From assembly GCA_963969365.1 (NCBI GenBank), contig OZ017748.1:1116001-1180000 (forward strand): a DNA stretch of 64,000 nt, given 5' to 3'. Within the stretch, counting starts at the first letter, position 1. Each line of letters opens with the position of its first letter. Position numbers and translations under genes: made by a program. The DNA comes from Asterochloris sp. CNOR1 (Eukaryota; Chlorophyta; Trebouxiophyceae; Trebouxiales; Trebouxiaceae). Shown piece by piece: positions 1-64,000 of the stretch. Below the pieces are notes generated by a model. It was given only the letters and a program-made list of their open reading frames with translations. It was not told where the DNA came from and did no database searches.

Positions 1-253
1 GCAGAGAAGCATAGAAGGGATATACTGAAGTATCTGTGGTGACTGTGGGTGGCAGCAAGCCAGCAACACATCCCTACCAGGGCCCGGTGCACTTGGCTGC
101 CTGGCATCTCTACACCACAGCCGTGAGGTTGCAGATTGCTTCAGGCTGCCAGTGGGCTGTTTGGCCTTGTTCAAGACCATCAGGCTCAGCCTGCAGCTGG
201 AGCTGGGCTCCCCTGCAACATCTGCCCAGCAGCAGTCAGCCCCAGGAGCACAC

Positions 254-1640
254 CTGAGCCATGAGCATGCGAGTCCGCTTCAGGCTGTCAGTGGCCCCCT
301 TGGCCTCGCCGACAATGTCTGCCTCAGTCTGCAGCTTGCGCTGGGCTGCACCGGCATCGGAGCCGCTCAGCAGCTCGCGTCGCTCATCGCGGTGGGCCTT
401 CTCCTGCTTGCGCTGCAGCTGCAGCAGGGCCTGATCAAAGCCCTGGCGCAGAGTCTCATAATGGCGCTTGTGCGTGGCCAGCTTGCGTGCCAGGCGCTCG
501 GTGTCCTCGTCCCTGCACGCCAGCAGCTCAGGTCAGACCAACCACTTCCCTGTGCACCTGGCAGGGGCCCTGCTGAGCTGAGGTGCGCCCTGACTCCCTG
601 CCTGGAACGCCCTTGTCCCGTCTCTGTAGCCCATGTTGCAGGACCAGTGCATGTCATAACCCTGATGATGGTGCTTGAGCATGGCCAGCTTGTGCAGCTG
701 GCACTCAGTGTAACTTCTGCCTGAACGCAAGACCGAAACTCAGCGGCTCAGGTTGGCTGAGTGCAAGAGGGGTGTGTGGCGGGTGCGCCATGTCCTCATC
801 TCTGCAGCACATGGAAGTTTGCTGGCTGTGAGTGGCTCTGGTGCCAGCCGGGCATGTTCCCCCAACCCTGCACATGACTGCACATGTGAGTTGTCCAGCC
901 GCAATTGGCTTTGATGCCAGCGACTGGCACGCTGTTGCCTCAGGCCTGCAGGCAGGTGTCTAACACATGAGATCCCTTCTCAATCCAGGACCAGTGCCGT
1001 TGACTTGTCATCAAGGGCCAGGCGCTCGGTGCTGACTTCCCTGTAGGCCAACAAAGCGTTTAGCCCAGAACATGGCGAGGCGTGGACCCCCTGCGGCGTA
1101 GCAGCTCTGGGTCCGCTTTGCAGCAGGCAAGTCAGGGGCTGAGCTGAGGAGCCATAGCTCTCCAGACAGGCATCCTGTGTCCCTGTCCTTCCAGGAGAGC
1201 AGCTGCAAGCTTGCCCTGGAAGCCTGCCTTGGCGCAGCTTGTGACAATGTGTGCCTTGCACAGGATGATGTGAGGCCCCACAGCACATGGAAGTGGCAGT
1301 CCTCAGGAGCAGCAAGGCATTGTGACTTTGGATCAATACATAGCGCATGATTGTGCAGCACAGAAGGGTGCCCCAGCACTCGTGAAGTAGCCTGGCAACA
1401 TCACCCCACTCACGTGTCCTGCTCATCTGCAAAACACTCCAGATCATACAGGGTTGCCCGCAGCCCTGCGCATGTCTCCCTGAAGGTGATGTCCAGCTCC
1501 CGCGCCTGTTCATGCTTAGCAGCAGGCAAGTTTGACAGCTTTCTGGTGATCCCTGCTGCCTGCTCCTGTTGCTGGGACAGGGTGGCATCCAGGTCCTGCT
1601 CCTCCTGGGCATTGCTGCTGGACAACTTGCCAAGCTGCAT
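254..1640 (-). CDS. SEC20: Sec20/BNIP1-type SNARE, 3' end off window
   Basis: ER-localised Qb-SNARE of the Golgi-to-ER retrograde fusion machinery (family knowledge). Two exons are supported on the minus strand: 1414-1640, starting at the ATG at 1638-1640 with MQLGKLSSSNAQEEQDLDAT, and 254-512, joined in phase 2 across a GTGAGT...CAG intron. Exon 2 encodes a heptad-rich helix with RRELLSGSDAGA and ends at KGATDSLKRTRMLMAQ followed by a GTGTGC donor. That stretch matches the conserved Sec20 SNARE core (ESLRRTRQLM-like). The transmembrane anchor expected after it is not visible in positions 1-253 and should lie outside the window. An imperfect copy of the exon-2 acceptor edge sits inside the intron at about 1009-1046. 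The call rests on the SNARE-core resemblance; intron-exon structure left of 254 is unknown. Confidence 0.72.
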
Positions 1641-1821
1641 GCTGGCGGAAAAAGCCTGATGTCAGATAAGAAGTATACGCGTCAGTGGCAAAGGCGTCAG
1701 TAAGGCTGCATTAGGTCAGCCTGGCTGTGGCGGGGAATTCTACCTTGCTCCGCCTGACGCAGCGCTTTCTCGATCTGACACCTGGTCAGCTCTGCTAATA
1801 ATCTGCTACAGATCTGCTGTT
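1641..1821. promoter_or_regulatory. Shared intergenic region, Sec20 / MCMBP
   Basis: The start codons of the Sec20 gene (minus) and the MCM-binding protein gene (plus) face away from each other across only 181 bp, so both promoters and 5' UTRs must lie here or overlap. I see no certain TATA box. ETG1/MCMBP genes are E2F targets in plants; a TTTCTCGATC stretch near 1770 is not a convincing E2F site. Inference from layout only. Confidence 0.45.
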
Positions 1822-4800
1822 ATGGCACCTGCCCAGCCAATGATCAATCAAATCATTCGGCAGCCTCTGGAGACAATACACAGCATCCTGCAGCACCAGC
1901 AGGAGGGGAGCACAGGCGCCAATGTGTCCAGGGCATTCAAGGACTTGCTGATGAGCCCGGGTGCCTGGGACCAGGTGGGACCCATCTGCCAGCTTCCTCT
2001 GGGACTACTCGAGAGTAAGCTTACATGGATCCTGCAGGTGCCGCTGCTGACCGCTGACAATGTGCAGAGCTTGCCCGGCAGTTCCCTTGTGCGTTACTTT
2101 GGCATGGTGAGCAGGAGTCAGGGATGCAGTGCCCCAGGAATGGGCACAGCAGTCTGCCACCCAGGCAGCCACTACGTTGGCCTACCCTGCTGTGTTCCAT
2201 GGGTAGTAAGGCACCCCTTTGCCATGCCTGGTGCAGGTTCGAGACCAGCTGGACCCAGAATACTTTGTGGCTGCCCACCAGTGCACAATTGGCAGCTGGG
2301 CTGTCTGCAGTTATGCAGACAGCCTCCAGGCCTTTGATGGGACGCTGCAACACCGGATAGGCGAGCGCCGGCCTGTGATCTGTGGACCAGTCGCAGAGCA
2401 GTCAGCTTGGGTGGCTGAGCTGGAAGGTGACCCAACAGCTGTCCAGCTGACTGCAGCAGGTTCTGTTTTCATTCACATTATTGTTTCACGTTTTGAGTGT
2501 TGCCGTGGTGCTGACATTGCAGCCTGTCCTGGTGTAGGTCTGCAGAGCAGCCCACCCCTGTCTTGCTGCGTGTTGGTGAGCCCCGCCTGTAGGGTCTGCC
2601 AATGTTGCTGGATTCTGTGCACCAGCACTGCCTCAGCAGCAGCCAGACTGCTCCCAATATTGCCATTACCTCCTTCTGCATCCTCAACATCTTACATCTT
2701 CTTTCAAGCTCTTGCTAATAGCCTGCGACTTGATGGTCAAATCCTGAATTACATGTCAGCACTACCAACACTGCTGGCAGCTCTCAAGTGCATGTGCAAC
2801 ACCCAAATCTTGCCATTGCTGCTTGAGGCAGCATCCCAGCTTAGTGTGGCAAGTGTGCAGCCCCTGCCAGCCCTGTTGGCATTGGCATTTGGCTTTGCTG
2901 ACCTAAGCCCAATCTGCAGGCCTATGCCGATGAGGATAGCCTACCTCTCAACAGTGTGGTGGAGGTGGTTGGGGTGCTAAGCAATGGCAGCCCTGAACAG
3001 TGTTCTGTGGAGGAACGTCTGTCTGGCCTCAGCATCCAGGGCAGTGCCGAAGAGATAGTGAGTAAACATGGCAGCACTCCAGGCACGCTTCTGTGCGTTA
3101 CAAGCCACCAGCTGTACACGACTTGTGCCTGGTTGGGCTCACCATCCAGGGCAGTGCTGTGAGTGAAGGGTCAGTATTACCAGCAACATGTGAGGCCCTT
3201 TGTGCTCTTGCAGGTGCCGCGCATTCACGCGGTCCTGGTGCAGCCATGCCACACTTTTCTGGCAAGCAGACAGGTGCTGCCGTTCAAGTCGGACGAGCAA
3301 CTGCAGCTGCGAGCGGGGGAGCTGCGTCTGCAGGCCATCAAACTTCTGGCTGTCGCCCTGGGCGATGACATGCTGGCAGCTGAGTACCTCCTGCTCCAGC
3401 TGGTGTCCAGGTCAGGCAGCAATGGATCTTGTGCTCGTCATTACACTTGGCAAGTGCAAATTTGAGGAGCCACACTGTGACCTAGCATGGTCTGCACTGG
3501 CAAAACACAGTAGGTATCCGCAGGCTGCATGGTCGTATGTATATCCAGCAGTGGCAAGCAGGTGTGATGTGAGCTGCCAACATTGCCACTTGCAGGCTTA
3601 GCTGGAATTGCAGAGTCCCCATTCCTAAGTCTGTTCCTCACTGTCCGCCTGCTGGGGCATGCATGCTCTTGCTGATCTTTGCCACAAGGCTCCACAAGGC
3701 AAGGCTAGACCTGAGTTGTTGGGCCAGCCGCATTACCAGATTACTATCTTTTCCTCAGACCAGCCAGCTATGACAATGGCCCATCAAGGCCAATCTCTGA
3801 AATCTACCTGCCACCTGCTGGCAAACAAGTCTCGAACAACATGCCAGGCTGCAGCATCTACAAGAGCAGTAAGGAGGGCCCAGTGAGGGCAGGATGGTGC
3901 TGAATCTGAGTAGGAGCCCCTACCCAGGTAGAGGCAGCGGCTATGCCAGTGTGGCCACAGAAGCCCCACAAAACAGCCCCACAACCCAGTCCAGATTGTG
4001 CTGCAGCGTGTACAAGCGCAGTGAGGATGGTCCCATGGGCACGCTGTTGCTGAACCTTAGCAACTGCCCCATCCCCAGTCCAGGCGGCAGCGCAGACGGC
4101 ATGTCGAAGTTTGGCGCAGCTGTGCAGGCTGCTGTGGCAGCTGTGATGCCCCGCTCTCTGGGGGTGGCCATGTGTATTGAGCAGGTGTGAAGCCTGGCCG
4201 GCGTCAGCAAGTTGTGCAGCACAGTGAGTGATGGGCCTTGTAGCCCACTGCCAGAGACTGCCGGCACTTTCTTGCGGTCATCTCTGCTTGGCTGCTCAAC
4301 GTTGTCACTAATAGGGTGGCTACAGTGCGGCTGAGTGTCGGCCTTAAGGTAACTCTCTGCACAACCTGCGACGGCAGTGCGCGAGTACGGGACCAGATGT
4401 TACTGAGATGGCTTGTGCCTCACTGAACATGGCCCTGGTGCCTGCAGCTCAACCTGCGACCGCTGTGTCCAAGCAAGGATCCAGAGACCGGGAGGCTGCG
4501 CACAGCTACGCTGCAGGTGGCAGAAGGGACACAGGTCATTCTGGATGAGACCTGCATGCGGGAGGGGCAGCTCAACGGCACTGGCATCACCAACCTGCAG
4601 GCAAGCTGTGCTGGCAGGGTGGCATCCACTGGCTGAGCCTGCTTCCAGCACACACTGGTTTCTCTCAGCACTGCAAACAGTTGCCATGACGGGTGTTCTG
4701 CCTTCAAGCCATGCATGCCTGCTGCCAGCCGCGGAACAGCTGTGTTGATTGGCCTACCCCTTCCACGCCAATCCCTGGCCCTTCTCAGCCCATGCTTAGT

Positions 4801-5971
4801 GGCCTATCTCTGCAAGGCGACAGTGCATGCTGTGTTGTGCTCCTCACAACACACAGAAAACTTTTTTCAGACTGTTGCTGACTGCGTGCCAATGCTGCAG
4901 GTCCTGCAGAAGCTGGCAGACATGCAGACTGTCGATTATGGCTTTGAGGTCTACCAGCTGCCCATGCACTGCGATGCGCCGGTGACTGTGCTATCGTGCG
5001 GCAGCAGCCTGCTGAGGGGCAGCACAGCGGTCCAGATCCCGCTGCAACCTACTGCAGAATTTGGTGAGCACCAGCATTCCCAACACAAGTGCGGTGGCAA
5101 TTGCAAGCATGACGTGGCCCGGTGCGGTTGCAGGCACTCAGCAGCAGGTGGAGCAGCATGTGGCCTGCCAGGATCTGACAGCTGTAAGAGCTTTTCTGGG
5201 CCAGGTAAGGAGACCCAAGTGCTGGCACCACGTCGAAGCGAGTGACTGCTTACATTGCACTTGGTGCACATCCTGAGCAATCTCTGCTGCTTAGTCAGCT
5301 ATGCATAGAGGCCCGTGCTTGGCCAATGGTGGCCTGGAGGTGCAGATGATGGCCCAGGTGTGTGGCCAGTGAGATGTGCTTGACAATCAACACCTATGAG
5401 CGGGTGCAGCCTACGTTAACTGCGGTCATGCAATGTGTGCAGTGCTGGCAAGTAGCCAACCTTTTGCAGGCGTGGTTAAATCTCCCAACAGCTCCTGGAG
5501 TGGGGCAGGCCCCAATGTGCTCAGTTCAATGTGGGGAGTGTGCGTGCTGCCTGACAATCATCTGCCATCTGCAGGTGCGCCAGCTTGACTTCAACATTGG
5601 CTCTGGCATCGCCAAGACCCTCGAGCAGGAGCTGGTGCAGGCTCGAAGCGAGGACAAGTCTCTGGATGCTGCTGTCTTCCATACATGGCTGACGGTGAGC
5701 CCGTGATCATGTGTCAGGGCCCCTGGCTCACCAGCAGCTCTTGCAGATGCAGGCAGTCCTGGTTTCTGCTCCAGGACTTGCCTGGCCTTGCTGCATGAGC
5801 TGCAGTCGCCATCTGGAATGATAGCATCAACAGACCTGCACTGCTGGCGTGCAGCTGGCGCGGCTTCAAGCCATCAGCCATGGCGAGATGACGCTGACCA
5901 CACAGAGGTGGCAGAAGATGCGCAAACTGGAGCATGCCAGGGCAGAGCGCACCCGTGCCAGCAAGACGTGA
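1822..5971 (+). CDS. MCMBP: Mini-chromosome maintenance complex-binding protein (MCMBP/ETG1)
   Basis: Nuclear protein that binds the MCM2-7 helicase and supports its unloading and sister-chromatid cohesion (known for the family). Eleven exons keep phase: 1822-2106, 2237-2426, 2546-2571 (tentative), 2920-3057, 3214-3410, 4007-4184, 4448-4600, 4901-5063, 5134-5204, 5575-5694, 5855-5971; about 545 aa, near the plant length. Family signatures in order: SLVRYFGMVRDQLDPEYF (OB-fold-like N-terminus), LNSVVEVVGVLSN, LGDDMLAAEYLLLQLVSR, TQVILDETCMREGQL, MQTVDYGFEVYQLPMHCDAP and the C-terminal LARLQAISHGEMTLTTQRW. The intron 4601-4900 has a GC donor (CAG/GCAAGC) rather than GT. The tiny exon 2546-2571 uses a weak GTTGGT donor but restores the frame and gives the expected LLRAYADEDS junction. 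The intron after 3057 holds a copy of the exon end at 3136-3170. Confidence 0.9.
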
Positions 5972-6547
5972 AGCCAAGAAGCATGGGCATGGGATCATGA
6001 CAATGCAGTCTGAAAGAAGTCTCTGCTGGCATGGAGCCAAGCCCAAATACTTCCACCACAGCCAGCATTGATGAAGAAGCCACATAATTGAACGGCTGCA
6101 GACATGTGCTCCATTGCCTCTCTTCCTGGCACTGAATGAATGGGGCACAACATGTCAGGGGAGCTGGTCATGCCAGAAGAGCAGAGCAGCTTTCGCTTGA
6201 TTTCAAAAGTCAACTGACAATGGTCCAATCCACTGACGACCTCACAGCTTGTCGGAGCCTCTCAGATCGTGCTGGGACCAGTGAGCAGCGGAGCACTTGC
6301 TGACGCATTCTCAAGGCAACAGGTAAGCCTAGCCACAAGAGCAGCCAGAATCTCATCCATTTGCACTGGCTCCGCCAACAGCCCGTTCAGCTGTGCGGAC
6401 TGGTGACTCGCCTCCTGAGGTCTGAAGGCAAACCTCCAGCCAGCTGCCCTCTGGCTCTCTCCCACACACGCGCAGCTTGTGCTCTTTTGCAGTCAGGCAG
6501 TGGCGCAAGCCCACTACATCTTTCCCTGAGGAGGGTCTGGGGAAGTG

Positions 6548-9500
6548 ATGCTGCGCAAGCTCTATCAGGGCATTGCACTCAGCTCCAGCCGCAAACTTTC
6601 TGAGGGGAACAGTACAGACCCAGACAGCAGGGCATCATCTAAGGCGCAGGTCCGCGCAGAGCAGCCACATGAAGCAGCCAAGTCAGCAGCCAAGTGTGAT
6701 GCTGACGCTCATCAAGAAGGACACAAGTCCATTGATGGGAGCAGGCCTGCCTCTCTAGATGCATTCAGGAAGTCTCTGAAGACGGGGATCAAGGTGGGCA
6801 GCAGAGCACCCTGCAATGCTGGCAGGCTCATTGATGCTAGTGCTCGAGCCCTGAAGGCAGCCATGTCCAGGCGGTCCACGCCTTCATGCCAAACCTGCGC
6901 TTGGCCTTCTGCAGGAGGCCAGCAACGACAGTGCCTACAACACTCAGGGACTCGGTGGCCCAGGGAACTCAGGTGGGTGCCGGCACTCAGTCAATTCTTC
7001 CTGACTGCAATTTGCAGCTAGTCCATATTACAGCCACCTGTCAGCTGTGCCTGGCATAGAGGCATGTCCTTGGCCTCAATGGGTGCCTCTCGATCAACCT
7101 ACCTGCTTTGCCCTCATTCGCGAGTGGTGCATGTGAGAAGGCTACATGCTTCCCTATAAAAACAACGATGCATGTCGTCAAGGTAGCTGCGTCGGCCTGC
7201 AGGTGGCTCTGGTGGCCCAAGTGGCAGTGAGTCTGGGCGACCAATCTCAGACGACAGTGCCTACACCTCGCAGGTCAGTCGACCGTGTCCTGCACTCATG
7301 CCTTGATGCCATCATGCCTTGATGCCATCTTCACCAGAGCCCTGCGGGGGTACATCAATCAGACTCCTGAAGGCTTCAGTTACTCTGTCAGAGAAAGCCT
7401 CAGACTGCCTTGAAGTGCTGTGCTGTGCATCTGTACGCGGCGCAGCCCCAGTCATGCGCTCCTGGATAGCGTGCGCAGTGATGTGCCCCCATCGAGGTGG
7501 CTTGGCCAGCATGCTGCTGGGTGCCAGGCTTCCTGTGGTGGGCAGCAACTGTCGTGAAGTGTCTGCCTGACTTGACGCCTTTGCCCCCCCTGGCAGCAGG
7601 CTAGCTTGTCACTGCTGAGCGCGGGACCGCGCATGTCACGCGGGAGCGCCGCCTTCAGCCCCCTGGCTGGGAGCGGCAGTGCACAGCCCTCAGGCTCGCG
7701 GCAGTCGCCAGCTACCACAAGCGATGGGCCTGGTACTGGGACCAGCAAGGCAGGGTCGGGGGCCCGCCCCAGCATGTCCCGGCAGCAGCCCCTGCAGTCG
7801 AGCCTGGACAGCGCACGCCATGGGGGCAGCTGGCAGTCCCTGCAGTCTGTGCGCACTGATCCCTCAGATGGGGCCGACGCCATGACCCCGCAGCGCAGTG
7901 ATCGGGAATGCATAGCAGAGGCTGCTCACCAGGCCAGCCACCTCAGCCTGGAGCCGCAGCAGCAGGCCGGGCAGGCCCAGCCCGGGGAGCCAAAGCAGGC
8001 CAAGCCTGCAGACCCTGAGCAGGATCCTGCAGCAGGCACAGGCGCTGGACCGGCAGGTGGGTGTCTTGCAATCTTTGTGGGTTCCTTGCTTGCTCAGCTG
8101 CTGCAGCCTGGATTTGTGTCATTCCGCTGCTGATGCCCAGGCAGCCACTGCCTCTGCTGCAGATGGCAAGGCACCTGATTGGGCAGATGGAGTCCCAGCT
8201 GCCCTGTCTCCTGCAAGCAGCGAAGTAACCTTGGATGAGCAACCCTGACCTCTGCCTGCAGCTGCACCCCGGCGCAGCGGGCAGGACCCTCGCACGCTCT
8301 CCCCTCACACCAGCCGCAACAGGGGTCCCAGCCAGGAGTCGGCAGGCAGTGCAGGCCCTGAGAGCAGCTCGCGCAGCCAGCGCAGCAGCTTTGCCAGAGA
8401 GCGCGCCAGCGTGGACGGGAACCGCGCGAGCCTGGAAATCTTTCAGGCCATGGCCCCTGTGCCCGCGCAGGTTGAGGCTGTGCCCGTCAGCTATGAGGAC
8501 ATGGAGGTCATGTGTGACCAGCTGGGCATCCCAAAGGCCATGCGTGACAGGTGCGTGACAGCCACAGCTCTGTTTGCGAGCATCTTGGGCGCCGGGCGGG
8601 TCCGTGCAACCAATCGGGCGTCCCCCAGGCCATGTGCGACAGGTGCATGCCAGCTGCAGCCCTGTGTGAGAGCGTTCCTGTGACAAGGAGGATGTGCGTG
8701 ATCAGCTGGACATGACCCATGCCATGTGCGGCACCCCTTTTGGTGAGCTTCTTCATGCCTCTGCCTTGTGGTGCTGGCGCATGAAGTTGCCGAGTAGCTT
8801 GTCCACACTGCCGGGCTCTGTCACTTGCCCTGCTGCATGGTCAGGCCTGTGGAATGGGCCAGCTGGCGAGCAGTCAAACATGCAGATCCCAATTCATCAC
8901 CTAGATGTGGTGAGTTCAGCCGCCAAAGTCTGCCTGCTGCTTACCCTAGTGAGCCATGATGTGCTCAGACAGTGGAGTCCTGCCCAGCTGTGGTGCCAGA
9001 ATGCGGTCTGGTTGTGCTCGTCAGCTGTACTTTGTTTGGGTTGTGATGGCTGTCAGCCCTGATGATCTGCTTGACTTGACTTGCAGTTAGTGACAAGCAG
9101 GCTTTGACAGGTGAGGTCTATGTCAAGAGTCGCTTGCACAGCCTCATCAGCATGAGCTGGACAGGCATTGCTAACTGCTCCTTCTGGCAACATGCACAAT
9201 GCTGGACTCTCACCACCTGGATGCCAGCTGCTGGTCATGGAGCTACTTGGCCTCCACAAAGCAGTACGTCTGCCCCATACAGCTTGCCCGCCTGTTTGGG
9301 GCCTGCTGGCCTTTTCAGCTGCCAATATCATCCAGCAAAACTCTGCTGGGCAAAAGCAGCAAGCTTGGGCCGCTCAAAAACAGCCCCTCCTTGATGTTAG
9401 GTCTGTACATCTGCAGGTATCTCAAGCTGGCAGTAGTGCCCGACAACACCCCCCTTCCCATGACCATGCTGGTCAAGCTGTGGCGCGTATCTGGGGAACA

Positions 9501-12500
9501 GGATGCAGAGGCCACTGCTAACCTGATGGAGCAGGGCGGGATTATGCGGGTCGCCTGCCTCTATGATGGCAGTGCCTGGGCTCTGGTGGACAGCGGACAC
9601 CTCAAGCACCTACAGGTGGGCTGGTCGTGTGCGTCGATGTTTGAGGAGTGAGGCCGGGTGATGATCAGCAAGATGCAGCTTTGACAGCCGCAGATGGGCT
9701 CATCTGGCAGAATTGTAGTTCCTGAACGCTGGGCCCAGACCAGGGCTGCGTGGGGCAGCGGGTACCTTATGTCCATGAAGTTGGGCTGGTTGGCTGCAAT
9801 GCTGTTATAAGCAATGCAAAGCGCTTGAAGATTGGGACTTTGTGCTGGACAGCGGCATCTGGAGGTATGCCTGTCTCCACGGATTGTTGCAAGCCTGCAT
9901 GTCTTCCTGCAGCATCTGGGGCCTTCGTCGAGAGCACCTCAAGCACCTGTGGGTGACCTGGAGGGCGCTGTCTGTCTGGTGCTTGCAGGTTTCGAGTGTG
10001 CCATGGTGGTGCTCCATGCTGGAAGCCTGCATCTCTCTTCCTATATAATGGGTGGGCCCTGCCTCAAGCAGGGCTACCCTGACAGGTGACCACAGCTCTC
10101 ACCTCCTCTTCACTGCTGCAGGGGGCTTCGTGGTCCAGCATCCCCGATGTTCATGCTGACCTGCTGGACGATTACATGGAGGGCTTTGAGCAGCTGGCCG
10201 ATGTGCCGGATGATGGGTACATCATGCAGAATGCTGGGCACCACCTGGTGGGCGCCAAGCGCCTGTGGGACCTGAAGAAGCTGATCAGCAGCCCCACCTG
10301 GCTGGAGACCAAGTTGCATTCGTACGGCGTGGCCAGCGTGGTTGCTGACTTCCGCAGGTGGGTGCCACCAGCCTCAAGCTGGCCCTTGATCTGCTGCCAT
10401 GGCAGGACTTGTAAAGGGTTGCTTGGCAATCCTGCCTGATTGAAGCAAAAGCTGCACTTCTTGTGTGACCATGCAGCGAACAGCCACTGCAAATGTGGGT
10501 GTGGGTGATTTGCAAACATGGCATATCGATTGTAGCATTTTGCTTTCATGTAAAGGGGCTCCACCATATGGGGTTCCTAATTTTGCAGCAGTCTGCAAGC
10601 AGCACATGCTACACCCTTTTGCGCTGCCCTCATTGGGTGATATGATCACCATCTCAGCACGTATGCATGCGTGCCTGTGCAGGTTCCTGATGGTGCGCAC
10701 AGACGAGGAGGTGAAGCTGCTCCTGGAGGCGCTGCAGATGAGCGTCAGCAGCTGCATGCAGATGCCCGACGTGGCTATGCTGCGCAGCCAGATGCTGGCT
10801 CGCCTCATGACTGTGCCCCGCCTTCAGGTGGGTTTCCCAGAAAGCCTCTATGGAAAGATGGTTTAGTGCATCACCAAGGTGTGTGGCACCACTGCTACTT
10901 GCCTGAAAGGCAAAGTTGGGTGACTTGTGCTCCTTTGCTGACTGGGCATCTGCGTGCATTGCAAGGGCTGCAGCCCTGCTCCCAGAATCCTGTGGCTGCT
11001 GGGTGACCTCTAGCTCTGTATCTGAGACTGCATGCGTGGCGAAACTGGTCTGCGTCAGCCGGCCTTACCTGCTCTTGTGCTCGCTGCTGCAGCTCAGGTC
11101 TCGCCAGCCTCCAGACCTACTGTCTGCACCTGTATGTGCACAGCTGGTCCTTACAGCAGTGAAGCTTGTGCAGCAGGGCTGGTCAAGGAAAGTTGCCAGA
11201 GCTGCGTTGCTGCTGGCCTATGATGCTGCAAAGCAGGTAGGGGCCCCTTTTGAGCTGATGTCTCCGAGCGTGGTGCAGGAGTGGTGCATGACGCAGCTGG
11301 AGCTTGCACGGCAGCAGGCGCCTGGCCCAGAGTCAGTGTGCTGCCTGCTACCACGCAGCCCATCCCTGGAGCAGGCGGGGGGCTTGCACCGAATGGTGCT
11401 GCGGGGGCACACCGGCGGGATCATGAAGGTCCTGCTGACCTCTGGGGGCATTGATGTCATCACTGGTGAGGGCGCTGAAGCACAGCAGAGGGCTTGTACC
11501 GGGGAGAATTTGCTTGGCAGGCGCTGAAGCACATCAGAGGCCTTGTACCTGGAAATTTTTTGCTCGACAGGCAGGGCAATTTGCATTTCAGGCATTGATG
11601 TCACCCCATTAGGGTCTGAGGCAGAGCAGAGTGTCTGCAGTGGAGGCAAAGGTCATATCTAGCGAAGCTGAAAGCAGCACATCGCTGTGGGCAGGGAGCT
11701 CATCACACCTTAAGCTCTCTGCCAAGGACTAGCCTGGTTGGGCCTGCGCTCATACCCTGCGCAGCATGATCCACCTGCGTTGTCTTCGTGTCGGCCTGTG
11801 CTTCAAGGACACAGCAGACTAGCCGTCAGGGACGCCTCCAGAAGCCAACATTTGCTCTTCTTGGCCGCACTGTGCCCCCGAGTATGCCTGGCTGTAGCCT
11901 CAACAGAAAGACAGCCTGCGTCTGCGACGTGGGGCTTGGCGCCAATGTCCTCATGCACTCAAGACGCCCATTCCTGTCGTTCCCTGCTGCAGCCTCAACT
12001 GACGGCACAGCCCGTGTCTGGGACATGGAGATTGGGGACTGTGTGCTGATGCTGGAGGGGCACCAGGGGCCTGTGACAGACCTGGCCGCCTCATCAGACA
12101 GCAGCATCCTAGTGACAGCTTCAGCTGATCAGACTGCCCGCGTGTGGAGTCTGGAGAAGGGGCAGTGCACAGCTGTGCTGGCTGGGCACACAGGCATGCT
12201 GCACGGTGTGGCCGTGGACCCACATGGCCGCTTTGCTGTCACGGCGTCGGCAGATGGGACTGCCCGGGTGTGGGACCTGGGCAGTGGGCAGTGCGCCCAC
12301 GTCTTGGCCGGACACAGCAACAGCGCTACTGGCACAGGTGCACTGGGAACGGCAATCCATCTGCGGATTGCAATGTCATAACCTGAGCTGGCTGGTGCTG
12401 GTGGGGCGCAGCCACAGCATCACTGCCATCTTCACAACAATGCCTCCTCAGCATCAAGGTGCTAGGCGCAGATAAGTGCCATGCCAGGTGGCTGGGGCAG

Positions 12501-15500
12501 AAGGCTCTGACTGGTCAGCAGGTGCTGAACGGGGCACTTCAATCCTGCCAGCTGCGGAACTATATCCAATGCTGTGCTCTCTGTGCGGGGCAGTGTCAGT
12601 CCTCCGTAGGCAGTGCGTGCAATGTGGCACTATCAGGCAGGCAGGCTATCAAAGCCGTTCCGGACAGGACTGCTGTATTCACCCATGCTGGCTTCTGCTG
12701 CAGGCGTGGTCTGGGCCGTGGCGCTGACCCCTGATGGCAGGCAGGCTCTCACAGCCTCGGAGGACTTCACGGCGCGCGTGTGGGACATCATGTCTGGCAC
12801 CTGCGAGAGAGTGCTGGAGGGGCACACCGGCTGGGTGGTGGGGGTGGCAATCAGCCCAGATGGCAGTCATGCTGTGACAGCATCACATGACGGCACTGCC
12901 AGGTGACTAGCCCTGGGTAGCCTGTGCCTGTCTTGGGTTCACTGCACAAGTCGGCTTCCCCTGCATCCACCTCTTTTGCGAAACCCACCCTGGGTAGCAC
13001 AGCCAAAGTGCTGCTGGCAAGCCCTGCTTTGTGGTCAATCCTGCAACCAGACTCTGCTGCCCTGTGCATGCATTGCCCTGAAACTGCCACCGCTGAGTGC
13101 ACTTCACAGGTTCACTGAGTCACCTTCTGTGCCCTGCAGGACGTGGCACCTTGCCACAGGGCAGTGCACGCAGCTGCTGCAGGGGCATGCTGGCCGCCTC
13201 AACGCTGTCAAGCTGTCAGGCAGTGGCACCACCGCCATCACAGGTAAGGGCCTCTCTGTGGCCATGCCTTGGTCTGCGACTCGTCAATTGAGTGCGCTGG
13301 GCAATCACCTGCCAATGCTTGAGAGGCAGTCTGATACCATCCTCCCACGTCAGCTTACACGGCAGTTGACCCTCAGCTGGCTGCTTTGCTCATCTAGGGG
13401 GCTTCCCCTGGCAATGCTGGCCTGTGCTGCATGGCAACTCATGCCACACAGTAGGTCCACAGCTTGGCCTGTCATGCTGGCCACTGTGACACGCTGACAT
13501 CTCTCCTGTGCTACCTGGTGCAGTCTCAGACGATTACACTGCACGTGTCTGGGACTGGGCAAGCGGCAAGTGCCGCCACATTCTAGAGGGGCATGGTGGC
13601 TGGCTTAGCGATGTGGCTCTGGTACACAATGGCAGTCGCGCTGTGACTGTGTCAGGGGACGATCTGGCGGTGGTGTGGGACTTGCAGGTGAAAGGTCACC
13701 CCTGTTTAGAACGCACTGCTGGTGTGCTGTGTGGCATCTCTCACTGAATGCGGGTGGGCTGCCTCTGAAAGGGGCCATCCCGACCCTGGCCAGCGGTAGG
13801 GAGGAGCCCAAGCTGAGACGTGCTGCCCATCCATGCTGAGGTGTCTTCCCCACCCATATGTGGCCAGCACCACTGCCAAGCAAAGGGCTGGCTGATCTCT
13901 GGATGGCTGTCTGCAGGCTGGTGCCTGCATAAACGTCCTGGATGGACACAGCGGGGAGGTCAGTGCTGTTGTTCTCACGCGACGTGGCAGGTAAGCCAAA
14001 GGCTGCAGTTTCCATCCCTGCTTGTCCCTCACTGCAGCCCTTCCAGCAGCCTGAATTGCAGATGCTGGCTGTCCACCAATATGGAGCGCTAGCCTGCTCT
14101 GCGGGCTGCCAGGTGCTGGGTTGCGGGGTGCGTCCTTGGCTCTTGAGCCTCCACCCCGCTCAGATGCAGGGCCTTTCTTTCCATAACCGCCTTCTGGCAG
14201 ACTTTGCTTGTCATCCTGACATGGCCTGATGCCAGAGCTGCTGTGAGAAAAACTCCATACTGACAAGACCGGCAGCCGGTTGCTCTCGCGGCCTGCATGA
14301 GCTGTCCGTCATCACCATGAACAGCCCACACTGTCACCCAGTCAGGCCAAGCTTTGCCCTGCAGGTTTGCAGTGACAGGGTCCCAAGACTCGACTGCCCG
14401 TGTGTGGGACCTGGCGGCAGGGCCCAGCAAGCTCGAACAGGGGCACAATGGGCGTGTGCACACCGTCTCAGTCAGCCCTGACGGCCGCACTGCAGCTTCC
14501 ATTGGGGACGACGCCAAGGCCCTGGTCTGGGACTGCTCCACTGGAAAGTGTGTGCACACGCTGCAGGTGAGTCATGCCCCTTCTTGAGCATGCATTTCCT
14601 GTGTAAAAGAACCCGGACAGAGCCTGGCCTGGGCTAGTTCCTGGGCAGGTGCAGCACCTTCTCACCTCTTAGTTGTGATCCAGGCAGTCAGCTCGCACTG
14701 TGCATTCCTCAATGAGGTGTATGAAGTGCCTGCAAGGCAGTCCAGCCCCACAGCTGACTCCATTGTCAGGGTAGCTAAATCCATCCCGTCTGCACGGGAG
14801 CAGGTGCAAGGCAGTCCAGCTCCACGTACCACTCCATTGTCAGGGTGGCTGAATTCTTCCCGTCTGCATGAGAGCGGGTGCTGACTGCGTTTGTGCCGGC
14901 TGCATGGACCAACTCTGGCCTGAGGTGCCACAGCACCTGCAGCACGTGCTCATGGAAAGGCCATGTGCCGCTTGCACTGCCTTCCCGCTGGGCCTCCTCT
15001 GCCAAGAGGCGTGCAGCATGTTGGCATGTGGTTGCACAACCTCTGATGCCCCACAGTGCCTGTGCTACCTGCCTGCAGGGCCAGGCCTCTGGTCTGAGGC
15101 AATGCAGCTTACCTCGCCTGCAGAGCAGCACACATCGTGAAAAAGGACACTGTCAGATACTACATGTGCTGCGTGTCTGCAGGGCCACGCCTCTGGCCTG
15201 AGATGGTGTGAGATTGTCGACGAGGGGCGCAGAATCGTGACCGTCAGTGGCAACCGCATGATCAATGTGTGGGACCTCAAGACCGGGGAGTGCGTTCAGA
15301 CATTCCCAAGTGAGACCCTTGCCTGCCTGCAACCTGGCACAAGCATGAGCCGGTAGGGGGTGCTTGGAGCAGCTGGCCTGCTGTACATGCAGTGGGCCAC
15401 GCTCAGACCTGTTCAGGGGACAGCCTGCACTGCCGCCTGCCATGTCTGCCTGGGCACACTCATGAACCAGCAAGGGGCACCTGAAGCGTCTGCCTGCCTG

Positions 15501-17482
15501 CCAGCACATCTTCTGCATGTCCGCTGCATGCTACAAGGTGGCAGTCCGCTTTGCTGCAGCAGATGACAAGCTAGCAATTACCTTGCCTCAGCAACATTCC
15601 CACCAATCATGCTATGCCAGCCTAACTTCTGATAGCAATGCATGTGTCACAGAAATTACCCGGCAGCTGTCTCACGCGCCGTGCTGCACTGCGCCACAGC
15701 CAATAAGGGCAGTGCCGCGCACTTGAAGAAGCTTCGGCCAGGGCCTCACTGCCCAACCAGGCAACATCAGCAGTGCAAAGCTGTGCAACCCAGTGCAATC
15801 CTTCCGGACGTTGATGGCCATGCTGCAGGCCACCAGGGCAGCCGTGTCAAGTCCTTCAGCGCAAGCGCTGACGGCTCCATCGCCGTCATCGTCCTGTTTG
15901 ACAGCACCGTCGCGGTGTGGTGCCTGGCCACAATGGAGCGAAGGTGTGTGCTTCAGAAGTGGGGGGACAGGGACGCTGTGCGCGTGCACAGCGGCGGCGT
16001 CAACGCAGCCTACCTGACGCCTGATGGGCGCCAGGCCGTGACCGTCTCCAAGGACCACACTGCCAGGATCTGGGATGTGGCGACCGCCAACTGCACTGCC
16101 ATTTTGGAAGGTGGGGATGCATGTCTTAGCTCTGGTGCGTTGTCCTCTGATTGCAGAATTCCAGTCCTTGTGGAGGTGGGAGAAGGCATCACCATCCTGG
16201 AGGGCAGATGTGGACTGCATTGGTCAGCATGGGTGTGGTGCTCCCATTCCATGCTGCAAGACTGTGGCCTGTACTGGAAGGAGTGCACCTGACACATCGT
16301 TGTGTCTTCGTCCAAGGTGGGGAAATTCCGCTTGGAATTGGACCGGCGTGTCTGTACCGCAGACGTCTGCCCTCAATCTCCTTTGCAACGCCCCTGCTAT
16401 CAGCTCGTTTGCTCCTCTGCCAGTGTCATGCCGCATGCGCCACACGTGCCTGCATCATGGGCTTGAGGGGTACCTGACTGGCTCTGCAGGCTGCCAACAG
16501 CCTGCATGCTGCCTGTGCACGATCACTTGTAGCAACCCCCTGCAAACAGGCATGCTGTGCATCTGGTCAGGGCTTCACGATCGACCCTGCAGGCCACACT
16601 GATGGCATCTTCATGGGCTCTCTGAATGATGATGGCCAGCTGCTGCTGACTTCCTCGTTCGACCAGACCTGCCGCGTGTGGGACGTGGAGAAGGGGGCCT
16701 GCCTGGCCCAGCTGCAGCACAGCGCCCAGCTCAAGCAGGGGATCATCTCCCCTGACGGGACCAGAGCCCTCACAATCACGGGGGACCACGTGGCACACCT
16801 CTGGGATCTGTCCACCGGCACTGAGGCCCACCAGCTGCAGGTGAGGGCAGGGCTGATCTATGTATCTCCAGTACAGAGTGTGTCGCGTCCTGGGGCAGCA
16901 GCTGTGAGGGGTCACCTGCTGTTACATTTTGGTTTCTGTGTGCTTGCAGTGCAGTGCTTGTTCTGGCGCCAGCTGCTTTCCCATGCAAAAGCTGACGCTG
17001 GGAACACCTGCAGTAGAGAGCTGAGATGCAACATGTGGGCCTGCCATTGCAGTCAGACAGTGGCATATGGGGTAACAGTGGACCTTCTTGAGGCGCCTGT
17101 CTCCCCCTGCAGCACCACTGATCCCGCTGCCATATGAGAGACACCTGCTCGTTTTCTCAGGAGGCTCTGCCCTTGTCAACTCCCTGTCTGCACAGCCTGC
17201 CTGCGCTCTGATCCAGTCCCCTGCACCCCTCCACTGCAGGGCCACAAGGACGAGATCGCCCATGCAGCCTTCTCGCATGACTCTGATCAGGTGGCTACCT
17301 GCTCCTCAGACTGTACCCTGAGGGTCTGGTCCTCTGAGACAGGGCAGTTGGAAGCGTTCTTCCATGCAGACTGCGCTCTCAGCTTCTGCAAATTTGCGCC
17401 CCTGGAGGGGAAGCCTGATACAGTACTGACCTCCGGGTTGAATGGCGTCGTCCACTTTTTGCAATTACGGGATCGCTCTTAG
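6548..17482 (+). CDS. APAF1-like WD40 protein lacking the nucleotide-binding domain
   Basis: Nineteen exons, all phase-consistent, give about 1337 aa: 6548-6793, 6915-6972, 7251-7273, 7600-8056, 8262-8550, 9417-9615, 10122-10357, 10683-10827, 11093-11465, 11993-12337, 12704-12902, 13140-13243, 13524-13687, 13917-13990, 14365-14566, 15183-15309, 15829-16110, 16593-16840, 17240-17482 (TAG). The ATG at 6548 is the first after an in-frame TGA at 6527. Residues 1 to about 320 are Ser/Gln/Pro-rich and look disordered. About 330-424 form an APAF1-type winged helix (MCDQLGIPKAMRDRYLKLAV, PLPMTMLVKLW). About 425-650 match the helical linker of NB-ARC-WD40 proteins (PDDGYIMQNAGHHL, SSPTWLETKL). From about 655 there are about 15 WD repeats (GH...DGTARVWD). 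No P-loop, Walker B or GLPL motif is encoded, although STAND ATPases carry these just before the winged helix. Role unknown; a WD40 scaffold or sensor without ATPase switching is my inference. Exons upstream of 6548 cannot be excluded. Confidence 0.8.
11471..11570. repeat. 50-bp tandem repeat, two copies, in an intron
   Basis: Two adjacent units beginning GGCGCTGAAGCACA and ending in CAG (about 11471-11520 and 11520-11570) follow directly after the donor of the exon that opens the WD40 domain. A second duplicate of the exon-end sequence GGCATTGATGTCA lies at about 11591-11603, so the duplication reached into the exon edge. Confidence 0.75.
14731..14880. repeat. 74-bp tandem repeat, two copies, in an intron
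   Basis: Two units starting TGCAAGGCAGTCCAG at 14731 and 14805 share CTCCATTGTCAGGGT and CCCGTCTGCA at the same offsets, so the period is 74 bp. They lie in the 14567-15182 intron of the WD40 gene, which also holds a copy of the next exon's acceptor edge at about 15068-15110. Confidence 0.8.
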
Positions 17483-17829
17483 CTAGGCTAGAACTGAGGT
17501 CACCGACGTCTGTCCAGTGAGTGGATATGTCTGGTAGTAGGCAGCGCAGGACCGTCCAGGAAATGTTTGCCCCGTGCTCAAGGTCCCTCAACAAACCACT
17601 GCAAAGTCCACTGTCTGCTTGCAGTGACTTGTTGTGTTTAGAAGTCCAGAAGTCTGCGTTGCACTTTTTGTGGCTTTTGTATCACCTGTTTTATGGTTGG
17701 CCCTGAATGATCTCCTTGCAAGTGCCTCACTGATTGCAATGAGAAGGCTTTGAGATGACCAGATGCTATTGACAGTGTTTCATCCCACACTGAACTTGCC
17801 CACCTCTGTTGAGAAGAACGCACTTCGAT

Positions 17830-17834
17830 TGTAA
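17830..17834 (+). terminator. Putative TGTAA polyadenylation signal of the WD40 gene
   Basis: TGTAA is the usual green-algal polyadenylation element. This copy lies about 350 bp after the TAG at 17480-17482, in the 455-bp gap between this gene and the convergent CFAP99 gene. The rest of the gap 17483-17937 holds no recognisable gene. Confidence 0.4.
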
Positions 17835-17937
17835 GCTGGCAGTGGCTGGTCCAGGTGCAGTTGGCATGTCATAGATCTGGTGATCCTTGACTCTGACTGA
17901 AACACTTTAATGAAGCCAAATATCTACACAACACATG

Positions 17938-20900
17938 TCACTGGGTTGCAACCGTGGCAGACAAGTCCTCCCCAATACTCAGGCTGTGGAGCAGTCTAGA
18001 GGTCTGAGTCACTGGGTGCCGCATGGGCTTGTACTTCTGCTGCTCATGCTTGCTGTGCAGTGTCTTTTCAAAATCTTTCTGGCTGCCCACAAGGCTTCTG
18101 CGCCGCTGCAGGTCCTGCTGCCTTGCTGCACAGTCCGCCTGCTTGAGCTGCTTCGTCTTGGAGTCATATGCAGCAATGAAGCCCGACTGGGCTTGCTGCT
18201 CCTGCTTCACTGCGCCCATTCGCACGCGGTAAGCTTTGTCTCGGGTGGCCTCATACTCCGCCACTAAGCGCTGGCCCCCATGCTGACGATCCTGCACTTC
18301 TCGGCGGGCACCAGCCATCAAGGACTTGAACTTTGTCTCCTCCACCTGCAGCAGGGTAGGCCTTCAGCAACCGCCCTTGTGTTGCCTACAGACTGCACGA
18401 GCCACAAAGCCCAGCTGCCATCTGGGAGCTGAGCTTTTTCCCTCAATCTGCAGTGCAGCAGTGAAACATCAGCAGACGCCACTCAGCTGACCCTTCTGCA
18501 CCTTACAGCAGGCTCCAGCCACCAAGGGAGTTGAGTTTCATCTCCTCCACCAATGGTGTTACAGTGTCAGCATTCAGCAGCTGCCCCTGTGCTCCTGCAG
18601 ATTGCATGACCCGTTGGCCCAGCAGTTGTGATGGGCTTCAACTGTGTGTCCGTCACCTCTGAGATGCAGCAGAGCACTAGGCCAAGGGGCCATGCCTTTT
18701 AGCGGCATGGCAGCAACTGAACTGGCTGCAGCAAGAGCAAGTTGTGCACTGTTGTTTGTGATGCATGATGATCAGCTGGGCTCTGCCAGGGGTGGCCACT
18801 CAAAGCCCGGATGGCCGGGGCACTGCAGCGGGGCAGACATGAAAGGCAGACTGCAGTCCAGCATGTCTGTGGGAGACTGAGACGTAGTCAGCAAAGGGCT
18901 AGCTTGGCAGCAAACGTTGGCCGCACCTGAGCTGCGACCCTCAGCGGGGTGCAGACAAGGGCTAGCACAGCCTTGGGAGTGTGCTTGGAGCAATGCATAA
19001 CCCGCCCCACCTGTGAGGCGCCTGCTAGTGCTGCTTCCAGCATGTGCAGTGGCAGGTAGCACAGCAGCGCAGCCACGGTCCATCAGGAGTGGATCTTACC
19101 TGAGAGGCGCCTGCCGCCTGCTGCTGCTGCTCAAAGTGGATGCGCTTCTCCTCAGCAGCCAAGCGAGCCTGCAGAGGTTGGGCAGAGGCACACTCAGCCC
19201 ACCATGACCACAGGCCACCGCGCCGTGTTGCACGAGTCATAATCAACAGACAGCATGCTGCCCGTACTGTGACAACGCGAATAGCCTGCCCTGCGTGATC
19301 TGCACTGCCTTCCGTCCGCCAAGTGATACACTGTGTTAGAAGGCAGCGCTGGTGCCGTGTCAGGTGCAATCGCTCACCGTCTCAGCTGCAGCTGCTGCAC
19401 GTTTGGACTCCAGGCGATCGTGCAGCGCCACCGCCTGCTCTGCATCCTTCCTCTGCACCTGCAGCCAGGCCACAGGGTTGTCATTGATGGCTGTGCCTGC
19501 ACTGAGAGCCCAGTACAGGACTGCCAGTGAGCACTGCAGTCTATGCAGACTAGACTGACAGCAAGCAGCCATGCAAATCTTGCATCAGGAACCTGCGTCA
19601 TGTCAGGAACCTGCATCAAGGCTGGCTCCCTGAACAACATGCCGCAGGAAGCTCCTCCAAAGACAGACCTGCACTGCTCTGCAAACAGGGCTGCCTGGCC
19701 GCCCTGGCTGCCTGCGTCTCCTGGGCCTGGTGCCTGCGCACTGCCCAATGACTGCGGCAACCCAAGTGGCACTGCAGACGGGCACAGTGTGCTGCAGAGA
19801 GGCTTGTTCATCCAAGGATGCCTTCACACGGCTGACCTGGGCCGCCCTGGCTGCCTGCCTCTCCTGCGCCTGGTGCCTGCGCACTGCTGCCTGGGCGTGG
19901 GCAATGCGTCGAATGCGAGCGATGTTGGCCGCCTTCCCTGCCAGCATTGCGTCGCGGTCCTGCTTTGCCTTGTGGATGTCTTCCCGCTGCCGTGCCTCCT
20001 CCAGCTGCAGCCACAGGTAATGGAGACTGCTCAACACAGTGGAGTGCCTGCATGAGCCCTGTTTGGCATTCACCCTGCTGGCAAGCCACCTCCTGATGCA
20101 GCCACAGGCATGCTGCAGTTTGAGGCAGGCAGAAAGATGGTGTTGGACAATGGTCCTGCTTTGCCTCTCGGACATTCCCTTGCCCGCCTTATCTCCTGCA
20201 GCTGCACATAAATGAGGGCTGCCTGAGCTTTGCAGTTGGTCTGACACATGCTGTGGCCGCAGCGAGGCCCTCAGTGCATGCATATAAGCTGCCAGCTGCA
20301 GGGGTGCCCCATTGCCAATCCTCCTCCAGGACCAAGCTTCCTCAACTTCGTGATTGTTTGAGCTTCGTGTTGGGCAACTTGCTCTTCCTCGGCTGAGGCT
20401 TCTTAGATTCAGCCCGGGACATCCTCCTCGCCACAATGCAACAAGCTGCGGTTCTCACTGGCCAAGCTCAAGCAGGGCTGCACCTCCTGCTGGCGGCGCA
20501 CTAGCGCCAGGCGCTCTCGCAGCTCCACCAGCGACATCTCCTCCAGAAGGCGGTGGCTGCCCGGCTCAGTGGGGTCAAAGTCCCGGACATGCTGCTTGGG
20601 GGCCTTCTCAGCAGCCCTGCATCAAGGGCAGCGTTGCACAGATGCAGCTTACAAGTGATGAATGGACCAGAACAAAACCAAGCAGGAGGTCTGGCCAGTG
20701 TAAGATGACGCACTGTCTGGGCCCAGGTGCCAGCACATCTGAGCACAGCAAATGTCAGCGACACCAAGGAGCTGTTGACCACCCATTGGCATGGGGCCCC
20801 AACAGCAATGATTTGTGTGCTGAAGACTGCTGTGCTCCCCTAGACACCAGTTTGCCATGCATGGTGTCACTACGCAGGGGACAGACAGTGTTCTGTCTGC

Positions 20901-23900
20901 TGCGTGTAGCCAACCCATAAACACCTCAGCTGAAGGACAAGGTCTGGCTCAGCTACTTCTGCCCTGGCCAGCTGCTGAGCCTCAGGTGGGAACACAAAGG
21001 AATACACCTGAGTTGAAGGGGGACCATTCGCTTCTGGGCTTCGTCAGCAGCTGCTGCTGTGGCCACCTGCTCCTGGGCCCTCACATTCAAAGCACACCAG
21101 TAGCCTCCTGGGCTGTCTTCCAGGGTCCACCCTCTGCACCTACTCAACACTGCATGTGCTGATGCATGCGGCGGAACCAGCTGGAAGCAGCGTCTCACCT
21201 AAGTTGCATAACAAACAACAACCTGCTACTGAGCCTGCTCAGCATCTGCTGCCCTGGACATCCGCTCCAGGCCTTCAGCTCGGCTGACAACCCCTTGTCA
21301 GCTGCCCTTTGAGATCCACCCTCTGCACCACTCGACACTGCGTTTGCATGCCCACGCAATTGCCTGGAAGCAACAGCCACCTGAGCTGCAGGATGAGGTC
21401 CCGCTTCTGCGCCTGTTCAGCAGCTGCCGCCTTGGCCATCTGCTCCTGGGCTTCAGCCTCAGCCTTGCGGATCTCCTCTGCCCGCTGGCGGTTCTCAGCC
21501 TCCAGCTTGTGCAGGGCTGCCTCCACATTTGCCTTGTCAGCAATGACCTGCACTTGGGACCGATGTGTAAGTGCAGCCTGCCAGCAGAACTCAGCAGCAC
21601 CTGCCGGCAGTGCTCTGCCTTGAGGGTCTGCAGGGCTGCCTCCCCCATTCGCTTAGCTCGCTATGGCCTGCTCTGCGCTTCAACCTGAGATCCTGGACGG
21701 CAGTACCGCCGTCACGGTCTGCCTCCCATCACAGCAGGACAAGGCTTTGCATGATGTTGCTCACTGTGTCAGGGCGGGCAGGCTTGCTGATTGGCTGCAA
21801 GCAGGACTGCAGACAATGGTCTCAGCAGAACAGTGCGATGGTATAATTACATTGAGCAATGGTCTGAGAGGGCTGCCTGGACCACTGCTGTTTAAACTCT
21901 GCTTCACGCGTGCTTGGAGGCTGCCAATGGTAGGAGGGCCAGGCCTCCAAGCACGCAGCTCAGGTGCACAAAAGCGATATGGTGGCAGTAAATGTCGAGC
22001 CAGCAGCGGCTGTAGACTTCAACTCTCACCTGAGCCCGTTTGGCCTGGTTTGCTGCCAACTGCGTCTGCAGCTGCTGCTGCAAGAGCTCCTTGGACTGCT
22101 CTGCCAGCTCCTGCACAGCAGGGCCAACCTTTGGCAATACGTGAACTGGGGAAGTCTCACGCCTCTTCTCTTCAGCTCTGTTGTGACCCCATTGCCTGCA
22201 CTGAGGCCAACGATGCTAGCATGCTCATCTTCACACCTGTGCAGGTGACTGTGATAGGTGTGGCTCACAGGAAGCAGTGCCACTGCACGAATGAACATGC
22301 GAGAACTGCAAGTGCACCTTGATTTTCCTGCTAGCCTCTGCACATGTTGGGGTGGGTTGACATCTCTCCAGAGGGGAGGTGCAGGATGAACTGCACAGGC
22401 TGCTGCCCCACCTTGAGCTTCCTGCCAGCCTCTAAGTTCTCCCTGACCAGCTGCTGCCGCGCCTGCACACCAGCCTCTTGTGCTGCAGCCATCTCGTCAC
22501 GGCGCTGCTGCACTGCTGCTGCATGGGCTGCAGCATCAGCTGCAACGTGCTGGGAGTGCCAGGTGTCAAAAGGGGCTGTGTCCCGCAGCTCTGCCTCATA
22601 CCTGTAAGGAAACGTCACTAAGCCGAGAGCAATGTCTCAGAGGCACACATGAGAGAGCCGCTGAGCAACGCAGCCAGCCATGAGCACAGGCCCTTCAATT
22701 CAGGCTGCAGCCAAATGCTGCAGGCAGAGGCCTCAGGTGTGCTGAAGAAACATGCAAGAAGGCCCTCACCCTGCAGCAAGTACTGCACACGCTACGAGAA
22801 CCCAGTGTGGCCTTTACTCCAGGCGGCCTGAAGCCAGGGGTATGGTGCACTCTGCCAGATGGCTAAGCTGCAGGGCACCTTTTGATCATCTCTGCCTCCT
22901 CCTGCTGCTTCTTCTTGTACAGTGCATCCTCCCTCAGTATGGCGGCGGCATTGAGCCTGACCTCTGCGCTGGGCGCAGGTGGCACGGGGTGCACCTTGCC
23001 GGGCTGCAGCGTCAGCTCAGCCGCCAGCTGCTGCTCAGCCTGCAGGCAGTGTTGTGTTCAAAAATCACCATGGCACGCCAGGCTGCAGCTCCTGCCACTG
23101 GCCGCGGTTCAGCCTGCAGGCATGCTTGGCAGGAGATGCAAGCACCAGGAAGGTCATGGTTGCTGGGCTGCAACGGCAGCCCTGCTGCTGCAACATGCAG
23201 GTGCGTGGTCATGCCGCTCCAGCTCTTGGCGAGCTATGCAGCAGGAGGATTCATTGATCTGAGTGTTCCAAATCTGACACCCTCAGACCCCACCTGGGCC
23301 ACAAGCTTCTTTGTTGTGCTGGGGCGCTCCAGCACCCGGAGCTTGAAGGGCTGGTGTTTGGGATCGCTCAACCGTGCCTGCTGAGCCTGCCTGTTGCGCT
23401 GCACAGCTGCCTCAATGGCTCTCTGCTCCCGAGTGGGGCCTTCCCGCACAGGCGGTGGCGGTTTGGACCTGTCAGCGCAGGCAGGCATGATCAGGAGGGA
23501 AGCTGGCTGCAGGAGAGTGTCAGGAAGGCTGGGCTGACAGCACCGTCCTGAACTTGCTGGAATACTGCTTGGGGTGGACGCTTTGATGCAGACCTGCAAG
23601 CCTTGAGCCTGCAGACACTAAGCGTGCAGGCGGTGCTGCACCCAGCTGGTGCTTTGAAGGGTCACCTGGTCCTTGGAGGGAGTGGCTGCTCGATATGCTG
23701 CACCTTTGCCTTCGGCTGAGTCAAGTTGAAGGGCTTGGACGCTATCACAGCCCTGGTCATTGCACCGGCTGCAAGCATACTGTCAGTGTCAGGCAAGATG
23801 CAGGGCATCATGCAGTGCAGTGGCTGAGGATTGGCTTGGGAAGCATCTCGTCTTGCACCACACAGCAGTCCATGCCCAGGTGCAGGTGCAAGCGCAGGCG

Positions 23901-25271
23901 ACGCGCGTCTTCCTCTGGTTGTGGCACAGTCCATGCATAGCCAGGAAATACCTCTGTCCCCAGATCTTGCCCTCCAGGCTCAAGTTGACGGCCTTGGGGT
24001 GACCACATCCAAGGCGCAAAACATGCATGCTGCCATGCTCCCAGCACCCCACTCAGCCTCTGTTGCCAGTGCCTGGTCAACATAATCACTGCAAAGGCTC
24101 TGTGCAGCACAACCCCCTCGCCTTGCTTGCCAGTACCAGAGAACTTCTGTGCCTCAGCTGCAGCTGCCTGCTGGCTGAGCAGCACTTTCTCTTGCAGCTG
24201 TGCCAGCAGCTGCTGCGCACTGGGCTGGAAGCTCAGCAGATCCTCAATCAGGGCATCCACATACTGCACAGGATAGCATTGCTTTCAGATGTTACCAAAA
24301 GGTAATGTACGAGCAGCTGCTGCGCACTGGGCCTCGCTGTTTACTACTGAGGGAATGCTGCAGGAGGATGCTGGTGTGTGGGGGTCATGGTGCCAGCGCA
24401 TGCTGATGCTCATGCAGGGCCATCTCTTGGCCACAACAGCTTTGGGGCTGCTTGCTGCCTGACACCGCGCCCATCCAGAGCAGGGGGTCCGCAGACACAC
24501 AAGCTGCTACAGTCTGCACACGCATCATGGTTGCTCACTGTTTTGTCATAGATCTTGAGCCACTCGTCCCTCAGCACCTCCTTTAGCACTTTTTCATCAA
24601 ATATATAGCCCAGAAAGACCATCATCTTCTGCTCCTCTTTCACCACGACCAGGCGCCTGCAGTAGCAGACAGGGGGTTGCCTTGGACCACGGTGCTTTCT
24701 GTTCTGCTGAGGGGCCACGTGTTGACTGGCTCGCTTGACTTGGCATGGCTGCATCTAAATGAGGCAGACAGGATTTGTGGCTGGCATGAGTGTCTTGAGG
24801 GTTGCTTCAGGGCCTGTCTCATGCGAGAGCCTGCACAGGGCGTGAATCCGCTGTTGCACCTGAATTGACGCCAGGTGAGCTCCTTGAGCCGCAGTGTTGC
24901 CAGATAAGCATAGATGGAGTACAGATGGACATCCCCCCGCAGTGCGGTGCCACTGCAAAGCAGCATGAGGATAAGGGTGCAGTGCGGATCAATGCTAATC
25001 TGCTGGACATTGAGCTGGGCTCATGGCACCTGTTTTTGTGGTAAAAGGCTGCACAGAACGCTGCCAGCAGCTTGCTGTAGCGCATGGTCCCATACAGGAC
25101 TTGACGCAGGAAAGTCTCATCATCTGCGGATTCAATGCGCTGTGCTTGCACAAAAGTGTCAGCATGTGCATCTAGGGACAGCTGGTCAGCATTGAAACTG
25201 GTCACACAGTCCTCTGTGAGCTGCATCAAGCGTGCAGGTCCCAGTGACTGCATCGCTGGTGTCTCTGCCAT
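17938..25271 (-). CDS. CFAP99: Cilia- and flagella-associated protein 99-like coiled-coil protein
   Basis: CFAP99 (FAP99) is an axonemal protein of motile cilia. Fifteen phase-consistent exons: 25271-25030, 24952-24860, 24656-24539, 24263-24137, 23768-23666, 23468-23294, 23039-22879, 22601-22412, 22110-22030, 21547-21381, 20616-20484, 20004-19837, 19458-19378, 19168-19100, 18345-17938; about 771 aa. The N-terminal helical part has [40 protein letters not shown] and [12 protein letters not shown], followed by the family tag [11 protein letters not shown] near residue 207. The rest is coiled coil, with [20 protein letters not shown] near residue 510. The start is the ATG at 25269-25271; an in-frame ATG 36 bp upstream is an alternative. 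Presence of this gene implies a flagellate stage (zoospore or gamete), an inference. Several introns carry echoes of their exon edges. Confidence 0.78.
20979..21460. repeat. About 185-bp tandem triplication of an exon-intron junction
   Basis: Three successive blocks contain a version of the donor and first 60-80 bp of the CFAP99 exon 21381-21547: about 21003-21085, about 21193-21290, and the real exon edge at 21378-21458. All share CACCT(G/A)AG(C/T)TG, CTG.TCAGCA.CTGC and CTCC..G.C.T at similar offsets. Between them, CCACCCTCTGCACC...CTCGACACTG-like and GCTGGAAGCAGC-like stretches are also repeated at the same spacing. The period is about 185-190 bp. Confidence 0.75.
21908..21956. repeat. Perfect 14-bp inverted repeat in a CFAP99 intron
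   Basis: Arm GCGTGCTTGGAGGC at 21908-21921 is exactly complementary to GCCTCCAAGCACGC at 21943-21956, leaving a 21-nt loop. It sits in the intron 21548-22029. It could be a short transposon footprint or an RNA hairpin. Confidence 0.7.
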
Positions 25272-26129
25272 TGCTCTTGTCCTGAGGATTGTCCGGGCGA
25301 AGTGCACAGCTTAGGTCAGCGAGTATCTGACCGGAAGGAACATTCAGCCAACTCTGATAATCGATCAGTGATCTTGCTGCTGCTGGAATTGCTGATGCGG
25401 ACATGAGTGTCGGAATCTCAAGAGATGCAGACCATGGCTGGGCCTGCCACAGCTCTGATCAGCGATAGCCCTTTCACTGCATCTGAGGTGCCTGCCTTGG
25501 GCTTGGGGTCACCTGCATGCCTCTTTTTGGTCACCCTGCACGCATAAAGGGTTCCACAGTAATGGCCAGGATGTTGCTGGTGGCTGTCGGCATACAGGGT
25601 GCTATACTCCTTGTTGGAGTGCTCCAGATCTTACAGCTCCACTTTACTGGCAACTACCTTTGTGCTGCTTACAGATACACCTCAGCAATCTCATGTCTCC
25701 CTTTGCTGCCTTGACAAGCAGCTTGCAAGCCCACATTGCTGATGCTCATCATGCACACCATTGACTGTGATACACTTGTAAGGAGGTGGACGCTATTGGT
25801 GCTGCAACACACGCATCAGGTGAATTGTGTGTAAAAACAACAGCTCAGCAGCCAGAACAGCCATCACTGATCTTGGAGGTCAACAAGCTGCCCAGTCACA
25901 TTGAGTCCTGCATGGCCGACAGGCATAAACTGTGCGTGCCGTGAGACAACCGTTCACTTCCTCAACAATCCACACTGTAGGTAGTTGTCAAGAGCAAGCA
26001 TCCAGCCTTGTAAGCCAAGCCAGGCACCCTCAGGCCACATTTAGATAACTCTATGACACTAAGCGTGTGCCAGTACCTGCAGATGAGTGCCCTCCAATGC
26101 TTCATGAAGAGCTGAGTACTGTATTGCCA
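25272..26129. other. Intergenic gap, no gene recognised
   Basis: This 858-bp stretch between the CFAP99 start and the Maf stop codon has lower GC than the genes and no reading frame that resembles a known family. It must contain the CFAP99 promoter and the Maf 3' UTR, since both genes are on the minus strand. Confidence 0.5.
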
Positions 26130-27024
26130 TCAAAAATGACGTTTCTGTGCCATATCTGTCACAAGTTGCATTGTCAATGCTTTGCTCAGGCCCATGATGC
26201 TATCCGACGTGCCCTCGATCTTTCCAATCAGCGGCTCAACCAGAGGGTGTTCAATCATGAGAGCCCCAGCGCACCACATAACCTTACCCTCCTTTACCAG
26301 CTCCTGAGCAACATCTTGCGGAAATCGCATGAAGCGCACCTGCAGGCATATCTCAGATGAAGGGCAAATGACAGCGACAAATTTACATTGCCCGGGCAAC
26401 AAGTTCTGGGAGCAACCTCACCCAGGCTGTGTCCACCTCCTCAGCACTAAGACCGGTGACGAGGTCTGTGACTACCACTGAGCCCACTGTGCTTGCTGGG
26501 GCGGTGTTGTATGTTGCCAAATACTCAAGGGCCTGCAGCAGGTTGCGCACACAAAATATGGCACAAGACCTGGCACCAAGGGTACAGCAGCCTACTCATG
26601 CATCAGGACAGCAGCAGTGTGCTTGCCTGCTCCTGTGATACTGGCTTCTCGCGGATGCTGCCGTTTACCACCACAACCTGATCACATGTGATGAGCAGTC
26701 CTTCCCGGGCAGGGCTGGTCCTCTGCAGCCGCTCCCTGATTGCTGCAGCCTTAGCATGGGCCAGGAGGCGCACCAGCTGATCAGGACCAGAAGAACGCTC
26801 TCCAATGGCCTGCTCATCAATATCTGCCCTGGCTGTCTCAAAATGAAATCCTTTCTCCTTTGCCAGCTCCTTCATGATTGCTGCACCATGCAGCATCGGG
26901 GATGAGCAGCAAGGAAAGCAGCTGCGATGACAGGTTCGCCAGAGGCTGCACCTTGCCTGGAAGCAGAGGCAGTGCCAAGAATCAGAGGAGGCCATGACCT
27001 GCATTCTGTCTGACTCTGCTGCAT
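26130..27024 (-). CDS. Maf-family nucleotide pyrophosphatase
   Basis: Maf proteins hydrolyse canonical and modified nucleoside triphosphates to monophosphates, cleaning the nucleotide pool (family knowledge). Four exons: 27024-26952, 26880-26627, 26532-26422, 26339-26130; 215 aa, the usual length. Seen in order: PPLILGTASASRQ (N-terminal S-R-R/Q substrate motif), FETARADIDEQAI, LLITCDQVVVVNGSIREKP (the T-x-D-T/Q-V-V segment with catalytic Asp), APASTVGSVVVTDLVTG, and MIEHPLVEPLIGKIEGTSDS with the C-terminal MGLSKAL. Phases agree at every junction. The intron 26533-26626 has a GC donor (CAG/GCAAGC). The ATG at 27022-27024 leaves a short N-terminus with no clear transit peptide, so a cytosolic location is the simplest reading. 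Confidence 0.92.
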
Positions 27025-28460
27025 TTTAAAGCTGAACACTCTCGACCTGGCGGAAATCATGGGCTGGACAGTTGACCTGAAGGATTGACCACATGCAGGG
27101 TGCCACACAGAGGTGGAGGAGCAGGGCACAGACTTACACATATTATGATCAGTCTCAGCTACCCTTGCTGATATGATCCAGGTGATGTTGCTGCTTTGTG
27201 TAGTGGCAGCAGCGTGAGTGCAGATGGCTCCATGTGCAGAGCTCGAAAGGAAATGCTGTGCTTGCAGGCTATGCCCACCGCAGTCAACACCTCAAAAGGG
27301 GCCACACAACAGACTGCAGAAAAGTGGTAAGTGAACAGTCCTGGACCAGGTGCACTGCGGTAGCAGAAATATGGCTGGGTAGTTGACTGGCTCGAATGGC
27401 GGCCCTGGCCATCCCCTGTTTTTAGTGGCAGGCTTCCGGGACACGGTGGCTGCAGCGTCTCAGTCACTGTCCTTTGCTGGCAACAGAGAGGCAGCAGGAT
27501 AGCAACGACGAGGGAGCGCTGCACAAGATAGCAAGCTGCCTGTGTGATGCTGGTGCTGCCCAACACCTTGCCAGTAGCAGGCCTGTGCTTCAGACGTCTA
27601 GGCTGAGACGACCAGCTGGGTATAGAGGCAGGCTTGAACAACCTGTCATGTACTGCAGTGTGTGACATCTTGCCACACTACACCGCTTACACTCCAGATA
27701 TTTGCAGAGGACGGCCCTCAGAGTGAGTCGACATCTCAAGCCAGATTGTCCCTGTCGCTCTCTTGGTAACCTCTCCTGGCAACCTAGCAGAGTGGGACAT
27801 GCTGCGAGCTTCAGCGAATGCAGGCTAGATGTGGGTGCAGGTCAGCTGGCGCATGTTTTGCCAGCTGACATGAAAAGGGCCGTCCAACATGAGTACTACT
27901 GGGGAAGAACTTGGATTGTTGCCCTGACAGTAGAGTCGATCCTTTTTTGCAAACTTTGAGGGAGACAGGGGCACTTTTCATCCTGCCAGGTAGTGCAAGC
28001 CACTCAACTTCAACAGTGCATGCTCATGATTGCCTGAGTGGCGCGCTGGGCCCCGCAGCTCAGGCCTTATGGAGAGCAGACGCAGTTGTGATGGGGCCCG
28101 GGGGCGGTGGGGAGTCATTGGAGGCATACCTGAAGATGAAGATCAGGGTCTGGTCGCGCAAGCAGTGCTGCAGGCCAGATCTCCATCAGCGCGTCAGTGT
28201 CTGCTCCGAGACCTTACAGCTGAGGTGCCACAGCTGAGCCATCAGGGAGCTTTCCAGCCTGATCAGTGCATTTTGGGCAAACGTCACCTGGCACCTGCAA
28301 CAGATCAACCTTACAGCAGCAGCAACAAGTTGCTTGTCCAAAGCAGACTGGTTGTGCACTGAGCATCATCCTGCACAGGATACTTGCGTTCTGGCCAACC
28401 CCTTTCGGCTTCCAGCGGTTTCTGCCCAGAGCGCACTCAGCTCCCCAGCTTGATGCCAGG
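27025..28460. other. Intergenic region between Maf and GNAT genes
   Basis: These genes diverge across about 1.4 kb. A 169-codon frame on the minus strand (27159-27668) has an ATG but no recognisable motif, no splice context and ordinary composition, so I do not call it a gene. The segment 28265-28460 stays open in frame with the GNAT start, so that protein could begin further upstream than annotated. Nothing else was recognised. Confidence 0.45.
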
Positions 28461-31400
28461 ATGAACACCGGCACCTTGGAGAACAAAAATCTCAAAAGGC
28501 CAGTCGTGCGTCCAGAACTAAAGCAGGCCCGGTTGCTCATTGAAAACGTCCCGCCCGGCAAGGCTTTCGAGCTCACCGGCAGGCCCACAGTGCTGTACGA
28601 AGTCAGGGACTATACCTCCGGAGACAAAGCTGAGCAGGCCAAGCTCTGCCGTGGGGACGCCCCCTACCTGTTCAAGTGAGCTGATGCATTGTCCCTGCAG
28701 CCTGTGGGGCCCTGCATGGGGGTTTAGGCTTGATAGGTCAAGCATTCCCACCAGCGATGGGCCCTGTTAGCTGCGCCGGTAGTGCCCCTGATCGCAGCGG
28801 AGGCTGTAAACTGTGCTAGACAGGTACCAAGGGATATTCTCAGCCTGTTCTGAGGGCGTCAGGAGCCTGCAGCCTGCAGCTGCAGGTTATGCTTTGCGTC
28901 ACTGTGGGAATGACGTCCTCTCTCTCTGCCCTTTGTCCGGGTCAGGCTGGTCCCTTGAAGGCGTTCACTGGTGTGCACCAATGCCTTACAGAGCATTACG
29001 TGAGTGTGCAGATGGTTGCCTTGCCGTGCATGCGTGCTGCATTCACAGCTCAACAAGAAGTTGTGCAACAGATTTGGGACAGGGCTGGCCTCGTCCTGTG
29101 TCCAGTCAACATACAGCGCAGTCCAGAGCAGACCAGCTTTGTGCCAGATACACCTTGGCCGGGCCGCACTTGCTCGTGACAGGCAGCCATCAGCTGAGCA
29201 GATCCCTGAACGGCATACACAGCTCCGACCTTCTCTGCAACCCCTGCAGCCAATGGCATGCCTGCAACTGTCTGCAGGAGCTTTGAGACAGGGCAGTCCC
29301 CACCCCCACGCCCTGGCAGCAAGAACTACAACCAGCCCCGCGCAGCCACCATTCACGAGTACCTGGACTGGACAGTCACTGCTGAGGACCACCCTGCACA
29401 GGTGGCGTACCTGCTGTTTACAGCCACCGATCTCATGGCCTGCATCTGCAGTCGGCAGCTTGCCATGCTGCATTCACTGCCATGGTGTCCACACCTGCGC
29501 CTGCAGCTGGCACCTTGTGCCATGCAGTCACTGCTGGGGTCAAGACTGTAGTACCTTTTGCTATGTGGAAGCGCTGCCTGGCCGAACACGGAAGAAACCT
29601 CTGTGGTGCACAGGCTGCCTCCTGCTGCAGCTGCCTTGACCTCTGGGGCTGCGGACACAGCTGCCTGGCAATGACCTGTGTAGTCTGCCGCATAAATCTT
29701 GCCCTCTTTAGCACTCATACTTTTGAATGTTGCATCCAACACAATTTTTGCACCCTTGCAAGGACTGGGACCGCTACTGACCAATCGGCTCTGCTTGACG
29801 ATTGGCGTAGGTGTGCGTCTTGACCAGAATTGGGTTGGCAGACGTGGCAGCTCTACGATTAAGTTTTTTCTTCTTCCCTGCAGGGGCCAGGGGGCGAGTA
29901 CATTGAGTACGTTCCTGATGACTTCTCTGGCTTCCGAGTGATCGCACTGGTGCCACGCATGCGCCCGCAGTGGCCAGCACCTGGCATGCAAGAGGTCAGC
30001 AACATGCACTCCACATGCATTCAGGCTTGCAAAGGTTGCCTTGCTCTGCACCAAATGCGCCTGTCATGGCCAGCATCATGCTTGTCACACCTAAATCTTG
30101 CGCCTGGTCCCCTACATCAAGTCAAAGAAACAGCAGCTGCTTTCTTTGGCAAGCCTATCTCACTTGCACTGCTGCAGGTTTGCTGTGCCCTCAATGTTTT
30201 TCATTTAGAACACCCACAGCCGCCTCGGGCGGTCGCAAGCCTGTCTTCGTGTGCAGGTTGCCGGGCCCGTGCTGATCTGGCAATCAAGCTGCACAGGGTC
30301 TACTCAGCACCAACAAGACCTGCCACTGCTGACCACTGCTCAGGCTAGCCTGTACACATGCTGCTCAGTTCTCTTCTTGCTTGCCCACTGACCAGTTGGC
30401 GCCTCCGTGCCTTCTATTTCTGTCCGTGTCTGTGCCATCAACTTGGAATCTGGTCTTAGGTGAATGAACATGCCTGTGATTCTTCTGATGTCCGGGGCGC
30501 GCCTGTGTGTGCTGCAGGAGTCCCCTGCCACGTTTCCCCGGTTGAGGCTGGGTGCCCCCAAGGCAGCTCTGCCCGTGGTGGTTTCTTTGGGGAAGGCCAC
30601 CTGCGCAGCCACCATCAGGGTGGGGCTGGGGTACCTGGAGGTGCCCTTTGTGGCCACCATGGAAGCACGTGAGTTGGCTGTGGCAGAAACCTCTTGTAGA
30701 GGGCTGCGCCTGCTTGCACTGGGCATCCGTCTGTGGGGGCTGAGCTGCCTGAAGGTGCTAGTCGTGGCCACCTGGGCACTGCATGAGTTAGATGTATCGA
30801 GGCTTTAGCGTGATGGAGGGGTGCGGAGGGGCCTCTTGTTGCTGCTCAGGTAGCACACCGCTTCGGGGTGCACTGGCTTGCATTTGGATTGTGTTTTGAG
30901 GGCTGGCCTTCCAGAGGTGCCATTTGTGGCCACATCACTGAGGCTCCTAAGTTGCAGCAGTGGTGACAGGTCCCACTTCAGCGTCATGTCAGGCAGCACC
31001 ATTGTGGCCACTTGTTCAGAAAGTGTCGTTTGAGGGTTGGTGATGACAAGGGTCTGCGCAGTGGTCTTGGCAGATTGTGGCTTGGTGTGGTCTGCAGTTT
31101 GACAGCAGCAGCGGGAGATTGTGTTCAATTCAGCCATGTGTGACTAGCAGCGTCAGGCAAGGACTAGCAATTCACTGCAGGCTGCTGTCTCGATGCCAGC
31201 CTCCTAAATGGGGCAAGCATGATTCATGGCTGGCGGAGGGATGGCTCATCCAGGCTTTGAACCAAACCTCCCATTGCTGCTGCCTGCAGTGCAGAACAAT
31301 CGACAAAGATGCAAGACACAGACCAGTGAATGCTGTTTGAGTCAAAGCCCCATGCACCGCTTGCAGGGCGAGGCAAGGGGCATGGGCGTGCCCTGGTGGA

Positions 31401-33298
31401 GGCAGTAGAAGAGGTGGCACGCTGCCTGGGCCTGCCCCGCCTGCTGCTGTGCAGCACCGATGATCCCAATGTGAAGGGCACGTGGCGCCACCTGGGATTT
31501 CACTACAGCACGGAGCAGGATCTGAAGGACTTCGGGGTGCAGCACGGCGACTTGCTGCACATGGACAACACTGTGCAGATGCACAAGGTGGGGCTGCGGC
31601 AATGCGCTACCCACAATGCACACTGCGGGCTCTGCGGAAACGAGTTCTCCAGGCATCAGATTGGGCCTGGCCAAGTTCATTGTGATGAGCACTTGTCCGG
31701 CAGGCAGCAGCTACGGGTCACACATGCCAGGGCTGGGCCACTTCCGCCAGATGTTGGCAGGCAGGTCAAGCACATTCTGGCTGTGACACAGGTATCTGGG
31801 CATACACCAGATTTCATTGCAATCTCACACTTGGAACAGTAGCCCACACAAAGGTGCTGGCACTCTGCAGATGGTGCAGGTGCCTGTCAGGGCTGGCTTC
31901 CTTTCCTTTTCTTGGCTTGCACTGACCAATGCTGCCTTCAGTGTTGATGTCTGATGAAGCAACCTGTGATTGTGGCCCTGGTGGTCCAGCACCTTGGCAC
32001 TCTTTGATCCATGCCAGCTGCAACTGTGCAGCTGATGGTCTCGTATTTGCCTGTGCAACAGTGAGGCAGTGGCTCATCTGTGCTAATTTTTGCAGGTAGT
32101 GCCTCCAGCTAGAAAGTGGCGCTCGGTTGTGATCAAGCACGAGCACCTGAGGCAGCGAATCTACTGCCAGAACGGCTTTGAGCAGCCCCAGAGCGAGCAG
32201 CGCATAGCAGTGCTGCAGGCTGCCAAGCAGGTGAGCGCCACATACTTCTGCATGCTGTCGCATGACCTATGCCTGCCCGGTGTGGCATGTTGCCTGTGCC
32301 ACTGTGAATCAGTCTGTGTTGTCTCTTTCTGACTGCTGGTGACTGCTCAAAAGATGAGCCTGTCATCTCTGCAGTCAATGCCATGACAGTGCTGTCAGCT
32401 GCTCACAAACATGCATTTCCTGCAGGCTGCCCTGGCAGGCACCAGGCCGGCTGGCCAGAAGAGGGCGGCCGCTGAGCTGGGGGCAGGCACAGGGCCCCCG
32501 CAGATGACCCCCGAAACGGCAGCTGCAGAAGCGGCTGGGGCCGCCCAGGACTCTGAGCAGACGCTGGACCCTGGCGCGAAGCGCCAGCGGCAGAGTGCCC
32601 CAGCGTCAGGGCAACAGGCAGCCAGCCCGCAGGGCCATGCTGACGCACCTGTGTTGCTGGAGTCTCCCATTGTTGAGGTTGGCGGCCCCCCCCTGGCGCC
32701 CTCTGCGGAGGCCAAGCCTCAGGCCGCGCCCCAGGCCCTGCATAACGACCAGCAGTCGCATCACCAGCAGCAGCTGCCGCCAGCCAGGCCAGGCCCACAT
32801 GCACAGCAGCAGACACGGCGACACCTGAGTACAGGAGGCAGCAGGGGTGTCGGGCATGTGGGGAGCATGGCCGCACAGATGCCTGCTGCACAGGTGCTGG
32901 GCATGCAGCCCCCCCACCTGCAAGGGGCTGGGGCATCCCCCAGCCAGCCCAAGATGCCATGGCCTGTCGAGGGCACGCAACACTTGTCTGCTGCTCAGCA
33001 GCTTTTCCCAGCGCCACCAGCAGTGAACTTGGTGGCTGCCCAGATACAGGGCGGGGCTGCTCATCAGAGTGACCTGCGGCCCATGGCAGCCTCGCAGCTG
33101 TTGAATAGATCCCAGAATGCAATTTTTCACCACCAGCAAGCTCATGCCCACAGAACTGCGCTGATTTCTTCCTCCTACTTTGATGAACTCTTTCAGCAGC
33201 CTCCCTGCAAGTGGGACCCCCCCAGTCTCAGTCGGGCAGTGCCAGTCCCTCAGAATGGTGTACACTCCAGCATGTTTCATCTTCCAAATGGTTGCTGA
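28461..33298 (+). CDS. GNAT-fold protein with Q/P-rich C-terminal tail
   Basis: Seven phase-consistent exons: 28461-28675, 29278-29401, 29884-29994, 30518-30668, 31367-31587, 32096-32230, 32426-33298; about 609 aa. Residues 1-110 (VPPGKAFELTGRPTVLYEV, ATIHEYLDWTVTAEDHPAQ) are not recognised. A GNAT acetyltransferase core follows: a beta strand in CAATIRVGLGYLEVPFVATM, then an acetyl-CoA pyrophosphate loop of the Q/RxxGxG/A type, RRGKGHGRALVEAVEEVA, then LPRLLLCSTDDPNVKGTWRHLGF. The layout resembles the GNAT half of plant PHD-finger/GNAT chromatin proteins (IDM1 type), but no PHD finger is visible. The last exon encodes about 290 aa of Ala/Gln/Pro-rich low complexity with a basic LVTGQKRAA-like start, suggesting a nuclear protein (inference). 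The start at 28461 is the best ATG near the first conserved block. The intron 30669-31366 carries two echoes of the upstream exon end. Confidence 0.7.
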
Positions 33299-33426
33299 GC
33301 AGCCCCATTGGCCTCCCCCACCTTCAAAGCTGACACACCCTGCCTTCAAGCGCCCACAGTCATGAACCAATCCTTACTTTTGTTGCATCAGTGAAAGGCT
33401 ACAGAACACGAGGCAGCCAATAAAAT

Positions 33427-33431
33427 TGTAA
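33427..33431 (+). terminator. Putative TGTAA polyadenylation signal of the GNAT gene
   Basis: TGTAA 129 bp after the TGA at 33296-33298, in the 206-bp gap before the stop codon of the convergent PRPF6 gene. The two transcripts probably overlap at their 3' ends. Confidence 0.4.
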
Positions 33432-33504
33432 AGCAATTCTTTCTCAGCATGGCAAACCACTTCAGAGCAGAACACAGTGGGGTTCATATGTCAAAAAAGT
33501 CATG

Positions 33505-36500
33505 TCAGGGGGCCGGCTGGGTGTCAACATCCGTTACTACAAGCCTGAGGATTTTGTCAATTGGCTGGTGGGCATTGGCAGGATGTTTTGCAACACGCTG
33601 CCACCGCTCCCCATACTTGGGCTCTGCCTTTTTGCATTCTTCCACAATGGCTGCTGCTGTTTCTGGCTTGCCCAGCTGAGTTTCAAATTTGAGGTACTGC
33701 GCCCAGACATCTCCAATGTCACGGCCCAAGGTGACTGCTCTCTGGAACCAACTCCGCGCCTTGTCGACTTTCCTGTAAGGTTGTCAGCAGAGCAGCGGCC
33801 TCAGACTGCGAACAGGGATGTCTAGAACTGCAAGCTTGCCCTGCTGAGATGCAGACAATGCTGCAAATGCAGTGGACAATTTGCCCCTGGCAAGGGATCA
33901 TCTGTGGGCACAAGCTTTCACTTGTGGGTAAGGCTGGTTTGTATGGTGTTTTGTGCATATCAGTAACAGACAGGTGCAGGAGGAACAGACCAGAGATAGA
34001 ACGCAGTGCCTTTTGAGGCCAGAACAAATACCAGGCACGGGTATCAAGACTTTGCTCAACAGCATTCAGAACCTGTCAGCCACAAAGAGTTGGGCCACTG
34101 CCGCGACAACCAGGGGGCTGTCTGTGACACGTTTAAGCGCATCGGCGCTCTTGCTCTTGCGCTGTGGCCTTGGTGCCATGGTGATGGCCTCTGCCCACAG
34201 CATCCCACTGTCTGGAAGTTCCTGCAGTCAGCAAGGAGGTTGTGAGTGGGCAGTCAGGCCAGCAGGTGCAACACTGTCAGGAACGCCCTGCACCAGGAAG
34301 GGACAGCAGTGACTCAGCAGGCTGGCAGCAGGTGCCGGGCAACATTGCGGTTTCCTATGCCCACGAACCCAGCTGTTGTGAGTGCCCTGCAGCCGCTTGA
34401 TCTGTGCACTTGACAGGAGGTGCATCCTGCACCACTATCCCTGGCCACAGAGCACTCTGCAGTCTGGCAAGCCCTGTGTTCAGGGAGATCAGCAGGCTGA
34501 CTCAGCAATTCAGCAGCAGATGCAGCACTCCAGAGCAGCACAGCACCAAGGAGGCAGGGGCTGCAGAGAAGCTCCTGTTGCACGATGCACAGCATATAAC
34601 TGCCCCAAAGGACCATAAGGCCTGGCCAATGACATGTCCCTTGCTAGCTCTTGAACAGACAGATGGGCAGAGCCTGCCCAAGGAGTTGTCATGGTGACAC
34701 ATGTCAAGTATGATGTTGCTTGGCCACTCCTGCAAGGAGCCCTGAGCACGTCCGCAGTGCAGGGCGTGCAGCACTTCTGTCCCGTCTGCACCAGTGCCTG
34801 CCCGCCTAAACCCCAGGAGACACCAACATACAGCCTGCTTTACAACACATACACCTGCAAAGACCCGGCCATGATTGTCGCAGCGCCTTGCCATGCAGCT
34901 GCTGAGTGCATTCATTACTCTGCCACTGCCGTGCGCAGGGCAGTCCAGCTCCCCCATCCCTGCCCACCTGCAACGCCTTGGCCATGACAGCCTCTGCCGC
35001 CTTGGTGTTCCCTGCGCGCTGCTCTGTGCGAATCCCTGCCAGCCATGCCTCCTCCGCCTTGGGGTTTTTGAGGCGCGCCTGTTCCAGCAGGGCTCGCGCC
35101 CTCCCCACTGCCCCTGCCCTCTCTTCCAGAGCTGCTGCTGAGCGCCACAAAGGGATGCTGTTTATGCAGCGACGGATGCCATTGCTGTACACCTGCAGTG
35201 TAGCAAGCCATCATGGCTCAGAAAGGTGCAGTCTTGCAACACTGTATGCACAGTGATGCTAAAAAAAGGAATTCAAGCCTGGAAAACAAGCTCAATACCT
35301 GCCGTGCAGGCTCTGTGCGCCCCTGCCGCTCCTCAAGCTGCCCGAGCATCAGCCACAGCTTGTCAAAGTAGGGAAACCTGCGGGTGAAACAAGTCAACCT
35401 GAACATCAGGGTATCATCGCAGCGAGTGTCACTTTGCAGACAAGGCACAGACGGGCCTTGCAACCAGTCATGATGCTCTCAAGCCTGGCAGGACCCCATC
35501 ATCAGCTACATCAGAAGTCGCAAGGCACTCTGGCCTTTACATGTTCCCGTAGCACATGTGCAAATCAAACCTTGCAAAGCCTGCTGCTGCAAGTTGTGAA
35601 TCACCATTACGCGGACACCAATGCTTTGCAACCCTAGCACACAATACCACTCCAGCCTGCAGCCGCTCAGACAGGAAGCAGGGGTGCCCATGCTTTCCCA
35701 AGAGACCTGTGGAAACTACGTCCAGCAGACACTCCCCACACATTGCCCACCTGTCAGGCTGGCCAGCAGCTAATGCAGCAGCACTACTGATAACACAGTC
35801 CCCCAGTTGCAGCCTAAGGCTCCTGGCTCCGCAGCCTGGCAACACCAGGTGGGTCTGAACAGCACTGGGCACACCTTTTCAAACCCTCGTCCAGCATGCG
35901 CCGCTCAGCCACATTATTCCCAAGCTCCCGCTCCACAAGCGCACTCTTCATCCACACCTTCTGCGTGGAGCTGGTTCCCTCACGAGCCTTCTCAAGGATA
36001 GCTCGCGCTCGCTCCGGCTCATGGTTTTCAAACTCCAGCTTGAAGGCTGCCAGCCAGATGCCCTGCAGGGCAGGAAGGCAACCAGTCTGACACAGCATTT
36101 GCCTAAGGCCATTGGACGCATGGACCCAAGCTCAGGCTGGAGCTGGAAAGAGTGCCAGCCAGAAAGCTCTGCAGAACAAGTTACGTTTAGCGACAGCGCT
36201 CGAAGAGGCAAGCACACTCGGGCTTCTGGGTTGTGACTTCCTGCTTGAAGGCCTCCCGCCAGATGCTCTGCAGGGCAAGGTGGCATGCTTCTGGCTGGGA
36301 TGCGAACCCAGCCCCAGACTTGAATGTCACCACCAGGTAAGTGCAGACTATACATGATACTTGAAGTTCTGGAAGAGTCCCACATGCTCAGGATAACTGC
36401 TCCTAAAGTCAACCTTGAAGCCAGGTGCTCTGCAGGGTAGGCAGGCGTGCACAAGGCCCATGCTTACGCCCAGGTGCAAAGTCGAAGGCCACCTGCCAGG

Positions 36501-39500
36501 TGCTCTGCAGTGTCCAGACAGAAGCACATGCTGGCAGACACCTATGCCAACTGGAGAAAGATGTTCTGCGCCAAATAAAGAAGAAGGCCTGAGGTGAAGG
36601 GACATGCAGCAGTAGTGAGTGCATGTTTGTTGTGAGGCTTGACATTACATCAGGGATCGCAGACGAGGCCTGAAAACCTTGCATGCAGAGTTTCCCAGGT
36701 GGTCGCCTGATGTTTGAGCTCACCTCACTGTCAGGATTGGCCGCAAAGGCCTCTGCCAGGATCTGGCGCGCTGCTGGCACATTGCCCATTTCCTTCCACT
36801 GCTCCTTTGCAGCCATCAGCCAAAACACCTCTGCCTGCAGGACACAAAGTTGGCTCAGCAGGCCAGCATAAGAGCTGCACGCACTGCTTTCAGGTTGCTG
36901 CCAGTCACACAATTACGCCTGCAAGCCAGAAGCTGGGAGTGCATTGGTTGAGCGATTGCAGCCTAGCAGCAGAACATACGGTAGCGTATGTCAGGCACTC
37001 AGGGTTTGCCACTGATGTAGCAGCTCTGATAGAGGCCAATTATATCCAGCCCCTCAGGCATGCAAGACAGCAGATTGCATGTTGTCCAGCAGGTAGGTAG
37101 GACGTTGTCAAATGCCTGGTGCCGCCGCCTCAGCACAGCCCTAAGCAGGGCAGCAGGTCACTAAGCACCAGCAGGTCACTGGCAGCACCCTCTGGCTCCC
37201 CTCTAAAGGCCGCCAGGGGCTTCAAGTCCCACCTGCCCTGCAAATTGGCGCATTGGGCGCACCTGCCCACAGGTTCCCACTCCCAGTCCTAGTACAGTAG
37301 AGCACATGCAGCTAGCCCCACCTGAGGGCAGTAGGTCACAGCCTTCTTCAGCAAAGCGTCTAGCCCCTCACGGGTGCCATGCTGCTTCTCCATTGAGGCA
37401 GCCGCCCGCCAGATCTCCTCGTCACCCGGGAACACCGACAGGGCATGTGCGTAGATGGCTCTTGCCGTCTCGTAGGCCCCCTTGCGGGTGGCATCTGCTG
37501 CATCACCCTCCCACGTGAGCCACCTGTCCTGGTCCTCCACCCCCATCTCCACAACTGACTTCACAATGGAGCGGCAGGTCGCTAGCATGGGGGGCTGAGA
37601 CTTCTCAGCACCCTCAGCTTCCTACGAGGCAGCAAGGAATGGCTCTCAGCGGAAGAGGAACATGCAGTGGAAGAGGAACATAAGCAGCAGCTGTCTGCCA
37701 TGAGAGGCTGAAAGTTGTCAACTCTCTCTCTCCTGAAAGGCTAAGCACATGTCAAGGGAAGCAGGGCAGGCATCAGGCAGGGCAGCAATACGTGTCCCTC
37801 AAGCGTGCACATAACCCATCGACCCTTGAGTTTGAGCATCCAGCAGGCAGACCAAAAATGTGCTACCAATGAAAGAGCAGGCATTGACTGTCAACCAAGA
37901 TACTGCTTCGCACACACAGGCATGAGACTGGCAGGACAGGACAATCCTGGACCATCGTCCTTCACGACCCTCTGCACAAGCAAAGTGCCTTGAATGATGC
38001 AGTGCCTGCGGTGGGCAGGCAATGCTAAGGGACTCTGCTCCATTGGGCAGGACCTGTGCAGCTGTCATGCGAAGCACGCAGGGTGCTGGACGAGGAGAGT
38101 CTGGTATTGACACTCCTGACGCAGCCCCTCTAGACTCCTTGCTGGGCCTGAAATGGGGCTTGTCTGGACAAGCAGACATGCAGTGCTTGGGCGCATGCAG
38201 GTCGGTGCAGGCTGAGCCTGAGTTTGCCTTGGCAGCACAGAGAACATGGCAGAAGGCACCAATTGGTGGACTGCAGTGCTGGCAGTAACATGCCCTCAGA
38301 GAGGGGACAAAAGCGGACACTGGCCTGCACCATGACTGACATAGCCAAAAGGGCACCAGACAGCGAGATCCAGGCCTGGCTCAAATAGAACCCACTGCAG
38401 TGGCAGACCTGCCTTTCCATCAACATAATTCATGCATCAGCCCCCACTCAATCAGCCGCCACCCTCATGAAGACGCTGTCTTCCTCAGCTAGTGCTCAGC
38501 ATGCAACAGCAAACGCTGCCAGAGAGACGGTTTGAGCACCCCTGCCTTGCACATCCCAGTGAAATCAAGGCGCCCACCTCGAGCCACTTGTCGCGGCTGA
38601 TGACCACCGAGTTGGCCGTCAGGCTCTTGATGGCGCGCTCAATGATCTTGTCAACCATCTTGGCGTTGCCGTTGGCTTCCTCCAGCTTGGCTGCATTGAT
38701 CCAGATGGCTGCACTGGTTGGCACGGCCAGGCGCGCACGATTGAGTACCTTGCGCGCGTTGTCATATGTCTCCAGCCGGGCCAGAGCCAGCCACAACTCC
38801 ACGTGCTGCAGCAGGGAGGAGACAACAGGTCAGCTTGTGGAGGGACCTGGGTTGTCGTAGCTCTCCAGGCGGCACAAACATGCAGCAGCAAGGAGAACTG
38901 CAGATGGGCTGCAGTACGTGTTAAGGAGCTGCTCACCCTGACTGTTCCAATCTATGCACAGAGATACAGAGCCGCACACAGAGGCAAAGGCAGAGGTCTG
39001 CACTGCCTCCATAGCCAGGCCATGCCCTGCTTCTGCATGGGCATGGGATGCAAACGTACGGGAGCCCCTACCTGGGGACAGCACTCCACAGCTCTGCTGA
39101 GCAGCACTCGAGCATCCTCCTCTGTGGCCAGCTCCACAGCTGCCTTCCACAGACGCACAGACTCTGGCTGGCGTTCCAAAGCCTTGCGCAGTACGCGGGA
39201 TTTGGCAGCTGTGTCCTGCTCCAGACGGGCTGCCTGCAAGCACAAGTGTGTGGTTGGATGACATCATGCTCTCTGAGTGGTAGTCCGACAAAGCTTGTGG
39301 GCTGACCAGAACAGCATGTCACTGGTGACCTGCTCCAGGCAGGCTGCCTGCAGGCAGGGGTGTGACACGTCAGGGGCGAGCCACGATTTGCCTCGCAGTG
39401 CAGGGTGGGTGAGCTGGGATCGAGACTGGCATGGAGAGCGACATGGCTGCTTCGTAGAGCGTGACAAGCAACTCACTCATGCCGTATCTGAGGTCAGCAT

Positions 39501-42500
39501 CGAGGGTGCATCGCAAACAGGCAGCAACCTGCCGGCGCACTGGGCAAGGTACAGCTGGCTTGCGCCCTGCAGCCGGCAAGACTTGTGGTGGTCCCAACCA
39601 GGAGACTGAAGGTCAGCAGCTGTGGCGTTTATGCTGGGCAGTCGGCCGAAACACTTGGTTTATCCTTTGGGATGTTCGCCTTGCATGGCAGCGGCCTGCA
39701 AGCTTCCCCAGCCCAGAGCATAGGCTACCCAGCAGCAGCGCCTGTGCTGGACTAGCAACAAGCCATCCTCACTGATTCCAGTTGGCAGCCAGTCAAAGCT
39801 TTCTGCCCACAGCTAGCCCACCTGCATCTACAGGCGTTTCAAGGAGGCTTTGACAACCAATAACATGCAACTTTGATGTTCTCAGGCTTGCCCAGCTGAG
39901 CAGATCAGCCACATGCACTTTCTTTCAGCAGTTTGCAAACCCTCAACCTGCAGCCAAGCCACCTGCATCCACAAGCGTGCCGAGGTGGGGTTGGCAGCCA
40001 CCCCCCTGGCCAGCACCGCCTTGGCATTTTCCGGCGTTTGCAGGCGCGCTGCCTCCAGCCACACGTCTTCGCTCCCTGGGCACATATCGCAGCCCTTTTG
40101 GATGAGCTGCCGGGCATCAGCGTGGCGCCCTGCCACCTCCTCCAGCCTGGCAGCTGCCACCCACCCAGGGGCGTGCCTGGGGTTGGTGTTAATCACGGAT
40201 TTCAGCAATGTGCGGGCCTTCTTGATGTCCCCAATCTCAGCGTCTGATTTGACCTCAAGGCTGCTCATGTCGGTCATGTAGCCCTTGGGGTCCACCACGG
40301 TCTGCCCGGTGACGGAGTCAGCCATCTTGTCTAGCCCCAGGCTCATGACTGCGCGCCGGCCGGCGCCAATCTGCACAGCAGAGCAAGAGCCTGTGCAAGG
40401 GCATTTGCAGACGACAAACTATGGAACCCAAAACAGGCTCCTGCTTGCTGGACAGGAGCCTGTTTTAGGGTTCTGAAGTTTGAAACGCTTGCTGAGAGCT
40501 CTCAACCCTGCAGCCCCAGATGAACACATTGGTCAGGTTGCTCTCCAGCCTGCTGAGGAGAACACTCAATTCTGGCCAGGCATCCAGTGCAGCACAGATG
40601 TTTCTCTGCTCCGCAACGGCCTAGGCTAGCGGAGTACCGACACAGATGGCCTGGAAGGTTGACCTCAAGAGGCCCCGCTTCTGTGACTCACCTCGGTCAG
40701 ATTAGTCTGCAGCCCGCTTGCCGGCGTGCTGAGCCCCGGCTGTGCATCCAGCACAGCGCTGGTGCTCTTCTTCTCCTCAGCGGCCCGCGCCAGGAGCGTG
40801 TCTGGCACCGGCACAAAGCTCTCCATGCGTGGGCGCTTCTTGACAGTGTAGTCTCCAATCTCTGGGATGGAGTTCCACTCATCTTCATTTACGTCCCCCA
40901 GCTTGCGCTTCAGGTCAGCAAATTGCTCAGTCAGCTTGGGGTTGTCCGTGCGGTACTTCTTGAGCTCCTCCTCCATCCGCTTCTCACGCCTGCAGGGACG
41001 TCATGATGTGAAGATTACAAACGCCAGTGGCAATGTGGGCAGCAGAGGCACAGACCACAGTGCAGAGGGCCTAGACTCGTAAGCCTGCAGGGGCTGGGGC
41101 AGTGGCTGGGGAACAAATGGCATTTGCCAGTGTGCTGATCTTGTGAGCTCCTCCTCCCTGTGTGTCTGGTGCCCCAGGACAAGTGAATGCATGTTCAGGA
41201 CGGCTGACCAAGTGCTGATGCTTCAGCTGCCCTATGTGAGGCTGATTCTCCGCCTGCAGGGAACAAGCACCCAGGTGGAGGGCATAGCAAATGAGACGAT
41301 GCAGGGGTTTGAGACCCTGAAAGGGGTAGCTGCATACGCGTATGCATGAGGCGTCATTGGAAGATTTAGAACTGCAGCCTCAAGTTCAGGGGGAGTAAAA
41401 CTGCAGTGGTGAGAGACAGATACAAACATTCTCAACCCTCAAAGAGCGGTTGACCCCAGAGTATTGCACGGTGCTAGATTCGGCGGCATTGGCGCCACCA
41501 CCTTGCACTGGTGGCAGGGGGACATTGCAAACTTTGAAGGCACTGGCACCAATGGCAGTGCTAGACTTGCCTATGGGTCCCTGATTGTGCAAGGCAAAGC
41601 TGAAGAGGTCAGTCTCACACCCCCAGCTTTAAGTAGGCCGGAGGACGGCCACTCGCAGGCTAAGCCCTGTAATCTGTGGGCCTGCCGCAGTAACTGCCTA
41701 ACTTGTCAGGCGTTGAGGGGTCCAGGTCCTCATTATTCGGGCCCCGCGCACGAGCTGCAGGGAGACCATGAGGGATCTGCAACAGTCACGAGCAAGACCT
41801 TCCAATCCCCAACTCAGCTCACCTATCACGCCGGCGACCATCCATGTACTCATCGATCTGGTCCCACACCTCATCTGCCTCCTTGTCGTCCTCATCATAG
41901 GTCATCACGTTGCTAGCAAAGGCGCCGGCATCGTTGCCCATAAATTCATCAAACTTATTCTCGTCCACAGGCTGCTCCTGAGCGCCCGCTGCGCCCTCCT
42001 GCACACAGGGGAACGGCGGACCTTGCTGTCTTGCTGATCTGATGGCTAGCAGACTGCCTCCGTGGCCAAGCTGGTGCATAACCTCCACCTGCATCCCCAA
42101 CTGCACCATTGAATCGAACAGAAGACTAGGCAGGCTGCTTCTGGCCGCTCCTGCAAAAGCAGCAGCCATGGCAGTGGTGAGAACTGGGCAATTTGAAGCA
42201 GTGCATGTCACTCCATGATTCGCTGGTCACCTGATGCACCCTCCTGCACAGGGAAGCACACAGCCTGTAGGCTGAAGAAGCTCAGGTTTAATGGTTCACA
42301 GCACCTGCTGCGTGTCGAGTGCTGGGAGACAGCCCTGTGCACTTCATGATTACTAGAGTTGCATCGCAATGAGTGCAGCAGAGGCAGTTATGTCCACACT
42401 AAGCTAGCAACTGCAGGTGCGTGCCGGCCTCCGGCACTTACAGATGTTGGTGCTGAATCATGCTTGCAGTGCTGGACCAGCCTGCAAGGTCGGGCATGCG

Positions 42501-42739
42501 TTGCAGAGGCTGCTGCGCATGAAGACAGGTGTCAGAGCAGAGTTTGCAAGTCAAGCCATCTGCAGACTCACCGCTCCAGGAACGCCAGGCCTGGCAGGCC
42601 CAATGTCAGACCGCGTGGTGAAGCCTGTGGCTCCACGTCCCAGGCCAGGGACGTAGTTTGATGGCACCCTGACTGCATTGAAGTCCTGCTTGGGGGGTGC
42701 AGATCCAAACCTGTTGGCAGGCCTAGGAATGGAGGCCAT
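33505..42739 (-). CDS. PRPF6: Pre-mRNA-processing factor 6 (PRPF6/STA1), U4/U6.U5 tri-snRNP
   Basis: PRP6 bridges U5 and U4/U6 in the spliceosomal tri-snRNP (family knowledge). Thirteen phase-consistent exons: 42739-42572, 41998-41823, 40989-40692, 40370-39963, 39233-39072, 38805-38578, 37621-37322, 36834-36724, 36062-35875, 35377-35299, 35192-34968, 34221-34073, 33772-33505; about 919 aa, close to animal and plant orthologues. The N-terminus has the PRP1_N signature [20 protein letters not shown] and [20 protein letters not shown]. The rest is HAT/TPR repeats, such as [40 protein letters not shown] and [20 protein letters not shown]. The start is the ATG at 42737-42739; an ATG 27 bp upstream is in frame. 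Introns are unusually rich in copies of neighbouring exon edges, most clearly at 36127-36520. Confidence 0.95.
36127..36520 (-). repeat. Four degenerate copies of a PRPF6 3' splice site and exon edge
   Basis: The real edge at about 36030-36075 reads, on the minus strand, CCCTGCAG/GGCATCTGGCTGG then CAGCCTTCAAG. Copies of this block (GCAG, then (A/G)GC-(A/T/C)-(T/C)(C/T)TGGC, then a CTTCAAG-like end) lie in the adjoining intron at about 36127-36185, 36236-36290, 36408-36455 and 36475-36520. Each keeps the CTGCAG acceptor. Confidence 0.75.
40424..40472. repeat. Near-perfect 20-bp inverted repeat in a PRPF6 intron
   Basis: Arms at about 40424-40443 and 40453-40472 share GAACCC, AAACAGGCTCCTG and their complements, with one mismatch and a 9-nt loop (CTTGCTGGA). 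The total of 49 bp could be a miniature mobile-element footprint or a stable hairpin in the intron between exons 3 and 4. Confidence 0.75.
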
Positions 42740-43079
42740 GTCACGGTGCCTTTGCTGTGCCCTCAATATCCGAGCAAGGACTTAGCAGTGAAACATGGAA
42801 AGGATGCGAATGGAGCTTGCACCCCTCAACGAGTGCCAGGAGGTCTTTCGTCTGACGTTCTGCTTGGTACTATCAGATTGGTTTTCGTGACCTAAAGTCA
42901 GTCAGGTAACACCCTGCGACACGGCGTCAGACTTGAAGGCCTGCTCCGCGACAGACCCTGGTCATGGTGCTCATGCCCACTGGAATGCTTCTTGACAGTC
43001 TTTTAGATCACATCAATGAGCTTGGGCCTGTGTGCCTACTTAGAGCTTTTCAATCCCACTCAGAGGAAAGCAGGTCACA
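42740..43079. other. Divergent intergenic region, PRPF6 / orphan gene
   Basis: A 340-bp stretch between two divergent start codons. No gene is seen. It marks the left edge of the accessory island and base composition becomes less GC-rich here. Confidence 0.45.
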
Positions 43080-44159
43080 ATGAACTCCAAGCAAGGCAGC
43101 GGCAAGAAGCCATTGCAGGAGCGCAACTTTGAAGTTGTTGTCAATCACATCACCACCAACGAAGACCAGCTGCCTCAGGTCTCGCAGCAGAGCGTGGCAG
43201 CCTTGAAGAATGTCTTTGGAAACAACATAAAGAAGTATTCAGGTACCTTTCACCACAAAGCTGGCAATGACTACGTACACTTCCTTGTGATGTCTGAGGC
43301 TCCCAAGACCAAGAGCGCTGTCAGAGCCCGCATTGCTGCCTCCATGGCATCCATATTTGGCACAGAGACTGGCTTTGTGGAGGTGAAGTTGTTCAACGAG
43401 TTGAAAGCAGATGCTGGACCAGCTCGCGGCCTGAAGGGGCTTGGCGACTACAGGTCACTGTACGTGAACAACAACGACCATGCAAATCACCGCCCAGAGG
43501 ATCCTGGGCACAGGACAGTGGAGTTCATGTGCGGTGGAGATTGGGAGATCTCGCATGGAGGTCTCAGGAAGAGCGCTGGACGACAAGGCCCAGTGCAAGT
43601 GGTCACAGCAGCTGTCAAGGCAGGGACTCCAGAACTTCAATGCAAGACGTATGAGGAATATGAGCGTCTGATGGAAGCTGCCGCAGACAGTGTGAAATGC
43701 ACCAAGTCCGACTTGCCGAGGGTGTTCATCAAGAGCTCGAGCTCCAACACTGTGTCAAGGCGTGTGCAAGGCAACATGATTCGCAATCCTGCCTATGATG
43801 AGGAGGAGTTCAGAGCCCTCCCAAAGGAGCAGCAGACTCGCCAGCGAGAGCGCTCCATGAAGTACCTGCAAGGGCCCAATGGAAGCCTGCGAGAGGAACG
43901 TATGGTCGCTCATGAGTTTTTGGAGGCACACCCTCCTGACTTTCGTCGCCTCAGACTCCTGGAGCCTATCAGGAAGTTGCAATCTGGACCTGGCGGCCTT
44001 TCGCTGACCAAGCTGAAGCAGTACTATGAGGAGGCATTTATCAATCTGTTTGAGGACCTCCCACCTCCTGGATGGATGGCTGGGCGTGCGCCAGCAAGGA
44101 CATGTGTCACTTACAATCTGCCGGCAGCTGTTGTTGCTGATGTGATGAAGGCCAGATGA
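43080..44159 (+). CDS. Intronless orphan protein, 359 aa
   Basis: A single uninterrupted frame from the ATG at 43080 to TGA at 44157-44159, with no introns in a region where every housekeeping gene is heavily split, and visibly lower GC. I recognise no family. The N-terminal 85 residues alternate predicted strands and helices (NFEVVVNHITTNEDQ, FHHKAGNDYVHFLVM), which could be a ferredoxin-like alpha/beta fold. The middle has a His- and Asn-rich loop (YVNNNDHANHRPEDPGH). The C-terminal third is charged and helical (EEFRALPKEQQTRQRERSMK). A TGTAA motif follows at 44257. The neighbours (Crinkler-like copy, recombinase, repeats) suggest it belongs to a mobile element or was brought in by one. A relict replication or integration protein is possible but unproven. 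Confidence 0.65.
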   Translation: MNSKQGSGKKPLQERNFEVVVNHITTNEDQLPQVSQQSVAALKNVFGNNIKKYSGTFHHKAGNDYVHFLVMSEAPKTKSAVRARIAASMASIFGTETGFVEVKLFNELKADAGPARGLKGLGDYRSLYVNNNDHANHRPEDPGHRTVEFMCGGDWEISHGGLRKSAGRQGPVQVVTAAVKAGTPELQCKTYEEYERLMEAAADSVKCTKSDLPRVFIKSSSSNTVSRRVQGNMIRNPAYDEEEFRALPKEQQTRQRERSMKYLQGPNGSLREERMVAHEFLEAHPPDFRRLRLLEPIRKLQSGPGGLSLTKLKQYYEEAFINLFEDLPPPGWMAGRAPARTCVTYNLPAAVVADVMKAR

Positions 44160-44256
44160 CACAAGCTTGTCTCAGAGATGAAATTGGGAATACATGTACT
44201 GACATGCTACAGCACAGGTGTGGAAAGAGCGTCCATGCACCCACATCGTGTGAATT

Positions 44257-44261
44257 TGTAA
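44257..44261 (+). terminator. Putative TGTAA polyadenylation signal of the orphan gene
   Basis: TGTAA about 100 bp after the TGA of the intronless gene, consistent with a transcribed gene rather than a random open frame. Confidence 0.35.
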
Positions 44262-44511
44262 CAGGTGCAGAGAGTGCGCCAGTGCAAGCCTTTTCATGGG
44301 CCCAGGAGGCCCTCTTTCGCCACCAGGGAATCAAGTGTAGCCCATGCCCAGCCCTTAAAGCTACCACATGTCTTGATGTGGACAGCTCCCTCAGGTTGTC
44401 ATCATCAAGTGAAGTTCAAGTGTAGTGGAACATTGTTGTGCAATGACTGGCCACAAATGTTTGATTGGCCCAGAGAGACAGGGTTATGCAGGAATGCAGA
44501 TCTTCAATTCA

Positions 44512-44643
44512 TGTAGACCAAGAGTGTTTCAAGTGTAGTCTGTTGGGGGCAAGCCTGCAGGCTTGCCCCTCAAGATGACATGTGGTTTTGTGGGGTGAAA
44601 TCTCACTTTCTGACACCACTCAGTGAAATGTGACTTTCAGCAG
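44512..44643. repeat. Diverged direct repeat, left copy
   Basis: This block and 48646-48764 share, in the same order, TGTAGACCAAGAG, a GGCTTGCCC core, CACTTTCTGA and GACTTTCAGCAG, with roughly 60% similarity between by eye. The two copies enclose about 4 kb of repeats and relics. They could be degenerate element ends or copies of a short interspersed element. Confidence 0.55.
44546..44569. repeat. Perfect 24-bp palindrome
   Basis: Twelve bases starting GGGGCAAGCCTG are followed directly by their exact reverse complement. The palindrome sits in the left direct-repeat block upstream of the Crinkler-like fragment. Confidence 0.8.
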
Positions 44644-44796
44644 TTCAATATGACTTGACGAGCAAGGTACTGGCACACAAAGGTTGAGTTCAAGAGGGGG
44701 AGACCAGCCAGTTCAATACTTTAGGACAAGTTTCATGAAAATCATGCAGAAAATGTCAGCAGAACATTGGGCAGCGTTGGGCTGTAGCCACACAAG

Positions 44797-45299
44797 GCTG
44801 TTCCCCCAAAACAGCCCTCTGCATCCCAGTCACACCAGAATGCTATGAGGCCATTGCAAGCCAGCACCCCAGCACCGCAGATGAGTGCTTGATGGTCGCG
44901 GATGGCTCAGACTTGCCAGCTACCTTGGGCAGCCTCTTGCGTGATCCATTTAGCGGCCAGGCATCTAGCGAGGCCACTGTCAGCGTAGTTATAGGTGGTG
45001 CTATCAGTACCATATTGCTTCGAATGAGCAAGTTCAGCTGCATTGACCCCAAGGACTTGAAAGTCCTGTTCAATGAGACAGAGAAGCAAAAAAGCACCAC
45101 TAGCAAGGCTGTGCTCGTGCGTGCCCGCCCTGACACGCTTGTGACAGTAGCTGGTTGCACCGTGTTGATTGGCGAGGACAAACAGCTGAGCCTGCTAGAT
45201 GCTATCAAGGACCTGAAGGCAAAGCGCCAGCCAATCACCGCCATGCACTATGGCCCCATGAACTTCTTGCTGGCATACGCTGCGGGGCTTCTGCACTGA
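44797..45299 (+). pseudogene. Truncated duplicate of the Crinkler-like REase exon
   Basis: Positions 44797-45284 match 53272-53761 almost exactly: about 4 substitutions and one 3-bp deletion in 488 bp. The identity starts and stops abruptly inside the coding exon of the full gene. The copy keeps the REase-like core (RARPDTLVTVAGC, then LIGEDKQ) but has lost everything 5' of the exon's middle and the whole kinase half. It runs into unrelated sequence and stops at the TGA ending at 45299. It is a recent fragment duplication, probably non-functional. Confidence 0.85.
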
Positions 45300-45411
45300 A
45301 TTCAGGGGTGCCCGCGTAGCACTCTGAGGAGCCACGCACGCACGGGCCGCCGACTTCGCTCCACCCTGTCACCTGCAGATAGGTGGAACATTGACTGAGA
45401 CTACAGCACTG

Positions 45412-45815
45412 TCACCACCGGCCACTGAGTTCCAAGCTCACCTTCCAGGTCGGCTCATGACTGCGCCTGGCAGCGACGCTGTCACTGGGCTCTTGTGCGT
45501 TGCCCTCACAACACATCTGACTGAGCTCCTCAGCACTCCCCTCAAGCTGCTGGCTCAGGCTGGAGCATGTCGCACCACAGATCGGGCACTGGCTGACAGA
45601 TGCTGTGAAAGTCAGCCTGATGTCCCTGAGGCCTCGCTTCTCAGCGCTATCTGGGACAAATATGCGGCGGCGCACGGAGTCAATATCAACGAAATGTTCA
45701 GACTGCATCCTGCATCGCTCAGGAAGCCGCAGCCCTCAAGCAGCTCTGTCAGCTCATCAACTTCGAGACCTTTGAGGCGATAAGGCAGGTACTCGAGCTC
45801 GTCTGGCAGGTCCAT
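45412..45815 (-). other. Overlapping minus-strand frames, possible relic
   Basis: Two overlapping frames (45412-45708 and 45612-45815) look more protein-like than random. One contains SQCPICGATCSSL, a CxxC...C pair that could bind zinc; the other is acidic and Leu-rich (LKGLEVDELTELLEGCGFL). They overlap by about 100 bp in different frames, as a frameshifted relic would. No family is recognised. Confidence 0.3.
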
Positions 45816-45953
45816 AGAGCTGCAGAGACTCGACCGACCTCTTCGACTTTCCTCATATGTTTAACCAGGCCTGGTGACAGCATCTAAGCACCCCTGACCA
45901 GTGGGTCAAAGGGGAGGGAGCCATGGGAGCTCTTTGTGGGGCATGAAAGCACC

Positions 45954-46095
45954 GACACAAAGGACACACAGGACACAACGAAATCACCCCAGCATACTCA
46001 GCAAGCTTATGAGTTTGCTCCAGGCACCCGAGCAGACTGCATGCTTGCCAGCAGCTGCAGCCCTGGCAGGCTGTGTCCTTTGTGTCTGTGTGTCT
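45954..46095. repeat. Inverted-repeat element, copy 1
   Basis: About 142 bp bounded by the arms GACACAAAGGACACACAGGA and TGTCCTTTGTGTCTGTGTGT, largely complementary to each other. The shared interior includes AAATCACCCCAGCATACTCA and GCCAGCAGCTGCAGCCCTGG. The size and arms fit a miniature inverted-repeat transposable element. Flanking sequence (GGAGCCATG...GAGCTCT upstream) is also shared with copies 2-4, so the repeat unit may be larger. Confidence 0.7.
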
Positions 46096-46453
46096 GGGAG
46101 TCTGTCAATCACAGATCTGCCCGCTGGCAGCATTATCCTCAATGGCAACAGTCTCAACAGCCCTGCTAGGCTGTGAGCCCCACCATGCTCATGCAGTTCA
46201 GGCTGGCGTTCTGCTGCCGGGCTAGATGGCAGAGCTCCCACACCTAAGCACATGGGACCTTGGTGTTTGCCACAAAGTGTCCTCGCTGCTCACTGGGTGC
46301 TGGCAGGCAGGGCAGCGGTATGGCACCTACTCCTCATGGCAGAAAGTGGCACACTGGCACATTCCTATCCTCTAGGTGGCGAAATGCCTAAATGTTCACT
46401 TGTATATCACTTGAATCATGGAGCCACTTCAGTCTTCATATGACATACCGCAA

Positions 46454-47029
46454 TCACTCAAAAGGAAGAGGAGCAGACCGCCTGATGACCACAGTGAGGC
46501 TGCTAATTGTGCCACGGGAATGTGTAGGAGTGAGGCCGCCGAACCACGCACAGCATGGACCCAGGTCGCAAAGCCTTGTTTCAGGGGAAATGCCGCTCTC
46601 TGGAATTGTTGGCAACTTGGCATTGTAAATCTCGAAAATGCCTTCCATCAGCTCCTTGACTGTTAAAGGCATGCCTGAAGCGCCAATGGACTTCGTGAAC
46701 CGGCCGTGGCCATATGGAGTTAGATCCTAAGTGATGCTCAGCGGGTGTTCAGCCACGAGCACATTGAAGTGTGCCTCGTCCAATGGGTCCATTGTGACGC
46801 GATCCCTCACTCTGAAGGTGTCATCGTTCATGCAAAAATTGAAGCCACTGCCGTCATTGAATGTGCACATGTCCCTGCCCAGAGCCAGCTTGCATGATGT
46901 CTGTTGAAGGTGCCTCACTGACCTTTGAAGGCTGTCAACCTGCTTCTCCAGGTCCAGCATGCGGTCCATGCACATGGTGACAAAAGCTGCATTGGGAGTC
47001 TCAGGCACCATGACGTTTTGCCAAGACAA
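46454..47029 (-). pseudogene. Relic ORF with one in-frame TAG
   Basis: From the ATG at 47029 the frame runs through MSWQNVMVPETPNAAFVTMC and VDSLQRSVRHLQQTSCKLAL (coiled coil) to EHPLSIT, then a TAG at 46727-46729. It continues in the same frame (DLTPYGHGRFTKSIGASGMP, LTVKELMEGIFEIYNAKLP) to the stop at 46454. The continuity of protein-like sequence on both sides argues for one gene of about 190 aa inactivated by a nonsense change. No family is recognised; it lies among repeats in the accessory island. Confidence 0.5.
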
Positions 47030-47099
47030 GCAAAACCCTTGTCTCTAAGCCGTTCACTTCAACACAGAGAACTGTGCTTGGGGGCTCGCTGAGGGTTCT

Positions 47100-47293
47100 G
47101 CTGCCCCAGGGTGCAGAACAACGTGCGACAATGTGAGCCAAGGCCAGCAGAAGAACATCAGATTGGCATCACACTGCTGCTGCGCACCTTCCAGCCCCTT
47201 GGCAATAAATACAACACGCTGGCCTGCTGGAGACCTTGCTACCCCAGGATGCAGAATGATGTGCGACATTGGGAGCCACGGCCTGCAGAAGGT
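47100..47293. repeat. Duplicated 55-bp block
   Basis: 47100-47153 and 47238-47293 share GCT(G/A)CCCCAGG(G/A)TGCAGAA, GTGCGACA and GAGCCA(A/C)GGCC. The second copy ends CAGAAG/GTAAGCAG, which looks like a 5' splice site, so both may be exon-edge remnants of an unrecognised gene. Confidence 0.55.
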
Positions 47294-47452
47294 AAGCAGA
47301 TTGTTGTTTGTCATTTGCTGGCTTGGGAGGACTGACATCTTTGAGCTTCCTTATATGTGTTGACCAGGCCCTGTGACAGCACCTGAGCCCCTGCCAGTGG
47401 CTCAAGTGGAAGGGGAGCCATGAAAGAGCTCTAAATGAGGCATCAAAGCACT

Positions 47453-47593
47453 GACACGACGGACACACAGGACACAAGGAGATCACCCCAGCATACTCAG
47501 CTGCTCATGAGTTTGCTCCAGGCACCCAGGCAGTTTGCATGCTTGCCAGCAGCTACAGCTTTGGCAGGCTGTGTCCTTTGTGTCTGTGTGTCT
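47453..47593. repeat. Inverted-repeat element, copy 2
   Basis: Same arms and interior as the 45954 copy (GGACACACAGGACACAAGGA; TGTGTCCTTTGTGTCTGTGT). About 60 bp of upstream flank, AGCCATGAAAGAGCTCTAAA, is shared with copy 3. Confidence 0.7.
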
Positions 47594-47829
47594 CATTGAG
47601 ATGTGGAGATGGCTTGGGAGGTTGGCATAAGGTTTTCACCAAGAAGATATGGTGCGTCAGGTGCATGCACTTTGGAGGTTTTGTGGAAAAGGCCAGAGAA
47701 AGCATTGGTAGGCCACCTGACCAGAATGGATGCCTAGAACCAGGTATAATTGCATACAATCAAGCACCCACCAGTGGGGTGAAGGCAAAGGGAGCCATGA
47801 AAGAGCTCTAAATGGGGCATCAGTGCACC

Positions 47830-47971
47830 GACACAAGGGACACACAGGACACAACGAAATCACCCTTGCATCCTCAGCAAGCTACTGAGTCTGCACCAGG
47901 CACCCAAGCAGACTGCATGTTTGCCAGCAGCTGCAGCCCTGGAAGGCTGTGTCCTCTGTGTCTGTGTGTCT
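47830..47971. repeat. Inverted-repeat element, copy 3
   Basis: Arms GACACAAGGGACACACAGGA and TGTCCTCTGTGTCTGTGTGT enclose the same interior as the other copies. Confidence 0.7.
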
Positions 47972-48130
47972 CTCTGAGGTATGGCTTGGGAGGACTGACA
48001 TAGCAAACCAGATGACATCATGTGGTGTAAGCAGAAGCCACACACACAAACTGACCACGCATGATGGCAGCACCTGAGCCCCTGCCAGTGGCTCAAGTGG
48101 AAGGAGCGTCATGAAAGCGCTCTAAAACAG

Positions 48131-48254
48131 GACACCATGAGTTCACCCCAGCGTACCCAGCAAGCTCATGAATCTGCTCCAGGCACCTGGGCAGACTGCA
48201 TGCTGGCCAACAGCTGCAGCCCTGGAAGGCTGTGTCCTCTGTGTCTGTGTGTCT
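48131..48254. repeat. Inverted-repeat element, copy 4, left arm decayed
   Basis: The interior and right arm (CTGTGTCCTCTGTGTCTGTG) match the other copies. The left arm is reduced to GGACACCATGAGTTCACCCC. The upstream flank CCTGAGCCCCTGCCAGTGGC is shared with copy 2. Confidence 0.65.
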
Positions 48255-48298
48255 CAATGAGGCATGGAGATGGATTGGGAGGTGGCACATGGATGGCC

Positions 48299-48655
48299 TC
48301 ATGCCAATCTGAGAGGGGGAGGACTGGCCAAAGCCACCTGGCGTTGCCCATTGCACCAGGGCATCACTGCTGCAGCATGTGATGATGAAAAGTAGTATGT
48401 TGCCTTCCTGACCTTTGAGCATCTTGCTGGTTTTCCCAGTGACAGTGTTGTGTTGTAGCTGGAAAGGTACCTGCTTTTGATGAGCCTTCTTAAAGCCCCA
48501 CAGGCCCTGATCAGGGCATTGGCCTTGAGGCTGCCACTCAAAATCACTTCAAGCTGATATTTAGGCCTAGACATTGTTATTTTTTGCTGAGTGCCACTCG
48601 GTCCACTCTCCAAGATGCTTGCCAGGGGTGATGTGACGCTAGGTGTGTAGACCAA
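48299..48655 (-). other. Unassigned 118-codon minus-strand ORF
   Basis: Open frame with an internal ATG followed by MSRPKYQLEVILSGSLKANA and a basic stretch (LRRLIKSRYLSSYN). No family is recognised. It ends just left of the recombinase gene on the same strand and overlaps the right copy of the diverged direct repeat. It could be a relic or chance. Confidence 0.25.
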
Positions 48656-48764
48656 GAGAGCAGGCCTCCAGGGGCTTGCCCTGGCGGGAGGTATGCGTGT
48701 CTGTAGAATGAATCCGCACTTTCTGAATGATGATCAGAACCTCTCAGAACATGACTTTCAGCAG
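48646..48764. repeat. Diverged direct repeat, right copy
   Basis: Counterpart of 44512-44643: TGTAGACCAAGAG, GGCTTGCCC, CACTTTCTGA and GACTTTCAGCAG occur in the same order. It lies 75 bp past the recombinase stop codon. Confidence 0.5.
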
Positions 48765-48838
48765 AAAAGAGTGACCTGTTCATGTAAATGGCGATAGGCA
48801 ATGTCAATCGAAGAGTCAGCTCACAATGAAAGACTTGC

Positions 48839-51800
48839 TCAGCCGCTCTGCTTACGCTTGCCAAGCAGTTTGTAATCACTGTTGTACCTGCTGCATAGCT
48901 GCTGCAATGAGCTGACTGTCCTGGTGGCAGGGATGCGTTCACGTTCCAGTTCTAAAGCCCCAACCACGGCTGCCATGGTGCTTCCTAAGGCAGCCATCCG
49001 GTTTCTGACCTCAGCAGCAAGGCCGTTCTTGAATCTTGAGAAGGCCTTGCTGCTGGCCCTTGCTTCTTTCTTGCTGCCATGCCACCTGCGGAGGTCTGAA
49101 GGCACCGCTGAGATCTTGGCAAACGCCTCGAATGCTGCTGGGACTGTTTGAAAATCTGAGAGCCGCCAGACCTGCACTTCACAAGGGGAAGGGTCTGACC
49201 ATTACGCAGTTGCTCAAGCTGAAAGGCAACTGACTGCACACCTGCTTCTCGGCCAGAAAGGAGTCCCTCTCATCCGGGGCGTTCAGCACACTGAGGGACT
49301 GAGGCGGCAGAGCAATGCCATAGCTGGTCTGTGAAGCCAGTGGCACACGTGGGATGGGTTTGGCTGCTGCCGGGGACTGAAGGCCAGATAGAGGCACCTG
49401 AGGCAGCATCACCACTGGGGCAAAAGGCATTGGCGTGGCCTCCTTTCCACCCAGCGTCTTGAAGAAGAAAGCCTGCGACATGGAAGGGCAAAGGTTCAGA
49501 GCATGCATGTTCAACTACAACACCTAGGGGGCTGCAGCGCTCACCGTTGGGTTGGTAAACAACAAATTCCTGTCGTTGAGAACTGCCTCAGCAGCAATGT
49601 GTTTGTCCCACGTCTCCTGCCGCAGCTGCTTGCCTGCAGTGCTCTGCAGAAGGCGACTGGCGGCTGGCGGGATGGTGCGGAGCCACTGGTCCCCATATGA
49701 GTCAATCCTCAAGCTGGCATTCTGCACAAACACTTGCCGCAGGTGGGCGATAGCCCTCAAGGGCGCCAGCAAAGGATGTGCAGGGTGGGATCGCATGCCA
49801 GCTTGGCGCAGGAGCACTGTCAAGCCTGGGATGATGCGGTCCAGCACATCCTCCTCAGCCTGCACAACACAAGTGAAAAAGTCCCCCCCTTCCCCAATCT
49901 TGGTGATCTGCGTGAGAAGCATTGGCACTGCAATGACCTTACCTCAAAATCAGCCTGGCCCAAACGATGATTCTCGTGCCAGTCCCGTCCCCAACCAGCC
50001 AGCCTGTGGGCTGTGTCCGGGTCAAAAATGCAGTACAGGTCTGTGGTGTCAGACTCATGCCTGCAAGGCACAGAACAGGTCAGCTGGGGACAACTCTGTT
50101 CAGAATGCACAGCATGGTCAGAGTTGCCCACCTTGCCGCCATCTTGATCTCCGCTTTGTTGATGCCCACGCTCTTAGCTGCCTCCACACCATGCTTCTTG
50201 AACTTGTGGCTGACTTCGCCTTTGGCGGAGTAACCATCAAGCCTGCCACAGGGCACGCCTGCAGTGTAGCAAGCCACGATTTTCATCGACAGCCGTGTCC
50301 AAAAGCTGCAGCATTGACGCACTGGCTCACCAGCAAGTTCAAACGCCTGCCGAAGGTGAACGTTGAGGGTCTCTCCAGTCGTGGGCTGGTTCCCCTGCAT
50401 GCTAGGGGCGGCAACAATGAACTTGGCCAGATCCTCAAGTTTGATGCCCTGGTGGAAGGTGGCGACAGCCAGGTCGGCCAGCGCTGCCTGAGGACAGATG
50501 CGATGGTCTCGGTACCTGTGGCAGAAGAGGCATTGTGATACAATACACACTGCAGCACACCGCCCAACTGCGTCTGACAGCAAGAATGCGCATACCTCAC
50601 GACACCAGGAATATCCACTTGCCCAGGCTTCACAGTCTTCCCCTGCATGCTGCCAAAGAGAATTGCCACAGAGGGCGCTGGGCCCACACTGTCCTGCGTC
50701 CGCAGTGCCAGGCAGCTCCAGGGAAGCTTGCGCAGGTCATCAGAGCGGCCTAATGTGGCTGGCATGAACGTCATTGCCATCCTCAGCAGAAAGGCCCACT
50801 GCCACTGCTTCTGCTGGAATGCTGCCTGCAGGGACTGGCGAAGCTGCCCTGCGCTCAGTGCGGCATCCACCTGCAGATTTAAGCAACAAGCTGGTGTCAG
50901 ACACGCCACCACTCTGTTTGCACAAGACGCTCTGACCAGGTCGTTACCCACCTGAGCTGCCACTTGCACATTGAGGTTCTCAGCCTGCATCTCCCTGCCA
51001 CGTGCACGGACCAAGTCCCTAACTGCCTGGATCTCCAGGGGTGCAGGTACATCTGAGGTGATGCGGCCCTGTGCGTACTGCTCTCTGCGGACTTCCTTGA
51101 GGTGGCATAGATAATCACTGCATGCACCAGGCCAAAGTTGGGGAGGGCAGGATATGAGCGCAGCTCAGACACAGCTGTGGAGTGGCCTCTCACCCCACGC
51201 TGCTGAACGAGTAGCGAGCCCCATTATGCTGCACTGCCTCATCCACAAGCCACACCGAGAACTCAAGAATCTTGGCCTGAGACATGAGGTCGCCATCAGG
51301 GTACCGGTGCGCCTCCTGCTCACAGTATCTCTGCAGGACCACATGTGTGTCAGTGACATGGCCTTGAAAGCCTCAAGGACGCCATAAGAACAGGTGTAAA
51401 GGCCATGCGGTGCCTACCTTCCAGAGCTTGGCAGCAGACTTTTCAGCCTGGACTGTGTTCTGTGGCTTAGCCGCAGCATGACACGCATTGATCCCCTGGG
51501 TGATGCATAGGATTCGAGCTTTCTCCTCAGGCGTGTTAGGCATGGCTGCTGCCAAGCCAACTGCTGTTTCTGAGACTGGTGCTCCATTCTGCTGGCCCCA
51601 AGTCTCTAAACTGTGCACACCAGCCGGCACTGGCTGGAGATCATCCACCAGTTCAGACAGGTGTCTGCAGGCTTGGTCAATGGCTGCTCTGAGGGAATGT
51701 GGGCTGTTTGGGCAGCAGCTGGCATGCAGTTGTGCTATGTAGTCCTCAGCCAGCCCCAGGCTGATGACATGGTTGATGTAGCTGCTGTACTCAGCAGATG

Positions 51801-51870
51801 GCACCTGGTAGTGCTGCATGAAGGGGTGGGTCGATCTGGTTTGGCGCGCTAGGGTTATTTGACCTAGCAA
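48839..51870 (-). CDS. Crypton-like tyrosine recombinase
   Basis: Crypton elements move with a tyrosine recombinase (YR) and no reverse transcriptase. Nine phase-consistent exons: 51870-51418, 51330-51194, 51117-50952, 50870-50596, 50515-50132, 50060-49943, 49859-49545, 49472-49242, 49171-48839; about 803 aa with no internal stop. The YR core is seen as TLGRSDDLRKLPWSCLAL (candidate catalytic Arg near residue 294), GSMQGKTVKPGQV (Lys), YRDHRICPQAALADL (the rhrdp..Cp..ala pattern of Cryptons), EVSHKFKKHGVEAAKSVGI (His near 447) and TTDLYCIFDPDTAHRLAGW (Tyr near 481). In the H-x-x-R motif the Arg is Lys. The last exon (VWRLSDFQTVPAAFEAFAKI, DLRRWHG) resembles a GCR1_C-type DNA-binding end. It may be a live element or a domesticated copy. 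The start could be an internal ATG (MQHYQVPSAEY). It is head-to-head with the REase-kinase gene. Confidence 0.75.
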
Positions 51871-52093
51871 TTAGCCAGAATCCTGCTGACCTTGCAGTAA
51901 AGACCGCTTGGCAGCCAGAGGCAGGCTGGCCACACAGCAGCCGGGAAGAGCCTCAAGCCACCTGCCACCGCCGCGAGCAGTGACCAGCTGACTGCCTGCC
52001 TGCCTGTGCATCACAGGTAGGTGTCGGACCGCAGCAGCGAGGACATGTCGCTGCTGGCTGAAGCCAACAGTTCAGGGAGCTTGTACCCACCAT
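51871..52093. promoter_or_regulatory. Shared region between recombinase and REase-kinase genes
   Basis: Only 223 bp separate the two divergent start codons, so the promoters are probably shared or overlapping. No motif is recognised with confidence. Confidence 0.35.
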
Positions 52094-55052
52094 ATGGCTT
52101 CAACTCTGCAGATGGCTGGTTGTTCAGAACCTGCGACTGAGATCGCCATGGACCTGGAGAAGGTCAAACAGGACATTGAGGATGCAAGGCAGGCGCTGAA
52201 GGTCAGCAAGGATGCTGAGGAGCAGCGTGAGCTGCGCAAGTACTTGACTGCGCTGCTGGAGAAGGAGGCCCGTCTGGAAGGCACCGCAGCAGGTGAGCTG
52301 GCCGCTTGCTGGTAGAAGATGTGGTAAAGGCCTGGGCAGCATACATGGCTAAGGAAGATCCAGTCAAATCAACAAAGCTCGAGAAAAGATGGAACGAGGC
52401 AAAGGTGGAGCTAAACATCTTCCAAAGGCAACAGGTGGCTGGAGGTGAGGGTCCCAAGCAGGCTGCAAGCTGCGACCTGCATGGCGTGCGGCAGCAGGTG
52501 TGCCTTGCGGGAGGCGCTGTCCAGGGCCTTGCCACCAGGTCCTCAAGCCTGCTGGTGGAGTCTTTCTTTGGCTGGACGCTGAGCGCTACGCAGAGGGAGT
52601 GGGACTCACCTGTTTGTCCACACAATACTTTGGGGGGCAGCCTTCCCAACCCTTTCTTTAGTTGGGAAGGCTGCAGGAGAAGCAGCATGCTTTGTTGAAT
52701 GCATTGGGTGGCCATTGGGGTAAAAGCAACAAGGTGCTCGCATTCCACTTTGTGCTCTGCCTGACGCTCTGGCTGTCATGCCATATGGAGGTCCTGCCAC
52801 GCAAGTTGTTTGCTCCACACTGGGCTACAGGCTGCTTGATTTAGACTGTAAGCTGCTAACAGAGGTCAGTGGATGCTGAATTTTTGCCTTGCGGGTGCAG
52901 AGGGTGTTGAGCACCCTGAAGTCTGTCGTACCCAAAATTGTGGCTGCTTCATCACGTACAAGCACCTTGAGCAGTGCAGTGAGCTCGGCAGCCTGTTATG
53001 CAGGCAAGCGGAGGCATGAGGCTGGCGGTGAGAGCGACAGTGGACCTGGCCCCTCTAAGAGGGCCCGCCGAGGTGTGTGTGAATGCCTTGTTGTATAACC
53101 TCAAGCATCTGGCCTGACATGCAGCTTAGAAGTGCCAGGGCAAAGTTGATTCGCGAATAGCTTCAGCAAGGAGTATGCTGCTGTTGCAGATGAGTCTGAG
53201 AAGTGGGCAAAACAGCTGGCCGCCCCACAGCTGCCAGAGTTGCCCACCACACCCCAGGCGCTGCAGGCAGTGCTGTTCCCCCAAAACAGCCCTCTGCTGA
53301 TCCCAGTCACACCAGAATGCTATGAGGCCATTGCAAGCCAGCACCCCAGCACCGCAGATGAGTGCTTGATGGTCGCGGATGGCTCAGACTTGCCAGCTAC
53401 CTTGGGCAGCCTCTTGCGTGATCCATTTAGCGGCCAGGCATCTAGCGAGGCCACTGTCAGCGTAGTTATAGGTGGTGCTATCCGTACCATATTGCTTCGA
53501 ATGAGCAAGTTCAGCTGCATTGACCCCAAGGACTTGAAAGTCCTGTTCAATGAGACAGAGAAGCAAAAAAGCACCACTAGCAAGGCTGTGCTCGTGCGTG
53601 CCCGCCCTGACACGCTTGTGACAGTAGCTGGTTGCACCTTGTTGATTGGCGAGGACAAACAGCTGAGCCTGCTAGATGCTATCAAGGACCTGAAGGCAAA
53701 GCGCCAGCCAATCACCGCCATGCACTATGGCCCCGTGAACTTCTTGCTGGCATACGCTGCAGGGGACGCAGCATTTCAGTGGCAGTGGATGTCAGCAGAT
53801 GGCACACAGGTTCGTTTGAAGGGTATGCTACTGCATAATTGCTTCTCTGCTGACAGTCTCGACGCCTTTATGTGACTTGTCTGCCAGCAGCTTTGGCCAT
53901 GTCTTTTGTGCCCAATGTTGCTGTGCATTGCCTGCAGCTTGTGCCCATTGGAATGGCTCTAGATGTCAGTGATGTTCAGCATCGCTGCATCTTCGTCCAG
54001 TCCCTCATTCGAGCTTTTTTTCTACTGCTCAAGATGGGCCGGTCAGTGCCAAGGCTGCATGGCCGACTACCCCTGGGTGTGCAGGTTGACAGGGGTGACA
54101 ACAGGTATGTTCCACTGTTGAGCCTGCATGATGCAAGCAGTATTCATCAGATTGCATTTGATAGTTGATGAATGCCACATCTCTTGGACAAGAGATTGTG
54201 TGCATGTGCTGTGTCCAATCCTGGTGTTTTGCCTGTCTATTCCTGAGGCATGCACATGATTTGCTCTGCCAGGTACCTGATTGTGAAGGGCAACGGTGTC
54301 CTGAAGGTCATCCCCAAGTTCAAGGCGTTTTCCAAGAGGATGAACACCAGCCTGAAAGCCATCAAGCGTGCTTATGGGGCCGCAAACACTACAGACAACC
54401 TGGCAGACCCCTGTCTGATTGTGGCCCAGGAAGGACCAGAGATGCACAACGCCACCTACAAGGTGCTGGCTGGGCCACTTGGCTACAGCCCTACCTTTGA
54501 GGACGACCAGGTGAGCCCAAGCACAGCTTTGGGACTCAGTCTGCCAGTGTTGGCACAAAGCATTGGTTTGCCGGCAATGTGACAGTGTTTTGCAGCATTG
54601 CATCATAGCAGCTACCCATTTGTGACCTTATGCCTTGCTGTCTTCCTTTGTTGCAGGATGTGCAAGCGCTCGCCATCTGCTGCTGCAAGGCCGCGTCGCT
54701 TCTGCACCAGGCTGGTGTTGTCCACCGGGACATTCGCCTTGACAATGTAGCCCAGCTTGGCAAGCATCGCTACATGCTATTAGACCTGGAGACCGTTGCT
54801 GCAGCAAATGCACGTGCACTGCCTGCTACCTTCATTCCCTTCACAGGCTGGGGCAACAGCGTTCTTGATTCTCACAAGCGGTTCACTACTATGTCTGACA
54901 TGCATCTGATTGGTGCGCTCCTGGAAGAAGTCTTCAGCGCCAGCGGCATTGCAAGTGCTGCAGCATCTCGAGCTTTTATTGACAAACTGAAGCGCAAGCT
55001 TTTGAGCGCGACTGCAGCTCTAAATGACCCCTGGCTTGCTCAATCTGTGTAA
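52094..55052 (+). CDS. Crinkler-like (CR) protein: REase domain fused to a protein kinase
   Basis: Crinkler/CR proteins pair a nuclease-like domain with a kinase and are known as effectors in oomycetes and chytrids, and from free-living algae. Supported exons: 52094-52292, 52316-52435 (tentative), 52901-53072, 53190-53809, 53938-54104, 54273-54510, 54657-55052 (TAA). The N-terminus is coiled coil (DLEKVKQDIEDARQALKVSK). The 53190 exon holds a PD-(D/E)xK-like core: RPD (53603-53611), then LIGEDK with E-D-K at 53651-53659. The kinase half has HRD (54723-54731), Asn (54744-54746) and DLE (54783-54785) where DFG is usual. Joining the first two exons needs a 23-bp intron or a frameshift, so the 5' end may be damaged. 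No signal peptide is seen. Whether it acts inside this cell, in element control or in defence is unknown. A fragment copy lies at 44797. Confidence 0.7.
52637..52674. repeat. Perfect 14-bp inverted repeat
   Basis: GCAGCCTTCCCAAC (52637-52650) and GTTGGGAAGGCTGC (52661-52674) are exact complements around a 10-nt loop, in the presumed intron between the N-terminal and REase exons of the CR gene. Confidence 0.75.
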
Positions 55053-55303
55053 ATTTTGTGGAGGTGCTGGTTTCAAGTAAGATGTGAACGATACATGAAC
55101 TTTTCAGGCCCTTAGGGGCCATCGTTGGTTTTCCAAGGTCACCCAGACCATGTCAATACCCATCAATGGCAGCCAACATCAAGAGTCTCTTGACGAGGGA
55201 AGAATCCAGAAAACACTTTACCAAGCACTCCAATGGCTGTAACAGCCAGGCTGTGAAAAGCAGATGAAAGGCCTTGCAGTGTTGACATTCAGGGTTTCAC
55301 AGC

Positions 55304-55690
55304 GAGCTCTTCAGCTTTGACTGTGCTCTGTGGCTTGGTCGCACCGTCTCAGGCATGGATGCTCTGGTTGCTCAGCAGAATTGAGCTCCCTTCTCAGGAG
55401 TGACAGGCATGGCTGTTCCCAAGCCACCTGCAGTGTCTGGGACTGGTGCTCCATTCTGCAGGCTCAAGGTCTCGAAGAGGTGGAGATCATCCACCCCTCC
55501 AATAAGGTGTCTGTGCAGACACCTGTCTGCATGCAGGCTTGATTAATGGCCGCTCTGAGGGGCGGGGGCCTGTCTGGGGAGCCACTGCCACGCGATCTTG
55601 CTATGTAGTCCTTCGCCAGATGACATGCTTAAAATAGCTGCTGTACTCAACAAATGGCACCTGTTATTGCTGCATAGGTTGAGAGCCAGG
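55304..55690 (-). pseudogene. Decayed second copy of the recombinase 5' exon
   Basis: The plus-strand sequence aligns along its length with 51435-51825, the first exon of the recombinase gene. Shared blocks in order: GACTGTG(C/T)TCTGTGGCTT, CTCAGG(A/C)GTG, GACTGGTGCTCCATTCTG, GGAGATCATCCACC, AATGGC(C/T)GCTCTGAGGG, TTGCTATGTAGTCCT and TAGCTGCTGTACTCA. Many indels break the frame. It lies just past the stop of the CR gene, so that gene is flanked by recombinase sequence on both sides, in the same orientation. Confidence 0.8.
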
Positions 55691-55705
55691 GTTCAGCTCT
55701 AGTTG

Positions 55706-55812
55706 CAGGGTGTCACATGGCCTGTGATAATACGACAGGTCGCAGGGTGTTACATGGCCTGTGATAACATGACAAGTCACAGGGTGTGACATGGCCTGTG
55801 ATATTATGACCT
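55706..55812. repeat. 37-bp tandem repeat, three copies
   Basis: Units starting CAGGGTGT(C/T/G)ACATGGC begin at 55706, 55743 and 55780 and end in a GA(T/C)AA-ATGAC-like stretch; the third is slightly degenerate. It directly follows the recombinase relic. Confidence 0.85.
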
Positions 55813-56953
55813 AACCACTACAGGCTCAGCTCCTGTAGCATACTTTGGGAAAAATGGGCGATGAGAAGCTCTGTCAAGTCCATGTGCATGGCTTGCACAC
55901 ACAGCACCTGCCCTCTTGGAAGCTTGAGCAAAGCGGTACCCTCATTGCTGTTTGCCTTTCCTAACAAGTTTTGCAGAGGAGCTGGCTAAAGGGAACAGTT
56001 CCTCTGAGCTCAAGACGGACAATGCAGACATTTGTGAGGAGGGATTCGGAGAGGGGCCCTCTGCTCCTCATGCCAAGAGCTTGTGCATCAGGCTGCACAG
56101 GCAGCATCCTGGTTGATCTGCAATGGAATGATCTGCGGGGTGGCAGTGCTGTTCAGGCTACCTGCATGCAGACAGGCTCTGCTGCAGCAGGACAGGGCAG
56201 GTGGTGCCGAAATGGTACTGCAGCAGCTCAAGCACCAACAGCTGGTGCGCCCTCTTGGCCCATGCTCCCTGCTGCAGCAATCAGGGAGCAACAGACTTGC
56301 TAGCGAAGCTCCAATAGGCAAGGTGATACAGGGCAGGATCCAAGGGAACCAGTCTCATGGTACATGCGAGGGCACAGCTTGCAGGCCCTGGCATGACGTC
56401 GCCGCACCAAGCTCATAGTGCTTGCTGGTCATCACTTACCTTTGCCACATGTCTCAGTGCTGAGGAGTAGGAGCTGAGGCTGCCCTGAGGGGATGTGTCG
56501 GTGCCACTTTAAGGTGGCTGGCTGAGAGCCTCAGCAAAGAAGCCTTGCTATTCCGTGTTGACGAGCCTACACGTGCAAACCAGGCAGTTTCCACCAGACA
56601 ATTTTGAAGGCTGGTAGAGAAATGAGGAGATGTGTGGTGAGCTGGCGCCCTCTTTTTGCTCCCTCACGGGCACTCCCAGGTGGAGCCACTGATCACAACA
56701 TCTAGGGCACAAAATGACAGCATCCTGGGCCTCAACAATAACGCGACACTGCAACAGCATGTTTTAGAGATGACACAGCAACATTACTTTTCACGATTCA
56801 TACACACTATCCAGCTGTCAAGCATCTGTCCTACTCAATTCATGACAAAACTCAGCAAAAATGTGGAGGGCAGAAGTGAAGGGGCAGTCAGAGACAAGCT
56901 GTGCATGCAAACATACTTCAGGAGGGAGACTGCTGGGGCTGAGCAGCAATATG
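55813..56953. other. Intergenic end of the accessory island
   Basis: About 1.1 kb with no recognisable gene. The composition around 55960-56400 is GC-rich and CTGCAG-rich like coding or intron sequence, but no frame gives a family match. It may hold further decayed exons. Confidence 0.4.
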
Positions 56954-59900
56954 TCATGACCGACTCTGGGCTTCAGAATCTGCATTGATCACAGCCTTGA
57001 CCTGCAAGGGGGCCAGAGATGGCAGTGAGCCCAGGCTTGGAGGGACTTGATGAAGGACTGAGTGCACCCATGACTGTGTGCCCTGCACAGAGCATCGCCG
57101 TACAGACAGCAACACATCAACAAGCCCAGCAACAAGCCCAGCAGCTATTATGCTTGAAGCTTGCCCAGCTTCCTGACATGACCATTGCCCCATGTCTTGT
57201 GGTCTCTTTTGCCTGTATGGTACTTACCTCCTGCACAGCCTCCTTCAGGGGATGGCCGCCTTCTGCAACTGGGCCTGTGCTCGTAGTGTCCTCCACTGCA
57301 TCCTGTTCATGCTCAACAATGTCCTCTGCAGAGCAAGAGCTGCAGTGTTTACACCCCTCGGCGTGCAAGGCAAAGATGGCATTGGCGACAGGAAGAAGGT
57401 GGAGCTTGTGTTGATCAGCTACGGCAAGGCCACCAATCTGGGGCACTTGGCATGAACCAGTCGTAGACATTAGCCAGTCAAGGAGCGCTATCTCAAGAGT
57501 GGTAAGCGCCACAGCTGACTATGTCTAGAGGCAGAGCACCCACCACAGCAAGATGCCCAGAGCAGCCGCGTCAAGAGGCGCTTCACATTATTTCCACACC
57601 CAGCTACGGCAAGGGAACTCCTGGCCTAGCCCCCACAGCCAGGCCCACGACAAGAGGCAGGGCCACCAGCAAAGGCCGTTTCCACGCAGCCAGACGTGTC
57701 AAGTGGCAGGGCTCTCACCAAGTTCTTCTTCGTCTTGGATGTTCCCACCCTCTGCCTGCTCAATGGTACTCTCCTGCCGGACTATGCCATCTTCACCTGC
57801 ACAGATGTGTTCCACTGAGTCTGAAGGGAGTGGTGACAGCTTTACGCCTGAGCGGGGTCGGCGGGCATCCTGGCTGCTGAAGGAGCCCGGACTAAATGCG
57901 TCCAGGGCCTAGCATGCATGGCAGCGCCCCTTGCTGATGACCAAATGCAACCCACCCTTGACGCGGATGTGCTTCCTGTAGCCTGGGTTGGTGGTGAACA
58001 GGAGCTCAGTGTAAGGAATGGGCGGGCTGGTGGCGTCAGGATACCGAGCAAACACCTCCTGGATGTGCTCTGTGAAGTTGACGACCTTCACTGTGTCACT
58101 CTTGCCACCATGGGGCCCCACGATGAAAATCCGCTCCTGCAGGAGGTGGCAGAAGCAGGGTGAGCACGGTGCCAGCAGCAGAATGTCGATGGCTTGCCTG
58201 CATTTGCAAGCCTCTTAGGCTGCTGAGCAGAGACTCAGCATGACTAGCTATCTAACTCACAGTGTCATCTGCCTGCCTGAGGGAACAGGTCACAACACAA
58301 CTGCTCGCCTCATCTGAGTGAAGTGCTCATGCACAACAGAGTGCCTGCATTTGCCTCTTTGAGATGCTCACAGCATCGGTGCAAGCATCAGGCTGCCAGC
58401 TGCGCTGGAGCAGCAAAGCTTGTGAGCAGGGGCAGACAGGTCAAACCTTGGGGATGCCCGCCGCTAGGTAGGCGCGGATGTCTGTCGGTGTGTTGCCGTA
58501 AGCAGCATAAAGCAGCAGGCCCTTGGACTTGAGCATCTCCATGTAAGCAACCTGCAGGAGTCAGCACCGACTCGCAGCTCCGCACTGTGTCAGACAAAGG
58601 AATGTTGTGCACCAGCAGCAGATACAACTCAAGCCTGACTAGAGTTGCATGGGTGCCTGTACATAGAGTGCTCATCACAGGCTACTCAGCTACCCAGCTG
58701 CCAAGAAGCATGCTGACCTTGAAGTTCCCGACTGATACATAGATGGGCAGCGTGGGCAGGTGGGTTCGGGTTAGGTGGATAGGCCCAGGGGGGTAATGAT
58801 GCCTGATGAGCCACTCTGCAGCCAGGCCCGAGATGGGTGTCAAAACTTGGCCTGAGCAGGTCCTTCCAGCTGCTGACCTGCCCAGCCCAGGCGCCACACT
58901 GAGGCAGCGCGGGCCAGACACTCACCTGCCCAGCCCAGATGCAGCCACACAGCACTGAAAGAAGATAAGGTGCACTGGAGCTTGCCTGTCCAGTGCCGAT
59001 GAAGACAGGAGACCACACAACTGCTGCAAGGGGTGGGGCCTGACACCCTGATCACACAAGCCTTGGCAGGCAAGGCCAGGCCGCCCTCACCAAGGGTGAG
59101 GTTGTAGTAGCTACCCTGCCGGCCAGAAAGGTAGATGGGCTGGTAGCCCTTTGCTGCCCATGCCCTAACGGTGTGTAGAGCATGCTTGCGCGCCTTGATG
59201 TCGTATGCATGCGACATGCTCTGCGCTGCTGCTGTGGAGCCTGCTGCAGCGTCCAGCGCAAACCTGCAGTGCAGCACAGATGAAGCTCTTTTGGCATTGC
59301 ATGTAGCAGCTGCCACCAGCTCCATGGATTTCAAAGCATGATCACGTACTCTGAGGAGCAAATAACAGCCTGCAGGCTCGCAAGCTGGAGCCAGTCTAAG
59401 GGAGCCCAGGACCCCACAGGCTCTTATCAGCAGGGAACAGCACCCCTGCTCTGCCAAATGAAGCCGGCATCACTGGTGCGTCCAGCAACAGCAGCGGGGC
59501 GCTACATAGCTAAGCTCCAAGCTCCAGAAGCAAGCCAGGCTTACATTGTGACAACCTCCTGGTCCCCCACAGTGATGGTGCCGTCCATGTCAAACACAAT
59601 GCACTTGGTGCCCTGCAGCCAGGCCATCAGGTTGCATCACCAAGTATGCATCACCGCAGCTGCAGGCAACCAGCCTGCAGCACTGCACAGCAGCACAGAG
59701 CAGCACCAGCAGCAGCTAGGCATCACAGAGTGCAAGGGCAGTGCCAGTCTGCGGGGCTGTGCTTATGCCGGACGCTGCCATATCATAACAGGAGCAATCC
59801 CCACAGCCCTGCATAGGCAGAAGCGGGGCATGCTGGTAACGCGTGGCACCACAGAAAGGCTTGCCGGCTCGAGGATGTACATGGAGCCCTTGGCATAGGT

Positions 59901-62900
59901 ATTGTCCTCGGGTAGCAGGCCAACAATGTTATAGTGGCCTGGCGTGGTCCACACATTGTCAGGCACGGGCACACCACGCAGCTGTCCCTGTAGGCATGAC
60001 CAAGGAACAAAGACTCAGTAGGTACACATGGCTGAATGTCATCATCAGAGAAGGCTGCCATGCTGTCCCTGCCGAAGCCCATAGAGCCCTACCTGCCGCT
60101 CACGAACATTGCGAGATGCATGCAGGCAAGCTGATGAACATCAAGGATGCCAGCGGCAGCACACCGCTGATGTTTGGGCACGGGATGAACTCAGGCAAAG
60201 GAGGGAGGGTTCACCTTTTTGTCAGTCCTGTACACACCGATAAACTGCACTGATGCCACAGTCAGAGCCCTCTGATCCTGTGCCTTATTGATGAATAGGA
60301 AGACCTTCCGTTTGCCTGCAGGCATGGCATGGCCCTGGACAGCGCGGCTGACGGTTGTTGGCACCCCTGCTAGGCTGTGACAAGGCCGCCATCAGCAAGA
60401 CGGGGCTTCACACAAGCTGCATAGCAATGTTACTGAAGCGCTGAGGTCTGTATGAGGCAGTCGCATCCTGCCCCAATGATAGCAACATGGGTGGCTGCCT
60501 CCACCTGTGGCATGCCAATCAGAAGTGCAGAGTCAGACATGCACAGACGCTGCGTGAACACTCTAGTCGCGAGACATTCTCTCAATTGAAGGCAGTGGCC
60601 AGTCCCCATCCCAAAGCAATTCATGAATGCTAAGTGCAGACCACCACGCAACCTTACTTGCGGGGCGCCCTAGCCCGTACTCAAAGGTCCCGCTGATGAA
60701 GGGCTCCACCTGCTGTCCAATAGCAATGGTGGCTGGGCCCTTGCCGTTGTTGGCTTGCTGCTCCTTGCTGGTGCCCAGCTCCTGCAGACAGGCAGGACCG
60801 CTCCTCAGCACCTTGCCCGTGCAGGGTGGCTCAAGCAGGTATGCCATGCAGGGATCGTGTTGTTGAAAGCACAGCTTGCTGCACAGCTTGCTGCACAGTG
60901 CTGGCTACAGCAACTGTAACCACCAAGTGTTGGCGTCTGAATGCTAGGGCAAAGGCACCCCGGCATGCCCTCTTTTTGGCTGTGTTGGTGGGCGGTCCGT
61001 AGGGCTGTGACGGCGCAGGCAGGCCGATGCCTTGCTTCATGGCGCCCTGCTCTACGCTTGTGCAACAGCAGGCAGGCTTGACAAGGCGGGTAACCTGCAG
61101 ACTGACCTCAATGGCTCCCTGGTGCTGCTCTTGCACTGCCTCCACAGAGTCCAGGCGCTCACTCATGGCCAGCATGAGGGCCAGCAGCTGCTCTTTAAGA
61201 GCGGCCACCTCAGGGCTGTCCTCCTCCTGCAGGGCGACAGAGAGCTTCTGAGTGCTGGGCTGGTCAAGCCTATGAGGCACCCAAGGATCCACTCTGCTGC
61301 GGTGCAGGGTCTCGGGAGTACTATGGCTACCAGTCTCGGAGCAGCATTGCTCACTCGCGCTTGACAGCTTCACGGCAGCCACTCTTGCACTGTTCCCCTT
61401 CCGCAGGGCAGCATAAAGGGTTTTGAGTGCTGAGCAACCAAGTGCTTGATGCAGCCTGCTCCAATTATATTTCGCATCGAGGGTTAGGCGTGGTGCGCCG
61501 CAAGGGACTTGAGAGGGCTATGGCTGCCAGTGTGAAGGCTGCACTGGCCCTGTCACAATAGGTTGAAGCAGCCATCTTGGGGTTGTCGTGCTCGTGCAGG
61601 GCCGTGCAGGAGGCCTCAAACTTGCAAAGCCGCCACTTAGAGGGCCAGCACCTATCCCGTGACAGCTTCCACCTCCATGCTGTCCATGCTGCAGCCCACT
61701 GCAGGGGTGCTGACGGCTGTTGTCAACGCACAGGTGCTTCACACTGGGACCAGCAGTAAGTCAGGGCCTGTTCAGGTTTTCAGGGTGAGGCACTCAGCCG
61801 GAGCAGGTGCCTGCAGCACCAGCACTCAGCAACAGATAATTACAGCAACAGATAATAATCCAATCAGCAGGCCAGTGACAATGGAGGAAGCAAGGAGCAA
61901 GGCACCTGACCACCCTCAGCAGCCAACAGACCACACCAGCCAGCAGTCTGCACAGAGCACCAGTGCCTGGCCCAGAAGCAGTCTGTGGCCCACCTTCTTC
62001 CCCAGGGTCTCCATGAGGGTGGTTTCGTGCATCACGCTGGTGTCTCTGGCCCCCTCAGCCCCCCTGTCGCCAGCCCTGGCCATGTTGGCACCCAGGCGCC
62101 ACCTGGCAGCGGCTGTCATGCCCCGCCCACTGCCACTCTTGGTCAGCAGCGTGGGCCCGCTGCCAGAACTGAAGACACTGCCGTCTCCAGAGGCGCGACT
62201 GGGGCTTCCTGGTGCATGATCGTCAGGTTCGTCTGCAGGCATGCACATACGACATGGGCAAAGCAGCTGAAGCAAGGCTGGCAGCAGGGCCAGAGCTAGC
62301 GTGGGGCAAATACACAAGCAGGCCAAGAGCTGCCCATGGGCTTGCCCCTGCAGGAGAGTGCAACGACAGCAGCAGCTGGGCAAGCTCTGGTCAGACATTC
62401 TGTTGGCAGTGGCAGCTCATGAGCCACCACACAATGCCCACAAAACATGCCTGGGTTTGTTAGTGCATGTGTGTTGCCCAAAGCAGATGCTGCTGTTGCC
62501 TTCAGAACTGCACTCCAGCCGGTGCTGCATGCACTGACAGCTCACCGTCCCGACTGCCCTTAGAGTTGTAGATGTTGTCGTGCGACATCATCCAATGGTT
62601 GACCTGGCTGAAGTACTGAATAGCCGACATGGCCCCCACCCCCTGCAGCACAGTACTGGTATGGCTGGCTTCAACAGGTCAGTTCAGGCCAGAGCAGTTG
62701 TGGGTGCCCAGTGAGCACCAGTACACTTAGGGTGTGCTGCGACGGCCAGCTATGCACCCTGCAAGCCCGCGTGTACAGCCGCTCACTCTTGTGGCCTGAG
62801 TGAGCTTGAGGGCCGCTGTGCAGTTGTTGGCTTCCGTGAGAAGCCTGCACATTGCCACTTCAGAGGGATGACACCTGCCAACACTCATAAGCTGTGGAGC

Positions 62901-63703
62901 TTCCCTGCAGGAAGCAGCCCACCCTACTTCTGCCGCTACCTAGGCCTGCCTGCCAGGCAGCAGCCCAACAAGGCAGCAGCCCACAAGGCAGCAGCCCAAC
63001 AAGGCAGCAGCCCAACAATGCAGCAGCCCAACTTACCCTGCCTGAGGCATGTTTACAGCCACCTGCAACTGGTGCACGCGCTGCGCTCAGTGATGGCCAC
63101 CTGCGCTGCGTGCCATGTCAACAGCTTGCAAGGGGCACCCCCTGACTCAGCACCTACACGCTGGGTAACATGCTGGGCCGGGTGGATCCCCGGGAATGGG
63201 CATGGGAACCACAAGTTCCAGTGCAGGGGCTCACCATGAGCCCCTCGGCCAGGGAGCGACCCAGCGGAGGGGTGCCTGCCACTGGACCTGGCGCATGAGG
63301 AGCTTGGAGTAGCGCAAGTGAAAGCTTGAAGGGAGCTGTGCGCCCCCAGAGCCAGGCAGGAGCCCACAGCAGCACTGCCACTATGCCTCACCAGGAACTG
63401 GCGCATGCGGCACTTGTGATATCATGAAATTGCCTGTACCACAGTCAGGCAACTCATAGGGGCACAAACGTTGCATTGTGATGCTTCGCCGCCATGACTC
63501 ACCAGGAACTGGCGCATGCGGCGCTTGTTGATGACCACTTGGCTTGCATGCTCATAGCTGCCCTCATCCTTGGTGTCTCGCAGCCACTTGTAGTCTGCCG
63601 TGACCTTCACAGAGCCCACCACCTTGTCGGAGTTGTGGAGGTCTGTCAGCTGCCACTGGTGATCATGGTTGCCCTGCGCAATCTCTGTGATGGGCACAAT
63701 CGC
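56954..63703 (-). CDS. LNS2/lipin-type HAD-domain protein, 5' end off window
   Basis: LNS2 domains are HAD-fold phosphatidate-sensing or phosphatidate-phosphatase domains found in lipins and PITPNM proteins. Sixteen phase-consistent exons, 5' to 3': 63703-63503, 62642-62546, 62232-61994, 61620-61557, 61429-61107, 60781-60658, 60369-60215, 59987-59841, 59612-59545, 59263-59091, 58815-58718, 58551-58447, 58136-57956, 57796-57719, 57514-57228, 57001-56954; about 795 aa in the window. The N-terminal part is C2-like (DHQWQLTDLHNSDKVVGSVK), then a linker with a coiled coil (SPEVAALKEQLLALMLAMSE). The LNS2 core has CIVFDMDGTITVGDQE (complete DxDGT), AAKGYQPIYLSGRQGSYYN, LLYAAYGNTPTDIRAYLAAG and IFIVGPHGGKSDTVKVVNF. 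The donor at 57956 (GTGGGT) bypasses an apparent TAG at 57909 and adds an acidic tail of about 137 aa of unknown function. The intact DxDGT suggests possible catalysis; substrate unproven. Confidence 0.82.
62955..63032. repeat. 16-bp tandem repeat, about five copies
   Basis: Repeats of GGCAGCAGCCCAACAA, some one base shorter, in the first visible intron of the LNS2 gene. Confidence 0.85.
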
Positions 63704-64000
63704 CTGCAGGCAGGGCCAGGTAGAGACGGGATCGCAGTCACACCCAGCCAGAGTGCGGCACAGCCATGATGTCCTGACCAAGCGGTGGCAGCACTGCCCC
63801 AGGGGTGACTCAGTAGCACCAGGTGCTGTACCCCTGCTGGCTGTGCACCCACGAGGATGTGCAAGTGGCGCCATCTGCCTGATCTGCTGCCTGCAGGGCT
63901 GTCACTAGCAACAGCGCGCAGCTGTAACAAGCCAAAGGCAGGCTGCGCCCACCTGGCCACAGTAAGGAGGCTTCCCGGGCAATCACTTGAGCTTGTGTCG

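Follow-up and report, generated by a model that had tools for sequence, protein, structure and literature searches.

Degraded copies of exon edges in introns of Asterochloris sp. CNOR1 as probable remnants of short head-to-tail duplications

The window, defined here as the whole stretch of 64,000 nucleotides under analysis (contig C3 of Asterochloris sp. CNOR1, positions 1116001-1180000), has a GC content of 0.54-0.60 along its length and holds several protein-coding genes. Pfam domains were identified in five of the eight protein pieces searched (MCM_bind, WD40, GNAT/IDM1, LNS2 and Maf), and the other three gave no domain match. One gene model could be aligned to the human PRPF6 protein (3jcr_G; E value 2.8e-242). 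Of the gene names proposed in the first-pass annotation, MCMBP, WD40, GNAT and LNS2 are thus upheld by Pfam and PRPF6 by the PDB alignment, but the stretch assigned to CFAP99 has no Pfam match. The introns of these genes contain degraded copies of the adjoining exon edge, referred to below as echoes.

The window was analyzed together with 200 kb of contig C1 and 50 kb of contig C10, giving a sample of 314 kb from a genome of 56,383,464 bases in 21 contigs. Gene models were predicted from the DNA alone by a gene finder that was self-trained on these 314 kb, and the PRPF6 model was checked residue by residue. The trained consensus was CAG|GTGAG for donors and CTGCAG|G for acceptors. Genes with a coding score below 40 and introns longer than 2000 nt were left out of the counts, and 245 of 713 exons were not counted as robust (shorter than 60 nt or with a weak coding score). 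A dropped mini-exon is present in 95 of 414 introns. After removal of 31 introns shorter than 120 nt, 383 introns entered the test of exon edges described below.

Several further features lie in the window. Two tandem arrays are located at 62955-63032 (16-base unit, 4.9 copies, 95% matches) and 55701-55810 (37-base unit, 3.0 copies, 86% matches). A family of dispersed direct repeats occupies 45832-48287, with at least four copies of up to 268 bases that are 75-88% identical and spaced 0.3-2.2 kb apart; it is perhaps a transposon remnant and is the source of two of the best-scoring close pairs. The predicted genes at 44788-45296, which has no Pfam match, and 53190-53809 encode about 130 residues in almost identical form, starting (C/L)IPVTPECYEAIASQHPSTADECLMV. 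A predicted minus-strand gene at 46730-52011 comprises sixteen exons encoding 738 aa without a Pfam match; its product may resemble a tyrosine recombinase.

On the plus strand, echoes were located as follows. An MCMBP exon end recurs at 3134-3157 (source 3024-3047, spacing 110) and an MCMBP acceptor edge at 3848-3910 (source 4000-4060, spacing 152). A copy of 8524-8581 with a donor-like CAGGTGCG motif lies at 8616-8673 (spacing 92); both donors are candidates, and the gene finder extended the exon into this echo, to 8642. A weak echo of the exon end at 9615 was found at 9935-9961 (source 9598-9624), and the WD40 gene carries an acceptor-edge echo at 11891-11956 (source 11986-12052, spacing 95). 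The donor-edge echo at 14831-14881 belongs to a 74-base head-to-tail duplication (source 14757-14807) within the tandem array 14731-14881, and an acceptor-edge echo follows at 15064-15098 (source 15168-15202, spacing 104). The donor edge of a GNAT gene exon recurs at 30736-30795 (source 30622-30681, spacing 114), with a second copy at 30900-30933.

On the minus strand, acceptor-edge echoes were found at 18496-18551 (source 18292-18346, spacing 205) and 21607-21674 (source 21488-21554, spacing 120), and an exon start near an acceptor is repeated at 24312-24332 (source 24205-24225, spacing 107). Donor edges recur as a short echo at 19009-19025 (source 19098-19114, 16 of 17 positions identical), at 19685-19744 (source 19826-19887, 57/62 identical, offset about 142) and, for the exon 63503-63703, at 63377-63417 (source 63488-63528, spacing 111). 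A long echo, either an acceptor-to-exon stretch or an array, occupies 21126-21279 (source 21315-21457, offset 189, 110/154 identical). Within PRPF6, an acceptor with the following exon start is copied to 36239-36285 (source 36034-36080, spacing 205), with further echoes at 36419-36446 and 36484-36510. The acceptor edge of the PRPF6 exon 39072-39233 recurs at 39325-39356 (source 39211-39242, spacing 114), and the donor edge of the exon 39963-40370 at 39810-39859 (source 39951-40000, spacing 141). Two mini-exons called by the gene finder, 36238-36267 (30 nt) and 39330-39347 (18 nt, held by the echo 39325-39356), are insertions relative to human PRPF6, and both lie on echoes.

The first-pass annotation had listed twelve places in which introns hold degraded copies of the adjoining exon edge, and this observation proved sound. 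For each place, the best local match within 600 bases was compared with 300 dinucleotide shuffles, and all twelve have a same-strand copy, eleven of them beating all 300 shuffles and the place 18996-19041 beating 299. The best direct matches score 29-91 and the best inverted matches 16-26; the weakest places are 9928-9962 and 18996-19041, with a score of 29 each. Every source overlaps a predicted exon, and ten of the twelve cross a predicted exon end. Of the other two, the source of the echo at 3136-3170 was placed at 3028-3047 and ends 10 bases before the exon does, and at 8610-8740 the predicted exon itself runs into the echo.

In a systematic test, each edge, taken as 60 exonic and 15 intronic nucleotides, was the query against the body of its own intron, with a cut-off score of at least 30. 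Among the 383 introns, the donor edge matches in 28 and the acceptor edge in 36. Reverse-complemented edges gave 2 donor and 0 acceptor matches, edges of other genes gave means of 0.2 and 0.6 in 10 repeats, and exon stretches situated 60-135 nt from the junction matched their own intron in 4 of 249 and 3 of 255 cases. At least one echo is present in 58 of the 383 introns, about one in seven (window 17/69, C1 31/246, C10 10/68). The proposal of a genome-wide phenomenon therefore holds as far as the sample reaches, with echoes on all three contigs in the 314 kb. One to four copies per junction had been reported; at a score of at least 28, one copy was found in 49, two in 10 and three in 5 of 64 cases, so that the maximum of four was not reached.

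An annotation-free self-comparison (at least 33 bits, distance up to 600 bases) identified 85 direct and no inverted close pairs in the 314 kb (24 in the window, 40 in C1 and 21 in C10), which confirms that copies keep their orientation and lie near their source. At a strict cut-off, the direct pairs less than 1 kb apart numbered 18 in the window, 27 in C1 and 13 in C10, and no inverted pair was found; at a laxer one (E up to 10), five inverted pairs do occur in the window, with lengths of 16 to 21 bases and distances of no more than 3 kb. An equal rate of similarity in shuffled sequence had been named beforehand as the outcome that would speak against the echoes. It was not seen: five shuffles of each segment yielded neither direct nor inverted pairs at the strict cut-off. 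As a negative control, 50 kb of E. coli gave no pairs of either kind. Chance or shared motif composition, including codon usage, might be considered in view of the strength of both CTGCAG and CAGGTGAG in this genome. However, the edges of other genes share these motifs and yet match in 0.2-0.6 rather than 28-36 introns, and the palindromic CTGCAG left not one inverted pair. Because own edges match so much more often than foreign or reverse-complemented ones, shared composition is excluded as the cause of the echoes, and the likelihood left to this account is practically nil.

The same control bears on introners, which were considered as a source and rejected. In agreement with the earlier statement that the echoes are not transposed introners, each echo matches its own exon edge. 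In addition, 701 bases of one echo-bearing intron match only themselves genome-wide, with common words skipped in the search. Another possibility is that duplications created the introns themselves, by gain of the Rogers/Hellsten type, so that echoes would mark young introns. Such cases are known, for example in potato, where a duplication across an exon-intron boundary gave rise to an intron (PMC4974935). The expected signature, in which the upstream exon end equals the intron end or the intron start equals the downstream exon start, is absent from all 414 introns at a score of at least 28 and present in one of them at a score of at least 24 (control 0.2), and the spacing equals the intron length in none of the 64 matches. 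An origin of these introns by duplication is thus exceedingly improbable.

The copies carry splice motifs into the introns and decay there. Among 21 donor echoes, 16 still have their GT, and 24 of the 31 acceptor echoes still have their AG, which bears out the view that echoes leave look-alike splice sites. Selection against such decoy motifs was considered and not seen, as the kept fractions in chosen alignments (GT 0.90, AG 0.90) are no lower than that of nearby exon bases (0.82). Mismatch between echo and exon amounts to 0.151, 0.151 and 0.217 at the three codon positions. Since it is even over the first and second positions and moderately higher at the third, the echo is unconstrained and not coding, and the exon copy adds third-position changes of its own; there is accordingly no sign of coding cassette exons under constraint. 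CpG sites were changed in 34 of 116 cases compared to 76 of 648 for other C or G, which is 2.5 times as often. The echoes decay by ordinary mutation, like free DNA. Mutagenic copying of a reverse-transcription-like or RIP-like kind was rejected on the basis of roughly symmetric base changes, 113 transitions versus 93 transversions, and the faster CpG decay. This faster decay in the free copies (echoes L002-L026) hints at CpG methylation in the genome.

Introns with an echo have a median length of 428, compared to 309 without. The suggested role in intron growth is compatible with these lengths, but a long intron also has more space in which an echo can lie. As a crude figure, summed echo spacing corresponds to 5.6% of the intron bases tested.

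The proposal of a process special to splice junctions was not sustained. Such a junction-aimed mechanism, for instance breakage that accompanies splicing or arises from RNA-DNA hybrids at the ends of exons, would preferentially duplicate exon edges, and at a score of at least 38 edges do match in 28 of 504 cases compared to 4 of 504 for exon interiors. This contrast is expected in any case, because any contiguous exon-to-intron duplication must contain the edge. The 85 close direct pairs comprise 52 exon-intron, 23 intron-intron, 6 exon-exon, 3 intergenic and 1 intron-intergenic pair, while random placement predicts 34% exon-intron, 43% intron-intron, 17% exon-exon and 4% intergenic pairs. A junction is spanned in 47 of the 85 pairs, versus 30% by random placement, which again favors aimed copying, but wholly intronic and wholly intergenic pairs exist as well. 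Furthermore, in simulations that placed tandem duplications at random on this annotation and kept the exon copy under constraint, 0.71-0.80 of exon-intron pairs span a junction (observed 40 of 52), and the ratio of exon-intron to intron-intron pairs already reaches 1.26-1.57. Most of the exon-edge excess is consequently ascribed to constraint. The observed ratio of 2.26 (52:23) leaves a small unexplained remainder, a weak excess with a one-sided p of 0.01-0.09 depending on settings, and a mechanism directed at junctions is improbable. The deficit of exon-exon pairs fits a purging of duplications inside exons.

The spacing of the 64 edge matches has quartiles of 97, 116 and 158 bases and is divisible by three in 15 (p 0.11). 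Pair distances lie mostly at 50-300 bases, with a steep fall beyond 200-400. None of the close direct pairs in the 314 kb (at least 33 bits) has a spacing below 50 bases, even though the score of a 40-base unit with 80% identity should be high enough for detection; the missing short spacings may reflect a lower size limit near 60.

The first-pass annotation had interpreted the echoes as tandem duplications spanning junctions. A junction is spanned in 52 of the 64 edge matches and head-to-tail arrangement is clear in the best-scoring pairs, but most older pairs cannot show it. The match covers a median of 0.40 of the spacing in exon-intron pairs and 0.48 in intron-intron pairs. In the score-bin comparison, from which exon-exon pairs were left out, the six pairs of at least 90 bits reach a median coverage of 1.16 (simulated tandem 0.94-1.00, simulated spaced copies 0.62), and pairs of 55-90 bits reach 0.63 (tandem 0.39-0.90, spaced 0.41). 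Median coverage in the bins below the best is 0.32-0.63, within the range of decayed tandem simulations; matched for score, it is bracketed by the tandem simulations that used small indels and those that used large ones.

A residual test, which asks for the intronic half of the expected unit, disagrees with the coverage test. This half is traceable in 15 of 60 matches, compared to 66-71% in tandem simulations with small indels, 48-49% with large indels and 24-29% in spaced-copy simulations. Traceability rises with score, from 0.12 (30-40) through 0.33 (40-60) to 0.67 (at least 60; n = 6). The observed value thus equals that expected if break repair in the intron copied a nearby piece of 20-80 bases and left unrelated spacer between, with filler DNA arising by synthesis-dependent strand annealing or end joining. 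The well-preserved pair 19826-19887 and 19685-19744, like other pairs, consists of a short match and a long spacer; in this pair the next 80 intron bases show no residual match. Human proximal repair-mediated duplications likewise include splice sites among the copied sequences (PMC2671141). The best-scoring pairs, however, cover the whole spacing, and none of the 85 pairs is inverted, whereas at least one copied exon in the human set is (PMC2671141). Spaced copying is hence rather unlikely as the general origin, although it is the most serious of the alternatives. Our reading is that the duplications were tandem and have been obscured by age and large indels, and that patch copying may have contributed a share.

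Old copies predominate in the age profile. A score of 90 bits is attained by just 6 of 77 pairs, compared to 38-55% in constant-rate tandem simulations and 19-55% across constant-rate simulations in general; therefore, either the rate of duplication has varied or the explanation lacks a component. Identity of at least 90% was found in 6 of 39 matches with at least 25 aligned exonic bases.

Taken together, the echoes probably originate from short head-to-tail duplications of which one copy decays in the intron. In this model, stretches of mostly 75-200 bases would be duplicated throughout the non-coding genome. A duplication within an exon would break the protein and be lost, whereas one across a single splice junction would leave one intact exon edge, provided that the outer site stays in use. 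The other copy would become intron, keep its splice motif for a time and decay by ordinary mutation. As selection would hold the exon copy, exon-intron pairs might be recognizable about twice as long as wholly intronic ones, and for this reason exon edges would seem to be preferentially copied. The mutational step might start from a pair of neighboring nicks or from a staggered break and proceed by fill-in and end joining, as reported for rice and mouse cells. The sequence itself shows the copies, their orientation, spacing and decay pattern and the retained GT or AG; we infer this step as well as neutrality and the use of the outer site. The findings are best explained by small duplications being harmless wherever one good splice site remained, so that introns lengthen and gather look-alike splice sites. 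A stronger version, in which junction-crossing micro-duplication was a main intron-lengthening route of the lineage, in a past and now slowed wave of 75-200 base units that remodeled many of the introns and left intact decoys genome-wide, some of them maybe cassette exons, with a mild true preference for edges through splicing-linked breakage, is doubtful.

Exon-edge echoes are a real and repeatable feature with an ordinary cause. They constitute a measurable record of intron lengthening without transposons, and because the exon copy is constrained and its partner is free, small duplications can be dated and counted within one genome. If young copies are truly scarce, this would imply a change in the duplication rate. 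Echoes also reveal the origin of decoy splice sites and false exons: in PRPF6, two echoes misled our home-made gene finder, and annotation of such species can therefore be checked against them.

In the open-licence literature, we found no earlier paper that treats exon-edge echoes as a class occurring across a genome. The echo-forming duplications are nevertheless a known kind of event. In rice, tandem duplications are reported as the commonest insertions, enriched among mutations of 50-200 bp and purged faster from exons, and short ones are attributed to patch repair (PMC7971508, citing Vaughn and Bennetzen 2014). The echoes resemble them in direct orientation, in the 50-200 bp class and in being fewer in exons than introns, but they are diverged fossils, seen mainly at exon edges and with few young members, unlike the young near-perfect polymorphisms of rice (PMC7971508). 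For mouse and human cells, fill-in of staggered breaks by Pol alpha-primase with CST, followed by end joining, has been described (PMC8355091). Introners likewise supply intron sequence in many genes, but an introner is one element copied to many genes and an echo matches its own exon edge only (for introners, PMC9860276). The human proximal duplications are similarly close, short, inherited and able to copy splice sites; they differ in a median of 147 bp, in distances of about 1.2 kb (with detection bias noted, pairs within 50 bp having been removed) and in the possibility of inversion (PMC2671141). In the potato RdRp gene, as in the echoes, the duplicated unit crosses one splice junction and includes the splice signals; there, the tandem duplication across the exon-intron boundary made a new intron, whereas the echoes lengthen an existing one (PMC4974935).
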